From contig WBVU01000010.1 of assembly GCA_009192285.1 (NCBI GenBank), forward strand, positions 1,176,111 to 1,240,110: a DNA stretch of 64,000 bases. Direction: 5' to 3'. Shown here piece after piece: positions 1-64,000 of this stretch. The DNA is from Morchella semilibera. Lineage: Eukaryota; Ascomycota; Pezizomycetes; Pezizales; Morchellaceae. How positions within the stretch are numbered: the stretch's first letter is position 1; the number at the start of each line of letters is the position of its first letter. Under the pieces are notes generated by a model. The model was not told the DNA's origin. It worked only from the letters and a program-made list of their open reading frames with translations, and made no database searches. The position numbers and the translations under genes were made by a program.

Positions 1-3000
1 TCACGCACAGTCACACTTTATTTCTCCGCCCCAAGATTGACGCGAGAAAAGAAGCTTCTTTTTACGCCATCCGTTTTGCCTTGTCTGTCCGAAAACCTGG
101 TTTGCGGTAATCGTCTATCTAACGCCTCACGCTAGAATCTCGTTCGCGAAATAGTTTAGCACATGCTTTTTTTGGCCGGGTCCTTACCTATAGCTTCCCC
201 TCCCCACCATTCTAATCTTTGTTTTTCCTACTGCTTGCTTGCTTGCAGTTGGGGGGTGATTTGGCGGTGGTGGTGTTGATGGTGCGGTGCACTGGTGTTT
301 CTAGTGCGCTTCTATATCAGCTTCTATCTAGGGAGGGTGGGGGCCTGGCTTTTCTTTTCTTTTCTTTTTTCTTTTCTTCTTTAGCTGCTACGGTCGCTGT
401 GCGGCGGCGGTGCACTTGATTGCTTGCTTGCTGCGTTAAGGTAGGTAGAGCTAACTCGTTTGTGATAATAGGTTCTTTCTTTTTCTATATGCCTAAATGG
501 AGCTACTACATAAGTGGCTGTTTATTAATCATTATCTATGTTATGGTACATGTATGTATGTATCTTACCAACAGCTAGGGCGAGTATGCAATATTACCGG
601 TTTCCAAGTATGTATGTAGGCCTGTCCCATCCCTCAGTATGCGATGGGTGAAGAGTGGCTCACCCAGCACTAACCCCCCTCCCCCCTCAGGGATGGATAC
701 TCAGTCGGTGGTGTTGTGTGCGCGAGGTGCGATATGATGAAGGATAGGATGAGGGTACATGTATCTAATATAAAAATTTATGGGGCTGACTGACATGACT
801 GATATTATGATCCTCAGCTACATAGATGGGGCTAACTTAAACACATCGCATAGACACACAAGTAGACACCCAGGTAATGCACATTATGTGGAACCTTTTT
901 ATAGACCTTTTACAGACTCAGGGTGATCATAGCCTAGCTTTTATGACTAGGATGGCACCCAAAATACAGACCCAATCAATCAATTAATAAAAACCTGCAA
1001 CTATGATCATCACCCCTCACGCCTTCCCAGACTCCGCACACGCAAGTATAACGACAACTGCTGAGATAGAAGGATAACATGGTAAGATATAGAAACACAC
1101 CAGCACCAAGTATCCTACTCTCTACGAGCACATAAAATCACCCCCCCCCCCCCCCATTCTTCAGCGGGGCCCAGGGAAAGGGGAAGGGTGGGGGGGAGAA
1201 GAGTCAAGAATGGTTTGCGGTCATTGTGCAGCCAGCAGCACTGCACCAGTGCCGGTAAATTGCATTTTTGTACACCCACAAAAACGTGCCTTCTCTTCCC
1301 GTGCTGTTGCATATTCCAGCCTGAGCTCACCCTGCAGCAGTACCACATGCAGGGCTCACTGCGTTACCAGCATATCTACAGCCGAAGGGAAGACTCAAAG
1401 GGCACAAAATAATAATAACAATATATTACCAAAGGTAATTTTATTAGGGCAAGCTCGGTAAGGAGCGAAAATCAGGAGGCACGGCATTCTGGACTCCCAC
1501 ATGATCCTTACCTGACACAGAGTGATACTCTTTGCACAGACGATCAATATTAAAGGGCTGGACTCGAACTGGACCATCTGGAACCCTCGGAAGTCGTAAG
1601 CTATGTTGGGCAAATATAGGAGCCGCAGATGCACATGATCCATCCGAACTTCTGCTCAGCTTTTAACAAACCTAACCCAAAGATGTGCCTTCTACTAAAA
1701 CGTACAATTATTATTGATTTGTTATCCCACCGCCAGCCAAACGTGCGTGTGGCTGAAGTTATCTCATGCCCATATCAGCTGCTAAACGGTTCCAACGCAA
1801 CCCTTAGATTTCGTTAGCTTCGATCATGTATGTAGCCTCTACCAAATCGTACCTCTTACAACATTCTTGCTGAGATTTGGGACACCCAACCCAGCTGCAG
1901 CGGCGGCCCGTTCCAGGATTTTTGCCCATATCCTAGTCATGTATAGCTATAGTTACATGCTGTCTAGAAAAATGGACAGGGCTTGAGGGGTACGCTGACA
2001 CAAGGAAGTCTAGTCGGTCTAGTTCCTAGTGCTCAGAAGTGCAAAATCAAACAAACCAGGTATCTGGTATCCTTTCCGGGATGCCCCTGGTCACTGTTAT
2101 ATAAAAGATTGGATCACCAGTCAAAACGATAGTAGGTACTCTGCACCAAAGGTACCGAGGTTGAGTTGAGGCGGTGGTGTCTTGGATGTCCCAAACCTAT
2201 TTGTGCTACATCCTCCAACAATGTTTATGCTCTTGGTATGCCCCTTATAGAAAAAAATCTCCTGAATTCAGCTGAGATACTCGTAATCGTATAAGGCGTT
2301 CTGCGGATCGTCATCCGGAGGCTGAAACATGCCCTCATAGGTTCATTGTGATGTTCCTACATGTATCCTAAGATACGATTTGGTAGTTACGTGCCCGTAA
2401 ATATTGGTCCACTCAGGAACTGTATTTATCCGTGCCCAATCTGTAGTCGTGGTATTCGATCTATGGGAATTGCGAATGACCAAACAACAATTTAGATGAA
2501 GACATCTAGGGGTATGTTGTACTACTCGCGTATATATGTAGTTGCGATGCCTGAACATCATAGGTGAAATGATTTATATCCCCAGATTATCAACAAAGAC
2601 AGTGCTAGCCGGAATTAACTCGCTTGCAGATCACCTTCTGTCTAAGGCCCGTGGTGTTAATCCTTGGAGATTCACTACAAGTATTGTAGATACTGTATGT
2701 ATCTAAAGGTGGCTAGAGATACATGTATCACTTATCCTATGAGCTGCCGTGTGCCCTCTAGGTAAGTACCGTCATCTGGGGCCTCAACACTAGGACGTCC
2801 CCAACCTCTAGCGGTTTTAATTGAAGGGTTCAAGGATTGGGGTCGCTCTGCAGTGACAACAAATATAATAGAATCAAATCATTGATGTCATAAGTCAATA
2901 GAAAGCTGGGGAGAAAGTGGTTTTCTAAGGAAGCCCTCATGATCATGTACGTTGCTAAGCGATGCACCCTAACCCAGCCCCAGAGCACATCACCAACACA

Positions 3001-5778
3001 CAACTACAGTTTACAGCAGTCTGACACTTCTAGAGTATTATCATCACCACCACCACCACACATGTGTGGCACGGACTTATGTAGGTAGAGAGTACCGACA
3101 CACCCCAATCCACTCTAGGATCGGATCTAAAATCCGATCGCGTGTGTATTCAGGGACTATTGCTCACTTCTGTGCGGATTTTGATTTCTTTTGGGGAAGA
3201 TCTCTGGTTAGCCAAGATGCATATCAGGTTCGTCTCAACGTTAGGTACAGACATATTCCTCATGGATACCTACATGTACCCGGAGATCTTTCCAAAACAA
3301 CGCCGGGGGTTCAACATAGGCAGAGTAGCGTAGGCACTTCGAAAAATTATGCCGAGAGTTTTTCGATGGGTAGACATCCCCCCCCTTCTCCCCTCTGAGA
3401 ATCGATGCTGTAGGTACTCTATTCTATCGAAACATACATTATTTCGTAGTTAGAGTAGGTACATACCTAGAGTGCATGTAGTTACTCATGTTTAGGAGCC
3501 TCAACACGAGCCAGCCTTACGTGTAGCGGCGCAGCAACAGTAGCGAATAATTATTTTCCGCGTTTGCGCCATTTCCCCACCCCTCCTACCTGCTACATAT
3601 CTCAACGCGGGGGCTTACTCTACCAGCTCTACTGTTTTACTTTGCCCCTATATAAAAGATATTATATAACGGATAGATTTCCTACTGGGGAAGTATGTAA
3701 GATCTGAAAAGCAAAAGGGTCAAAAAAATCGCGACGTCACTCATATTCCATATTCTTCATTGAGGTGCTGCTGCAGACCGTGAATTAATTGGATGATTTC
3801 CTCCTAAGGCTCCCCGCGCGAGACGCGTGCATATCGTACGTAACGTAATTCCCACAATCTATGCGGTTCGGACAGAAAAAAAAAAAAAAAAAGGGAAAAG
3901 CAAAAAACAGAAGGGGGAAGGTAGAGCCGTGAAGGGAAAAGGGTTTTTTTTTTTTTGGTTGTTCTCGAAATGGACGTTCGATGAAGGATCCGTACGAAAA
4001 GGCTACCGAGACGAGACACCTAGGTGACCGGACAGGGGCATGTACAGGAAGAATAACCCCCCCTCTGCCTTTTCTCTCGCGACTGGCATCAAGATAGGAT
4101 GGTGTGCGGTAAGTACTCATGTAGTAGCCACAAAGGTGTGGAGGGCGTCCTGGCTGGCAGTTCCCAGATGCCAGTAGAGTTCTTCTCAAAGGAACCCTTG
4201 CCGCCCCTTCACCCGATATCGACTTATGTGGCCTGCCTCAAGGCCTGTTCCTAGTTGAAGATCATATTAATTGCCATGTGTTCACCCAGGTGGTGTTGTT
4301 GAGGAATGCGAAATGAAAAAAAAAACCCAAGACACATAAAGGGGTGATAGCACGCGGCAATTGATCATGATGAGACGTAACATCGATGAACTGGGGGGGG
4401 GGGGCGGTTTAATGACATGTTTGTGAGTGATGACCCATGATACACTCACCACCCCTCTCAATATGTGTTTGGAAGGTGGAATGGAAATGTCAAAAAAAAA
4501 AAAAAACAGTCCCGTCTAACCCCCCCCCCCCGGGGCGACCGAGATGGACCGAGGATAAGTGGAGTAGGTTCTTTGATTCCAATACGCGGGCAACGACATT
4601 TCCGTCTTGTATCTTGAAGCATGTCACTCCCCCTCTGTGCCTGTACGACCTAGCCTGCATCAAAATCTTTTTTATAACTCATTCACCGCCCAATAAAACC
4701 TTTGTATGCCGCCATATGCGGCATGGAGAAAACGCCCTTGTCTTTGAATTCTCAATGGGGATGCCGAATATCGAGAGTGGAAACTATATCATTGCAAGCG
4801 CATGAAAGCCAAATCTAGAGAGTTCTCAGCGTTTATAGATTATGTACGTATTTCATGAGCCAAGCTCCCGTATTTGTCAGACACAGCAGTGCCTGGAGTA
4901 ATTAGAGTGCTAGCGACCAGATACAACATGTAGGTACAGGACAATACTCTCCATACTCTTCAATACCGCGTTAACTGAGATCAACCAAAATCAATAAGCT
5001 TGATCTTAAACTCTCATGTCGCTGGGGGTTAGGTTTATTTCTTGTTAGCGATTACTATTAGGCCCCGATAGCGTGGAAATCTAGCCAAGTATCTACAGAC
5101 TGTGGAGACACTGAAATAGGTATAGTATTGGTCATAGAAGCTGATTCCACAGCGAGGAGGCTCACGGAGTGAGGTTAGGTTTACTACTCCCAGCTTCGAA
5201 AACACACGAAGGAATGTAGATGCAAGAATAGAATACATGTATAGATCCATGCAACGAAGCGCTCCGAGTTGAATTGAGGCTCTCAGAATTACATGTAGGT
5301 CATTAAAACCTCTCGGATTCCCGGTTACCAATAAATTGATTTTCATTGCGCGCAATCGGCGGTCACGTTGGGGTTCGCTACGTTGGATAAAGTCCCGTGT
5401 ATATCGGGGACCCACCCGCGAGCATTCAGCACGTAATACTAGAAAACCTTAGATAGAGTGTCTTCGGGATATCGACGCGGTAACTCGGCATATTTCTGCC
5501 TTGAAGTGAGTTTTTGCCTCATATCATCATCAGTCAGTCAATAAAGCGGCACAGACGGAACGACGGAGCCCATATATCCCGTGGGGGGAAAAAGAAAAGA
5601 AAAAAAACCCTTTCCATTTTTCCTTGTAAGCATGCCCCAAGGAGCGCGTGCCTAAGTACATGATGAACTTTTTTGATCCCCAAAGATATCCCCCCCCCCT
5701 AAAGGTTTACAAACAGAAAAAAGAAGGGAACTCGTAACTGTATACTAAAAAAAAACTGCTAAAAAGAAACACTTACAA
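1..5778. other. Intergenic, no gene recognised
   Basis: No reading frame here has exon-like structure or a recognisable domain. The stretch holds pyrimidine-rich DNA (about 180-420), long homopolymer runs (C-run near 1141-1155, A-run near 3876-3892, T-run near 3944-3957, G- and C-runs near 4391 and 4520) and seven TACATGTA palindromes. The first few hundred bases may be untranslated sequence of a gene lying left of the window, but nothing proves it. Confidence 0.6.
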
Positions 5779-8568
5779 CTACGTTCTCATCGCTCCCCCA
5801 TGGAAGCCCGATTGTTGGTTAAATTGAACGTTTTTGTTACCCCGACCCCTGCCCTGCCCTCCCCCTCTACCGCCTCTGCCGCCTTCATGGTCTCCGCGTC
5901 TGCCGCCTCTACCGCCTCTTCCACCACCCCTTCCACCCTGGCCGCCCTCCGGGAAGCCGCCCTGACCCTGTGTCTTCTGTTCCAGGACCCGCTCGTTCAT
6001 CTCCATCAAACCGCTAGCCTTATCACTCAGAGTTAAGGCTAAAGTCTGAAGGCGTGAGAGCTCAACGCCCTTTCTGAAGATAATGGCATTATTAACCTGA
6101 TCCAACGCGGCGGCGATCTCCTCGTGGGCAATCATCTTGCTGACCAGGGCTGAGACCTTCCTCTCCGAAAGGTCGAACATTTCCACTAATCTGGAAATTG
6201 ATAAAGTGTCATAGAATGGAGCATATGTGAAGAGATATGTTCGTAAACCCTCCTCTTGGATCTTCTCAGAGAGCATGTCTTTGATCTTCTGCGGTTCTGG
6301 CAGGAGATCCCAGATCTTAATGGCATGGATGAGTTCACTCGATCTCTTCCATTCTCCAGCAGCGAGTGCCTTGGCTGATTGCATAACATGATCACGTGTA
6401 TTCTCAGCAGGACCGGTAAATATTTGTCGTTCATGGTACTCGAGCATACGACGGAAAGTCTTGCTAATTACTCTCTTCTTCAGGTCAGGAGATGATCCAG
6501 TAGCTGCCAAAGCCGGAATTTCGAGCAACATCGAGCAAGTGAGATAGGCACACTCTAAGAGTTCCAGATTGATGTGCTGGTGGAACGGTAGTTGCCTCTG
6601 TCGCTCTAAACGTTCCTGCTCAGGGCTAACCTGTGAATACCTCTGAATTTGAACACCCTGGGCCAACATTTCCTTCAGTCTTCCCGTACCGCAGATCTCT
6701 TGCAGACAGGTCTGAGCCTCATAAATCAAACCGGCGCGGAAAGCGCAAAGTCCAACTTGTACGAGGGTTCTGTTATAGAGGATTTGTGTGTTAACATCGG
6801 CGACATGGATGTTCTCTTGCAGATGCGACATAAGCATTAGGTCACGAGCCTTGTAAAATTGGTTGTGAAGAGCGTAATGGTAAATGTGGCAAAGCATGGC
6901 TCGTGTGCGAAGAACAGTAGCGTCATGTTTGTAGAGATATGTGCAAAGGGTATATAGAAGATCGCTAGCAGAAGTAGATGCCTTCTTGGGCGAAATTATG
7001 GAGTCAAAGTTTTCAGGGATTGACTTCCATGCACTTTCTTCAACAGTTAAAATAACTTGTTCAGGCTACAAATCGTTAGCGCTTGCCACCTAAGAAATCA
7101 AAGAAAAAGTTGAACGTATGATCATTACCTTGAAGTATAGATGCTCCAATCTGCGCATAATAACACGGTTGATAGCCTCGTCAGCGGAGATGTTCTGGTT
7201 TCTCTGCAATCTTTCCAGATATAGCTGGTTTCGGAGAATAGTTGTGTAAAGAGCTCCCTCATCGCTAAGTCTGTCAATGTACTCTGTTGTATGAGGATCG
7301 ATGTGTTGTAATGATCGAGTAAGTTCATCATCAAGTCTATCAACAAATGAGACAACACTTCCAGGGATCTTGAGGATCTCGCCGTCAGCTGGGGCAGGCG
7401 GTTTTTCATCATCGTCCCACTCCTCCGCGTTCTCGATTACAACGTAGTCCGGATTTGCCTCGAGGACCTCCAGCAACGTGTTGAACTCTTTCTCGGCGCT
7501 GGAAAGGGGGGGATCAGCTTCGGGTTCAAGAATAGTAGTGAAAATATACTAGGAACTTACGCTTTCCATTGCTCAGCTGACATATAGGATAAAGCGCCAT
7601 AGGTAAGGTCGAAACGGGTAGAAATGAGTGCCAGAAGAACCTTAATCTTTTGATATGGTGTATGAGCAACCTCATATAGCCGCTCCATGACCTTGATTTG
7701 CTCGCCCTTATCTGTATTCTTTTTCCCCCTAGCCTCGATAATGCCCCTGAGATGTTTGAAAATACTCTCGGGGGTATAAGTCAAAACTTTCCCGCTTTTT
7801 CCTACTGTTGAAAACGCCCCATCGTCTTGATCTTCCGGCCCAACCGAGACTACTTTCGACGCCTTACTAACGACCTTGGGCGCTACTGGCTTTTTGTCCT
7901 CCTTCATAAAAGCCTCTGGATCCTTTTTATACTCCTCAATCTCTTTCTCATAACCGCGGTTGTTGCGCTTAAGGCGTTGTTTGATGGTATTAAGGGCACG
8001 GGCATTTGCCGCATTCATCTTCTTAGCTGCAGCCTTGTCTTTGAGGGCCTCATTCATAAAGTCCTCCAAGTCTGCAACGATCTTAATGTAAACCTTAGGG
8101 GCTGAGGTTTCCGTAGGCTTTGAAACAATCTTGTTTAGTTTATCGAATTCTGTATAACTTAATATTAGCTGGCGTCTCTTATCACCAGAGCTGCCCCACC
8201 AAGCTACCCCCGCATTTTGATGAACCTCAACACAAACCTGCAGAAATGAGAACCCAATCATTAATCTTCTCTCCGTTCTCAATGAGCTTAGCAGAGGTCT
8301 CAATCTCCTCCATCCGTTTGTCCTTCTGACTCTTGACGACTCTCCGTCCATCATCCACATCGCTCTCATCATCGCTCCCACCATGTCTAACCAAGAACCG
8401 ATTACCACCGGCCTCATCACCGGATGCTTCCTCCTCATCGGTTACATCTTCAGAACCTGACTCGGAGGAGTGGTCATCTACCTCAGACTCCTCTTCTTCA
8501 GAGTAAAGTTCTTCGTCGGAACTGCTGGTGTCACTGTCGCTAAGTCCTCCATGGAAAAATCGAGACAT
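5779..8568 (-). CDS. nip1: Eukaryotic translation initiation factor 3 subunit C (eIF3c/Nip1)
   Basis: Core subunit of the eIF3 complex, which binds the 40S ribosome and helps recruit the initiator tRNA and scan for the start codon in the cytoplasm. Four exons on the minus strand: 8568-8238, 8149-7561, 7498-7129 and 7065-5779. All phases close, giving 858 residues, the usual length. The N-terminus is a Ser/Asp/Glu-rich acidic segment (about residues 8-70), as in Nip1 proteins, followed by a conserved DDW-FDKL type segment across intron 1 (here [13 protein letters not shown]). The last exon carries the PCI domain ([17 protein letters not shown] and following winged helix) and ends in a Gly/Arg-rich RGG tail of about 50 residues, likely RNA-binding. 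The start is the first ATG of the acidic segment. No break or missing part is seen. Confidence 0.95.
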
Positions 8569-9726
8569 GATGAGCTAGTCGAGATGTAGAGACTGCTAGG
8601 AGAATTTGAAGCAGCTATTTAGTTTGATGGGCTCGATGCCGGCGCTCGTCAATCGTCGATAAATTCGATAAAGTGGGGTGCGATGGTTGTGATCCTGAAC
8701 GCATGTTAGAAAAAAAACCATGTGTGTGGCCAGGGCTATCTCCACTCCTAACCCTAAGCGCATCGGCTGTATCGGATCACATGACCACTCGTTGGTTCAT
8801 GAATATTCAATTGTGGCGACTACATGTGTGTTTCTACATTTAGCTGGAATGCAAACATGTATGTACATAGGTACTACCGCCGCGTTCTACTCAACCCTTA
8901 ACACTGGAGTACTTTACTCCCTATCGATTCCGTACCTGGGTGCAATGTCAATGGTATCAGCTCAGGCCATACATGTACTTGAGTACCTACGATCCTATAC
9001 CACAACGTTACATACTACGTCCATCCGAACAGAGCCTTATTACATGTATATACTTACACGTAGTATTTCCATATGAGAGATTTTATAGACTTCCCATCTT
9101 TCGTCAATTGAACAACCCATCTATTTCCGCTTTGTAGAGAGATGGCCATGGCCTCATGGCCTATCACTCGCAGACTAAAGCCTGGAGACTCCCGGCGGAG
9201 GTGGCTTATGGGAACTGGGTGTTATAAGTTCAGGAAAGAAGGGATTTAGGTGTTCCTCCTCTCCGTATAATCATGGACACACTTGAAGGAAAAGAAAGTC
9301 GCGACAATGAATTAAGCTGATAAAAAGAAAAATGGGCCCGAACTGCCGCCCACATATAATAAGAATCATTTCAACATCCCGATGGCCCTCGCTTCATTGC
9401 CCCACCGAACATGAACACAACCACACAATCCCCCCGAGAAAAGAATATGAAAGAAAGAAAAAAAAATAAAGGAAACACTATTTCCCCTGTGAACTGCTGT
9501 GTGCCTTCAGCGCATCTTGGATCCGTTGAACAATTTTATCTCGGCGCACTTGTGCTATTGAGATAGACATAAGAGATCGTCTCCACCCCCACCTATAAGA
9601 TCATACACACAATAACCGAGCGGAAGGGTGCGAAAGAGGCATGTCCGTTTTTGCAGAGAAACTCAAAAAGAATCTGCTCCACCCACGGCAGTAAAACCAA
9701 ACACTCAGCGCCACTTAATTCCTGGT
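8569..9726. other. Intergenic between eIF3c and yak1
   Basis: Contains the presumed eIF3c promoter (right of 8568 on the plus strand) and the yak1 3' untranslated region. Two exact TACATGTA palindromes lie near 8971 and 9042, with looser ACATGTA variants near 8822 and 8855. I see no gene. Confidence 0.6.
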
Positions 9727-13017
<3,291 letters not shown>

Positions 13018-13761
13018 GATGTTAAGATTGCCGGTGGGTTTGCCTAGTGCCGGTAAAGGAGACAGTATGGCGGGACTGCCCGGGTCTCTTCAGCGCTGAA
13101 TGGTCAACTGTGCTGTTGTTGATATAGAAACGGCGACGAAACCGATTAAACCTCGAGACTAACTGCACTCCACTCACTCAGTAATAGCGTAGGCAAACGA
13201 GCTGTCGAGGACGAAACCTGGACCCCCAAATTGGCCTACTATGGTGTCGATATCAGAAGTGGGTGTCGAGGACGGTTTTTTCTCGCAGCGAGTGGTATGT
13301 TGGAGGGGTGATGTTGCTTGGGGTCGGTTGGTTGACTGAGGTACGTTGGCTGGTCGTCGTTGGCGGGGAAGCAAACGCGGCGGTCGCAACGTACAGGGAG
13401 TCTTCGCCAAAGGAGGGGAGATAGCTTCAAGGAACAGAAAGAAAGAAAAAAATTATATGGACGTCACAGAATGAAGGGGGGAGCGGGAGATGGAAATGTG
13501 AGGGGAGGATTTAGGGGAAAACCACATAAATGATCAATCAAACAAGCAAATATGACTATAAGTTTATTGACTGGGTGATAGACTGAAAAAATCACCAGAA
13601 AGAGTTGTGCCAACAGCATTAACCTCAATAATGGTTTAGATTAAGCCACATGTATGCAATTATTGCTCCCAAGTACTACTACATAAAGTAGGTACATGTA
13701 CGGGTACCTTTACAACACTTGCTATAATTAACGATTGCTAGGCCCTGAAAACTGTGCAATG

Positions 13762-13900
13762 TACCGTAGAATCTGAGAAAACTCGTTGCGAGAGAGCAGG
13801 GGTATAGGCCAACCAGAGGCAGTCTTTGAACGCCAATATGCAGGTTTTGGTGTAGAATATCCCTGCTGCAGCACAACGAGTTCTCTCAGATTTTGCGGTA
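13762..13900. mobile_element. Small inverted-repeat element (MITE-like), 139 bp
   Basis: The first ~28 bases (TACCGTAGAATCTGAGAAAA and on) are matched in reverse complement by the last ~28 (ending TCAGATTTTGCGGTA), with four or five mismatches. The interior has no reading frame of note. Size and long terminal inverted repeats fit a non-autonomous DNA transposon; no family can be named from sequence alone. Confidence 0.6.
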
Positions 13901-14065
13901 TCTACATGTACATACATGTATACAATACTACATGTACATATAGGTACCATGATCAAGGTACCACATTAATCGGTGAAACCAAATAGCTACATACTACATG
14001 TATTTAGTGGTGGGCTTTGAATCCAACCTTCTCCTCTGTACCGCATGCAATTCAGGACCACAATT

Positions 14066-14182
14066 ACAGTACCGGAAATGGGTAGTGATTCTGTATTGAT
14101 ACGGTATTCTACCTAAGATGCTGTTCAAACTGGTATCCTTGATTTAATACCGTTACATTTTTACCCTCATTTCCGAGACTGT
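14066..14182. mobile_element. Weak inverted-repeat element, 117 bp
   Basis: ACAGTACCGGAAATGGGTA at the left is matched by TTACCCTCATTTCCGAGACTGT at the right in reverse complement with a few mismatches. The interior has GGTATT/AATACC motifs also seen in the element at 34287-34441, so it may be an older relative. Evidence is weaker than for its neighbours. Confidence 0.4.
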
Positions 14183-14197
14183 AGGTGTTATACCATG

Positions 14198-14427
14198 TAG
14201 ACGAGCTCACGGGGGTGTGGTCAACCCCGGGGTATGGTCAACTTTGGATCGCAACCAACCACGGACATCAAATAAATTGCAATAATTATCTACAATCAGA
14301 TCCTAAGAATATAGGGAGTATGTAGAGGACTATCTACACTCTGTGAAGGTATTGAGGTTGATTGTGTGGAGTTTACCACAACTTTGACCATACCCCGGGG
14401 TTGACCACACCCCCGTGAGATCGTCTA
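14198..14427. mobile_element. MITE-like element with ~43 bp terminal inverted repeats, 230 bp
   Basis: The left end runs TAGACGAGCTCACGGGGGTG and continues TGGTCAACCCCGGGGTATGG; the right end is its reverse complement with two or three differences over about 43 bp. The middle (about 14250-14380) is AT-rich and non-coding. Its tips share CACGGGGGT-TGGT with the element at 44453-44615, suggesting one family or superfamily. Confidence 0.75.
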
Positions 14428-14693
14428 TAGGTGCTTTCAACCAATTACTACATGTAGCAACTCTACAAAATTAAGAGCAAGGAACAAATCTCTTGATACC
14501 ATGTATCTAACTTAATCTAAGTGATGTCCTCAAACCGTATTGCTTGTTGCCAAGCTCGTTTTGAGTCAACACTGTATCACTTCATCACGTGATCCGCCCG
14601 CTTATGCCGCCTCGACACGACGGATGTCTGATAAATATCCACTTTCCCCAGATAGCTTCCTTAAGACCATTATTCTTTATAGAGAGTTTAATC

Positions 14694-17600
14694 ATGGACA
14701 TTTCATCGGGAGTTTCGCAAGAAAGACCAAAGGACTTCCTTACATCCGCTACAAGCCCCTCCCTCCAAGTTTCTCGCCCCGTTCCATCAAACTCAGGCTC
14801 ATCCCCTTTATCTGAAATAGAACCGGAGCATCAAATAGTAGATATGTCTGTTGAGGGTACTCAAACCAAAGTACCAAAGAATCTAGGAGATGTTGCAGGT
14901 TTAGAAACCTCGGGACTTATCGCCCAGGCTGTGGACCAGGAAGTTCTAGAGAAGGAAATCGCGTTAAAGGTAATTTTACGTGCATTTGCCTACATGAGCT
15001 TGTAAAGGTCACCAACTGACAGGCTCTCATGTATGTATATAGGCAGATCAGGCGATTGCTGATAGAGAGAACGAGCTTGATGAAAAAAGACTAGGAAGGG
15101 CTAAAAATGAAAAAGAGTATATACTTATCATTGGGAGCGCCTTTAACAACTTAACTAAATTAAAAATAGGAAACTTGTGTATTCCCTTGAGAGGATTCAA
15201 GAAAAACTCAACCATACAAGGACGAAGCTGAGTGAAAAACCAGAGCTTCGTGTACAGATCATGGAGACCCGAGAGAAGATAAACGCGCACGATCAGGATA
15301 TAGCAGACATAAAAGCTCGTATTGATGCCCGAAATACCAAAACTGTTGGACATTTGACCGCCCCAGCACTAGCAGCTACTGAAAGATTACCTACAGAAAC
15401 TGAAAGGGAGTTTCTTATCAGTGGGTCTCAAATTATAAAATAAGAACTACCACTGACGAATTTAGGAACTGGTAAAATCACGCCATTTTCGCAAGTGCCT
15501 GGTGCAGAGAGGTCCAATATAGACACCAGGAAGGGAATTGATGACTCTGGTTATAGTTCAATGGTTAAGATGTCCCATCAGAACTTGAGAAGGCCAGGAT
15601 TTCAAGAGGATATATCCTTTAAGCGTGAAACGAGCTCAGAAGAGGAAGGCGAGATACCTAAAGAGCGCCACCACTTAGAGAGCACTAGAGCCAAGACTCA
15701 AAGACCCAAGAATTCTGAATCCACTATACAGAGCTCATCCAGAAAGCCTAAGAGGCGTGAAGTATTGCCACACAGCGAGGACGAGGACTACTCGCCCGGG
15801 CCGCCAAAGAAAATAAAAAAGGGGCACCGGAAGAGGACCAATGAGGATGAGGATGAGGATGAGGATGAGGATGAGGATGATGATGAGGATGATTTCACTA
15901 TAGCTACGGCTATGAGCGAGGATGGTACGGATGATGATGATTATATTGGTGAAGAGGAAGCCACAACTGCGAAATCCCGAAAGAGAAAAGCAAAGTCAGT
16001 AGAGGTTAATGACTTGCAAAGTCTGGATGATGGAGATGAAAAGTATTATCAGAAAAGATTAAAGAAGTGGTCACTTTCCCGCCGCATAGCTAGGGATCGG
16101 GAAAATAAATCGAAGGGTAGTACCGACAAAGACTCGAATTTCGATTCTGAGCTCGAAGAATGGTACATGCCCCACCCAAACAAAGCAGATGCGGTTTTCA
16201 GCGGAGGCTTCAAAATACCAGGGGACATATTCCCTTCCCTTTTCGATTACCAAAAAGTCGGAGTACAATGGCTCTGGGAGCTTCACGCCCAGGACGCCGG
16301 CGGAATTATTGGTGATGAAATGGGACTCGGAAAAACCATTCAGATAATCTCCTTTATCGCAGGTCTACATCATAGTAACATGCTACGAAACCCAGTTCTC
16401 ATAGTTGCCCCGGCTACCGTCTTGAAACAATGGGCGAACGAATTTCATCTATGGTGGCCGCCGTTGAGGGTATCCATTCTTCATAGTAGTGGTAGTGGAA
16501 TGTTAAATATTAAGCAAGAAGAAGATTATGATGAACTTCTCGAGGAAGGGAAATCATTTTCCGGGAGAAAGTTTCAGGCAGGGGCAAGGAGGATTGTGAG
16601 GAAGGTTTTTGATAAAGGCTTGTCTTTCTTGATATATATTATTCATAAATGATGCCACTGACTCGTCTCTAGGACATGTCCTTATTACAACATATGCTGG
16701 ACTTAAGAGTTATGGTGACTTACTACTAGATAAGGAATGGGAGTATGCAATTCTCGATGAAGGACACAAAATTCGCAACCCTAACGCTGAGATATCGCTC
16801 TCATGCAAAAAACTTAAGGTGAATACCATTTACCCTAAATATATCCTCTACTAAAGGTTCAAAGACTCGTCACCGGATAATCCTTTCTGGAACTCCTCTG
16901 CAAAATAACCTATCTGAGCTTTGGAGTCTCTTTGATTTTGTCTTCCCCGGTCGTCTTGGAACTTTACCTATTTTCCAGAATGAGTTCGCAACGCCAATAA
17001 AGATGGGCGGTTACTCTAATGCCTCAAATGTTCAAGTTCAGACTGCCTACAAATGCGCAGTTGTTCTACGTGAACTCATCAGTCCTTACCTGCTGCGCCG
17101 ACTTAAAGTCGATGTTGCTGCAGATCTGCCAAGCAAGAATGAACTTGTTCTATTTTGCAAACTGACCAAAATACAAAGGGACGAGTACGAAAAATTTCTA
17201 GAAAGTAAGGAATGTAGGCAAATTTTAGACGGGAAACTAAACAGTCTGTTTGGAATTGATATACTGAGAAAGATATGCAACCATCCCGACTTGGTGGATC
17301 GGGATACACTTATGCGTGTAAGTTTAGTTATGCTCTTAATGGCCATATCATTTATTGACCAAGATAAAGACGAAAGCCTATGAGTATGGAAAAGGCGCAT
17401 ATTCTGGGAAAATGCAGATTACAAAATCACTCCTACAACTTTGGAAACAACAAGGCCATCGCACACTCTTATTTGCTCAAACCCGCCAAATGCTCGATAT
17501 TCTAGAAAGTTTCGTCAAGAGTTTCCAGGGCTTCAATTATCGGCGTATGGACGGCAATACTATAATCCAGCACCGACAGGAACTAGTCGACGAGTTTAAT

Positions 17601-18795
17601 AGAGACCCTGGCATCGACGTCTTTTTACTAACTACAAAGGTTGGCGGTTTGGGAGTTAACCTGACTGGCGCAGATAGAGTTATCATTTTTGATCCTGATT
17701 GGTATGCCCTGGTGAACAAAACAGTTTTTTTATACCTAACTAATTAGAGGATTAAATAAAGGAATCCCTCAACGGATATGCAAGCCCGAGAGAGAGCTTG
17801 GAGACTTGGGCAAAAAAAGTCGGTCACCATTTACAGGCTATTAACGGCAGGAACAATTGAAGAAAAAATATACCATCGGCAGATATACAAACAACATCTT
17901 GCGTCGAAGGTTCTTACTGATCCAAACCAGAAGCGGTTTTTCAAAGTCCGTACATAGTATGATTCCTTTGCGGATCGCCCATGCTAATTCTCATACAGGC
18001 GGAAGATATGCATGACCTGTTCAAATTGGGCGACTCGACAGTTGGCACTGAGACAGGGAATATGTTCCAAGGCGCCGAGAAAGTATACAGCGAGGACATC
18101 CCTTCAGTCGCCACAGCAGCACCAGAGAACGACGATGACCCCACTGAGCTGCGCAAGATTGCGGGGGTAGCTGCGTTAGAAAGCCTGTATGTATTTCCCG
18201 ACATCTCCGTATTTCTTTTGTACCGCTAACCATGGAACTCAGTTCCAACGACGGTGGAGAGGAAGGTACTTCGAGCCAAGGCAAAACAGATGAAATTCGG
18301 TTCATGGAAAGCATTTTCGGCGGCTCCGGCGTCCTCAGTGCGTTAGAGCACGATACTGTAATGAATGCCTCCAATACTCAGGTTAATCACGCAGAAAAAC
18401 AGGCTACAAAGGTCGCTGAGGCCGCTGCAAAGGCACTGCGAGAATCTATCAGGGTAACCCAAGCTGCCTCTATTGGGACTGTAACCTGGACGGGGAAATT
18501 TGGCAGCGCTGGAAAGGACGAAAGCGAAGAACTGCCCGTCATTCCTACCGCAGCAGGCTTGTTAGCTACAATGCGGAGAAGAAATAACGCTACCGGAGGA
18601 GGAGGCGCTAGCTCTAATTTAAATTCGAGGGCTGGGAGTAGGAGCTCAAGCGTAAAGCCCGTTATCATCAGGGAAACCATCGCCACGGCAAGATCAACCA
18701 AAGGGAACGGATTGATTATGAGCTTGCGAGAGTATATGAAAAACAAGGCGGGAATGCAACATCGGGGGAAATATCTGAATTCGCAAAGGGGATAA
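14694..18795 (+). CDS. rad26: Transcription-coupled repair SNF2 ATPase Rad26/CSB (ERCC6)
   Basis: SNF2-family translocase that recognises RNA polymerase II stalled at DNA damage and starts transcription-coupled nucleotide excision repair. Ten exons: 14694-14969, 15043-15116, 15170-15420, 15466-16617, 16673-16818, 16865-17317, 17364-17701, 17762-17945, 17999-18186 and 18243-18795 (exon 7 could instead start at 17370). N-terminal coiled-coil-like helices (about 85-180) precede an acidic DEDEDED tract and basic patches, then the ATPase core: [11 protein letters not shown] (Walker A), [17 protein letters not shown] and the C-lobe [17 protein letters not shown] and [10 protein letters not shown]. 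Two oddities: the intron after exon 4 begins GC, and the conserved C-terminal winged-helix region continues in other frames beyond the stop ([13 protein letters not shown], then EFRHMLKEIAVL, then WSLKKEFL ending about 18906). In the frame given the protein is about 1204 residues. Confidence 0.9.
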
Positions 18796-19015
18796 TTGAA
18801 GTCGGAGACAAGCAGAGGATGGATGAATTCAGGCACATGTTGAAGGAGATAGCGGTACTAAAAGAGAGGACAGGACTTGGAGCTTGAAGAAAGAGTTTCT
18901 GTGAGGGTAATTTAGAATATCTACATAATTACGAGCTCATGTTTTTATGCCATTACATCCCAGCATCGCTTCTTATATTTTAGAAAAATTTGCAAGCAGA
19001 TACTATTTGTATATA

Positions 19016-19352
19016 GCGATGGGGCACGAGACAAGTTGCCTCGAGACTAATTATAAGTCTCGAGACTTTCAGAAAGACAAGACGAGATCTAAGGGTTGGC
19101 AAGACAAGACAAGGCAGGACTAGGTCTGAAGTCTCGGGACTTTTTGGACACCTAAATATGCTCCCCAGCCACTTTTTGGACACCTGAATATACTCCCCAG
19201 CCATTAACATTCATGATTATATAGGTTCTCCAGAAACTAGGTCACATGACCAAAAGTCTCGAGACTTTGACGGGACTAGAGTAGACCGTTGTCTTTGCAA
19301 GGCAAGACGAGACTTCCCCAAGTCTCGTCTCGTCTCGTCTCGTGACCATCAC
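19016..19352. mobile_element. CGAGAC-rich inverted-repeat element, ~337 bp
   Basis: Left end GCGATGGGGCACGAGACAA and right end TCGTCTCGTGACCATCAC form terminal inverted repeats with few mismatches. The interior is filled with short AGTCTCGAGACTT palindromes and CGTCT repeats. The flanks look alike (TATTTGTATAT before, TATTTTTATAT after) and could be a worn target-site duplication. It holds a 32-bp tandem repeat at 19139-19203. No reading frame of interest. Confidence 0.55.
19139..19203. repeat. 32-bp tandem duplication inside the CGAGAC element
   Basis: The unit beginning ACTTTTTGGACACCTAAATA is repeated head to tail once, with two base differences between the copies. It is probably a local duplication. 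Confidence 0.8.
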
Positions 19353-19613
19353 TATTTTTATATCTTCAAACAAGCTCTTTCGAGAGATAGGAGTACAATG
19401 GTATTGTAGTTTCCTCCACTAAATTAATACAATGTACTTCTACACAGTGACACCCCTCATGTGTGGGGCTGAAAACCACATCAACAAGTACCATAGAATT
19501 ATTAGCATTTGTTGGAAGGGGTGTTAGCATTGTCTCGATGGGCTTATGACTAAGGAGATGAGGGTTAAAACCACACCAAGGCCCAATTCGACGCTACTCT
19601 AGGCGTCCAAATT

Positions 19614-19713
19614 AAGGTTTTGGTCAAATTTGAGCTCTTGGCGGGCTATCCCACACCAAAAGCGGTCGCCAAGAACTAAAAATTTAGACTCAGAAGTTGG
19701 TTGCTAAAACCTT
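19614..19713. repeat. Imperfect foldback repeat, ~100 bp
   Basis: AAGGTTTTGGTCAA at the left pairs with TTGGTTGCTAAAACCTT at the right, and the inner CTCTTGGCG pairs with CGCCAAGAAC. Mismatches are frequent, so this is an old element or a structured relic. Confidence 0.45.
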
Positions 19714-20031
19714 TATAGCCAAAGTACCCCTGTCTGGTGGCCTAAACCAACCGCTTAATATTGGGAAATTAATCCCACGACGGAGCTTAGAGGATTCTAG
19801 AATGCTGAGTCCATTCTTCATGAGCATGTAACATGTTTTCAAAATACTGTAGATTAATGTAGGACTTATGTAAAGGTGCGTGCTTCGTAACTCGATTTTG
19901 TTTCGCTAGTGTTTCTTGCGGTAGTGTTCCAGCAACCATTTTTGGTATTACTTGCTTGAGAACCGGCAAAAGTCCTATAGTAGGTTCGCACAGTAGAGTG
20001 CTCTAGGGTGGGTTGTAGCTGCGTATGTGGG

Positions 20032-20172
20032 TAATACTCGTATGTACTTTCCTGACGTTTGTAAAAATGACCACTATTGCATACCATCCATACAAGTGCG
20101 CGCCAAGTCCGAAATTTAGTATGGTATGCAATGGTGGTCCCCTTTACAAACGTCAGGAAAGTACGAGTATTA
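20032..20172. mobile_element. MITE-like foldback with ~55 bp arms, 141 bp
   Basis: TAATACTCGTATGTACTTTC at the left, continuing CTGACGTTTGTAAA, is matched by the reverse complement at the right (GTCAGGAAAGTACGAGTATTA). The arms extend inwards through GACCA-TATTGCATACCA and TGGTATGCAA-TGGTC with one small indel. A TA at each end could be a target-site duplication, as in Tc1/mariner-type elements, but that is inference. Confidence 0.7.
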
Positions 20173-20794
20173 TAATTTGTAGCCAGACAGCATGTTTGGA
20201 AGACCGTCCTAAGTATAGCGACCTGGGTGGTGTTGTGCATCTTGTCAGCTCTTTTTTTTGCTTCTGTAGTACATACATGTAGTACAATACGGATCACGGA
20301 AGCCTAAAAATAGCCCAAGAAACCCCTGGCAACGAAAAAAACTGGCTCAAAGCGATCAGTGCCTGTGCAAAACCCTCCCGCCCTTCCAGGGTCCGAGGGA
20401 AGCTCTTTCCTGGACAGGAACTTCTCTTCTTATTCGTTGGTTTGACCCCCCTCCTTTCTCTGCTTGTCACTTTCCTCTCTCTCGCCTGTTTATTGATCAA
20501 TCCTTTTGTTGTTCTGTTTGTTTTCACTCGTTTCGTTGTTTTGATACCTGCGAACTGTTGCTGTGACCTCCCTGTCTGCCTCAGAAACGCAGGGGATTCG
20601 CCTGACAGACGATTACATTTACCATTCACCACCACAGTCGCTTTTCTCCTCTCGCATCCTCACTCTCGTTCTCACCCTCACTCACTCTTTTGTTCATCAC
20701 TTGTTAATTACCCCCCTTCGTACTCATCTTGGGTAAGGGGAGTTTTTCTCACAGAAATAAAAACAACTCGAAGTCTATCCCGTGGTCATTCAAC

Positions 20795-21827
20795 ATGCGA
20801 AATTTCCAATTAATTTTCGGCCTCGCGTTCTCGCTCTTAGCCGTGTCAACGTCAGCTCATCCAGATGCATCGGTTCCAAATGCGTTGATGCCCCGACAAG
20901 GTGTGTTCTTGAATCTTGGGTCCACCATTGATTGACTGGTATCAACGCATTATACTAATTTGTTTACAATAGATGCTACTACAACCGCAGCCAGTGGGGC
21001 CCCTACTGCCGGCTCAGGGAAGCGGTGCAAGGCGATGTCGATGAGACCCCCGTAGATACTTCCACAACAGAAGCTGATCCTGTGACGACGACCGACGGAA
21101 GTGGCTCAACTATCACCGTCGCCCCTTCGACTACAACCAATGCGTCGGGATCGAGGTCATCCTCCACCAAATCAAAGAAAATCTCAGCAGATGCGCCAGC
21201 GGGTGGTGTGGCTATGAAAACTCCCGGTGTTTATGATGGATATCAAATTTACAAAATTGGTGACCCGGTTACGTTCGTGTGGAATTATACAAGCCTCCAG
21301 GTCGCCCCAACCGCAATAAATGTACAAGCATACTGTACCGATGGTGCACAATACTTTCCCATTATGATGAATGCGAGTGCGGATACAACGGAGGCCATTT
21401 GGGACACAGGGCATATCAGAGTACAGCTTTGTCGAAGCTCCCTGTGTAAATACCCATCTGTATGTGATTGCTGTATCAGTTGGCTAATATTTGGAGGATT
21501 GCAGTGCGACATACACCCTCTTCATTTATGACAATGCGTATGCACCTACTGCAGTCGCCTCTCCAGGACATCTAGGGTCATATTCAGGGCTTACCTTCGG
21601 GATGTACACTCCTAAGCCTGCTATTCCTCTTGCTAGTATGAACCTCCTCCAGTTTACTCGTTTGGCCCTTTTGTACACCATACTGACAATTTCTCCTAGG
21701 CTTTGAATGTGCTACATGCGACCCCAGTTCAGCAAGTACTGTGGACATAAGGGCGCTTGGGGTTTCTGTTGGCATGGGACTGGTCACCGCTTTGAGCTTC
21801 ACATGGTTTGTGGCGGGTGTGTTGTAA
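20795..21827 (+). CDS. Secreted or membrane-anchored fungal DUF7137-like protein
   Basis: Likely a cell-surface protein of unknown biochemical role. Four exons: 20795-20900, 20973-21445, 21505-21635 and 21700-21827. It starts with a signal peptide (MRNFQLIFGLAFSLLAVSTS, cleavage near the following Ala-His), then a Thr/Ser/Gly-rich linker, then a domain with GYQIYKIGDPVTFVWNYTSL, FIYDNAYAPTAV and FGMYTP that I recognise as the fungal DUF7137 type, and a hydrophobic C-terminus (VGMGLVTALSFTWFVAGVL) fitting a membrane or GPI anchor. Exon 2 cannot be read in one frame: the linker needs a shift near 21015-21025 and the domain another near 21408 (after WDTG). Both look like one missing base in a short G run. 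The family name comes from memory; the fold and location are inference. Confidence 0.7.
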
Positions 21828-22826
21828 AACATAAGGTTTAAATGGATTATTGGTTTGGCTCATAGCGCTCTACTCGGATGCTCAACAATTGGTACCCCTC
21901 CTGTGTGGATATCATAGGCGGTCCCATTGCCCTTTTCCTTCTCTTTTCTTTTTAGCCTCCCCCCCCCCCCCCCTTTTTTTTTTTTTTTTTACTCTCGCAT
22001 CAGCATTCCACCGCATCGGGATTTGGTACTAATGAAATACTTTTCTATATATCCCTTTTCGCTCCAAATTTAATTGGAATCACATTATTATTCATTCTTC
22101 TTTCTATTATTACTAACGCTAGGTTATATTCACGACGTGGGTGAATGATTTGTGGGCTACGAACCAATTGAATGGGAGGGGGGAGGGGAGGTGCTAAATA
22201 CGCGGAGGGCTGTTTGATCAATATGTTAGTCTTTTGCATTTTTGTACCGGCGCGGCGGTGCTCTTTTTTTTTTTTTTTTTTTTCATAGCTATGTATATGT
22301 CCGACTTTTCTTGTTAGTTTAGGAGTGCATGATAGTAAATAGATTTTGCCGGGGACTGCTTCAAAAGTGAATCACGTATCATTGACCCTACGAACCCTGT
22401 CGCTAGTGCTCTAGAGCTAGAAAACTAGGACTGTGATGTTAATAATTTTTGTGATTGGCTCTAGCTCTTGGAGCCACTATATAGCAGAACTCCGATTTAA
22501 AAGAGAATCAATAGGGTGTTACTCAATTCATTGGCTAAAAGGTTGACATTAGTTATCGAGACCATAATCTTATCTGGTCTTGGCAGGGACGTGTTCCCTC
22601 GAACGCGTGAAGAAGCAGACGCGAATTCTATTAATTCAATCTGGACACCACTCCTGACAACACTGCCGGCGACGAATTCTCAATTACTTAACTCCTTGAA
22701 CACTTTTGGTTAATCGGCTATAAAAACCACAAGTAATCATCGCGATCTCTGTTGGGGTAAGATAGAGTTTAAACCGGATATCCGCTCCACGACCTCCACT
22801 ACCGCTTCCTACTCAAATCACAAAAG
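21828..22826. other. Intergenic between DUF7137 gene and POL1
   Basis: Holds a long C-run followed by a T-run (about 21959-21990), a second T-run (about 22266-22283) and a weak 75-bp foldback (about 22404-22478, arms with CTAGAGCTAGA). An ACGCGT box (22603-22608) and a TATAAAA (about 22720) lie upstream of POL1. No gene is seen. Confidence 0.6.
22603..22608. promoter_or_regulatory. MCB-like box upstream of POL1
   Basis: ACGCGT lies 219 bp upstream of the POL1 start codon. In yeasts this MluI cell-cycle box binds MBF and drives G1/S transcription of replication genes including POL1. The match is exact, but the hexamer also occurs elsewhere in the window at about chance level, so function is inference. 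Confidence 0.35.
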
Positions 22827-25800
22827 ATGGAGCGCCCCCGCCGTACCGGTACAAAACGTACCCCACATGAGAAATTTGCTGAGCTTCGTAAGCTCAAGGA
22901 ATCGGGAAAAACTCGCCTCTCCACATATGAGGTTGAGAAGGAGGAGGAACTCTATGAAGAGGTCAGTGAGGATGAGTATAAGAAAGTTGTCCGCGACAGG
23001 CTAGCACAAGATGATTTTGTCGTCGATGACAATGGTGAGGGATACATAGATAATGGTATGGACGATGGGGCGATGAAGGGAGGGTTGGGGGAAACTATGA
23101 CGAGGAAAGTGATGGGGGGAGAAAAAGGGAAAAAGAGAAGAGCACGAAAAGGAAGCGCGAAGATGAAGCGAAGAGAAGGGTGGAGAGAGATAAGGATATT
23201 ACTAAATATTTCAGTTCCGCGAATATCGTGCCAACTGTCAGACCAAAGAAGGTATCTATTAATTTAATTCTTGCCCCTACCTATACAGCTTTGCTTAATC
23301 AGGATTATATGGTAAGCCGATAGCCACGGAAGATGATAAAGATTTCATGAACTCCCTATTCGTCGAAATTGATAATGGGCTTCCTACCCGGTGTCGCATC
23401 CTCTAAACGCACCCGGGAAGAACCTCCAGCCCGCAAGGCCCGCCGTCTTTCCCCCGCTTTGGGAAACAGGAAGAAGCCCCCCGTCTTCGGCAAACCTAAT
23501 CATAACACGAGACCCTCTATCCCGAGTCCACTCCCTGCGATAGGTGGAACTGATGACGACGAAGATGAATACGGCGCCCCAGTCGCTGATGACGATATAC
23601 TCATGTCCGACGCTCAGATTCCGCCTTCCTCTCCTCTGGCAGGCGCCCAACAACACAAAAAAGTTGCCTTCAAGCAGGAAGAAGAGGACTCGGATGATGA
23701 TAACCTTACGATTGCGGAAGTAAGGGGGAACAAAGGGGTTAAGTCTGAAGCGGTTAACATATCTGCTTCGAGGCCCTCATCCATGAGAATCCCAGAGCAG
23801 CAACATGCTCCTAACACCTCACAGAAGCCAATTGCTATTGATCCATCTACATGGACGAACTTGGCAGGAAGTTTAAATGTTATGGACTCGTCACAGGTGG
23901 AGGGTGTTCAGTGTGGGAAACTAGCGGCTGAGGATGTCGTGGAGGATGATGGAAGTTTGAAGATGTTCTGGTTAGACTGCACAGAAATCTCGGGGTCCCT
24001 ATTTCTCTTTGGGAAGGTCATGGATAAAAGGAACAATAAATACGTCAGTGCGTTCTTGAAGATTGATGGAATCCAAAGGAGTCTGTTCTTTTTGCCAAAA
24101 GACGACGAGGAGATTGAAATGAATGATGTTTACGAAGAGGTCAGTTCAATATTGGAAAAAAATGGCATCACAGACTACAGGTCCAAATCCGCTTCCCGAA
24201 AATATGCATTTGACCTTGCTGGGGTTCCCAGGGAAGGCGATTACCTCAAGGTACAATATTCATATAAACGACCGCCACTGCAACAGAACCTTCAGGGCAA
24301 AACCTTCTCGCACGTTTTTGGTATCAATACATCATTGTTTGAACAGTTTGTCCTCTGCAGAAATGTAATGGGGCCCTGTTGGCTCAGGATTGAAGGTGGA
24401 GATTTCAATGCTATACAGAATTCATCATGGTGCAAACTGGAGGTCCAGGTTGAGAATCCTACCCAAATCACTGTGTTGGGCGATGACTCTTCAGAGCCAC
24501 CGCCACTTACACTCATGAGTATCGCCCTAAGGACGCATATGAATGCCAAAGAGAACAAACAGGAGATTATCGCTATATCTTGCAGAATCTACGAAAACGT
24601 AGGCCTAACTGATGCTGCATCGCCGGAGACACTACCATGCCAGACTTTCTCGGTGGTCAGGCCTGTTAACATGGTTTTTCCACAAGGATTCGAGATAGCC
24701 GCAGAGCGACACCGGGGGACGGTTAAACAAGAAAGGGATGAAAACATGTTGCTCTCCGTGTTCTTGGCGAAACTACAGCAGGTAGATCCGGATGTGTTAA
24801 TAGGGCATCAGCTTGAGAGTGTGGATTATAGCATTTTGCTTCATCGCATGAAAGAGCGGAAAACTCCACACTGGCACAGAATTGGTAGGATGAAGAGAAA
24901 TTCTTGGCCTCAACACGGAGGGAAAATGACGGGAGTCTTTTTCGCAGAACGACAATTAGTTTCCGGGAGATTAATGTGTGATCTTGCGAATGATCTTGGG
25001 AAATCACTTCTTACTAAGTGCCAGTCTTGGAGCCTTACGGAGATCTGTGAGCTTGTTCTTTCAGAGAAACGGCAAGAATTGGATAACGAGGAGGCACTAA
25101 AAACTTGGGCATCGAACGGGGAAGGATTACTGGATTACGTGCTACATTGTGAGGCGGATACATATTTCATTGCTGCAGTTGCGCTGAAAATCCAAATGTT
25201 ACCTCTCACCAAACAACTCACCAACCTTGCTGGCAACTCATGGGCCCGTACACTCACTGGGACCCGTGCAGAACGGAATGAATACATTCTCCTCCATGAA
25301 TTCTACCGTAACAAATTCGTCTGCCCTGATAAAGACTTTAGCAAGGGCAATAAAACCGCCAAAGCCCACGAGGAAGAAGGTATAGACGGAGAGGAGGCCG
25401 CCCCCGAAAAAAAGAAGGATAAATACAAGGGTGGTCTGGTTTTCGAGCCCGAGAAAGGGCTGTATGACAAATTCATCTTGGTCATGGACTTCAACTCGCT
25501 ATATCCTAGCATCATTCAGGAATACAACATATGTTTCACAACTGTTGAGAGGAATGATGAGGATGGGGATAAGGTTCCCGAGGTCCCTGAGGAACAAGCA
25601 TTAGGGATTTTGCCGAAGTTGATCAGTACGTTGGTCCAGAGGAGACGGCAAGTCAAGAATTTGATGAAGGACAAAAGTGCCACAGCGGTGCAGAGGTCAC
25701 AGGTTTGTTTATGGTTCTGGCTGTGAAGAGTGTGGCTGACTAGAGAATAGTGGGATATTAAACAACAGGCATTGAAGTTGACCGCAAACTCTATGTACGG

Positions 25801-27396
25801 TTGTTTAGGTTATACCCGCTCACGGTTTTACGCACGCCCTCTCGCCATGCTCACTACCTTCAAGGGCCGTGAGATTTTACGCGCAACAAAGGAACTAGCG
25901 GAGTCAATGTCACTGCGAGTTATTTATGGTGACACTGACTCTGTCATGATCAATACCAACGTAGACAATTATAGCGACGCCATAAAAATTGGGAACGAGT
26001 TTAAAAAGAAGGTCAATGAGCGGTATAAGCTATTGGAAATCGATATTGACAACATTTTCCAAAGATTGTTGCTACACGCGAAGAAGAAATATGCAGCAAT
26101 CAATTACGTGGAAATAAATGGAAAGCTCGATACGAAGCTGGAGGTGAAAGGGCTAGATATGCGAAGACGAGAATTCTGTCAATTGTCAAAAGAGGTATCC
26201 TCGTAAGTTTATCCAGCTTGGCAATGGAGTAACCCGATGCTAACCAGAGGTAGACATATCTTGAACGAAATATTTTCGGGGGATGAAACGGAGATTGTTG
26301 TGGAGAAAATTCATGATTACCTTCGTGACCTTGCAGCGAAAATCAGAGCGGCTAAATTCCCAATCATGAAGTACATCATCTACACTAAACTTGGGAAGAA
26401 CCCGGAAGATTATCCCAATGGAAAGACGATGCCACAGGTTCAAGTAGCCTTAAGGAAGAAAGCACGGGGGGAGTTGGTGAAGAGTGGAGACGTTATATCA
26501 TACGTTATTACGGGTGATGGAGAAGGATATGACAAGAATCCCGCGGAAAGGGCTTATTCAATTCAGGATGTACAGAGGCCTGACTCTGGCCTGAAGCCTG
26601 ACCCTGAATGGTACCTTCTTAAGCAGATTTTTCCGCCAATCGAACGTCTATGTGGGCCCATTGATGGCACAGATGCTATGAGACTAGCTGAGTGCCTAGG
26701 ACTTGACACGAAGAAATATCAAATTGTCAATTCTGCTAGGCAGGAAGAGCGTGAAATCCATCCACTGGAGTCTACGATTTCAGATGAAGAAAGGTTTAAA
26801 AATGCGGAAAAACTTGGTCTTCGGTGCTGCTCATGTAAGGTGTCTTTTGAGTTTGAAGGGCTCCTTAATTCCCAAAATTTTGTTTCAACGGACGGAATTA
26901 GCTGTGCGAATACTTCTTGTGGGAAACCCATCACAGTTACGAGCGTGGTCGCGCAACTTGAGTACCAAATACGATCATTGACAACTAAGTACTACGATGC
27001 GTGGTTGATATGCGACGATACGCAATGCGGCAATCGTACGCGTCAAATGAGTGTGTATGGAAAAAGGTGTTTAGGACCTAAGGGGCATGCAAATGGATGC
27101 AGGGGAATCATGAGCTATGAGTATACAGATAAAATGCTGTATAATCAACTACTGTACTTCTTGAGCCTGTTTGATGTGGATAAGGCAAAGACTAACGTCG
27201 AAGCTGATAAAAACGGTTTGCTTACCTGCTTCATTTCGTTGGGGTCTGAACTAATTATGAAATAGAAATCATTCATGTGTTGGCGGAAAACAATAGGATA
27301 AGATTTAAGACGATATCGGATACAGTCCAAAAGTATTTGGAGAAGTGTGGGAGACAGTGGGTTTCTATGGAGAGTATTTTTAGTTTCGCAGCGTAG
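22827..27396 (+). CDS. pol1: DNA polymerase alpha catalytic subunit
   Basis: B-family polymerase that extends RNA primers made by primase and starts DNA synthesis at origins and Okazaki fragments in the nucleus. Five exons: 22827-23251, 23317-25702, 25751-26202, 26254-27215 and 27266-27396, together 4356 nt or about 1451 residues, the family's usual length. The N-terminus has [12 protein letters not shown] and [19 protein letters not shown], typical of Pol alpha; motif A is [14 protein letters not shown], motif [13 protein letters not shown], motif C YGDTDSV. Two cysteine clusters follow at the C-terminus (CCSC...C...C and [10 protein letters not shown]...C...C), the zinc and iron-sulphur-type modules. 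Exon 1 shifts frame near 23066 (one base missing) and exon 2 near 23371-23400 (one base extra); the two cancel in length. The acceptor of intron 1 (23316) is chosen because it joins VRPKK to PIATEDD in phase. Confidence 0.92.
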
Positions 27397-28431
27397 GTAC
27401 ACACGGCGTAAATAGGCTCAATTAAATTTTATATTCTCTGTTTAGATTTGTATAGGTATTTGACTTTCTGGTGTTAGATACATGAGGTAACAAACAATTG
27501 AGACGAGGGCAGTACATAGAGTACATGTATTTGCGCGCATGGGCTGTACTCTAGAGATAAAACACTATGTTTTGGCACCCCAGTCTCGAAGCTCATGAGT
27601 TCAAACCGTGATATAAACAACCAGATAAGAGTGACTGCAATGACAATTTATAGTTACATATCCCTATACTGCCATCACAACCCTTCGCAAAGGGACCGAA
27701 ATATTTGTTGTGATCGCAGATGTTTTTACGGGGTGCCAAAACTTTGCGGACGCGGCAGTAATAAAGTATTTGTACTAGTAGAGTACCGGGTACATACCAC
27801 GCATACATGTACGATAAGTTACATTGTTAATGTGAACGAAACCAGGCCCTGTGCCCTGGTGAAAACAGAATCGATTACCGCCAAGGCCCACCTTCTATTC
27901 CCATAAATGGATTAGGGCGGGGAACTCCCGAGAGCCGTCCCAGAGAAAAAAAAATTGTAAGCCTCTGGCTCGAAACACCATCATAAACGCTGTGGATTGC
28001 CCCTCCAAAGCCAACCTTTCAACACTCTTCACTTTATTGCGATCCTGTTGTTGGAGTCGTTCGATTGAGGTGAACATCGCTTACTTTTGTGCATTGTGAA
28101 ACCTTGTTCTCACAAGAGGTGGCCCAAGTGGGATATCATTCTATCGCGACATGAGGCGTCTGTCGGTAGGTCACTGCCCCCTTTGCCCGGATTTCCTGTT
28201 CCTGGAATCCCTTCCACGTACACTTCAACCACCTCCTATTTCCTCTCTTCTCTGTACTACACCTCCCTTTGTACTTCTACGACCTTTAGAAAGCGTACAT
28301 TATTTAATATACCCTGTGCTTTGCCCTACATCCTAAACTACTCCCAAAACTTCTCAAAGTGGCGTCTGGTTCCTGACTTTTTTTTTTTCTTTTCACGCAA
28401 CGTTTTACAGGGCTTCCATTTGCGGTACATC
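27397..28431. other. Intergenic between POL1 and DEAH helicase
   Basis: Contains a 174-bp inverted-repeat element (27569-27742), two TACATGTA palindromes and, at the right, a pyrimidine-rich tract ending TTTTACAG at 28410 that looks like a splice acceptor of an intron in the helicase leader. No separate gene is seen. Confidence 0.55.
27569..27742. mobile_element. Short-TIR element, 174 bp
   Basis: Perfect 13-bp terminal inverted repeats GTTTTGGCACCCC and GGGGTGCCAAAAC. The interior is non-coding, with GAGTTCAAACC near the left end that resembles a tRNA B box, but no tRNA can be folded. No clear target-site duplication is seen. Confidence 0.5.
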
Positions 28432-31400
28432 ATGCAACAACAACAAAATGCTCCCAGGTTCGCCACCCAGTCTCCCGTTAGTTCCTGGCGCGCAAGCTCA
28501 AGGCCTGGTGTCCTCCCTGCCCCAGCCCGACCCGCAAGCAACTTTTATGCTCCATCTAGCGAGGAAGCGTGGACGCAGTACGATGGCCTTGGCCCCGTGG
28601 GCAACGGTAGAGATTTTGACAGGAGCTGGAGGAATCCAGTCGGAAGAGGTGGAAACAACAATACCCACAATTCTCTATTCCAGCCGCAGGGATCGAGATA
28701 TGGTGGATACAATTCTAGAGGACCAGTCCAGCGAAATAATAGGGGAGGTTTCAAAGCACAAGGACGAGAGCGATCGCCTCAAAGAGGGGCTGGGAGAGGA
28801 GGCGATAGAGCGTATAATGAACGGCCTCAATCGAAGTCTTCTGGTCATATGAAGTCTCGGGACATGAGGCCAAGAGAACTTGTCGATGAAGCTTATTTAG
28901 AAAATAACTTCGAAGTCCCAAAAGAGGATGATTATAAAAAAGCACCGAAAACCCTATTTAATAACCCAAAGGCATTTTTATGGGATTTCAAGACGTTGTC
29001 GACAAGGTCCTCCTTTCTCACACAAAAGGGTGGATTTTACAGGTGTACTGTGATCGTCACCCTCCCGAACGGTCAAAAAACCGAAGCCGTTGGGGACCAC
29101 TCTGATAAGGTTTGTTTGGGAATCCATCTGGCTCATTTTATTGTATTCTGACATTTCTCTTCACTCATAGAAAATTTCAGAGAAAATTGCTTGCCAGCAT
29201 TGTATTCTTAAACTTCATGCCAATGGCTTGCTCAAAGATATTATTTATCAGGGCGCCCATGAGGCCGCCTTTGACCAAACCTTGTTGAATGATGAATCCG
29301 ACGCGAAGATGGACATATACGACTACTGTGCACGTTTCGATGCCGTTCCAATGTTTATCTTCCGCGAGACCCAGCGACCGGGAAACCGAAAACCACTGGT
29401 CGAGTGTACTGTAGAGATGCCGGAACAGAATATCCAGGCTTCAGCCCGCGCTACCGATAAGAAGGTTGCAGAGATTTTGGCATGTGTGGAGTTCAAGAAG
29501 CAGGCGGAAGAATATCACGCCAAGCATGGCGAATCGACAATTGTTGTCAAAGATCTTTTGGCCCTTAGCACCCGTAACGCAAGGAAGTTTTTCGAGTTTT
29601 ACAAGTTGCACAACCGAGGCGTTGGATACGACTGTCATATAAAACAGGTATCAGGAGGAAGTAGGCGACTTAAAGCTGGTTACTTCATTGGGCAGATGAA
29701 GCTCAATAACGAGCCATTAGGACGGGCAGTGGAAATGCATAGCAAGAGAGCAGCAGATACTGCAGCTTTTCTAACTGGTGCAGTGGAGTTGAAGAGAAGG
29801 GAGCCGGGAATTTTCCCGAAATTTTTGGAGGCTCTTAGGCTTGGAAATGGAGAGCTTTTGAAGCCGATTGCTCCCTCATGGATCTATACGGAAAATGATT
29901 CCGTAATGGCTATGACTGACACGTTGATGAATGTCAGGCGGGTTGGACTCCCCCCGTCGGAAGAGGAGGAGGATATGATGGAGGCACAAGAGGGGAGGAA
30001 TAGGCGAATGAGCCCATGGAGGCGATTAGATAAGGCTTTCGTGGCAGTTAAAAACATCAAGTTGCAGGAGGATTACGAGAAATATCTCAATGATCCTGCA
30101 TTGACTATGCTGAGGAAAAAGCGAGAAGAGCTACCGATGAACCAATATCAGGCTAAGGTTCTGGATATTGTTGAGAACAACCCTGTTAGCATTATTGTTG
30201 GTGCTACTGGATCTGGAAAGACAAGTAAGTTTTAATTATCTCTCGCTTTAGATTTCTTTTATTAACCCATTACAGCTCAGGTACCTCAGATTCTTCTTGA
30301 GAAGGCAATTAAGGAAGGGAAGGGTGCCGAGTGTAATATCATATGTACTCAACCTAGACGAATCGCTGCCACTTCTGTGGCACAGCGTGTTGCAGTAGAG
30401 AGAAATGAGTCTCTCCAGAAATCTGTTGGCTATCACGTCCGATTCGATTCTAAGCTGCCTTCTGCCGGTGGAAGCATCACTTATTGCACAACTGGTATCC
30501 TTCTTCAACAACTCAGAAACTCTGCCGACGAAGCGTTGGAGGGTGTTACCCATCTCGTTATCGACGAAGTCCATGAGCGCGATATCCTAATCGATTTCTT
30601 GCTAATTATTTTGAAGCGGGTGTTGAAGGAGAGAAAAATTCTCGGGAAGCCTGATGTCAAGGTTGTGCTTATGAGTGCTACAATGGATACAGATCTTTTC
30701 TCTAATTACTTTACGGAAAAGAACGAGCGTGGCCGGTTTGTGCCTTGCCCTGATCTTAGCGTTCCAGGACGTACCTTTCCTGTTAAGGAGTTATACCTCG
30801 AAGATATCAGGGCAATTCTCAAAGAATCGCATTCACCTGCCGAGTTGTCTATGCTCAACGAGCCCGATTCGAGGGAGTATCTTGGAATTGAAAACAATCT
30901 CTCAGCCTCTGCCCCTGCCTCTAGGCTTGCTTCGAGAGTTCCCTCCAGAGCTCCATCTAGAGCTGCTTCTACACAGGAAGAGGCTCCTGAAGACGATCAA
31001 GTGGTGGATAATTCCACCACTATTAACTGGAAACAAGAGGTCAAGCTTGGGGCTGATGGCCAAGCGACTGTTTCAAACGAGAAGCAAGATGCAATTGTTC
31101 CAATCGGCCTTATTGCAACCACTGTAGCCCATATCGCGAAGACAACCACTGAGGGCGCCATGTTGGTATTTTTGCCTGGCCTCGAGGAAATTACGGGGCT
31201 TGACGAAGCTCTTCGGACTCGGAAACCACTCGGCGTCGATTTTAATGATGAGAAGAAGTTCAAGCTCTGCTTGCTCCATTCTTCTATTCCTAACCAAAAT
31301 GAGGTCTTTGATAATGTCCCAGAGGGCTGCCGCAAGGTTATTCTTTCTACCAACATTGCAGAAACTTCCGTCACCATTCCAGATGTCAGATACGTTATCG

Positions 31401-32891
31401 ACAGCGGAAAGATGAGGGAAAAACAATACGAACAGGCGCGAAGAATTACTCAACTTGTATGCACTTGGATCAGTAAATCGAACTCAAAACAAAGAGCTGG
31501 AAGAGCTGGTCGTGTCCAGAACGGAAACTATTGGGCCCTGTTCTCTAAGACTAGATTCGAGTCGATGCGTGCAACAGGATTACCGGAAATGTTGAGGTCG
31601 GATCTCCAGGAAATCTGCTTGGACATCAAAGCACAAGGCTTTACGGACCCGGTTAAGCAGTTTTTGTCTGAGGCTATAGAAGCCCCTGCCCCGAACGTAA
31701 TCGATGCTTCGCTCAATCAATTGGTGACTCTCGGCGCCTTAACTGACGACGAGCGTTTGACGCCTCTGGGACGTGTATTGGCTACTATGCCTGTTGAACC
31801 CGCACTTGGAAAAATGATCCTACTCGCTGTCATTTTCCGTTGTCTTGACCCGATCATAATATTAGGTGCTTCTACAGCCGCCCGAGATTTGTTCGTCAGT
31901 CCCCCAGAAAAACGACAAGATGCCAATCGTGCAAAGCATGCTTTTGTTCGTGGTACAGGTAGTGACCACATGGCTATGGTCAATGCTTTCCGTGAATGGA
32001 GATGGATTCGTGACCAGAACGGCCAGTACGCGGCGGGTAGATTCGCAGATGACAACTTCCTTCACAAGGGGGCTTTGAGGACCCTTGAGCAAACTGCTGA
32101 ACAGATCGAGGAGATCTTGGTACAGGCAAGGATTATTCCATTTACTCGGAAGGGCCAGCGTTACCAGTCCGAGATTGGCCATGCACGCTTGAACGATAAC
32201 TCCAACTGTGTACCACTCATTAAAGCCCTGACCTTGGCTGGTATGTACCCCAACTTAGGTATTAATACTGGGGGAAGAGGGTTCCGTACTGCGAATGAGA
32301 ATTTCACCATGATTCATCCAACATCTGTCCACTATGGCAACAGGGCTGATGACCAATTACCCTTCGGGACCCTTGTTACATATTCGGCCAAGGCTAGGAG
32401 TAATGATGGGTCAACTCTGCTCCTCCGCACTGTCACTGAAAGTTCACCTTTGTCAGCTATGCTATTTGGTGGGAAATTGTCGAATTATGGAAACAACTTA
32501 GAGATTGATTCTTGGCTACCATTCTTGGCGCCTACGCAGACTGCGAAGATTACTTTTGATTTTAGAAGATTATTGGATAGGGTAAGATTGTTTTTGGAGC
32601 TACTTTGCGTGAAAATGGAAACTAATTCTTATCCTTACAGCTACTTGCACATGCCTTCCGTAGTCTCTCTAGGAGGGGCAGCGATAGGAGTGGGTTTTTG
32701 GCTGATGATCCGGCTCGTGAGACTTTTGCGAAAGGACTAGTAGAGGTATGCTCGCATCCCCTTTCTTTTTTTTACGGACCAATCTGACATTATCGGGACA
32801 GGTTCTCGAGTGTGATGTTCCGAAGAGGCAGCCTAACCGCCAATGGGGGTCCGGTGGTCAATCAGATAGAGGATACACACGCAGGTTCTAA
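28432..32891 (+). CDS. DEAH-box RNA helicase, RHA/DHX36-like, with dsRNA-binding region
   Basis: ATP-dependent 3'-5' RNA (or RNA/DNA) helicase; nuclear or cytoplasmic RNP remodelling is likely but the substrate is unknown. Five exons: 28432-29109, 29171-30224, 30276-32581, 32641-32745 and 32802-32891; all phases close, giving 1410 residues. The N-terminus is Gln- and Arg/Gly-rich, followed by a double-stranded-RNA-binding-like segment (LVECTVEMPEQNIQASARAT, then KKVAEILACVEFKKQ). The helicase core shows GATGSGKT, TQPRRIAATSVAQRV, DEVHERD, SATMDTDLF, STNIAETSVTIPDVRYVIDSG and QRAGRAGR, followed by the HA2 helical domain and an OB-fold. A Ser/Arg/Ala-rich insert (about 30890-30990) sits between the RecA lobes. 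An in-frame upstream ATG at 28087 is probably untranslated, because an intron acceptor lies just before the chosen start. Confidence 0.9.
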
Positions 32892-33217
32892 AGTAAAAGA
32901 GGTATAACGGGCAGGTATAGGTAGGGGTTTCTTTCCGGTGTTTTTATGCTCCCGGCGTTAAATCTTTTTTGTGTGTTGTATTTGTGTTATCACGATCATT
33001 GTTAGTTTTTGTGCATCTTGATAGAGGCTCTCCTTGGTCTGTTTTGTAGTATACTTTACGATTATGGATTTAGAAAGTGTTCCGGTATGATGCACATGCT
33101 GCATTAGAGATCAAGATGGGCTAGGGGGCATAGAAAAAGGTATGGGAGGGTTTGCATGCAAGGAGATTGACGACTAGTGAGAGTTTTCTTGTATTATTTT
33201 AAAAGACATCTCCTCCT

Positions 33218-33248
33218 GGCTATCTAATATTATTATTTTTAGATAGCC
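33218..33248. terminator. Hairpin in helicase 3' flank
   Basis: GGCTATCTAA and TTTAGATAGCC flank an AT-rich loop, forming a stem of about 10 bp 330 bases after the helicase stop. It could be a 3'-end structure; eukaryotic 3' ends do not need one, so this is only a description. Confidence 0.3.
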
Positions 33249-33861
33249 TTGCAGTGGAATTTAAGAATCAGGGTTCACTACGTTCAGAAGGGACTATCGG
33301 GTCGGTCGAACTAGCTCGCGTTGATTGTTTCAACTGCCCCAATCCCATTGCTTACGATCTGCTCCCTACAACAGCTTCCCACATACATCATGTAGATGAC
33401 CTCCTAAGCCACTCGAACACCCCCACACTCGAACAGTTGATAGCGATTGGTGAGTTAGTACAGAAGCCGGCTACAAGATCCTTATATAACTATCTCTTGT
33501 GAGTAACCTTTTATAAGCAAATTATATGTATATATAGGTTCAAGCGCGTTTGTAGTGGGCACTTATGTAACTAGAGAATGAACTTTTGAAATCTATTGTC
33601 TATGAGAAGCGGTGATTCTGCCTTTTTTTTTTTTTTTTTTACTTTTTTTAGTGTGGATTCTGAACCTGAGCAGCCAGCTACAAATACGGATGTGATAAAA
33701 CCCAATTAAAGCTTGTTCCCAGGTATCAATCCACATATTTCTCTTCCCCTCCGATGATGTCGGGGAGAATTCTTTGTCCATGTATGTACTTCCTACATGT
33801 GGCCGTTGGTGGTAGCTATACATACTAGATATTAATCCACTCACCAATCATGGAAACTACA

Positions 33862-34030
33862 TGTAGTACCGCATTAATTCGTCTCGACGGCCGGTCACAC
33901 AAGACATTAGAATTCCCCTATTTGGTTATTTGTCTTGAATACGCCCCCTAATCTCCCCTCATACCCGCTGGAAAAGCAGCTTCGACATCTTGTGTGACCA
34001 GCCGTCGAGACGAATTAATGCGGTACTACA
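33862..34030. mobile_element. MITE-like element with ~46 bp terminal inverted repeats, 169 bp
   Basis: The left end TGTAGTACCGCATTAATTCG continues through GTCTCGACGGCCGGTCACACAAGA and is mirrored almost perfectly at the right (TCTTGTGTGACCAGCCGTCGAG onward), with one substitution in about 44 bases. The ~75-bp centre is non-coding. High arm identity suggests a fairly young insertion. Confidence 0.8.
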
Positions 34031-34286
34031 CCTAGACACCCATATGTGGGTGCACTTGTGGGTCACCACCCGGGGCCTCCACCTGCTCCGCCAAAGGCAT
34101 ATAGACTGTATGTATATATTTATCTAGGATGTAAAGAAGACTAAATCATTTCCATCTTCTAATTAATGACCGTTATATCTGGCTGCCTAAATACGATGAG
34201 GCCTTAATATGCAACAAGCCATTAGCATATACTAAGTCCATGGCATTTGTAAAGAAAACTTAGTAAGATTATGTACTTACAGTATG

Positions 34287-34441
34287 AAAAAATGGGGTGA
34301 AATCACTACCATAGGACTACGGAATTTAGTGGCAAATACCGAATTAAATCGGCATTAGAGGAAGAGTACTGTACAAATACCGTATTTACCGCAATGCTAG
34401 CGTACCAACGAGAATACCGTAGTGATCCCACCCCTCTTTTT
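34287..34441. mobile_element. MITE-like element, copy 1 of a two-copy family, 155 bp
   Basis: Terminal inverted repeats AAAAAATGGGGTGAAATCACTAC and GTAGTGATCCCACCCCTCTTTTT differ at about four positions. The interior includes ACCGAATTAAATCGGCATTA and CTAGCGTACCAACG, which recur in diverged form and opposite orientation at about 45085-45222. Confidence 0.75.
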
Positions 34442-34938
34442 GGTGCTGCGTGTGCGTGTAAGTATATTGCCAGACGAGTGATTTACCATGATCAAGTGTA
34501 TGCACATACATGTATCCTTGGGTCGGTTGAAAATCAGAAAGGGGATGTGGTGTGACAAGAAACAACCTCAAGCTACATCTAATCAAAAATCAATCACTTG
34601 TGCACATGTATTTGGTCTGGTCGCGTATTGCGCGTGCGAATCAAAATCGAGCGAGTGATAATCATGATCTGGCATATGTATCCTGACTGGATTTACCCGC
34701 TGCTTTGGTGGCTAGATCATGTGAGTTGTGGATTCCGGCTATTCGATATGGACAGGCTACATACATGCACCCGGTACTTACATACTTGAGGTTGGCGCGA
34801 CGGTTATTCTAATGTTGCTTACTACTACACGCACGTAGCTAAGTATGTTTTAACATCTGTTTCGTTTATTTAACAGGCGAGTTGTGATGACCGAGACTCT
34901 TGACTCTTTAACAACACCTCACTTTTGCCTTTCTTGAG

Positions 34939-34971
34939 CCATCATCATCACCACCATCATCATCACCTCAC
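34939..34971. promoter_or_regulatory. CAT/CAC repeat upstream of squalene synthase with sterol-element-like tip
   Basis: A run of CAT and CAC triplets ends in ATCACCTCAC (34962-34971), one base from the sterol response element ATCACCCCAC recognised by SREBP-type factors. Sterol genes of several fungi are controlled by such factors, but the match could arise by chance in a triplet repeat. Confidence 0.3.
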
Positions 34972-35285
34972 TGATGTATCTTCTCAAATAGAATCTCCTC
35001 TACACTTACGAAACACTTATATAACCTGCCACTACCCATACTACATACATATTTCCAGACATCACCTGTCTCGGAACCCCTGCAGCTTCTACTTCCCCGT
35101 CCAACCAAAAGGCTCCACCAAGCAGGTCCACCAGCTATTCCTCTTTTGTACACCTCTCCCCTTTCCCCTACCCTTCTCCGGTAAATAATATTATGAAAAC
35201 TCTCCCTTCTGCCAACTTCTTTCCCTTTGCTACTTCACCGCCTCCATCAAATTCCTTTTCATCCGTAGAAACATCAAACTCAGCA

Positions 35286-36938
35286 ATGGTGAAGACGTCG
35301 ACTCTCCTGCACTATGCTTGCCACCCCAATCAGTTGAGGGCAATCATTCAATGGTAAGAATCCTTATCGCCCCTTCCCTTCCTTGATCTTCTTCTATTAT
35401 CCCTCCCTTACCTGCCTCTAACGCAATTCCATCTACTTAGGAAAGTTTGGCATACTCCCCTCCATGAGCGAGACGAAGAGAAGGAATCCCCATCTCTCAA
35501 GCGGTGCTTCGAGTTCTTGGACCTCACCTCCCGCTCCTTCAGCGCCGTGATCCAGGAGCTCTGCCCAGAATTATGCGTTTCGGTCGCTCTCTTCTACCTT
35601 ATCCTACGAGGTCTTGACACCATTGAAGATGACATGACGATTGCGCTATCAGAAAAGGAGCCCCTACTGCGATCATTCGACGAGGTCCTCGACAAGCAGG
35701 GCTGGAATTACAAAGGCAATGGTCCCAATGAGAAAGACAGGCAACTCTGTGTCGAATTCGATGTCGTGATCAAGGAGTTTGCCCTTATCCCCGAGTCTCA
35801 CAGGGTGATTATCAAGGATATTACAAAAAAGATGGGGAACGGTATGGCCGACTATGCCAACAACGCAGAACACAACGTCAACGGTGTTAATACCATCGCC
35901 GATTATGACCTATACTGCCATTACGTCGCCGGGCTTGTTGGAGAAGGCTTGACCCGTCTTTTCGTTGCCTCTGAAAAGGCCAACAAGGCGCTTCTTGACC
36001 GCCCACATCTCTCAAATGCGATGGGATTGTTCCTTCAAAAGACAAACATTATCCGTGACTACGCGGAAGACCTTGCGGATGGACGCAGATTCTGGCCGAA
36101 AGAGATCTGGAGTAAATATATCACTAATTACAACGAATTCCCTAAGCCCGAGAATGAGGAAGCAGCGCTCAACTGTATCTCCGAGATGTGTTTGAATGCG
36201 CTCGGCCACGCCGATGAGTGTCTCTTCTATCTGGCCGGTATTCGAGAACAGAGTGTATTCAACTTTGCAGCTATTCCACAGGTCATGGCTATCGCGACTC
36301 TCTCTTTAGTATTTAGAAATAAGGATGTATATCACAAAAATGTCAAAATTGCAAAGGGAGAGGCCTGCGAATTGATGTTAGAAGTCGGGAACTTAAGGTC
36401 TGTGTGTGAAGTTTTCAGGAAATACCTGAGAATCATCCACAAGAAAAACACACCCAAAGACCCCAATTTCCTCAATATCAGCGCAGCTTGCGGAAAGGTT
36501 TGTTGGTTACCACTACAAGGCAGTTTTCTTTTTACTTACAATTGAGCCCTAGGTTGAACAATTCATAGAGTCCATCTACCCCACCCCTAAGGGCGATGAT
36601 GAGATTGCAAACCACCGGCAGCAGGAGGCAACCGGCGAGACACCAGAACAGGCCGCAGCAGCGAAGAAGGAGATCTTCCTCTTGATCGCAGCTATTGTTG
36701 CAACTCTGTTTGTCATCTCTGCCCTCATGGTTAGTTCCTTTTCGCTCCCCTCTTCCTATACGCATTTTATGCTAACTAGTTGTAGGTTGGGATTGCCTGG
36801 ATGCTTGGTGCCCGATTTGATATTGCCTTCCAGGAGCTCAAGAACGGTAATTTTGGACCAAAAGCGGTTAGCTCGGCCGTCACATCGGCCGCAACCTCAG
36901 CCGTTACCTCAATAGCACCAGAACATGTCGAACTGTAA
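35286..36938 (+). CDS. erg9: Squalene synthase (farnesyl-diphosphate farnesyltransferase)
   Basis: Joins two farnesyl diphosphates head to head and reduces the product to squalene with NADPH, the committed step to ergosterol, on the ER membrane. Four exons: 35286-35353, 35441-36497, 36553-36729 and 36786-36938; 484 residues, phases exact. The first Asp-rich motif is DTIEDD, the second DYAED (in [14 protein letters not shown]), both binding the diphosphates through Mg2+; LTRLF and the conserved [13 protein letters not shown] segment are intact. The C-terminus carries the ER anchor ([20 protein letters not shown] continuing MVGIAWML) followed by a short Ser/Thr/Ala-rich tail longer than in yeast. 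The start [20 protein letters not shown] follows the usual fungal pattern. Confidence 0.97.
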
Positions 36939-37606
36939 ATTTTGATTTTAATTCTTCTTTCGGATTTATATTACTTTAACTTCCTTCTCGAATCTGGTTT
37001 GGGCTGTATCATTTTGATTGGACTTCGCATGCATGGCAAAAAATCTTTGGGGGAATGATAACGATTGTTCTTTGACGTGGAAAAACGGGGTGAATAAAAC
37101 AGGGGGCCTAGTTATGATAGCTAGGTATACACATTAAGGCTTACGATAATACTTTAATCGCTTTTCTAGTCCTTTCCCTTCTTTTATCTTATGTTGAGAA
37201 GATACGGTGTAAGCGCATATGTCAAATTATTAGCCCTGCATTTAGAGAAATCGATGCTGGAAGTGCCAAGGATGTACTCATGTTAAATCTTGTGATTGCT
37301 CGATAGCTAGCATTAGTTCTGGGGTAGCCCCCAACATATATTTGGCACCTAATTAGTGCTACATCGAATACGAGTGAAACGCAGGGATGTTCTGGGACCT
37401 ACTAGAAATAGGGACCATGATATTTATAAGGAAGTCATTCCTTTTCATAAAATCTACCTTTGTATCTTGGATAAGGAGTTCAGTAAAACTTAATAGTGAT
37501 TCTGAGAGAAGTTGTTAGTTGTGTTTCAAAGACCAGTTACCCAAGTTGCGTACGACTTAGCAAAGACATTGCTTATCTGAGGGGGGGGGGGCTATACTCG
37601 CATGAT
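36939..37606. other. Intergenic, no gene recognised
   Basis: Contains the erg9 3' untranslated region and ordinary AT-rich DNA with one G-run (about 37581-37590). No repeats of note. Confidence 0.6.
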
Positions 37607-38099
37607 TTAGCCTATCCTCGAATTATATATACCTACCCACGTGGGGGCAGTGGTGTTTCCTCTGTTTAAATCTGCAACACCGGTGCCTATACCAAAAATC
37701 AAAACAACTATCATAATAGACGACAAACGTGGCGTTAGACCGAAATTGTTGTACAGCACAAGGTCAAGAGCTGTGTGCACTGCCGTTATGATAGATATCA
37801 GGAGGATCATCAGGCTACAATCGGTCTGATCAATGATTGATTTGTGCGTGCGACAACAAAGAAATAACATACGGCGGTGCAGCAATCTCCAGAGTTAGCC
37901 CGGCCCCCGTGAGGCAAGTCGTAAGTATTGATAGGGAGAGCAACGCAATAATGGTGGGCACAGGGTCGACACCGTGCCAACGGCTATCGCTTTGAGAATG
38001 GTCTATCTCATACAGAGTCCATAATGGTGCCTTTTGGATTAAACACCATGTCTTGGCGCTTTTCTCAAAGTCCTCGAGTGGTGTGGATTCTAGTCTCAT
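37607..38099 (-). CDS. Small multi-pass membrane protein, unknown
   Basis: I do not recognise this protein. Two exons on the minus strand, 38099-37873 and 37814-37607, join in phase through a GTATGT donor and a TTGTAG acceptor, giving 144 residues. Three hydrophobic stretches look membrane-spanning: PTIIALLSLSILTTCLTGAG, LMILLISIITAVHTALDLVL and LSSIMIVVLIFGIGTGVA. The N-terminus (RLESTPLEDFEKSAKTW) is soluble and charged. A possible GTAGGT donor near 37640 followed by a CCTCAG acceptor near 37580 could extend it with a different tail, so the C-terminus is uncertain. MARVEL-like fungal membrane proteins have a similar size and layout, but no diagnostic residue proves membership. It may also be longer at the 5' side. 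Confidence 0.45.
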
Positions 38100-38913
38100 T
38101 TTTAGCTTCCGTTTTTACTTTAAATGTGATCCAACATATGAGGGGAATCCAACACTATTTAATGCTATATCATCCGTATATGGAACTAACGTATGGATAC
38201 AACCCGGAGACTAGAAAGAATTTTCGTTATTATAGGACATTGGGCTGCTTAGTCCCAAGAGCGAGATTGGTAGATCAGGTGCTTGTGTTGTGGGTGGTTT
38301 AATGAGGAGGGTGGGAGTGTCGTATGCCGATAGAAGTAAACTAAAACTTCTGTGGCTCGACAGGGTTTTTCTACATTCTGTCGTCAGTGTTATCAACAAT
38401 CGCCCACCGCCGTAATAGGATCAGTATTCTTAGGAGCCAGAGCTATAGGTATAGCGAAGCTTGTAGCGGTAAACAGGGTGGTTACTCCCTGGATCTAGAG
38501 AGTTCGAGGTTTGAAGCCCGACTATCCTAAATAGCTTCTCATAATACCTCATTGATGATCATTGATGGAGAATACCATACTATCCAATTTGGAAACAGCT
38601 TGAAGGGGAGGGCCATATAACCAGAGAAACATCATCATTACCAAAGAGACCCGCAGTGAGACTTACCGATGAGCGGTAGAGTGGAGAAAATGGAGCATGT
38701 GTGGTGGGTGCTGTGGAGAATGTGGAGTGGATGACAGTGTGGATATCGATGGGGGGGGTGATCTTTCTTTTGTGTTAGTATGACCTTGTCATCTTTCTCC
38801 TAAATACATGTAGTCGTAGCGTCAAAACACTCTCAATAGATCGATTAGATAACAAATAAGATTAGATAACAAATTTAGAAGTAAGTGACGCTTCGCTCCC
38901 TATACTGGTGGGG
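38100..38913. other. Intergenic, no gene recognised
   Basis: A purine-rich GAGAATGTGGAG stretch and a short direct repeat GATTAGATAACAAAT (about 38847-38876) are the only features, apart from one TACATGTA (about 38806). Confidence 0.5.
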
Positions 38914-39168
38914 CTAGCACTCCCCCCGACCCCGTAATAGAAATAGTGAGATAGAAGAAACAAAATTGACAGTACCCTTTCCGAGATCTTCAATCCTACA
39001 CTTGACCTCTACCAACATACGGTTAATAGGAATCATTTCAAATTCGAATGTTTCGAAGTCAAGGCCTAATCTCTTCTCCGCGTCTTCCATTGACATGTTG
39101 GAATAGGACGTAGTCCACTTGGACCTTCGTTTCTTCCTTTGCTGCTCGGTGGTGTTGTCGTCACCCAT
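38914..39168 (-). CDS. Small basic/acidic hypothetical protein
   Basis: Single open frame of 84 codons. The first 60 residues have coding character: a basic start (QQRKKRRSKWTTSYS) followed by an amphipathic helical segment (MEDAEKRLGLDFETFEFEM). The last 20 residues look less coding-like, so an intron after LGKG (donor GGTACTG) may lead to a different end. A CCGGCCGGCCGGCCG repeat lies just upstream. No domain recognised. Confidence 0.35.
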   Translation of the reverse strand: MGDDNTTEQQRKKRRSKWTTSYSNMSMEDAEKRLGLDFETFEFEMIPINRMLVEVKCRIEDLGKGTVNFVSSISLFLLRGRGEC

Positions 39169-40209
39169 CGCATTGTGGAGTCCTGCCGGCCGGCCGGCCG
39201 ATAAGTGCTTGCTAACGGTATTTAAGTAGAGTATTACTTATTTGATCGATAATGAGTCAGTAGCCCTGTCGTTCTTCTAAATAGTTGTAAAGGTGATGGG
39301 GAATCCTTAGACTAGACCCGGGGGGGGGGGTGCCTCTCTATACACCGTGGCTCACCACCGGGTAACCGTGCGTTCCAGCCTGCAAAACTGAGACATATGG
39401 CTCGATAATTGATAACAATTTGTAATTCATAGTTTCCTCTATAAAATAACTGGTCTTGATGGAATTGTGCACATAAATCTTTGGAGAAAATGACAAGAGT
39501 TTCCAGTATGGAAATAGGGTGCACTTCAGAAGCTGTGCCAGTGGCTTTTCGAGTCTATGAGTTTATCCCGGAGAAAGATTATGGTACTCGTACTCGGGAT
39601 GCCGAGAATAATCCCAAGACGTTGCCCCTGCACGTCAAATACGGCAATCCCCGCTAAAACCCCTGTCCAGATCCCCGTTGAGCCGCAAACTTAAAGCACG
39701 ATGACGTACATGCAGCCAATGGTCACTTAAGTCACACGAGAGGGCGACGTAAGGCACCACTCAACTCCGAGTAACAAAGGCCACGATGGCCAAGTTAGTA
39801 TTCGCATAAGGGCGTGACACAAACAACCAGCAGATGCCGGTACTTCCACACTAACTTTTGAGGCGAGTAGAAATCACATACACATAACAGTAACGAATGA
39901 AGTACAAACCCACACATGCATTCCTCCCTTTTTTTTTTTAAAAGGCCTAAGTGGTCCTTCCAAGCAAACACCACTTCACATAAACATCAACACGAAAGAA
40001 AGAAATACAGTAAATGATTGGTTCACAGGCAAGACAAAGAATCGATCCCATAAGACCGCCCACTGCAAAAGAAAAGGTCTAACCATGTATGTACGCTCCC
40101 CCGATGAATGGGAAAATCACAATCAGTGGGAAGTTGAGAACAGCGCATGAAATGCAAATGCAAATTCAAATAAAAAAATAATAATCATACACTTCAGACG
40201 GAAGACGGA
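39169..40209. other. Intergenic, no gene recognised
   Basis: Starts with the CCGGCCGGCCGG repeat (39187-39200) and a 10-bp G-run (39321-39330). It presumably ends in the 3' untranslated region of the REEP gene. No convincing gene. Confidence 0.5.
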
Positions 40210-41327
40210 TTACTCGTTGTGCTCTTTCCTCTCGCCACCGGCAGGGCCTGCCACCGGCTTACCGCCCCAGCTAAACCATCCACCAGTCCTTGGGGTACCA
40301 ATGAACGTAAGGCCCTCCTTTTCAGCATCGCTCATTGTTACGTGATCAAAATCACCAGCCATATTTCCGGAACTTGGTGATCTCGAAACGTTTGCTTTGT
40401 TAGCATCTGACGCGTTGTCGAGGACTGCTGCAACACTAGTGTGGCTTTGGTCCCCAGAAGTGCGGTTTGTTTCCGCCTCTTGTTCCAACGCGGCCATAAG
40501 TGTCTTTAGCTTCTCCTTCTGCATCTCGATAAATTTCGCTTTTTCTTCCTTGCTTGCGATGGATGCAGGAATCAGAGTCGCAGTATTCGCAGGGTTCGGG
40601 GTTCCAGCTGGCCCATCTGGTACCTGTTGCTGAAGCGCGGAAGAGAGGAATTGGTAAAACTCGGTAGCCCTTTGCGGAGCACCTGAGGCGATAGGTGCAA
40701 CGTTCCACTTTGAGAAGAGGTTGGTGACGAATGAAGCCGCGTCTTGAGAGAGTGGTTGCGTTTTCGATTCCGAACCCTCTGGTAGAGGCCCAAATAGCTG
40801 CTCCCTAGCGATGTGGATAAGCTTTCGGATATAGTCAATTCCCGCAGCCTTGGCTTGGTCGTGGGTTCGGGTAATAAGGTCCTCAATCTCCTTCTCGTGG
40901 GCCTCGAGCGTAGGGTGGACATGCTCTACGTAAAGCCTTGTGGCGCCCTGAAACTGTGGAAGGACTAGCCACATCATAAAACCCGCACGAATCTCTTGGT
41001 AGAACGGAAGCCTGAAACTTGGGTTAACTCGGTTCCTAGGAGGAAGGGATATTGTATATAGAGACTAACCAGCACAGGATCCAGCCTGTCCAAGACTCAA
41101 CCACGGTGATGCACCCAATAACAACCCAATACATCAGCCATGGTGTAAGTTGTGATGGATCGTTTGCTTTGAGGGCCTTGTACGACGCGAATACGGGGAA
41201 GAGGAAGGTTGCGACAGAGCTATTCACCTAACGGTTAGTGATTGTACAATAGATATAGAGACTTTACGTGGTAGGATGATGTTAGTGTTTATACTCACGA
41301 AAGAAGTTTAGATAGAAGACCAAACAT
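40210..41327 (-). CDS. REEP/Yop1-like (TB2/DP1/HVA22 family) ER-shaping membrane protein
   Basis: Membrane protein that bends tubular ER through reticulon-like hairpins. Three exons on the minus strand: 41327-41299, 41219-41070 and 41011-40210; phases close, giving 326 residues. The start MFGLLSKLLSSVATFLFPVF is typical of the group, followed by YKALKANDPSQLTPWLMYW, a hydrophobic hairpin (VVIGCITVVESWTGWILCWL), PFYQEIRAGFMMWLVLPQFQGA and LYVEHVHPTL. The long C-terminal half is soluble, with a Gln/Glu-rich coiled-coil segment (KAKFIEMQKEKLKTLMAALEQE) and a Trp-containing tail. It is longer than yeast Yop1 (about 180 residues) and matches the extended fungal and REEP1-4-type layout. Exon 1 is only 29 nt but starts well and splices with GTGAGT. 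Confidence 0.9.
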
Positions 41328-42696
41328 AATTTCCGATGAACAACGGGAAGTCTTGGGGGTGTTGAAATAATATTGAAGCTACTTCCGTCAAGAAGGAAAG
41401 AACTGGTTCTTTGACGAGGTAGAAGATGTAATGAGGAAGAGGAGAGGGTGGGGGGGCGGAAAGGATATATGAAGGGAGAGGGGAAATTTTACCCTTCTAA
41501 AGAAGGAGGGGACACCAAAAAAAAAAAAAAGCTAGTGAGTTGTATCAGAGTTGTTGCGGTGGCTACATGTATGTACTTACAGTGCAGCAGTGCCATCAGC
41601 ATAATGTAGTACAAACGCCGAGGATGCGGAGGGGTACCCAGCAGCAGCAAAGAAAAAGGTCTGGGAAACCCCTCCACACCTCTAAGGGCTCTTGTGCATG
41701 ACCTCCCACTCGGAATATGCTCCAGTCCAACCCCGTGATCGCATCAGCGGGGGTTAAGAGCTGTTACCATAAGGGGGCTAGAATCTGTATGTTTTACCGC
41801 CTAGACCGAGTTCTGCGGAGGCAGTTGTAGGGGTCACCAAAGCGGAATAGAAATTTTCTACTCTCTCAGATGCTGTCACTCAGCTACTGGATCAGCCTCC
41901 CTGGCCCGTTAGCATCCGACACCTTGAGACACAGCAAGCTCCTGGGAACTGGGGTGATATCTGATATTTAGCAGTCGTTAATAGGATCCGGCAGAATACA
42001 TCAAGTACATGTATATATATACATGTACCCTTACAAGAATATCCCGAATCCCGAATACCGGATAGACTAGTTAATTTCACGATGAGTCTCCCGAGGCTCA
42101 ACTGCTTTGCAACGTCCCGCTGTGTATATGTAGGCAACGGCTGATGGTTTCAGTGAATTATGAATTGTACCTGCAGACCAGTATGTACAGTACAAGTATT
42201 TGCCCTCCCTCAAAAAGAACAATAAAAACCCAGACTCCTTAGGCCCCCCCAACCACAGCTCATCCCGGCCAGTTGCCAGCAAATATCACGCCGCATCATG
42301 AACTTTTCCTCCCGTCCGATCCCACAGACACAAACACAGGAGTTATAACCGATTATTTGTATAATCATGCCAGAGAAATGCGACAGGATGCTCCTGCTTG
42401 GGATGTTGCGTGTTGCGCTGGCATGAGGTTTCTCAACCCTTTCTAAAGTAGCTAAATAAACCTCCAACCCCCCCCAGGTGCATCTACCTATCCATTCACG
42501 TAAACTTGCCTACATACCCCGCCATTAAAAAAACGCCTCTTCGGTGCTATTGTGTCTCTGATTTGACCCTACATATAAACAAAGCTTCTACATACAGGAC
42601 ACTTCTCAGTACCTACAGAACAGAAACACCTCATCCATTTGCGTGGTATCTGCAACAATCCTAACTGGTTCATCATATATATAAAAATCACATAAA
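41328..42696. other. Divergent intergenic between REEP gene and TANGO2 gene
   Basis: Both promoters lie here. It contains a perfect 24-bp palindrome at 42005-42028, one further TACATGTA (about 41565), a 13-bp A-run (41518-41530) and G- and C-runs. No gene is supported. Confidence 0.55.
42005..42028. repeat. Perfect 24-bp palindrome built from two TACATGTA units
   Basis: GTACATGTATATATATACATGTAC reads the same on both strands over all 24 bases; it consists of two TACATGTA octamers joined by alternating TA. Confidence 0.95.
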
Positions 42697-43951
42697 ATGT
42701 GTATTCTGCTTGTCACCACCGTACATCCAGAATACTCTTTAATACTTCTCTCTAACAGAGATGTATGTTCTCTCTCTCTCTTTTTTCCCGCACAGCTCCT
42801 CCCAAGATTAGAAAGATCAGCATGGATCCACATATCACCTATCCAAGATCCGAAGTTAATCGCGCATGTCACAGCATTAATACTAATTTCAATCCCTCTG
42901 ATAGGAATTCCTCCACCGTCCTACCGCGCGTGCAGCCTTTTGGGAAGAGCCCAACTCACACATCTTGTCAGGTCGAGATCTGGCCCGCCCTGAGCGAGGT
43001 TTGTCTACGTTTCTGCATTTTCTTCGTCCCCCGCTTGTTCACCCTTCTTTTCAACCGGCATGCTCATCCAATCATTCACCATCTAACCCCACCCCCACAG
43101 GTACATGGCTTGGCATAACCCGCACCGGTCGTCTCGCAGTGCTTACAAACTACCGCGAACCCACCTCTCTTGCAGCACTGGCTGAGAAGTCCCGGGGTGC
43201 AATGGTTACCTCCTTCCTTACTTCAACCACAACTGATTCTTCTGCTTCCGAATGGCTGCATTCTCTGCACGCTACGGGGGACCTACACGGTGTCGGTGGA
43301 TTCTCCCTTCTTTGCGGAATCCTCCGCCCTAAGAATATTGCACTCGGGACTCTTCAACCACTTGCTGTGATTTCCAACCGTACGCCAGCCGGCGACGACG
43401 GGGTTGAGAGCGGCGCAACCTGGATAGCCGGTGAAAAGGGAGAGACATGGGGACTTAGCAATTCGCTATTTTGCGAACCGTGGCCTAAGGTGAAGAAAGG
43501 GGAAGAAATGTTAGCTGAGGCTGTAGATACCGCGGTCAAAGAAGGGAAAAACGAAGACGAGCTCTTGGGGAGTTTATTTGGCGTGTTGAGTTTTGATACC
43601 TTGCCGAATTTGGACAGGGATAGTGTGTCTTACCACACCCAGATGGAGTCGTTGAGGCATAGTATCTATATTCCGGCTTTTCCTGCATGCCATGAGAAGG
43701 TGGACGCACACCCGGCGGATATAATTTCAACTATAGATGGGGTCCCGGCAGTGGCTAATGTTCAAACTCAATGGTGGCGTGATCGAAAATATGGGACTCA
43801 GACACAGACAATCCTACTTGTGGGTAGGGACGGGAGGGTTAAGTTTGTAGAGAGGACGCTGTTTGACGATCAAGCTAATCCGTTAAAGAAAGAGGATATG
43901 GATGTTGTAACTGAGTTTATGATTGAGGGCTGGGATGAGCAGCATTCTTGA
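42697..43951 (+). CDS. TANGO2 / NRDE-family protein
   Basis: Member of the NRDE (Ser/Thr-rich T10) family, homologous to TANGO2, linked to Golgi organisation, lipid homeostasis and haem handling in animals; the fungal role is unknown. Three exons: 42697-42762, 42905-42998 and 43101-43951, giving 336 residues. The signature N-R-D-E is split by intron 1: MCILLVTTVHPEYSLILLSN-RD | EFLHRPTARAAFW. It continues LSGRDLARPERG | TWLGITRTGRLAVLTNYREP across intron 2, all conserved family blocks. The body keeps SNSLFCEPWPKVKKG. The start MCILLV is canonical because an N-terminal Met-Cys is conserved. Intron 1 is 142 nt, among the longest in the window. Confidence 0.93.
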
Positions 43952-44135
43952 ATTTTCGGATGACATATCCCCATGCATAAGGCCTTTTGCCGGTTGTGTG
44001 CTGCATAATTTCTGGGTGCTGTGATTATTGGGTGTGCTCCCTTTTTATTCTTACATATCTTACACTACATAAATAAACCTATTCAGGGTACTCGGCTGTT
44101 TCAGCCATAAACTTATTTCGTTATAATAGGCCCTT

Positions 44136-44235
44136 TGCGCAAAAGACTCCAGAGTCTTTGCTTACTTGTGTGATTGGTTGATAAGAGGATAGGCACCAAT
44201 CAGGTTACCGGGAAAAGGCTCTGGAGTCTTTGGCC
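44136..44235. mobile_element. Foldback element with AAAGACTCCAGAGTCTTT tips, ~100 bp
   Basis: GCAAAAGACTCCAGAGTCTT at the left and AAAAGGCTCTGGAGTCTTTG at the right are each near-palindromic and also mirror one another. The inner TGATTGGT pairs with ACCAATCA. The arms are about 40 bp with several differences. Confidence 0.6.
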
Positions 44236-44452
44236 ATATTGATATATACAGTACCAATTGTAGTAACGATGTCAAGCGATGGGGATGAGATGCCCTTGGT
44301 TGCCGTCACGTAAAAATCTTTTGCACATGCTATCTGTGAAACTGTATGACATCAATTCTCAATAGTGCAATAGTGAGACAAGAGTATTAAAAACTGTGTT
44401 GGCTAATCAGTAGGTGAAGGTAGTCGAAGCTAACTAACCTGGTGCAAGTCTA

Positions 44453-44615
44453 GCTAGACCTCTTCGGGGGTATGGTTCTCACGGGGGTATGGTGCAACGA
44501 CCAAAAACTTATTTTACCCAGAGAATCCTATTCATATATTGTTCTTATCAATTTGCCTTGTACTCTCTGTAGTCAATCTTAGGCGTTGCACCATACCCCC
44601 GTGAAGAGGTCTAGC
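44453..44615. mobile_element. MITE-like element, 163 bp, related tips to 14198-14427
   Basis: The outer arms GCTAGACCTCTTC and GAAGAGGTCTAGC are perfect, and the inner CACGGGGGTATGGTGCAACG is mirrored by CGTTGCACCATACCCCCGTG. The left arm carries an extra 14-base block (GGGGGTATGGTTCT) that duplicates part of the tip. The shared CACGGGGGT-TGGT core links it to the element at 14198. Confidence 0.75.
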
Positions 44616-45084
44616 AGTAATAATAATGCCGAATTTGGGTTAGTCGCCAAACCTGGGTTCTCATTATTTGAAAGGGAAAAATTGACGTAGCCTTAGAACG
44701 TGGCGAAGTGTTAGTCATACGCAAAAACTCTGAATTCCAGAGGTACGCTGTATTTCATTGCATATTGTAAATACCTAAATCGATTGAAGAGTAATCCCAG
44801 TATATGTACTCTATGGAGAGCTTGCGTCCTCATCCCATGACTCGATTCTCTCGCGCGCTCTCCTCTAGATACTTATATCTACATGTATCTGCCCATTACA
44901 AGGTTAGGAAACTAGCACACGCGTGGTAGGTGGGTATATAAGCGTTTACCTTCCTTATTTTTTTTTATCTAGCCCCACCTCTCTAACTTTATTATCTGTA
45001 ACATGTACTCTCTATTCACGAAGCTTTGGGGCCGTCGCCTGTCCACTACTTTCGCGATATACTTTCGGATTTGTAGACGAGATC

Positions 45085-45222
45085 ACTAGACAGAGGCAAG
45101 CACAAGTGGGTACAAAGAATTATAGTACCAAAACGGTGCTCCCGTCGATACGCTAGTAATGCGTCTTCCTACGATACCGGTTTAATTCGGTCAGACCTAT
45201 TGTAGTGATTTCGCCCCTTTTT
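45085..45222. mobile_element. Diverged second copy of the 34287 MITE family, opposite orientation
   Basis: The right tip GTAGTGATTTCGCCCCTTTTT corresponds to the reversed left tip of the 34287 element (GGGGTGAAATCACTAC). The interior shares GATACGCTAGTAATGCG and GGTTTAATTCGGT with that element. The left tip (GATCACTA) is degraded, so the left boundary is approximate. Confidence 0.55.
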
Positions 45223-46415
45223 CATGCTCTATTTACTTACCCCGCCAGGGACTCATTGACACATCTAGGAGTGGGGTAACCTTCACTTTTGCCAGGCGTT
45301 ATGACCCAGAAGCTGTTAAGACTCGAAGCTCAGCGCGGCGGTACACATTACTCCCGGTATTTACTCCATGATACAACCTGTACATATATATACGCTCAGC
45401 GTGTTGCTCAGTTAACGAACACCTGTAATAGACAAACATCTAATGAGTGGGGTTACCTGTCCGATGTACATCCGGTAGGTGGGTAGCATTCACTGATGAG
45501 CCAGAAGAATCGCTAACGCAGTGTCCCTCACAGAGATAGGTTTCGAGAATAGGAACTGAGAATTTTCAAAACTCTTGCAGATCTGAGTTCTCAGACTCGT
45601 TTTGCCGTTGTGGTGGTGATACGCTGTTGCAGCTCGTTGATATTGGCACCACATATAACTCAGTTGCAAGTGAAACTCAGCACAGTTCACTGACATCAGT
45701 ACCCCCTCACAAACGGAATCAGTCGCTACTTAACAAGATTTCATAGCGTATCATGCGACTCCCAAAAGAACTTATTTCAACTATATGGCAGGTGTTTTAA
45801 TTAGTTAATTCACTTTCTGGCATCGGGAGCATGTGTTCGGCAAACCCAACTGTTAAGTTGGCGTCCCGCGAAGAATAAGAACCTCTCCTGCACGTGTTTG
45901 TTTAGTTGCGTGCGTCTGGGGACGCAGAGAAAATTGGCCAGGGATTACCTCCTTCACGATTGGTTGTTGAAGGGCGTAGATCAGGTCTGGATGTAGCAAT
46001 TTTGATTCGAGTAATGCCGGTAGAGTATGTATACATGTTACACAAAAGATCGAACTCAGCTAACCCGTGCCAAGAAATCAGTTAGGAGAAACTGAGCTCT
46101 CAGATGTTGAGCGTCCCTGTGACGATGCTAGACATAGTTTTATTCAATATTTACCATTTCTGTGTCTATCGCGGCCTTATCGACTCTCGAGTCAAAACCT
46201 GGGCGCTTTTGCTATGTTTTTAGTGATGGGAAATGTGTGTTCACATCTTATAAATGCAGCGAATGGCAAATTAACTAGCCGGCGGTCAGCCCTCGTTATA
46301 TATAAGTAACGGTTGAGAATTCTATGCCCGCTCTTCCTGCTCTGCCATCCGCTAACCGCCAACCGTATATCCAGCTAAATATCTTTGAATTCCTACTCAT
46401 CTTTCACCTATCAAC

Positions 46416-47372
46416 ATGGAATCCCCCCTGAGTACTGTATCAAATATTGTGGGGTGTTTGAGTTGTGGGTTTGATATTTATACTTATCTTAATGGGCGGG
46501 CGAGCGATCTACAGAACGAGTTCAATGGGGAATTAAAATCCCTCGAGAAAGTTCTTTGCCTGTTGGACAGAAAACCTGACACCTTTCAAGTGGGCCCGAT
46601 CGTGGATATACTTAGAAGTGAGGTCAAAAAATGTATGGAAGAGATAAACAGTTTTCGGGAGAATATGGATTCAGGGAGGGGACGACTTAGAAGGCGACTC
46701 CTGAGGGCTCTACGGAGGAAGAATACTCTAGAGTTTTCCCAAAAAATAGAGAGGCGGAAGAGTTCTTTAACACTTATCTTAATGGTAGCGGTCACGGAAC
46801 AGCTGGGTCGGTAAGTTTGTTTCACATTTCTGTGTTCCCTATACTAAATTAATTCTCTCGTTAGGTCTGCTCATACGACTGAAGATAAAAGCATAGAACA
46901 CACTTCACCGAATGTACCCAGGGATGAAGGGGCCCCAGGAACCGGTAAAGAATATTTACTTCCTCTCTTAGCCTTCAATTCACGGGATGTTTACTGATTT
47001 AATATTTCTATTTTATCCATAGACCTCGCAGTAACACCTGAGAAAATATGCGAATGCGTCTTTGATGATAAAAAAAATAAACAGATGCAGAAAGAAACCT
47101 GCTGGGGCAGAATGGAAAAATCAAAAAAACAGCACTCAAACCAAAGCCACCCTGTAAGTACATTATACATTATATTACCCCAAACGGACAACCTCCACCG
47201 GGAACTTCACAAGCTTACATAGAGTGTTTCACAGAAGTATTTCAGTGATTCCTGTGAAGCAAAGCGGGATATCCCGCCCCCTTATGCACATAGACTAGAT
47301 TTAGGCCCAAAAACGTACTTTCAAACTCCGTTGCCTCGTAATCACGTCCCAGCACCTTCTTTAGTGTACTAA
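46416..47372 (+). CDS. Free-standing fungal STAND N-terminal domain (PigL_N-like) protein
   Basis: The N-terminal ~130 residues resemble the fungal N-terminal domain of STAND/NLR proteins (PigL_N type, related to the HeLo-like group): MESPLSTVSNIVGCLSCGFD, a run of amphipathic helices, then the hallmark RRRLLRALRRK...KIERRKSSLTLIL. In NLRs this domain sits before a nucleotide-binding module and may signal or drive cell death; here none follows. Four exons close in phase: 46416-46810, 46865-46944, 47023-47153 and 47235-47372, giving 247 residues. The C-terminal half is Lys/Ser-rich then Pro-rich (DIPPPYAHRLDLGPKTYF) with no known domain. The last exon is antisense to another open frame (47242-47529), so its assignment is less sure. 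It could be a truncated NLR or a stand-alone adaptor. Confidence 0.6.
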
Positions 47373-47980
47373 GAGCCCGTGCATTTTGCAGATCATCTAA
47401 GATCTGGTGTATCTGCCTCTTTGAAACCCCTATGTCTTGGTCTTTAATTTCCATATATATCCACATATTTCTTTGCCATTGCCTTCCCTCTTTCTTTTCT
47501 CCCTCTCCTTTGTTTGTCTTTTCGTTCAAAAAAAAAAGTCTCGATTGGTGTTCCTAGATACTTCATTCTAGTTTATGTTTCATTATGTTCAATCCCACAT
47601 AGCCATGAGGCTTATGATCCGATTCACATGAGGCTTATGATCCAATTCACACGAGGATCCCACGCACGGTATCCTTACCAATCAAAGATTGATCCAAGAG
47701 AGTGATTGACGGCGTCCCTATAGAATATTAGCATGTTACGTGGTATTCCCGATCAATGTTATTACCAAGGCCTCACTGTATCGAGGAAAGCATTTATGGT
47801 TAGCTCACCACCTCCTACTTAATTAATAATCAATAAACCTATTATTATCTCCCTATTTCTGCTACCCAAAAACCATCTCTTTCCCAATATAGTACGGGGC
47901 TACTGTAACGAATCAGCTCGACGCGTATATATACAGACCACTCAAGAAGGGTATATACCCTATCCCTTAAGCTGCCATAT

Positions 47981-48246
47981 GCTGACCCCTATAATAGCGA
48001 GATTAAGTTTGCATGGGGGATCTATTATTTGATAAAAGAGATTGTTAGTAAACCCACACCAAATTTGCTTTTTTTGGTGGGTCAGAACTTTCGTAACAGC
48101 TTAAGGGACAGTCCGTCAGTAAAATGCAGACCCCCCAGAAAAAGTAGATTTGGTGTGGCTTTACTTTACTAACAGATCCTGTTGCCCCCCTTATTAAACA
48201 ATAGATCCCCCATACAAACTTAATTTCTCTACTACAGGGGGTCAGC
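47981..48246. mobile_element. Near full-length foldback element, 266 bp
   Basis: The two halves are imperfect reverse complements over about 130 bases each: GCTGACCCCT...TAAGTTTGCATGGGGGATCTATTATTTGATAA in the left arm mirrors the right arm ending CTACAGGGGGTCAGC. A nested pair ACCCACACCAAATTT / AGATTTGGTGTGGCT lies inside. The arms differ by several substitutions and small indels, so the element is not recent. Confidence 0.75.
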
Positions 48247-48485
48247 ACCGACGTACCATGGATAATCCATGCATCACGCACCGTCACTCGGTATTGGCAT
48301 GGACGCACCGACATGGTTCCTAGAGGGGATTCGGCACTATAGATAGACCTTCCGACCTATCCCCAGAGGCTCATGACACACACAGACAAGGAACATCTCC
48401 CCCTCTCCAGTGCGAGAGTGGCTCGCCAAATCACAACCTATCACTCGTCGGCGTACCTCTCCATCTGTTGCTACTCGCCAAATTT

Positions 48486-48540
48486 TTAAGTCTGTTGATT
48501 TTTTAGGTGCGGTTGCCACACAGAATATCAACAGACTTTA
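48486..48540. repeat. Short hairpin
   Basis: TAAGTCTGTTGAT and ATCAACAGACTTTA form a 13-bp perfect stem with a ~28-base loop. It may be the remnant of a small element. Confidence 0.7.
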
Positions 48541-49845
48541 GGAATTGGTGAGTACGGGACATATACTATAGCGTAGGACATATAATTGCAGCGTTCCTCC
48601 GCGAGAATCGGGCCAACGGGACTTTGTGCAGTGGGAGTGAGCAATGTCTTCCCACCGACTCGAACGTGGGGTGATTGTGTACAATAGGTACGATGTCCGC
48701 TGCTCAGTCTTAGACAGTGTCACTACATGTATGTCTGCGGGCCACCACATCACCCCACATCACCCGACCATGCCCCCAGTCCGGAAACATGAAACACCAG
48801 GACGGACGACCAATTAACGGCCCACAGCCCACAATACAGGCAGCCGCCCCCCACCCAGCTGCAGATCGACGGGCCGAGCTCGATCCCTTGTCCCGGTGCC
48901 GGGTTCATGTGTTGATCTCCCGCTGCCCCCGAGAGCAGCGATCTTGACGACCCTGGGTTCCGGGGTCCGTGGGGTATAATTAGAGGTGGCCCGATACAGC
49001 TGCGCCGGTGCAATTTCGACGTCGGGGTGAGGGTGAGTGATTGCTTGTGGTTCAAACTTCCCAATGAGCAGTTGAGGTCCGTAGTCCCTCTCATCCTTTA
49101 TCCCAGGTGCTTTCTATATGTATATATGCTTCTAATCCGATATGATTATACGTGCCGACAAAAGCTGCTGATGCCTCACCGAAGATATATTACAGGATCG
49201 ACCGCGATATCGTTTTTCATGCGAAAGAACGGTTCCGCAGTACAAGCCTACCCGGGGCCCTTGGGGGGGAATTGACGTCCTGGCTCTTGTAAATTATTTT
49301 AGAGATGTAGGTATCACTAACGATTATATTGAAATGCAATTGCGTAAAAAAGGCCTCTAATTCGTTATTCTATATATACAGATTCATGATAATCATAAGC
49401 AATTGACCGGTTTCCCATTTCCCATTTCCCATATCCCCATTACCAAACCCCCATACCACCATCACCATCACGTTAGTTAGATCCAGCTACCATCATGTAT
49501 ACAGCCCATCAAACGAGCCCAAAAGAGCAGCCAAGTAATCGCTCCCCGAGCAATTGCAGTCATAGCCAATCCCACCACAGCCGTACCGTCCCCCCACCAG
49601 GTCCCATCACCAGTAGTATCAATTCTCACAAACACAAAATCAATCGCTCACCACCCTGCCTGCAGTACAAAAGCAAAAACACCAGCATTATATAAATAAA
49701 TAAAAAAACCTCCACCATCACGACGACTGAACGATAGCAGACCTTCTCCCCAGCCTGAACCGATCCCTGAATCTCCCCTTCGTATTAACCGGGCTCCTGC
49801 AGACACACACACACAAATGATTAGTGAACCGAACCGACCGAGGTT

Positions 49846-50403
49846 TCAGATTGGGTGTTCGTACACTAGTGCCTCTTCCGTGGTACTGACGGTGTTTGAT
49901 CTAGACCTCAGGGTAGTGCTGCTGCCCGTGCTCTGGACCGACAGTGGCCGCGGCACCGCCTCGGTCGGCAGCGGGGGCAGCGGGCGATTCGGCGGCGGGC
50001 CGGGGGATGGTGGGAGGCGGCGCCATGACTTGCTGCTACTGCCTAGAGAAGTAGTAGTAGATCCTGGGGGTGGGGGGGTGGTGGTGTCAGTACATGTATG
50101 TATATATATATTAGCCAGGGGTGGGCTGGGGTAGGGCTGGACTAACCGGGATGGCGGTTCACATCTACGTGAAGGCCAAAACGGGCTCTTGAACTCCGCT
50201 CGGCTACGGGGAAGATTAATGTGATGTCCACTGTGTGGAGAATGTTAGAAGAAGGTAGTCAGCTTGGAGGGGAGGGAGGACTGACTTTCGAGCTCTTCAG
50301 AGACTTTCTCGAATTCGAGCTCTAGCTCGGTGAGCCAATTGCCGGTACACAGTTCTTCTGGCTTCCCAAGGGCTCTTCGGTAGTCGATGTCTTTGCTCGC
50401 CAT
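49846..50403 (-). CDS. Small three-exon protein with SH3-ligand-like motif, unknown
   Basis: Not recognised. Three exons on the minus strand, 50403-50286, 50230-50147 and 50063-49846, join in phase through good splice signals (GTCAGT/CACACAG and GTTAGT/CCCCAG), giving 139 residues. Part 1 is an acidic amphipathic helix (ELCTGNWLTELELEFEKVSE), part 2 a short hydrophobic/basic segment (MDITLIFPVAERSSRARFGL), part 3 a Ser- and Pro-rich tail with RPLPPLP, a perfect class I SH3 ligand (R-x-x-P-x-x-P), ending in YEHPI. It lies between the STAND-domain gene and tof1 with a long leader region upstream. An SH3-dependent scaffold or adaptor role is inference. Support rests on the exon structure; no homologue is known to me. 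Confidence 0.6.
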
Positions 50404-52625
50404 GTTTTGTTTTTGTTTTTGTTTTTGGGTTTGGGTTTGTTGTGATGTTATATGGGTGTATGTGGTTGGTTGGTTGTGCAGTAGTAGTAAAAGTAGTAAA
50501 AAAGTTGTTTACCGTGTTGTTTCTATATGCAGTAATAATGGGGTATCAAGAGCAAAGCAAAGCAAAGCAAGGCAAGGAAAGGAAAGGCAAGTACGTTCCT
50601 TCGTTATATGTATGTATGTCTAAATAAACAGAGCAGAGATCAGAAAGACAAGACAAGACTCCCCCCCCAAAACAATGCACGACACATTTATATATCCCAT
50701 TCCAGAGCAGAGAGAGAGAGAGAGAGAGTCCCCACAGCCTCCCAATCCGCAAAGTTAATTTACCAGGGAGAACCGTTGCTCATCCCTACCTTACGTACTG
50801 TACTCTACGTTATCGGCCCTTCTCGGCAGCATCTGAAAAAAGCAGCAGCATCATCATCCCTCCTTCCAGAAGCCCCCCCCCCCCTTCCCCGGACGAACAC
50901 GCGAATCCCAGGACCCTGTCACGCTACGCCTGGTGGAGGATGATCGGAGGGAACCCATCAGAGATGGAGGAGAGTGCGTAGTGGAGCCCCCCCCCCCCCA
51001 GTAAAGAGGAATAGCGAGAATCGCCTTGCATGAAATTGAGCGTACACTACCAGGTACACACTGAGCTACTGGGCTACTTACTGTGCCACACATCCCGAAA
51101 TGTCGGGCGAGAGCCTGGGAATGGGAATAGGAAAGGGGTGTTCGAACTATAATACAGTAGTGGTAATAGTGGCGGCGCGAGAGGGCTCTGTTTCGGTTTC
51201 GGGACGTACGTTTCAGATAGTTAGTAGAGGATTTAGTTTGTAGCTACACCTTCAGTACCTACATACAGACTAAGCTACAAAATACAGCCCAGATGGAGTG
51301 TCCAGGCCCGGGGGGGATTCCAAGACAAGGCTAGCTGGAGCAGGAAGTAGAAATAGAAGTATATGAAAGGATCTATTACAGTACAGTACACACAAAGTGA
51401 CACAGACACAGCCCAGTCAGTCACAGTCTGTGCAGTGGAGTCGGCGATGGAACCGAGATTCCGTCATTTGTTACCGAAGGACTGCCTCTCCCACATGGCG
51501 GAACATGATAATCACCATCCGACTCCACGGAAGGAGAGTGGGGGGGGAACCAAGGGCCGGATTACGACAAACACATCGTATTCAGCTCGCCCAAGGTCGC
51601 ACATCTACACGCACACAATACAATAAGCTCGCTTGCCTCTTTCCAGTCAGTTTGGCAGGCACTATTACATACATACCGACGGCTGAGCCTACCTAACAAA
51701 AAAAAAAGAAATTCTGTCACGGGTATTGCAACAAGCGACATGACTTACTGGATCGAACTAATTAACCCCCCCCCAGCTCCCCCCATGCCACGCCTCAGAT
51801 CCTTCAATTTAGAGCTCTTGTGTCCCCTCCCCCTCATATTAAACAAATGTATTGGATACTCTACTCGAGTACCTAGTAGGGAGGAGCTATCGAGATTGCA
51901 GATCCTCCAAAACAGCAGCCCCGTTGCCAAGCACAGCCCGACCAGCTGTATGTAGAGGAGAGTAATTCTCACGGCGAGATAAGTTGCAGCCATCTAGCTT
52001 AGGATAGCATTCCTCTGACAGTCTGACAGTGACGCTGGGGAGGGAGGCTGTCTGTGTATCACGTTATCTGCCCCGAATAACGTTGTGTCCAAGCCCAGAA
52101 AACCAAACCCTAGCCCAGCCCAGCCCAGCCCAGCCAGCCAGCCAACTAACGAGTGATCTGTGGTGAACGTGTTCAAACGTCTCACGAACGTCACAGTCAA
52201 ACCCCTCGCTCTCAACATATGGTTCCAGTCCCAGTCACAGCCCCAGCGTTTTCAAAACCAGTAATAAGCACTACACTGCAGATATACCAAGAGAAGCTCT
52301 GCCATGCTATCAGGATATACGTACTACTACATCGTACCCGTACATACCCCCAAAAGGGCAGACCGTTCCACGTCTAGCTTTTTCATCTCCAATCCAACCT
52401 TGGGGGAGAGATCTTTCCTCTGTCTATGGATCATAATATATAAATGTAGCTATTTACCGCCGGTATACAGCATGAAGCTCACAAAAACACACCAAACAAC
52501 ACAACACCAGCTAATCGAGTGGTGGTGGTGGTGGTGGTAGTAAATAATAAAAATAAAAAATAAAGGGGCTCTAATTACTGTACATTGCAAACCACCACCA
52601 CCACCTGGATATCGCGCGCCCAACA
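50404..52625. other. Intergenic, low-complexity
   Basis: Contains a TTTTTG repeat (50404-50440), CAAAG/CAAGG repeats (50550-50590), a GA microsatellite (about 50709-50727), C-runs (50875-50884 and 50987-50999), CAGCC repeats (52110-52142) and GGTGGT repeats (about 52518-52538). No reading frame looks coding. It must hold the promoter of the small gene at its left edge and the tof1 3' region at its right edge. Confidence 0.55.
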
Positions 52626-55600
52626 TTACTCCGAATCGCTATCCACGACCACCGGGCCCCTCCTCGCCCTGCCCGCACTAGCCCGCGGCGTTTCATCCTC
52701 CTCCTCCTCCTCCTCTTCGTCGCCCTCGCCAGGAGCATCCACCATCTCCACATCACTACGTCCCACCGGCGACCCCACGCCAGCACCCCCATCCCCACCC
52801 CCGCCACTAGGCACCACCGGCGTCACCTCTCTCGAGATGACGCCCTGATCTTCCTCGTCCTCTTCCCCGCCCTCCTGCTCCTCCGAACCCTCATCGCTCT
52901 CCTCCTCCACAACCCTCTTCCTCTTACTCTTCTTCTCCGGAGTCTCGCCCATCTCCACCCCCTCCCCCTTCTTCCTCTTCCTCGGCGCCACCAACCTAGA
53001 GAACTCCATCGACGCAGCCACCGCCCCGGCCGTAGCACCCTCGCGCTGCGCCTGTTCGCGTAGATAGAACTCACTCTGAGCCTCACCCTCAAGGTCGCTC
53101 TCGTCATCCGAGAGGTGCACAAACAGCTCACTCTTTATCGCCATCCTCTTCTCACGCTCCTTCTGCTGCCTCTTGCGCAGCTTCTCCTCCAGCACCTCGA
53201 GGTCGACCACCTGCTCCTCGCCATCGCCGTCGAGGTCACGACGCCTGCGTCTGGGCTTGGCGCCGGGCTTCTTGCGCGCCTCGAGCGGCTGCATCGGCGT
53301 GGGACCGCCGGGCTCGAATTGGTGCTCTTCCTCTTCGTCGGGTTCGGAGTCGGGGTTAGGGAGGCGCGGCCGAGGCTTGCGCTTGATGAGGTCCTCGGGG
53401 GACAAGTCATCGTCGAGTACCATGGGGTCGTTGGTGTACTTCTTGAGGAGGTCGAAGCACTCCTGCAGCTTTTCGGCGCTGAGGGAGGAGGGGATGTGCC
53501 ATGGCGTGTCGGGGCTTTCGTCGTCGACTCCGAGCCGTTCTAGCCCCAGGATGGTCATGAGGAGACGCAGCTTGGCGTCTTTGAACAGCGCCGTTTTGCG
53601 CTCTTCGGTATCGGGCGTGATAGCTGTGGTGGCTAGTTAGTTATGGGGGAGTTTATGTGGATTTATGACGTGACGCGGGGAGGGTGACTTACTGATACCG
53701 GGGGGCTTGGGCGATTCACTCTCAATCACCTCTGCGCCAGCGTCCGCGGCCGCTTCAGCTTCAAGGATGCGGCGGGCGGCATCCTCGGCCTCCCAGGCCT
53801 TACGCTCGCTGATGGCCCTGTTGAGCACGTCCTTGAGCCAGTCCACCGCATCTCCCTTATTTTCGTCGACCAACACGCCAACCGCAACACCGACCTGCTC
53901 ATTCCTCGGTAGCCCCGGGATATGCAGCTCCGCCGGAGGCCTCGGCACCCTGATCTTGACCTCGCGATCATACCCATGCGTCAAATAATGCATCGTGTTA
54001 TTCATCTTTGTAAACAGCAACTCGACATACAACTCCGGCCGGCTCTCCAACTTCTTGATGAGCCGCCTCAGATAGTACTTCACAAACTGGTCCATCTCCT
54101 TCCTGGCGGGGTGGTCCTGGGCCAGCCCGTCGGCCGGGTCCTGCATGATGCTGTAGAAGCGGTCCACAATGTCGATTCGGAACAGCAGCACCTCCTCCTG
54201 CCGCTTGACAAAGATGCGGTGGAAGAAGGTGATTGCACGCTTCACCTGGCTGTACGAGAGCTCCTTGTAGTTGTCGAGAAAGGCCAGGAAGGTGTTGACG
54301 CAGCTCTGCTGCAGCACCTTGCCTTCAAACTTTGCAAAGTCGAATGCCCGCTCCCGCATCGTGGTGCGGCCCTGCAGCGCAAGCTCCTCGTCATTTTCCT
54401 CGTCATCGCCGTCGGCCGGCATGTCGACGTCGTCTTGTTGCTGCCGCTGTGGCTGCTTCTGCTTCTTCCGCTTCGCCCGCTGCTGGCGCTTTGAACGGAC
54501 AAAGAGGTGCTCGTGCTGCTTCGAGTAGCGCTCGAGCATCTTGAGGTGCACATGGACCATCTCTGTGCAGTCGTCCAGCCAGCTGAACGGCTGCTTTGTG
54601 TATGAGCGCAGGATGCCCAGCACGAGGTCGAGCGTCGTCTCTTCGTAGAAGAGGCGGTTCTGGATGTTTTCGGCAATATCTTGGTCCTCATCGAGCGGCG
54701 AGACGGTCATGTCCTGCACGGTGAGCAGGATCTGCGTGAAGCAGCGCATCCCCGCCTGGAGCTCGAGCCACAGTTTGGACTCGTACCACTCAGTCATGCG
54801 CCGGTTGAGCGTGATCAGCATCTCCTGGTTTAGCACGGACGCCACGAGGGAAAACGAGTCGTCTATCACCGCCGCCGCATCTTCTTGCTGCTGCTGTTTT
54901 GCAGCCGCCTTCCGGCGTGCCCGCTCCGCTTTGAGGAACCAGGCGACCAGGTAGAAGAACTGGCGCTGGTTGGTATTCAGAAGTCTTTCCGCATCGCGGT
55001 CAATCGCGCGGCGCACATGGCCTAACAGTGGGTTGAAGCCCGCGTCGAGAAAGTCCTCTACAAAGCCCCTCATTTTCACCTTCGCAGCGCCCTCGAGCGT
55101 GACTATCAGGTCAAACTCGGACTTGCGCCCGACGCCCTTGACATCGCTACCCTTGGGCTTCTTCCACTTCTTGCTGGCGTCAATCTTTTTCTGCGCCGTG
55201 TCTTTGCCCAGCAGCGCGCCCTGGCCAGACACGAATGCGCGCCGCCCGTCGTTCTTCTCCATCCACACTGCTGTGCCGAAGCGGTTATGCCTGGTGCTCT
55301 TGCTGCGCGCCGCGGCCCGCTTCATCTCGTCCTCCCTCTTCAGCAGATCCACCAGGCTCCCCGCCTTCTTTTCCCGCTCTTCGTCCTCCGTGCGGAACAG
55401 CTGCTCAATGTCCACGCTCTTGAGCAGGTGGTACACAGCCTCCATGACCACGACATCCTGCGTGATGAACTCGGCACCGACGTTACTCGCGATAGCGAGC
55501 AGTAGGTGTAGGACGTTCTGGTCGGCGAAGGCCTCGATAGTCGCGCAGCGGTTGATGGCCTCGCCGGTGTCGGACTCGGTGGGGTTTGGATGCTCGATGA

Positions 55601-56505
55601 GGGCGATGTTGCGGAAGAGGTAGAGCACTAGCTTGATGATTCCTTCGTCACGATCGGTGCGCTCTGCTGCGGGGATGGCGAGGGATGGGAGGGCGACGCG
55701 CACGATCGAGGAGAGGATCCGGCGCGAGGGGTGCCGCAGGATCCCGGTCTTGTAGGTGGCTTGCGCGTGGGTGATGGCGGGCTGGTGCCGGTGGTGGTTC
55801 TGCGTCATCTCGGAGACGGACTTGTCGAATGGCCATGTGAGCGGGACAAGGATCTCGACTGCGGGATAAGGAATTAACATCTTCTGTAGAAGCCTAGAGG
55901 GCGAGAGAGCATACCGCAGGCGAGTGCTAATCGGTGTTTAGCCCTGTTCTCGGTGTCCTCCTCTTTCCAGTCGGCGAGAATCTCGACCAGATCCCCATTA
56001 ACTAAGTTTGCCTCTGCCATGCATCGTGCGACCTATATGTAACCCTTAGCACCCCTCCCTCGCCCCTTCTTTCCAATTCTCCCCTCTCTTCCAATTCCCG
56101 AGGGTGTGTGTGCGGGGGGGTGCCTCCTACATCATATCGATTCAGCTTCTCGTCATAGAGCCGTAGCCATCTCCGTAGATCCTTTAGACAGGCCAATGCG
56201 TCGTCTCCCAACTCGTATCCCGTAGACGTGGTTCCCCCGAGCTATATATCATTGATTTACCCCCGGTCAGTTCTACTGCGGGAGTGAGTGAGTGAGAGGT
56301 TGGGGGTGGGGGGGGGGGGTGGTCCTACCGCCGAGACCAGAGAAAGGATGTGTGCTCTCTGTAGTTGAATCAAACACGTTAGCTAGCTAGCCAGATACGT
56401 CGGAAATGCATATGAATACGGCAGAGGAAGACAAACAATCAGAGGGTCCACGGTCTCGGGGGCGCCGGCGAAGGCCGGGACGTCGTTCTCACTGTCGGTC
56501 TCCAT
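52626..56505 (-). CDS. tof1: Replication fork protection protein Tof1/Swi1 (Timeless family)
   Basis: Component of the fork protection complex with Csm3/Swi3 (Tipin); travels with the replisome, restrains it when blocked and passes the checkpoint signal. Six exons on the minus strand: 56505-56437, 56358-56329, 56241-56131, 56032-55915, 55858-53693 and 53632-52626 (exon 6 could start at 53623); all phases close, giving 1166 residues. The Timeless core is clear: [64 protein letters not shown], then [15 protein letters not shown] and the long armadillo-type helical body. The C-terminal third is acidic and low-complexity, with basic patches, typical of fungal Tof1. The open frame beginning MLIPYP upstream of exon 5 is not translated. 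GC-rich codon use in exons 5-6 differs from the neighbours. Confidence 0.95.
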
Positions 56506-56667
56506 CGTGCCGGAGGCTTGGGCAAATGGGGAAGAGAAGGGGGGGTATTAAGAATTAGGATAGGAAAAGGGCGTTTATGAAAAAATCAAAAAAAAAAAGT
56601 CTATAAAGCTGCAAAGAACTGATATTATCATCGGTGGTGGTGGTTGAACTAGAAAAAAAAAAAAAAA

Positions 56668-56673
56668 ACGCGT
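56668..56673. promoter_or_regulatory. MCB-like box upstream of tof1
   Basis: ACGCGT, followed closely by GCGCGTCGCG, lies 163 bp upstream of the tof1 start. It resembles the MBF box of G1/S genes. Position and neighbouring gene make it plausible; the hexamer alone is weak evidence. Confidence 0.35.
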
Positions 56674-56776
56674 TTGGGCGCGTCGCGTAAATTGATCTTG
56701 GCGGGTATAGGGGTAAGTCTATGAACAGTGGTTGCAACAGCAGTAGGCGCCTACTCTACAGCTTACCCCTGCACCC

Positions 56777-57036
56777 GTACTGCGAGGCTCCAGTCAAAAA
56801 AAACCGGTAGCACACCAACGAGCACCTCCACATACAATCCATCAACGATGAGCTCAACCCCACCGCGACACGGGCCTCATGGCAACACCTACCAGTGAGA
56901 GTATATACCTTACTTGGACGACCAAGCCAGCAAAACCCAGGTCCAGGTCCAGAATATTCGTTCCCCCGACATGCACCGACCATATGTACGAGGCTCCGAT
57001 CAAAAAACCGGTGGCGTGCATAGCCAACGAGGGACC
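56777..57036. repeat. Diverged direct repeat of ~50 bp, two copies
   Basis: CGAGGCTCC-GTCAAAAAA-ACCGGT followed by an AC-rich ACCAACGAG block occurs near 56780 and again near 56989 with scattered differences. The ~160 bases between carry CAGGTCCAGGTCCAG. Origin unclear. Confidence 0.5.
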
Positions 57037-57838
57037 GATCTAGCATCTGCGCCGACTCCAATATTTCAACAACAACGCATAAACTAGATACATATCTCTG
57101 ATTGCGATTTACCAGATTCACTTTAGACCTCAAGGGCTCATACCATGTAGGCAAGAAAACATTAACGCACAGCTAGTTCTGTTGTAAGTTTGAAGACGAG
57201 TGAGATCCCATGAAGGGATTAATAGTATATACATGTATGGAGATATGTGTACACCCCCCCCCCTCGAGAATACAAACGACGTGCTCGGCGCAGGAGCACA
57301 TCGTATACATAACAGCACCTGTTTAAACTACATGTGCCGCATACACACTACAAATAGTACCGATAGAAGTCAGAGAACCACATGTAGACATATTCGAAAA
57401 GCGGTGCCATAGACAGTGCAATCACGCGAAATCACTCGCGGGCTATCAACTACTACATGTAGCCAGTAAATGCACACAAACAGCAGGCTCCAGCGGTAAA
57501 AGAGCGGAATTCATATTTACATACTAACATGCCTGCTAGCCAGCTATTGATATATCCCCCCCCCCCCACAATGCACAAAATCCACACCGCACACTACGCA
57601 TTGATATCACCAGAAGCCCAACCAAGAAAGATAGCTCGTCGATAATTAAAGGAAAAAAGAGTCAAAGCAAAGAAGATCAAAAAGAATAAAAATAAAAAAA
57701 TAAATCAAAACACCAAACCACCCAATCCATTTTTTTTCCCTCAAAAATCGCACCATCAATCACTACACAATCATTCCATACAGCCAAGAAGAGGGAACAA
57801 AAAAAGAAACAAAAGAGTTCTACACATAAAAAAAAAAC

Positions 57839-59570
57839 CTAGTGCTGGCTCCACTCAATCGTATTCAAGTCCACACCCTCCTGCACCAACTCCCACAACG
57901 GACTCAATTCCCTTAGGAAGGTGACACGCTCCTTAACCGCCTTCAGCACGTAGTCAATCTCCTGCTCCGTCGTGAACCTGCCGATTCCGAAACGGATGCT
58001 GCTGTGTGCGCTCTCGTCGCTGGAGCCGAGAGCACGGAGAACGTATGAGGGCTCGAGAGACGCAGAGGTACAGGCGGAGCCGGAGGAGAGTGCAATGTCT
58101 TTGAGTGCCATGAGGAGCGACTCGCCTTCGACATAGGCAAAGGAGACGTTAACGCAACCGGGATAGCGCGCGCTGGGGTCGCCATTGAGGGTGGTGTGCT
58201 CCATTGCGAGGAGGCCGTCTGAGAGGCGCTTGGAGAGGGCAGAGATGCGCTTGTGGTCATACTACAACAAAATGTCAACACATTATCCCTACAATAATCG
58301 CAGGGGAGGGGATTATTACCTCAAGTTCCTCATAAGCAATACGGCAGGCTTCACCAAACCCGATGACGAGCGGTGGCGCAAGAGTTCCACTTCGAAGCCC
58401 ACGCTCCTGACCACCTCCAGAGATCAAAGGCTCGATTCTAACCCTCGGCCGCCTCCTCACATAGCAAGCACCGATTCCCTTCGGTCCATACACCTTATGT
58501 CCCGAGATCGACATCAAGTCAATCTGCATCTTATTCACATCCATGGGGATCTTCCCCACCGCCTGGGCTGCATCTGTGTGGAAGAAGACCTTCTTCGACC
58601 TACACAACTTTCCAATCTCCTCCATCGGCTGGATAACCCCAATTTCGTTGTTGACCGCCATGATCGACACCAACGCCGTGTCTGGGCGGATGGCAGCCTC
58701 CAGCTCCTTCAAGTCAATCAATCCGTTCGTCTGCACCGGGAGATAAGTGATCTCGAAACCCTCGCCCTCTAGGTGGCGGCACGAGTCGAGCACGCACTTG
58801 TGCTCCGTCTGACTGGTGATGATGTGCTTCTTCTTGCTCTTGTAGAAGCGGGCAACGCCCTTGATGCTCATATTGTTCGACTCGGTGGCGCCGGAGGTGA
58901 AGATGATCTCCTTAGGGTCCGCACCAACGAGGCGTGCAATGTTGGAACGGGCTTCCTCGGTGGCCTTCTCGGTCTCCCAGCCGTAGGCGTGGGTGCGCGA
59001 GTGTGGGTTTCCGTAGAGACCAGTGAAGAAGGGAAGCATGGCATCGAGGACACGGGGGTCGGTGGGGGTCGTGGCTTGCATGTCAAGGTAGATGGGGCGA
59101 GTTCCTGCGTCCATTATCGTGGCCTGCTTGAGGATCCCTGGTGGATTATCACAGAAATGTTAGCCACCTACAACCCAATCTCAAAGGAAGTCAGAAGCAA
59201 AAGAAGGGGAATAAAGAATGGAATAAAGATTGAAATTGGAGACAGGATAGTTACCTGCAGAAGGCGACATCATGACATCTGCAGTGAGGCCACTCCCAAT
59301 TGGCATTTCCGACGGCTTCATTCCACCCGTCTTATTGATAAAGTCCTGCGTATCGATGGCCCTGTTCTGCACATCGACATTGACGGCTGCATTGTTCTTC
59401 CCCGACGACGAGACATAACCTCTTGACGGCGACGGCGACGACGACGCCTGGTTCTTGAATCTCGGAATGAGCGCACAACGGGCCAGTGACGACGATGATG
59501 ACCTCAAGGCGAGGTTTGTGCCAGAGCGACCCAGCAGCGAAGGGAGGAGCACCCTTGTGGGCACCAACAT
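57839..59570 (-). CDS. nfs1: Mitochondrial cysteine desulfurase
   Basis: PLP enzyme that takes sulphur from cysteine for iron-sulphur cluster assembly on the Isu scaffold in the mitochondrial matrix, also for tRNA thiolation. Three exons on the minus strand: 59570-59255, 59137-58320 and 58261-57839; phases close, giving 518 residues. The N-terminus is a Ser/Arg/Leu-rich mitochondrial presequence. Then come [62 protein letters not shown] (PLP-binding lysine) and the active-site cysteine loop [17 protein letters not shown]. The C-terminus ends with [13 protein letters not shown], intact. It reads left, convergent with the SDR gene's promoter region at the far side. All key residues are present. 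Confidence 0.97.
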
Positions 59571-60499
59571 GGCTGGCTTATAGAATAGTAGATAGATGTG
59601 TTTTTAGATATGAATGCAGGGTCTTATCAGATTGAGTGTAATATGTGAAGTGGGCTGATGTTTTTTTATTTCTACTGGGGGGGGGTGTGTGAGAGGGTTT
59701 CACTGTTGGTGATGGGATGTGGGCGGGGGGCCAAGCTGCGTTGATATTCGGTGCCGCCCCTCATATGGCTTGGCAGTCTATTCGGAGATTCTTTGATTCT
59801 TGGTAAGCAAGCAAAAATGATTTCTGCCCCCGTGAATCGGCGGGGGGCAGCCGGGGCGGTTCGAATTCTAGAGGGGTCCCTCACCGATTAGCCCGGTGGG
59901 TTATGGAATGCTCACGAAAGCCGATGGAAATTCATATTCAAGACCCGATCATACATGTACCTATTGGTGTCCCCCTAGCTTCAATTTGGAATTACATGTA
60001 TTCTACCTCTAACAGCCTTCACCGTCCGGACAATCATTGCCCTTAGGGTCTTGAATACATGCTTTAACTTTCCTCCGTTAGGTGGTCCTCTCCCCCACCT
60101 CTAGCAAGCCACAACATCCGCCCGTATCCGTGCCCGCAGTAACAATTACTTTAATGCTATCCAAAGTGCTAGCTACATGTATATCTAATCTGGTCGATGA
60201 CCATGGCGCACGTATTTATAATTACTTGCGATAAGGGAGCAACATCTTTTGAGTAAACCGTTTTCCCACCACGCTGGAATATGTCCTAATCCCGCCGTAT
60301 ATCCTATATCCGTCGTCCCCCACCTTGCATAACGCTCTCCATGACGTAGATACGTATGGGCAATACTCCCCCGAAGCTCTCGGTATAAATCCAACCATCA
60401 CCCGCCCTGATCTATCAATTGGTAGTCTTCATCAAATTGAAGATTGGATCTCTCTATCTTGGAGAAAGAAGAAAAACTGTAGATATCCCCAAAAGAAAA
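59571..60499. other. Divergent intergenic between nfs1 and SDR gene
   Basis: Both promoters lie here. Three TACATGTA palindromes (about 59952, 59992 and 60173) and a G-run near 59678 are the only features seen. Confidence 0.6.
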
Positions 60500-61802
60500 A
60501 TGACTCGCATTTTGCTTACTGGTGAGCTCAATCCTCAAGTTCCAATACATATATACTCTACGGAACCTTATACTGACGATTCCTCTCTTATGTACCAGGT
60601 GCCTCCGGCTTCATTGCCTGTAAGTTCCGTCCAAACACCTAGGGATGCCCCCCACATCTGAGCCAGTCGACTAACCACCATTCTCGTAGCCCACGTTCTC
60701 GAGAAGCTACTCGCCCGCGGCTACTCAGTCCGCTTCACCGTCCGCAGCGAAGACAAAGCGCAGAAGCTCCTCGCCGCGCACTCTGCCCACGCCGACAAGC
60801 TCGACTATGTCCTCGTCCCAGACATTATCGTTCCAGGTGCCTTCGACAAGGCCGTGCAGTCAGACCCCCCCTTGAATGGGATCCTGCACATCGCCTCCCC
60901 GTTCCACTTCAATGTCACCGACCCGCAGAAGCAACTCATGGAACCCGCCATCCAGGGGACAGTCGGCATCCTAGAGGCGGCAAAGAAGTATGCGCCGAGC
61001 GTCAAGCGGATCGTCATCACTTCCTCGTTCGCAGCGATTTTTAATCCGGCACAAGGGGACTACCCGGGGAAGACATACACGGAGGAGGACTGGAACCCAA
61101 TCACGTGGGAGGTTGGCCTCGAGAATGCGCTGAACGGATATAGGGCGAGCAAGAAGCTTGCAGAGAAGTCAGCGTGGGAGTTTTTAGAGAGGGAGAAGCC
61201 CGGGTTTGATATTGCGACGATTAACCCGCCGATGGTGTTTGGGCCGCCGAAGCCATACATCTCGAATTTGGAGAACCTGAATACTAGTAATCAAGTACGT
61301 CCTCTTTTGTGGGGGGCTATAGAGAGGAAGAGGAGTTGACTAACATGGGGTATAGCGCACACTTGATTTTATCCGTGGGAAGGGCAAGCAGGGTCTCCCT
61401 CAGAGTGGTGTTTTTCTCTGGGTCGACGTGAGGGTAAGTCCTTGAGCCCCCATAATACCTATCCCCACCCCCACTCGCTCCCGCTCTTTTGCTAACCCCC
61501 ACTAGGATGTAGCAGAAGCACATATCCTCGCCTTTGAGAATCCCGATGCTGCCAACAAGCGTTTCTTGGTTTCGTCGGACGATCTCTATTCAAACCAGAT
61601 GATTGCGGATATCATCATGAAGGACTTCCCAGAATATACCAACCAGCTTCCAGAGAAGAGGCAACCCAACGATGGACTGCCGGAGGGCGGATGCTATAAG
61701 GTAGATAACAGCAGGAGCAAGGAAATCCTGGGGCTGACCTACCGGCCGTTGGGGGAGTGTATTAAGGACCTTGTTGAGGCGTTGAAGGAGATGGGGCTGT
61801 AG
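60500..61802 (+). CDS. Extended SDR NAD(P)-dependent reductase (GRE2/dihydroflavonol-reductase-like)
   Basis: Reduces carbonyl substrates (aldehydes, ketones or methylglyoxal-type) with NADPH in the cytosol; exact substrate unknown. Five exons: 60500-60521, 60599-60619, 60690-61294, 61356-61433 and 61506-61802; phases close, giving 340 residues. Two of the exons are tiny (22 and 21 nt) and together encode the start of the Rossmann fold, MTRILLTGASGFIAS, with the dinucleotide loop TGASGFIA. The catalytic Y-x-x-x-K is YRASK; ILHIASPFHFN and IVITSSFAAI are typical of the GRE2/cinnamoyl-CoA-reductase group, and NPPMVFGPP follows. The C-terminal substrate domain is complete. The micro-exons make the start easy to miss. 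Confidence 0.9.
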
Positions 61803-62441
61803 GTAGTGTGGATTGAAGATTGAGACAAAAAGTTCTTTGATTTAAGAATATAAATAAGTGTATGTAGCTAAGCATATAAAGCGAACCATATCATAAATTT
61901 GCAAACGTTAATCAAAATGATTTTAAAGTGAAATGGATTAATCCAGGCGCCAGAGTAAATTGCTGATTTAATTCAGTTTGTATTAATAACCCCACCCCCG
62001 GCCCCAGCACACAAATTAGATTAAAAGGAGAAAAAAGGTTACTATAGCCATTGCCGTGAGACTGTGAGCAGCGGCTGTGAGAGGGAGATACGGGGGTGGT
62101 ACATAGAGGAGAGATGCTCGAGCCGCGCACGGGGGTGGACTAATTTCTTTTATTACTTTTCTTGCCTGCTACCATAATGTCTATTGCTCCTGAATTGGGT
62201 CTTTTGGGGCTACTTCATGGCTTTCGATAAGCCCAAAGGAACAACTAACCACAGCACAAGGGTCTGAGTGCGAGTGATTGCACATGATTGTTCCAGCGCA
62301 TCATGCGAACTCTTCTCTCTCTTTCCCCGATCTTAGCGTAGGATCTCTCCCATTTGTAGCTAAGCCAACTTTCCTGTCTGTGCCTATTGTTGGTCGCGAC
62401 GGTAGCTAATATACAGGGGAAAACTTACCTACGGAAGTGAT

Positions 62442-62475
62442 TGGGGTGGGGGTGGGGGTGGGGGTGGGGGTGGGA
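62442..62475. repeat. GGGGGT hexamer tandem repeat
   Basis: About five and a half head-to-tail GGGGGT units. The G-tracts are long enough to form a G-quadruplex on this strand, but there is no evidence for a role. Confidence 0.9.
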
Positions 62476-62820
62476 GAGAGGTTCCGCCTTTCCAACGTAT
62501 CTGCGGCCTAGTGGATGTCGTGTAGGGCCAGGAAAAATGGTTTTAGGTTATTTTACTTTGGTATAGTGATTTTGTTGCAATTGTATTGTAGTTTGGTGGG
62601 CAAAGTCCGGGTAGTCTCTCCAATGGTACTGCAACGTAGGGAAGCACCCTTAGCACGATATCCCTGCTCAATGGCAATAAAGAAGGGAGGTTGTGGTTGG
62701 GTCTAGGGGGCTCGACGCGTGACATGTCTAGGAGAAGAATATTTGTGTGGGCATTCGGTCTAGTGCCAAGAGGACCCACCAACAGGTAGGTTGGCTTTTT
62801 GTACTTGCCAAGCTCCACAT

Positions 62821-62858
62821 ACCTACATGTATGCGTATCCGTATACGTACATGTAGGT
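62821..62858. repeat. Imperfect 38-bp palindrome with TACATGTA at both ends
   Basis: ACCTACATGTATGCGTATC and its partner CGTATACGTACATGTAGGT mirror one another with a few central mismatches. The outer 11 bases at each end pair perfectly. Confidence 0.8.
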
Positions 62859-64000
62859 CTGCAGTGCACTGGGTGTTTTGTTTCCAGAGCACACTACATA
62901 TGTTTACAGTAAATAAGCAAAAGGTTTGAATCTTTCCTATTCTTTGACGAGTAGTCTCCACAATGTGTGATCTAGGGTGGTCCGCTGCTCCGCGTTAGAT
63001 TCGACACAGTACAAACACTGCGGATAACTCTATGACTTCTTTGGACGCGTGCACTTTTGGGTACTGGATCAGACGATGTGAACCCCTCATAGTTCTGTAT
63101 CTCTTTGGCTTCTGAAAAGGTAGAATGAGATTACTAAGTGACTTAATTGGATAATTAACAAAGAGTCAAACGAGCTATATGGTCGCGAAAAAAGCAGGAC
63201 AGATAGCTTGACAGGGCACAAACTGAGGTTTTGTCCTGTGGCCAACCGCATGGGTACGGTGTCAACCCCTCCGCAAATCCAACCGAGTGATAGTTTATGA
63301 TTACATCTATCATCACTACGGAAAACAGGATGGAATTATGTATCTAATTTTTCCGGCCGCAAGTACATGTAGTATGTATAGAGATCCATGATACAAGTAC
63401 GGGCTAACTGGGTTTAGGTGGCGGCTGATATACCAGGGAGGGTAATGATTGCTCTGAATGTTTCTAGTCTGCCAAGACTTGTATGGGTATAAAGGGGCTG
63501 TAATAGAGTATGTCCCCAAGAAGGTCGACTAAGGCGGGTCACAATCTTGCATTTTGCACCTCCTTGGCCAGGCACATATTTAGAAGTTTGGCCTAAGCAT
63601 TCCAGCCTGGATTTAGCATCCGGGGTATTGGTGTATGCGGTGACTTTCGGGTCGATTAATTGAGTGTAGGAGAACCAGCACAGCTATCACCTCACTCTAG
63701 CTAGCTAAACATAATAACCCTCTCCAACCAAATCCAATTACCCTTCCGAAAACTACATGGGCAATGGAACCACAGCGCCGCGTCCGCGAAAGCCATCTGT
63801 CCCACGCCACACTTCAATACCACTTCGCAGAAGTTGTGGGTTGCATCCCTTTTATAAAGCTCATGGACCTTCGCAGCTAGTCTTTAGTAGAACAAACTTA
63901 ATTTTACGTGTATCTCTTGGGCCAGTTGGAGAGAGCTAGCTCGAGTTTACCTCTGGGAATCATAGCACTAGGCCATCAAAATACAATACCTCTCCGGACT

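Follow-up and report, generated by a model that had tools for sequence, protein, structure and literature searches.

The palindromic octamer TACATGTA is over-represented throughout the genome, has a core of sharply eight bases and is paired at a distance of one helical turn more often than expected by chance. We consider it probable that the octamer is an abundant noncoding cis-element, the genome-wide binding site of a putative sequence-specific and probably dimeric protein.

Abundance of the octamer

The window, the 64,000-base stretch of DNA that was analysed, contained 35 exact copies of TACATGTA (Table 1), while 100 dinucleotide-preserving shuffles had a mean of 0.78 and a maximum of 4. 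The preliminary description, which had counted at least 30 copies where about one was expected by chance, was accurate in this respect, and the 16 positions that it named were each 0-4 bases from a real site. A genome-wide count confirmed that the over-representation is real and genome-wide. The 56.76 Mb genome had 22,206 exact copies, about one per 2.6 kb, compared with ~1,100 expected from base composition and 3,723 copies of the reversed control word of the same composition, ATGTACAT.

The whole-genome numbers are counts of single words, while the comparison of all octamers and the division into coding and noncoding DNA were made in a 244-kb sample with a total of 113 sites, including the 35 of the window. 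On both strands of the sample, the octamer was found 226 times against 13.5 expected from an order-3 Markov model (16.7x), the highest over-representation among octamers with 24 or more occurrences. Chance and base composition were ruled out as the source of the excess by the shuffles and the Markov model. A general excess of palindromes was also rejected, the other 255 palindromic octamers jointly reaching 1.24x (1,664 vs 1,338 in noncoding sample DNA); a general bias toward palindromes or alternating purine-pyrimidine DNA accounts for 1.2-1.5x only.

Table 1. Exact copies of TACATGTA and neighbouring genes in the window
Feature	Position	Strand	Context or basis
TACATGTA	547-554, 756-763		exact matches
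TACATGTA	2358-2365, 2720-2727, 3271-3278		exact matches
TACATGTA	5234-5241, 5290-5297		exact matches, past 3' end of eIF3c gene (minus)
eIF3c gene	5779-8441 (coding ORFs)	minus	Pfam eIF-3c_N/PCI
TACATGTA	8970-8977, 9041-9048		exact matches, ~530-600 bases upstream of last eIF3c coding call (minus)
Kinase match	11067-11708 (C9:1187177-1187818)	minus (gene)	
TACATGTA, six-site cluster	13693, 13903, 13913, 13929, 13995, 14449 (span 13693-14456)		between kinase gene (minus) and SNF2 gene (plus)
10-bp doublet TACATGTA-CA-TACATGTA	13903/13913		within six-site cluster
SNF2 gene		plus	Pfam
TACATGTA	20274-20281		exact match
DNA polymerase alpha gene	last long ORF ends 27265		Pfam
TACATGTA	27522-27529, 27804-27811		exact matches, between DNA polymerase alpha gene and plus-strand ORFs from 28069
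Helicase-domain ORF	30266-32740	plus	Pfam; plus-strand ORFs from 28069 lead into it and probably belong to the same gene
TACATGTA	33858-33865, 34507-34514		upstream of squalene synthase (coding call from 35382; Pfam SQS_PSY)
TACATGTA	38805-38812		exact match
TACATGTA	41564, 42006, 42020 (span 41564-42027)		divergent gap between TB2/DP1/HVA22 gene (minus) and TANGO2 (plus); Pfam
TACATGTA	44880-44887		exact match
TACATGTA	48724-48731		exact match
TACATGTA	50091-50098		inside possible minus-strand intron 50146-50064 (GT...AG)
TACATGTA	57230-57237, 57454-57461		between 5' side of TIMELESS-family gene (minus) and 3' end of aminotransferase class-V gene (minus); Pfam
TACATGTA	59952, 59993, 60174 (span 59952-60181)		divergent gap between aminotransferase class-V gene (minus) and epimerase-like gene (plus); Pfam
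TACATGTA	62824-62831, 62848-62855		exact matches
TACATGTA	63364-63371		exact match

No RNA family was detected in the window by Rfam at gathering thresholds and no tRNA by ARAGORN. Two scans of viral contigs for relatives of the window proteins gave 29 pattern matches, none confirmed, and no matches, respectively.

Sharpness of the core

Among the 16 possible centres of TACxxGTA, AT was found at 113 loci in the 244-kb sample and each of the others at 1-8. Similarly, 113 of the 1,053 copies of NNCATGNN in the sample were TACATGTA, while the next word was seen 12 times. Single-mismatch loci numbered 38,153 genome-wide (60,359 minus 22,206), compared with 41,979 for the control word (45,702 minus 3,723). 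The corresponding counts in noncoding sample DNA were 155 vs 112.6 expected at order 3 and, for the control, 172 vs 106.3. Since the octamer had no more single-mismatch neighbours than the control word, bulk decay was not seen. Some decay is likely because the transition neighbours were enriched (84 vs 40.9 expected; control 65 vs 37.1).

Spacing and flanking sequence

Pairs of sites with gaps of 0-30 occurred 2,666 times in the genome, compared with 129 for the control and ~270 by chance. The 10-bp doublet, TACATGTA-NN-TACATGTA, was present 606 times (~9 by chance; control 37) and involved at most ~5% of the sites. Among the first 100 pairs listed, all on C1 and partly non-independent, 19 had the 10-bp spacing, while the other 30 spacings averaged 2.7. 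Overlapping pairs 6 bp apart (TACATGTACATGTA) numbered 501 vs 90 for the control, and the sites at 42006 and 42020 of the window were spaced 14 bp. The doublets listed had a preference for CC/GG, CT/AG or CA/TG as the linker. In the 50 listed, all on C1, the linkers were unlike those of ordinary TANNTA, CC/GG being found 16 times vs 5.5 expected (p = 5e-5).

The dinucleotide TA was enriched at +10, +12, +14, +16 and +20 from the start of the motif; at +10 it was present in 82 of 224 flanks where 16.1 were expected, a five-fold excess. A Pumilio-like RNA element (TGTAnnTA), suggested by the TA at +10, was set aside because TA occurred on both sides of the sites (left 47/113, right 37/113), jointly as independence predicts (15 vs 15.4).

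Many sites had been described as lying in longer palindromes or next to small inverted repeats, and neither claim was borne out. Complementarity at 15 symmetric flank positions scattered around expectation, between a highest value of 38 vs 29.7 (position 9) and a lowest of 21 vs 29.8 (position 6), and extended palindromes were rejected for want of consistent flank complementarity. Inverted repeats adjoined 6 of 112 sites, compared with 3.4% of 4,000 positions drawn at random from noncoding DNA (p = 0.29).

Location relative to genes and mobile DNA

None of the 113 sites in the 244-kb sample was within the coding calls, on a crude coding map with 28.8% called coding, in agreement with the reported absence of the octamer from exons. 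Because just 0.33-0.54 copies are expected there from Markov models of the coding DNA, this result signifies that coding sequence lacks the excess, not that exons avoid the octamer; exon avoidance was not demonstrated. The one site that had been assigned to an intron is in a segment that does start with GT and end with AG on the minus strand, but the surrounding ORF had no Pfam match and the intron is unproven.

The promoter bias in this genome was weak. At 250-1000 bp from the coding calls, the density per kb was 0.90 upstream and 0.47 downstream in one comparison (p = 0.042) and 0.80 and 0.37 in another (p = 0.050), and the four overlapping upstream/downstream comparisons gave uncorrected p values of 0.22, 0.034, 0.042 and 0.050. 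The region 1,000-1,750 bp downstream of the coding calls was also dense, with 1.1-1.2 copies per kb (threshold 15). Density differed little among divergent (0.84 per kb), tandem (0.66) and convergent (0.63) gaps.

Two repeat-rich stretches, picked after the counts were known, had no copies in 20 kb (p = 1.4e-4). Mobile DNA in general is not avoided, since the loci around transposase matches had 22 copies in 65.9 kb, close to the genome mean. The gene-poverty of C1:3.92-5.83 Mb was not borne out; kinase matches were present there.

Alternative origins of the excess

A Tc1/mariner element with CA...TG ends would leave TA-CATG-TA upon leaving its TA target, so that up to ~20,000 of the sites might be excision scars. 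The octamer matches this footprint letter for letter and, in the available portion of PMC3520976, is given as a footprint that Tc1 of C. elegans leaves rarely. With 69 DDE_3 matches, the genome has possible donors, and several resident elements have inverted ends that start with CAG or CAC and adjoin TA. Exons would purge 4-bp insertions, repeated scars at one TA would produce 6-bp overlaps (501 were seen) and scars at TANNTA targets would produce 10-bp doublets. The three-base scar TACTGTA/TACAGTA was the top word in its class, but at 1.8x only.

Twenty loci were inspected and eight distinct Tc1-like insertions had readable TA-flanked ends (L034 and L044 were duplicates). The context was G-TA...TA-C in seven of the eight (L030, L032, L033, L037, L042, L043, L046), while L048 differed. 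This context predicts GTACATGTAC, which was found at 1,486 of the 22,206 sites (6.7%), near the 5.7% given by independent flanks. Moreover, the scars would need to be young, given that there was no near-miss excess over the control. A high-copy donor was not seen in the 244-kb sample, where no DNA outside L015, L019, L025 and L026 was matched at least three times; a donor above ~700 copies is therefore unlikely, although smaller families would be missed. There were no TA-only copies among 10 copies listed of one repeat or three of another, a weak test that required exact flanks and included two copies from the C9/C10 duplicate pair. The doublet linkers also depart from TANNTA frequencies, and the authors who described the Phytophthora motif discussed below likewise did not expect a footprint origin, according to the available portions of their papers. 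The bulk of the sites thus fits a footprint neither in flank context nor in its lack of a near-miss excess, and footprints are disfavoured as the main source, an origin that we regard as unlikely. If the sites were scars, the genome would preserve past transposon excisions at an unusual density. One Tc1-like element adjoins TACATGTA at two places, so the octamer may be a target for some elements.

It is quite improbable that a self-renewing mutational or repair process, as in the model for HIP1, makes and maintains the octamer with no regulatory role. The extreme abundance, the exact palindrome and the lack of a near-miss excess are indeed reminiscent of a highly iterated palindrome, and a single palindromic octamer stood far above Markov expectation in the 244-kb sample and above the reversed word genome-wide. 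However, the noncoding restriction in the sample, the 10-bp doublets and their linker preference are unexpected from a blind process. To our knowledge, HIP1 is not limited to noncoding regions. HIP1 (GCGATCGC, from cyanobacteria) is likewise a single exact palindromic octamer of high frequency and its tie to methyltransferases favours such a process; it is, however, bacterial and GC-rich, whereas TACATGTA lies outside the coding calls and is over-paired at 10 bp (PMC4390886, available portion, for HIP1).

A DNA-shape signal, in which nucleosomes would be positioned by alternating pyrimidine-purine DNA whose TA steps are phased at 10 bp, is very improbable. The octamer does alternate pyrimidine and purine, TA is enriched at the positions given above, and alternating octamers as a class were 1.8x over an order-2 model, with TATATATA at 6.5x and TGTATGTA at 6.4x. 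Once TACATGTA was masked, however, the class fell to ~1.5x, compared with 24.5x for TACATGTA, and its closest alternating neighbours (CACATGTA, TGCATGTA, TATATGTA, TACGTGTA) reached 1.5-3.1x. Alternating DNA in general was therefore rejected.

A putative protein binding site

Several observations favour a site for a protein, 1) the sharp eight-base core, 2) the lack of a decay cloud, 3) the pairs at a helical turn and 4) the confinement of the excess to noncoding DNA. The linker preference, the TA at +10, the denser upstream side at 250-1000 bp and the precedent of the identical octamer in Phytophthora promoters, described below, also count in its favour. The preliminary description had offered several readings, of which a protein site or a genome-wide architectural motif fits best, while transposons, a general palindrome bias and inverted repeats fared poorly for the reasons given above.

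Protein binding, dimerisation, selection and a gene-regulatory role are what we infer from the sequence. The protein would bind each palindrome as a symmetric dimer, and in the 10-bp doublets two dimers would face the same side of the helix, separated by the two-base linker. The overlapping pairs argue against this model, since two dimers could hardly sit at once on TACATGTACATGTA. With a site every ~2.6 kb, the protein would be a general regulatory or architectural factor and not a pathway-specific regulator. Selection would keep the octamers intact; since one genome was analysed, the argument for selection is the missing near-miss excess. If a single protein reads the sites, a common control or chromatin element would connect many genes, and that protein should be easy to isolate by means of the exact octamer.

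Relation to known motifs

The Irx homeodomain carries Ala50 at the recognition-helix position. A single TALE homeodomain in the genome was over the cut-off (PF05920), in a search that may miss intron-split domains; it reads WFINARRR and is not of the Irx type by that mark, because it has Ile where Irx has Ala. TACATGTA is the reported preferred site of the Iroquois (Irx) TALE homeodomain, as cited in the available portion of PMC3520976.

The identical octamer, designated motif-1 or M93, is an abundant promoter motif in Phytophthora, very common in the upstream DNA of 12,070 Phytophthora genes and present in 4,150 copies in the promoters of P. infestans. A correlation with expression in infection and in growth has been described there, and the available portions of the two papers (PMC3520976, PMC3597505) name no proven binder and do not mention 10-bp doublets such as those found here. 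The motif is abundant in noncoding DNA in both cases, but Phytophthora is an oomycete, not a fungus, and the link to expression there contrasts with the weak upstream bias here. A fungal report of TACATGTA was not noticed among the papers listed, a weak negative as these included 40 of 290 papers that contain the octamer. It is possible, though doubtful, that a general regulatory or architectural factor reads this one exact octamer outside exons, about once per 2.6 kb, and can pair across a helical turn, and that the octamer was independently recruited for a similar role in oomycetes. Once a binder is found in this genome or in Phytophthora, the same question could be tested in the other lineage.

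The Drosophila DRE, TATCGATA, is also an eight-base palindrome and functions in the promoters of several proliferation-related genes (PMC551538, available portion). It differs from TACATGTA in sequence and lineage, and the regulatory function of the latter is one that we infer.

Abundance of the octamer

The preliminary description held that the palindrome TACATGTA was far above chance, and the counts bore this out, with 35 exact copies in the window against a mean of 0.78 and a maximum of 4 in dinucleotide shuffles of the same sequence. The second-ranking palindromic octamer, TATATATA, was present in 11 copies and the control word ATGTACAT, which is TACATGTA reversed and thus of identical composition, in 4. 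A genome-wide count, set beforehand as a check, gave 22,206 copies of TACATGTA and 3,723 of the control in 56,756,124 bases (23 contigs), while about 1,100 copies of TACATGTA were expected from the base composition of the fetched stretches; because some contigs are near-duplicates, the number of distinct sites is somewhat smaller than 22,206. The excess is therefore real and genome-wide.

The contig pairs C9/C10 (L017/L018) and C12/C13 (L020/L021) were 100% identical over the 9.95 kb sampled, and matching hits were also found on C21/C22. Since the sampled stretches are identical while the offset between matching hits drifts (from +43 to -285 bases on C9/C10), the paired contigs resemble either duplicates of the assembly or two haplotypes that are nearly identical.

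A 244-kb sample was assembled from the window and 18 of 20 fetched 10-kb stretches, L018 and L021 being left out as duplicates. Its 113 sites were counted as 112 non-overlapping copies on a single strand and as 226 when the two strands were combined, a 16.7-fold excess over an order-3 Markov model that ranked TACATGTA first among octamers with at least 24 occurrences. Also among the most over-represented octamers of the sample were ATCACTCG (39 observed, 5.9 expected, both strands) and the overlapping TATCACTC (38 observed, 8.1 expected).

Coordinates of the features discussed
Feature	Location	Content
The window	C9:1176111-1240110	
Region of C1 (1.9 Mb)	C1:3917688-5828125	0 among the 50 10-bp doublets listed on C1 up to 6.08 Mb; 3 among the 50 6-bp overlaps listed; 8 of the 18 transposase (DDE_3) matches of C1, and also kinase matches
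Kinase group	C1:4026020-4036698	About 11 kb with several matches to protein kinases
TALE homeodomain	C14:782200	The one match over the cut-off in the family search of the genome; recognition helix WFINARRR
Tc1-like element	L042, L043 and L044, ends near 1193 and 2540	Inverted ends starting CACCCGC

Position relative to genes

The octamer had also been described as absent from exons, and none of the 113 sites fell in coding calls. The order-3 expectation was 0.4 sites for these calls and 7.5 for the noncoding part, where all 113 were found. The coding map, which relied on open frames and hexamer scoring, is crude, so absence from exons means absence from the 28.8% of the sample called coding.

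At threshold 15, divergent gaps carried 0.84 sites per kb (12 sites), tandem gaps 0.66 (30) and convergent gaps 0.63 (23); the values at threshold 25 were 0.86, 0.65 and 0.56. Upstream and downstream densities were 0.69 and 0.48 per kb within 0-1 kb of coding calls (p = 0.22; 0.67 and 0.32 in a second comparison, p = 0.034), and 0.90 and 0.47 at 250-1000 bp (p = 0.042; second comparison 0.80 and 0.37, p = 0.050), the four tests overlapping and the p values being uncorrected. Sites were dense again 1,000-1,750 bp downstream (1.1-1.2 per kb, threshold 15), bins that may represent the upstream side of missed genes. These densities are a hint, not proof, of an association with promoters.

The second palindrome, TATATATA, was clustered within 250 bases past coding ends (20 copies in 15.6 kb, whereas other noncoding DNA held roughly 0.3 per kb; 244-kb sample, threshold 15), where it is possibly a 3'-end processing signal.

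Sharpness of the sites and near-miss copies

The motif was sharply bounded. Among the 16 words TACxxGTA in the sample, the centre AT accounted for 113 loci and every other centre for 1-8, and when the 1,053 CATG tetramers were classified by two flanking bases per side, TACATGTA again had 113 copies and the next word 12. Weaker preferences extended beyond the eight bases (A scarce at +1, 10%; T at +3, 59%; A at +4, 49%).

In a simple birth-decay model, neutral origin and decay at equilibrium would give about one single mutant per intact site. Single-mismatch words were less numerous genome-wide around TACATGTA (38,153) than around the control (41,979), and in the noncoding sample their excess over the order-3 expectation was 42 for the 113 sites, compared with 66 for the control word. 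Transition neighbours were enriched about two-fold (control, 1.75-fold) and transversion neighbours showed no enrichment in this sample. Near-miss copies thus showed no excess over the control, so the sites are young, protected or renewed.

Paired sites

Pairs of sites separated by 0-30 bases numbered 2,666 genome-wide (control, 129; about 270 expected from random placement). Among the first 100 pairs listed, all on C1, 19 had starts exactly 10 bp apart, and the remaining 81 were spread over the other 30 spacings (p = 5e-10). Genome-wide there were 606 such doublets (control, 37), so 10-bp pairing concerns at most about 5% of sites. Over all sample sites, TA stood at +10, counted from the first base of the motif, in 82 of the 224 flanks (16.1 expected), with lesser excesses at other even offsets. 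The two-base linkers of 50 doublets listed, all on C1, were CC/GG in 16, CT/AG in 12 and CA/TG in 11, unlike ordinary TANNTA (CC/GG, p = 5e-5). Overlapping pairs 6 bp apart were also frequent (501; control, 90), an arrangement that does not fit two dimers bound simultaneously.

In the 244-kb sample, TA dinucleotides repeated at 4-bp spacing (1.58-fold, or 1.52-fold once TACATGTA was masked), and even TA-TA distances exceeded odd ones up to about 12 bp.

A putative protein site

A protein site, one of the explanations first proposed, remains the best reading. The octamer is probably a bound, maintained site of a general factor; we infer both the binding and the selection.

Irx proteins carry Ala in the recognition helix where the TALE homeodomain found here has Ile. 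Of five matches to the homeodomain family PF00046, two lay on the C9/C10 pair, and none of the TALE or PF00046 matches can be named as the TACATGTA binder. A preference of Irx proteins for TACATGTA is reported in PMC3520976.

The same octamer constitutes Phytophthora motif-1 and M93, according to PMC3520976 and PMC3597505. There the motif lies upstream of 12,070 genes, 44% of these in P. infestans, whose promoters hold 4,150 copies; genes of hyphae and germinated cysts are enriched in it, and it correlates with up-regulation 2-4 days after inoculation. The authors considered it suggestive of a homodimer site and associated M93 with general growth (PMC3520976, PMC3597505). An abundant palindromic cis-element is of a known kind. 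A search covering part of the literature containing the octamer found no fungal report, and no description of the density seen in this genome, the sharpness or the 10-bp doublets.

Transposons and the octamer

Alternatively, the sites could be excision scars of Tc1-type elements with CA...TG ends, which is unlikely for the bulk of them. Scars would be in keeping with the TA-rich context and with the 6-bp overlaps. PMC3520976 mentions TACATGTA as a rare C. elegans Tc1 footprint, and its authors add that they would not expect this origin for their own motif. Inspection of 20 loci around transposase matches for inverted ends yielded eight distinct insertions with readable TA-flanked ends. Seven, including the L042/L043 element, inserted in ATGTACAT, read G-TA...TA-C, and that at L048 read A-TA...TA-C. 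The scar predicted for the seven is GTACATGTAC, but this word made up 6.7% of sites, approximately the independent-flank expectation, and three-base scars were only mildly enriched (1.8-fold). All copies listed of two repeats (10 and 3) kept the octamer and none had TA alone; one carried four additional bases.

Two of the 113 sites lay within DNA repeated inside the sample, and nothing outside L015, L019, L025 and L026 matched at least three times within it, a comparison blind to families below roughly 700 copies. The stretches L015 and L025, which have repeats in common and were chosen after the counts were seen, had no TACATGTA in 20 kb. The 20 transposase loci, duplicates included, held 22 sites in 65.9 kb, and this density (0.33 per kb; genome mean, 0.39) indicates no general depletion near transposons.

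The CACCCGC-ended element occurred at two distinct places, L043 and L044 being one place on duplicate contigs. It was inserted in ATG-TA-CAT, each time with TACATGTA overlapping the flank, and may prefer the octamer as a target.
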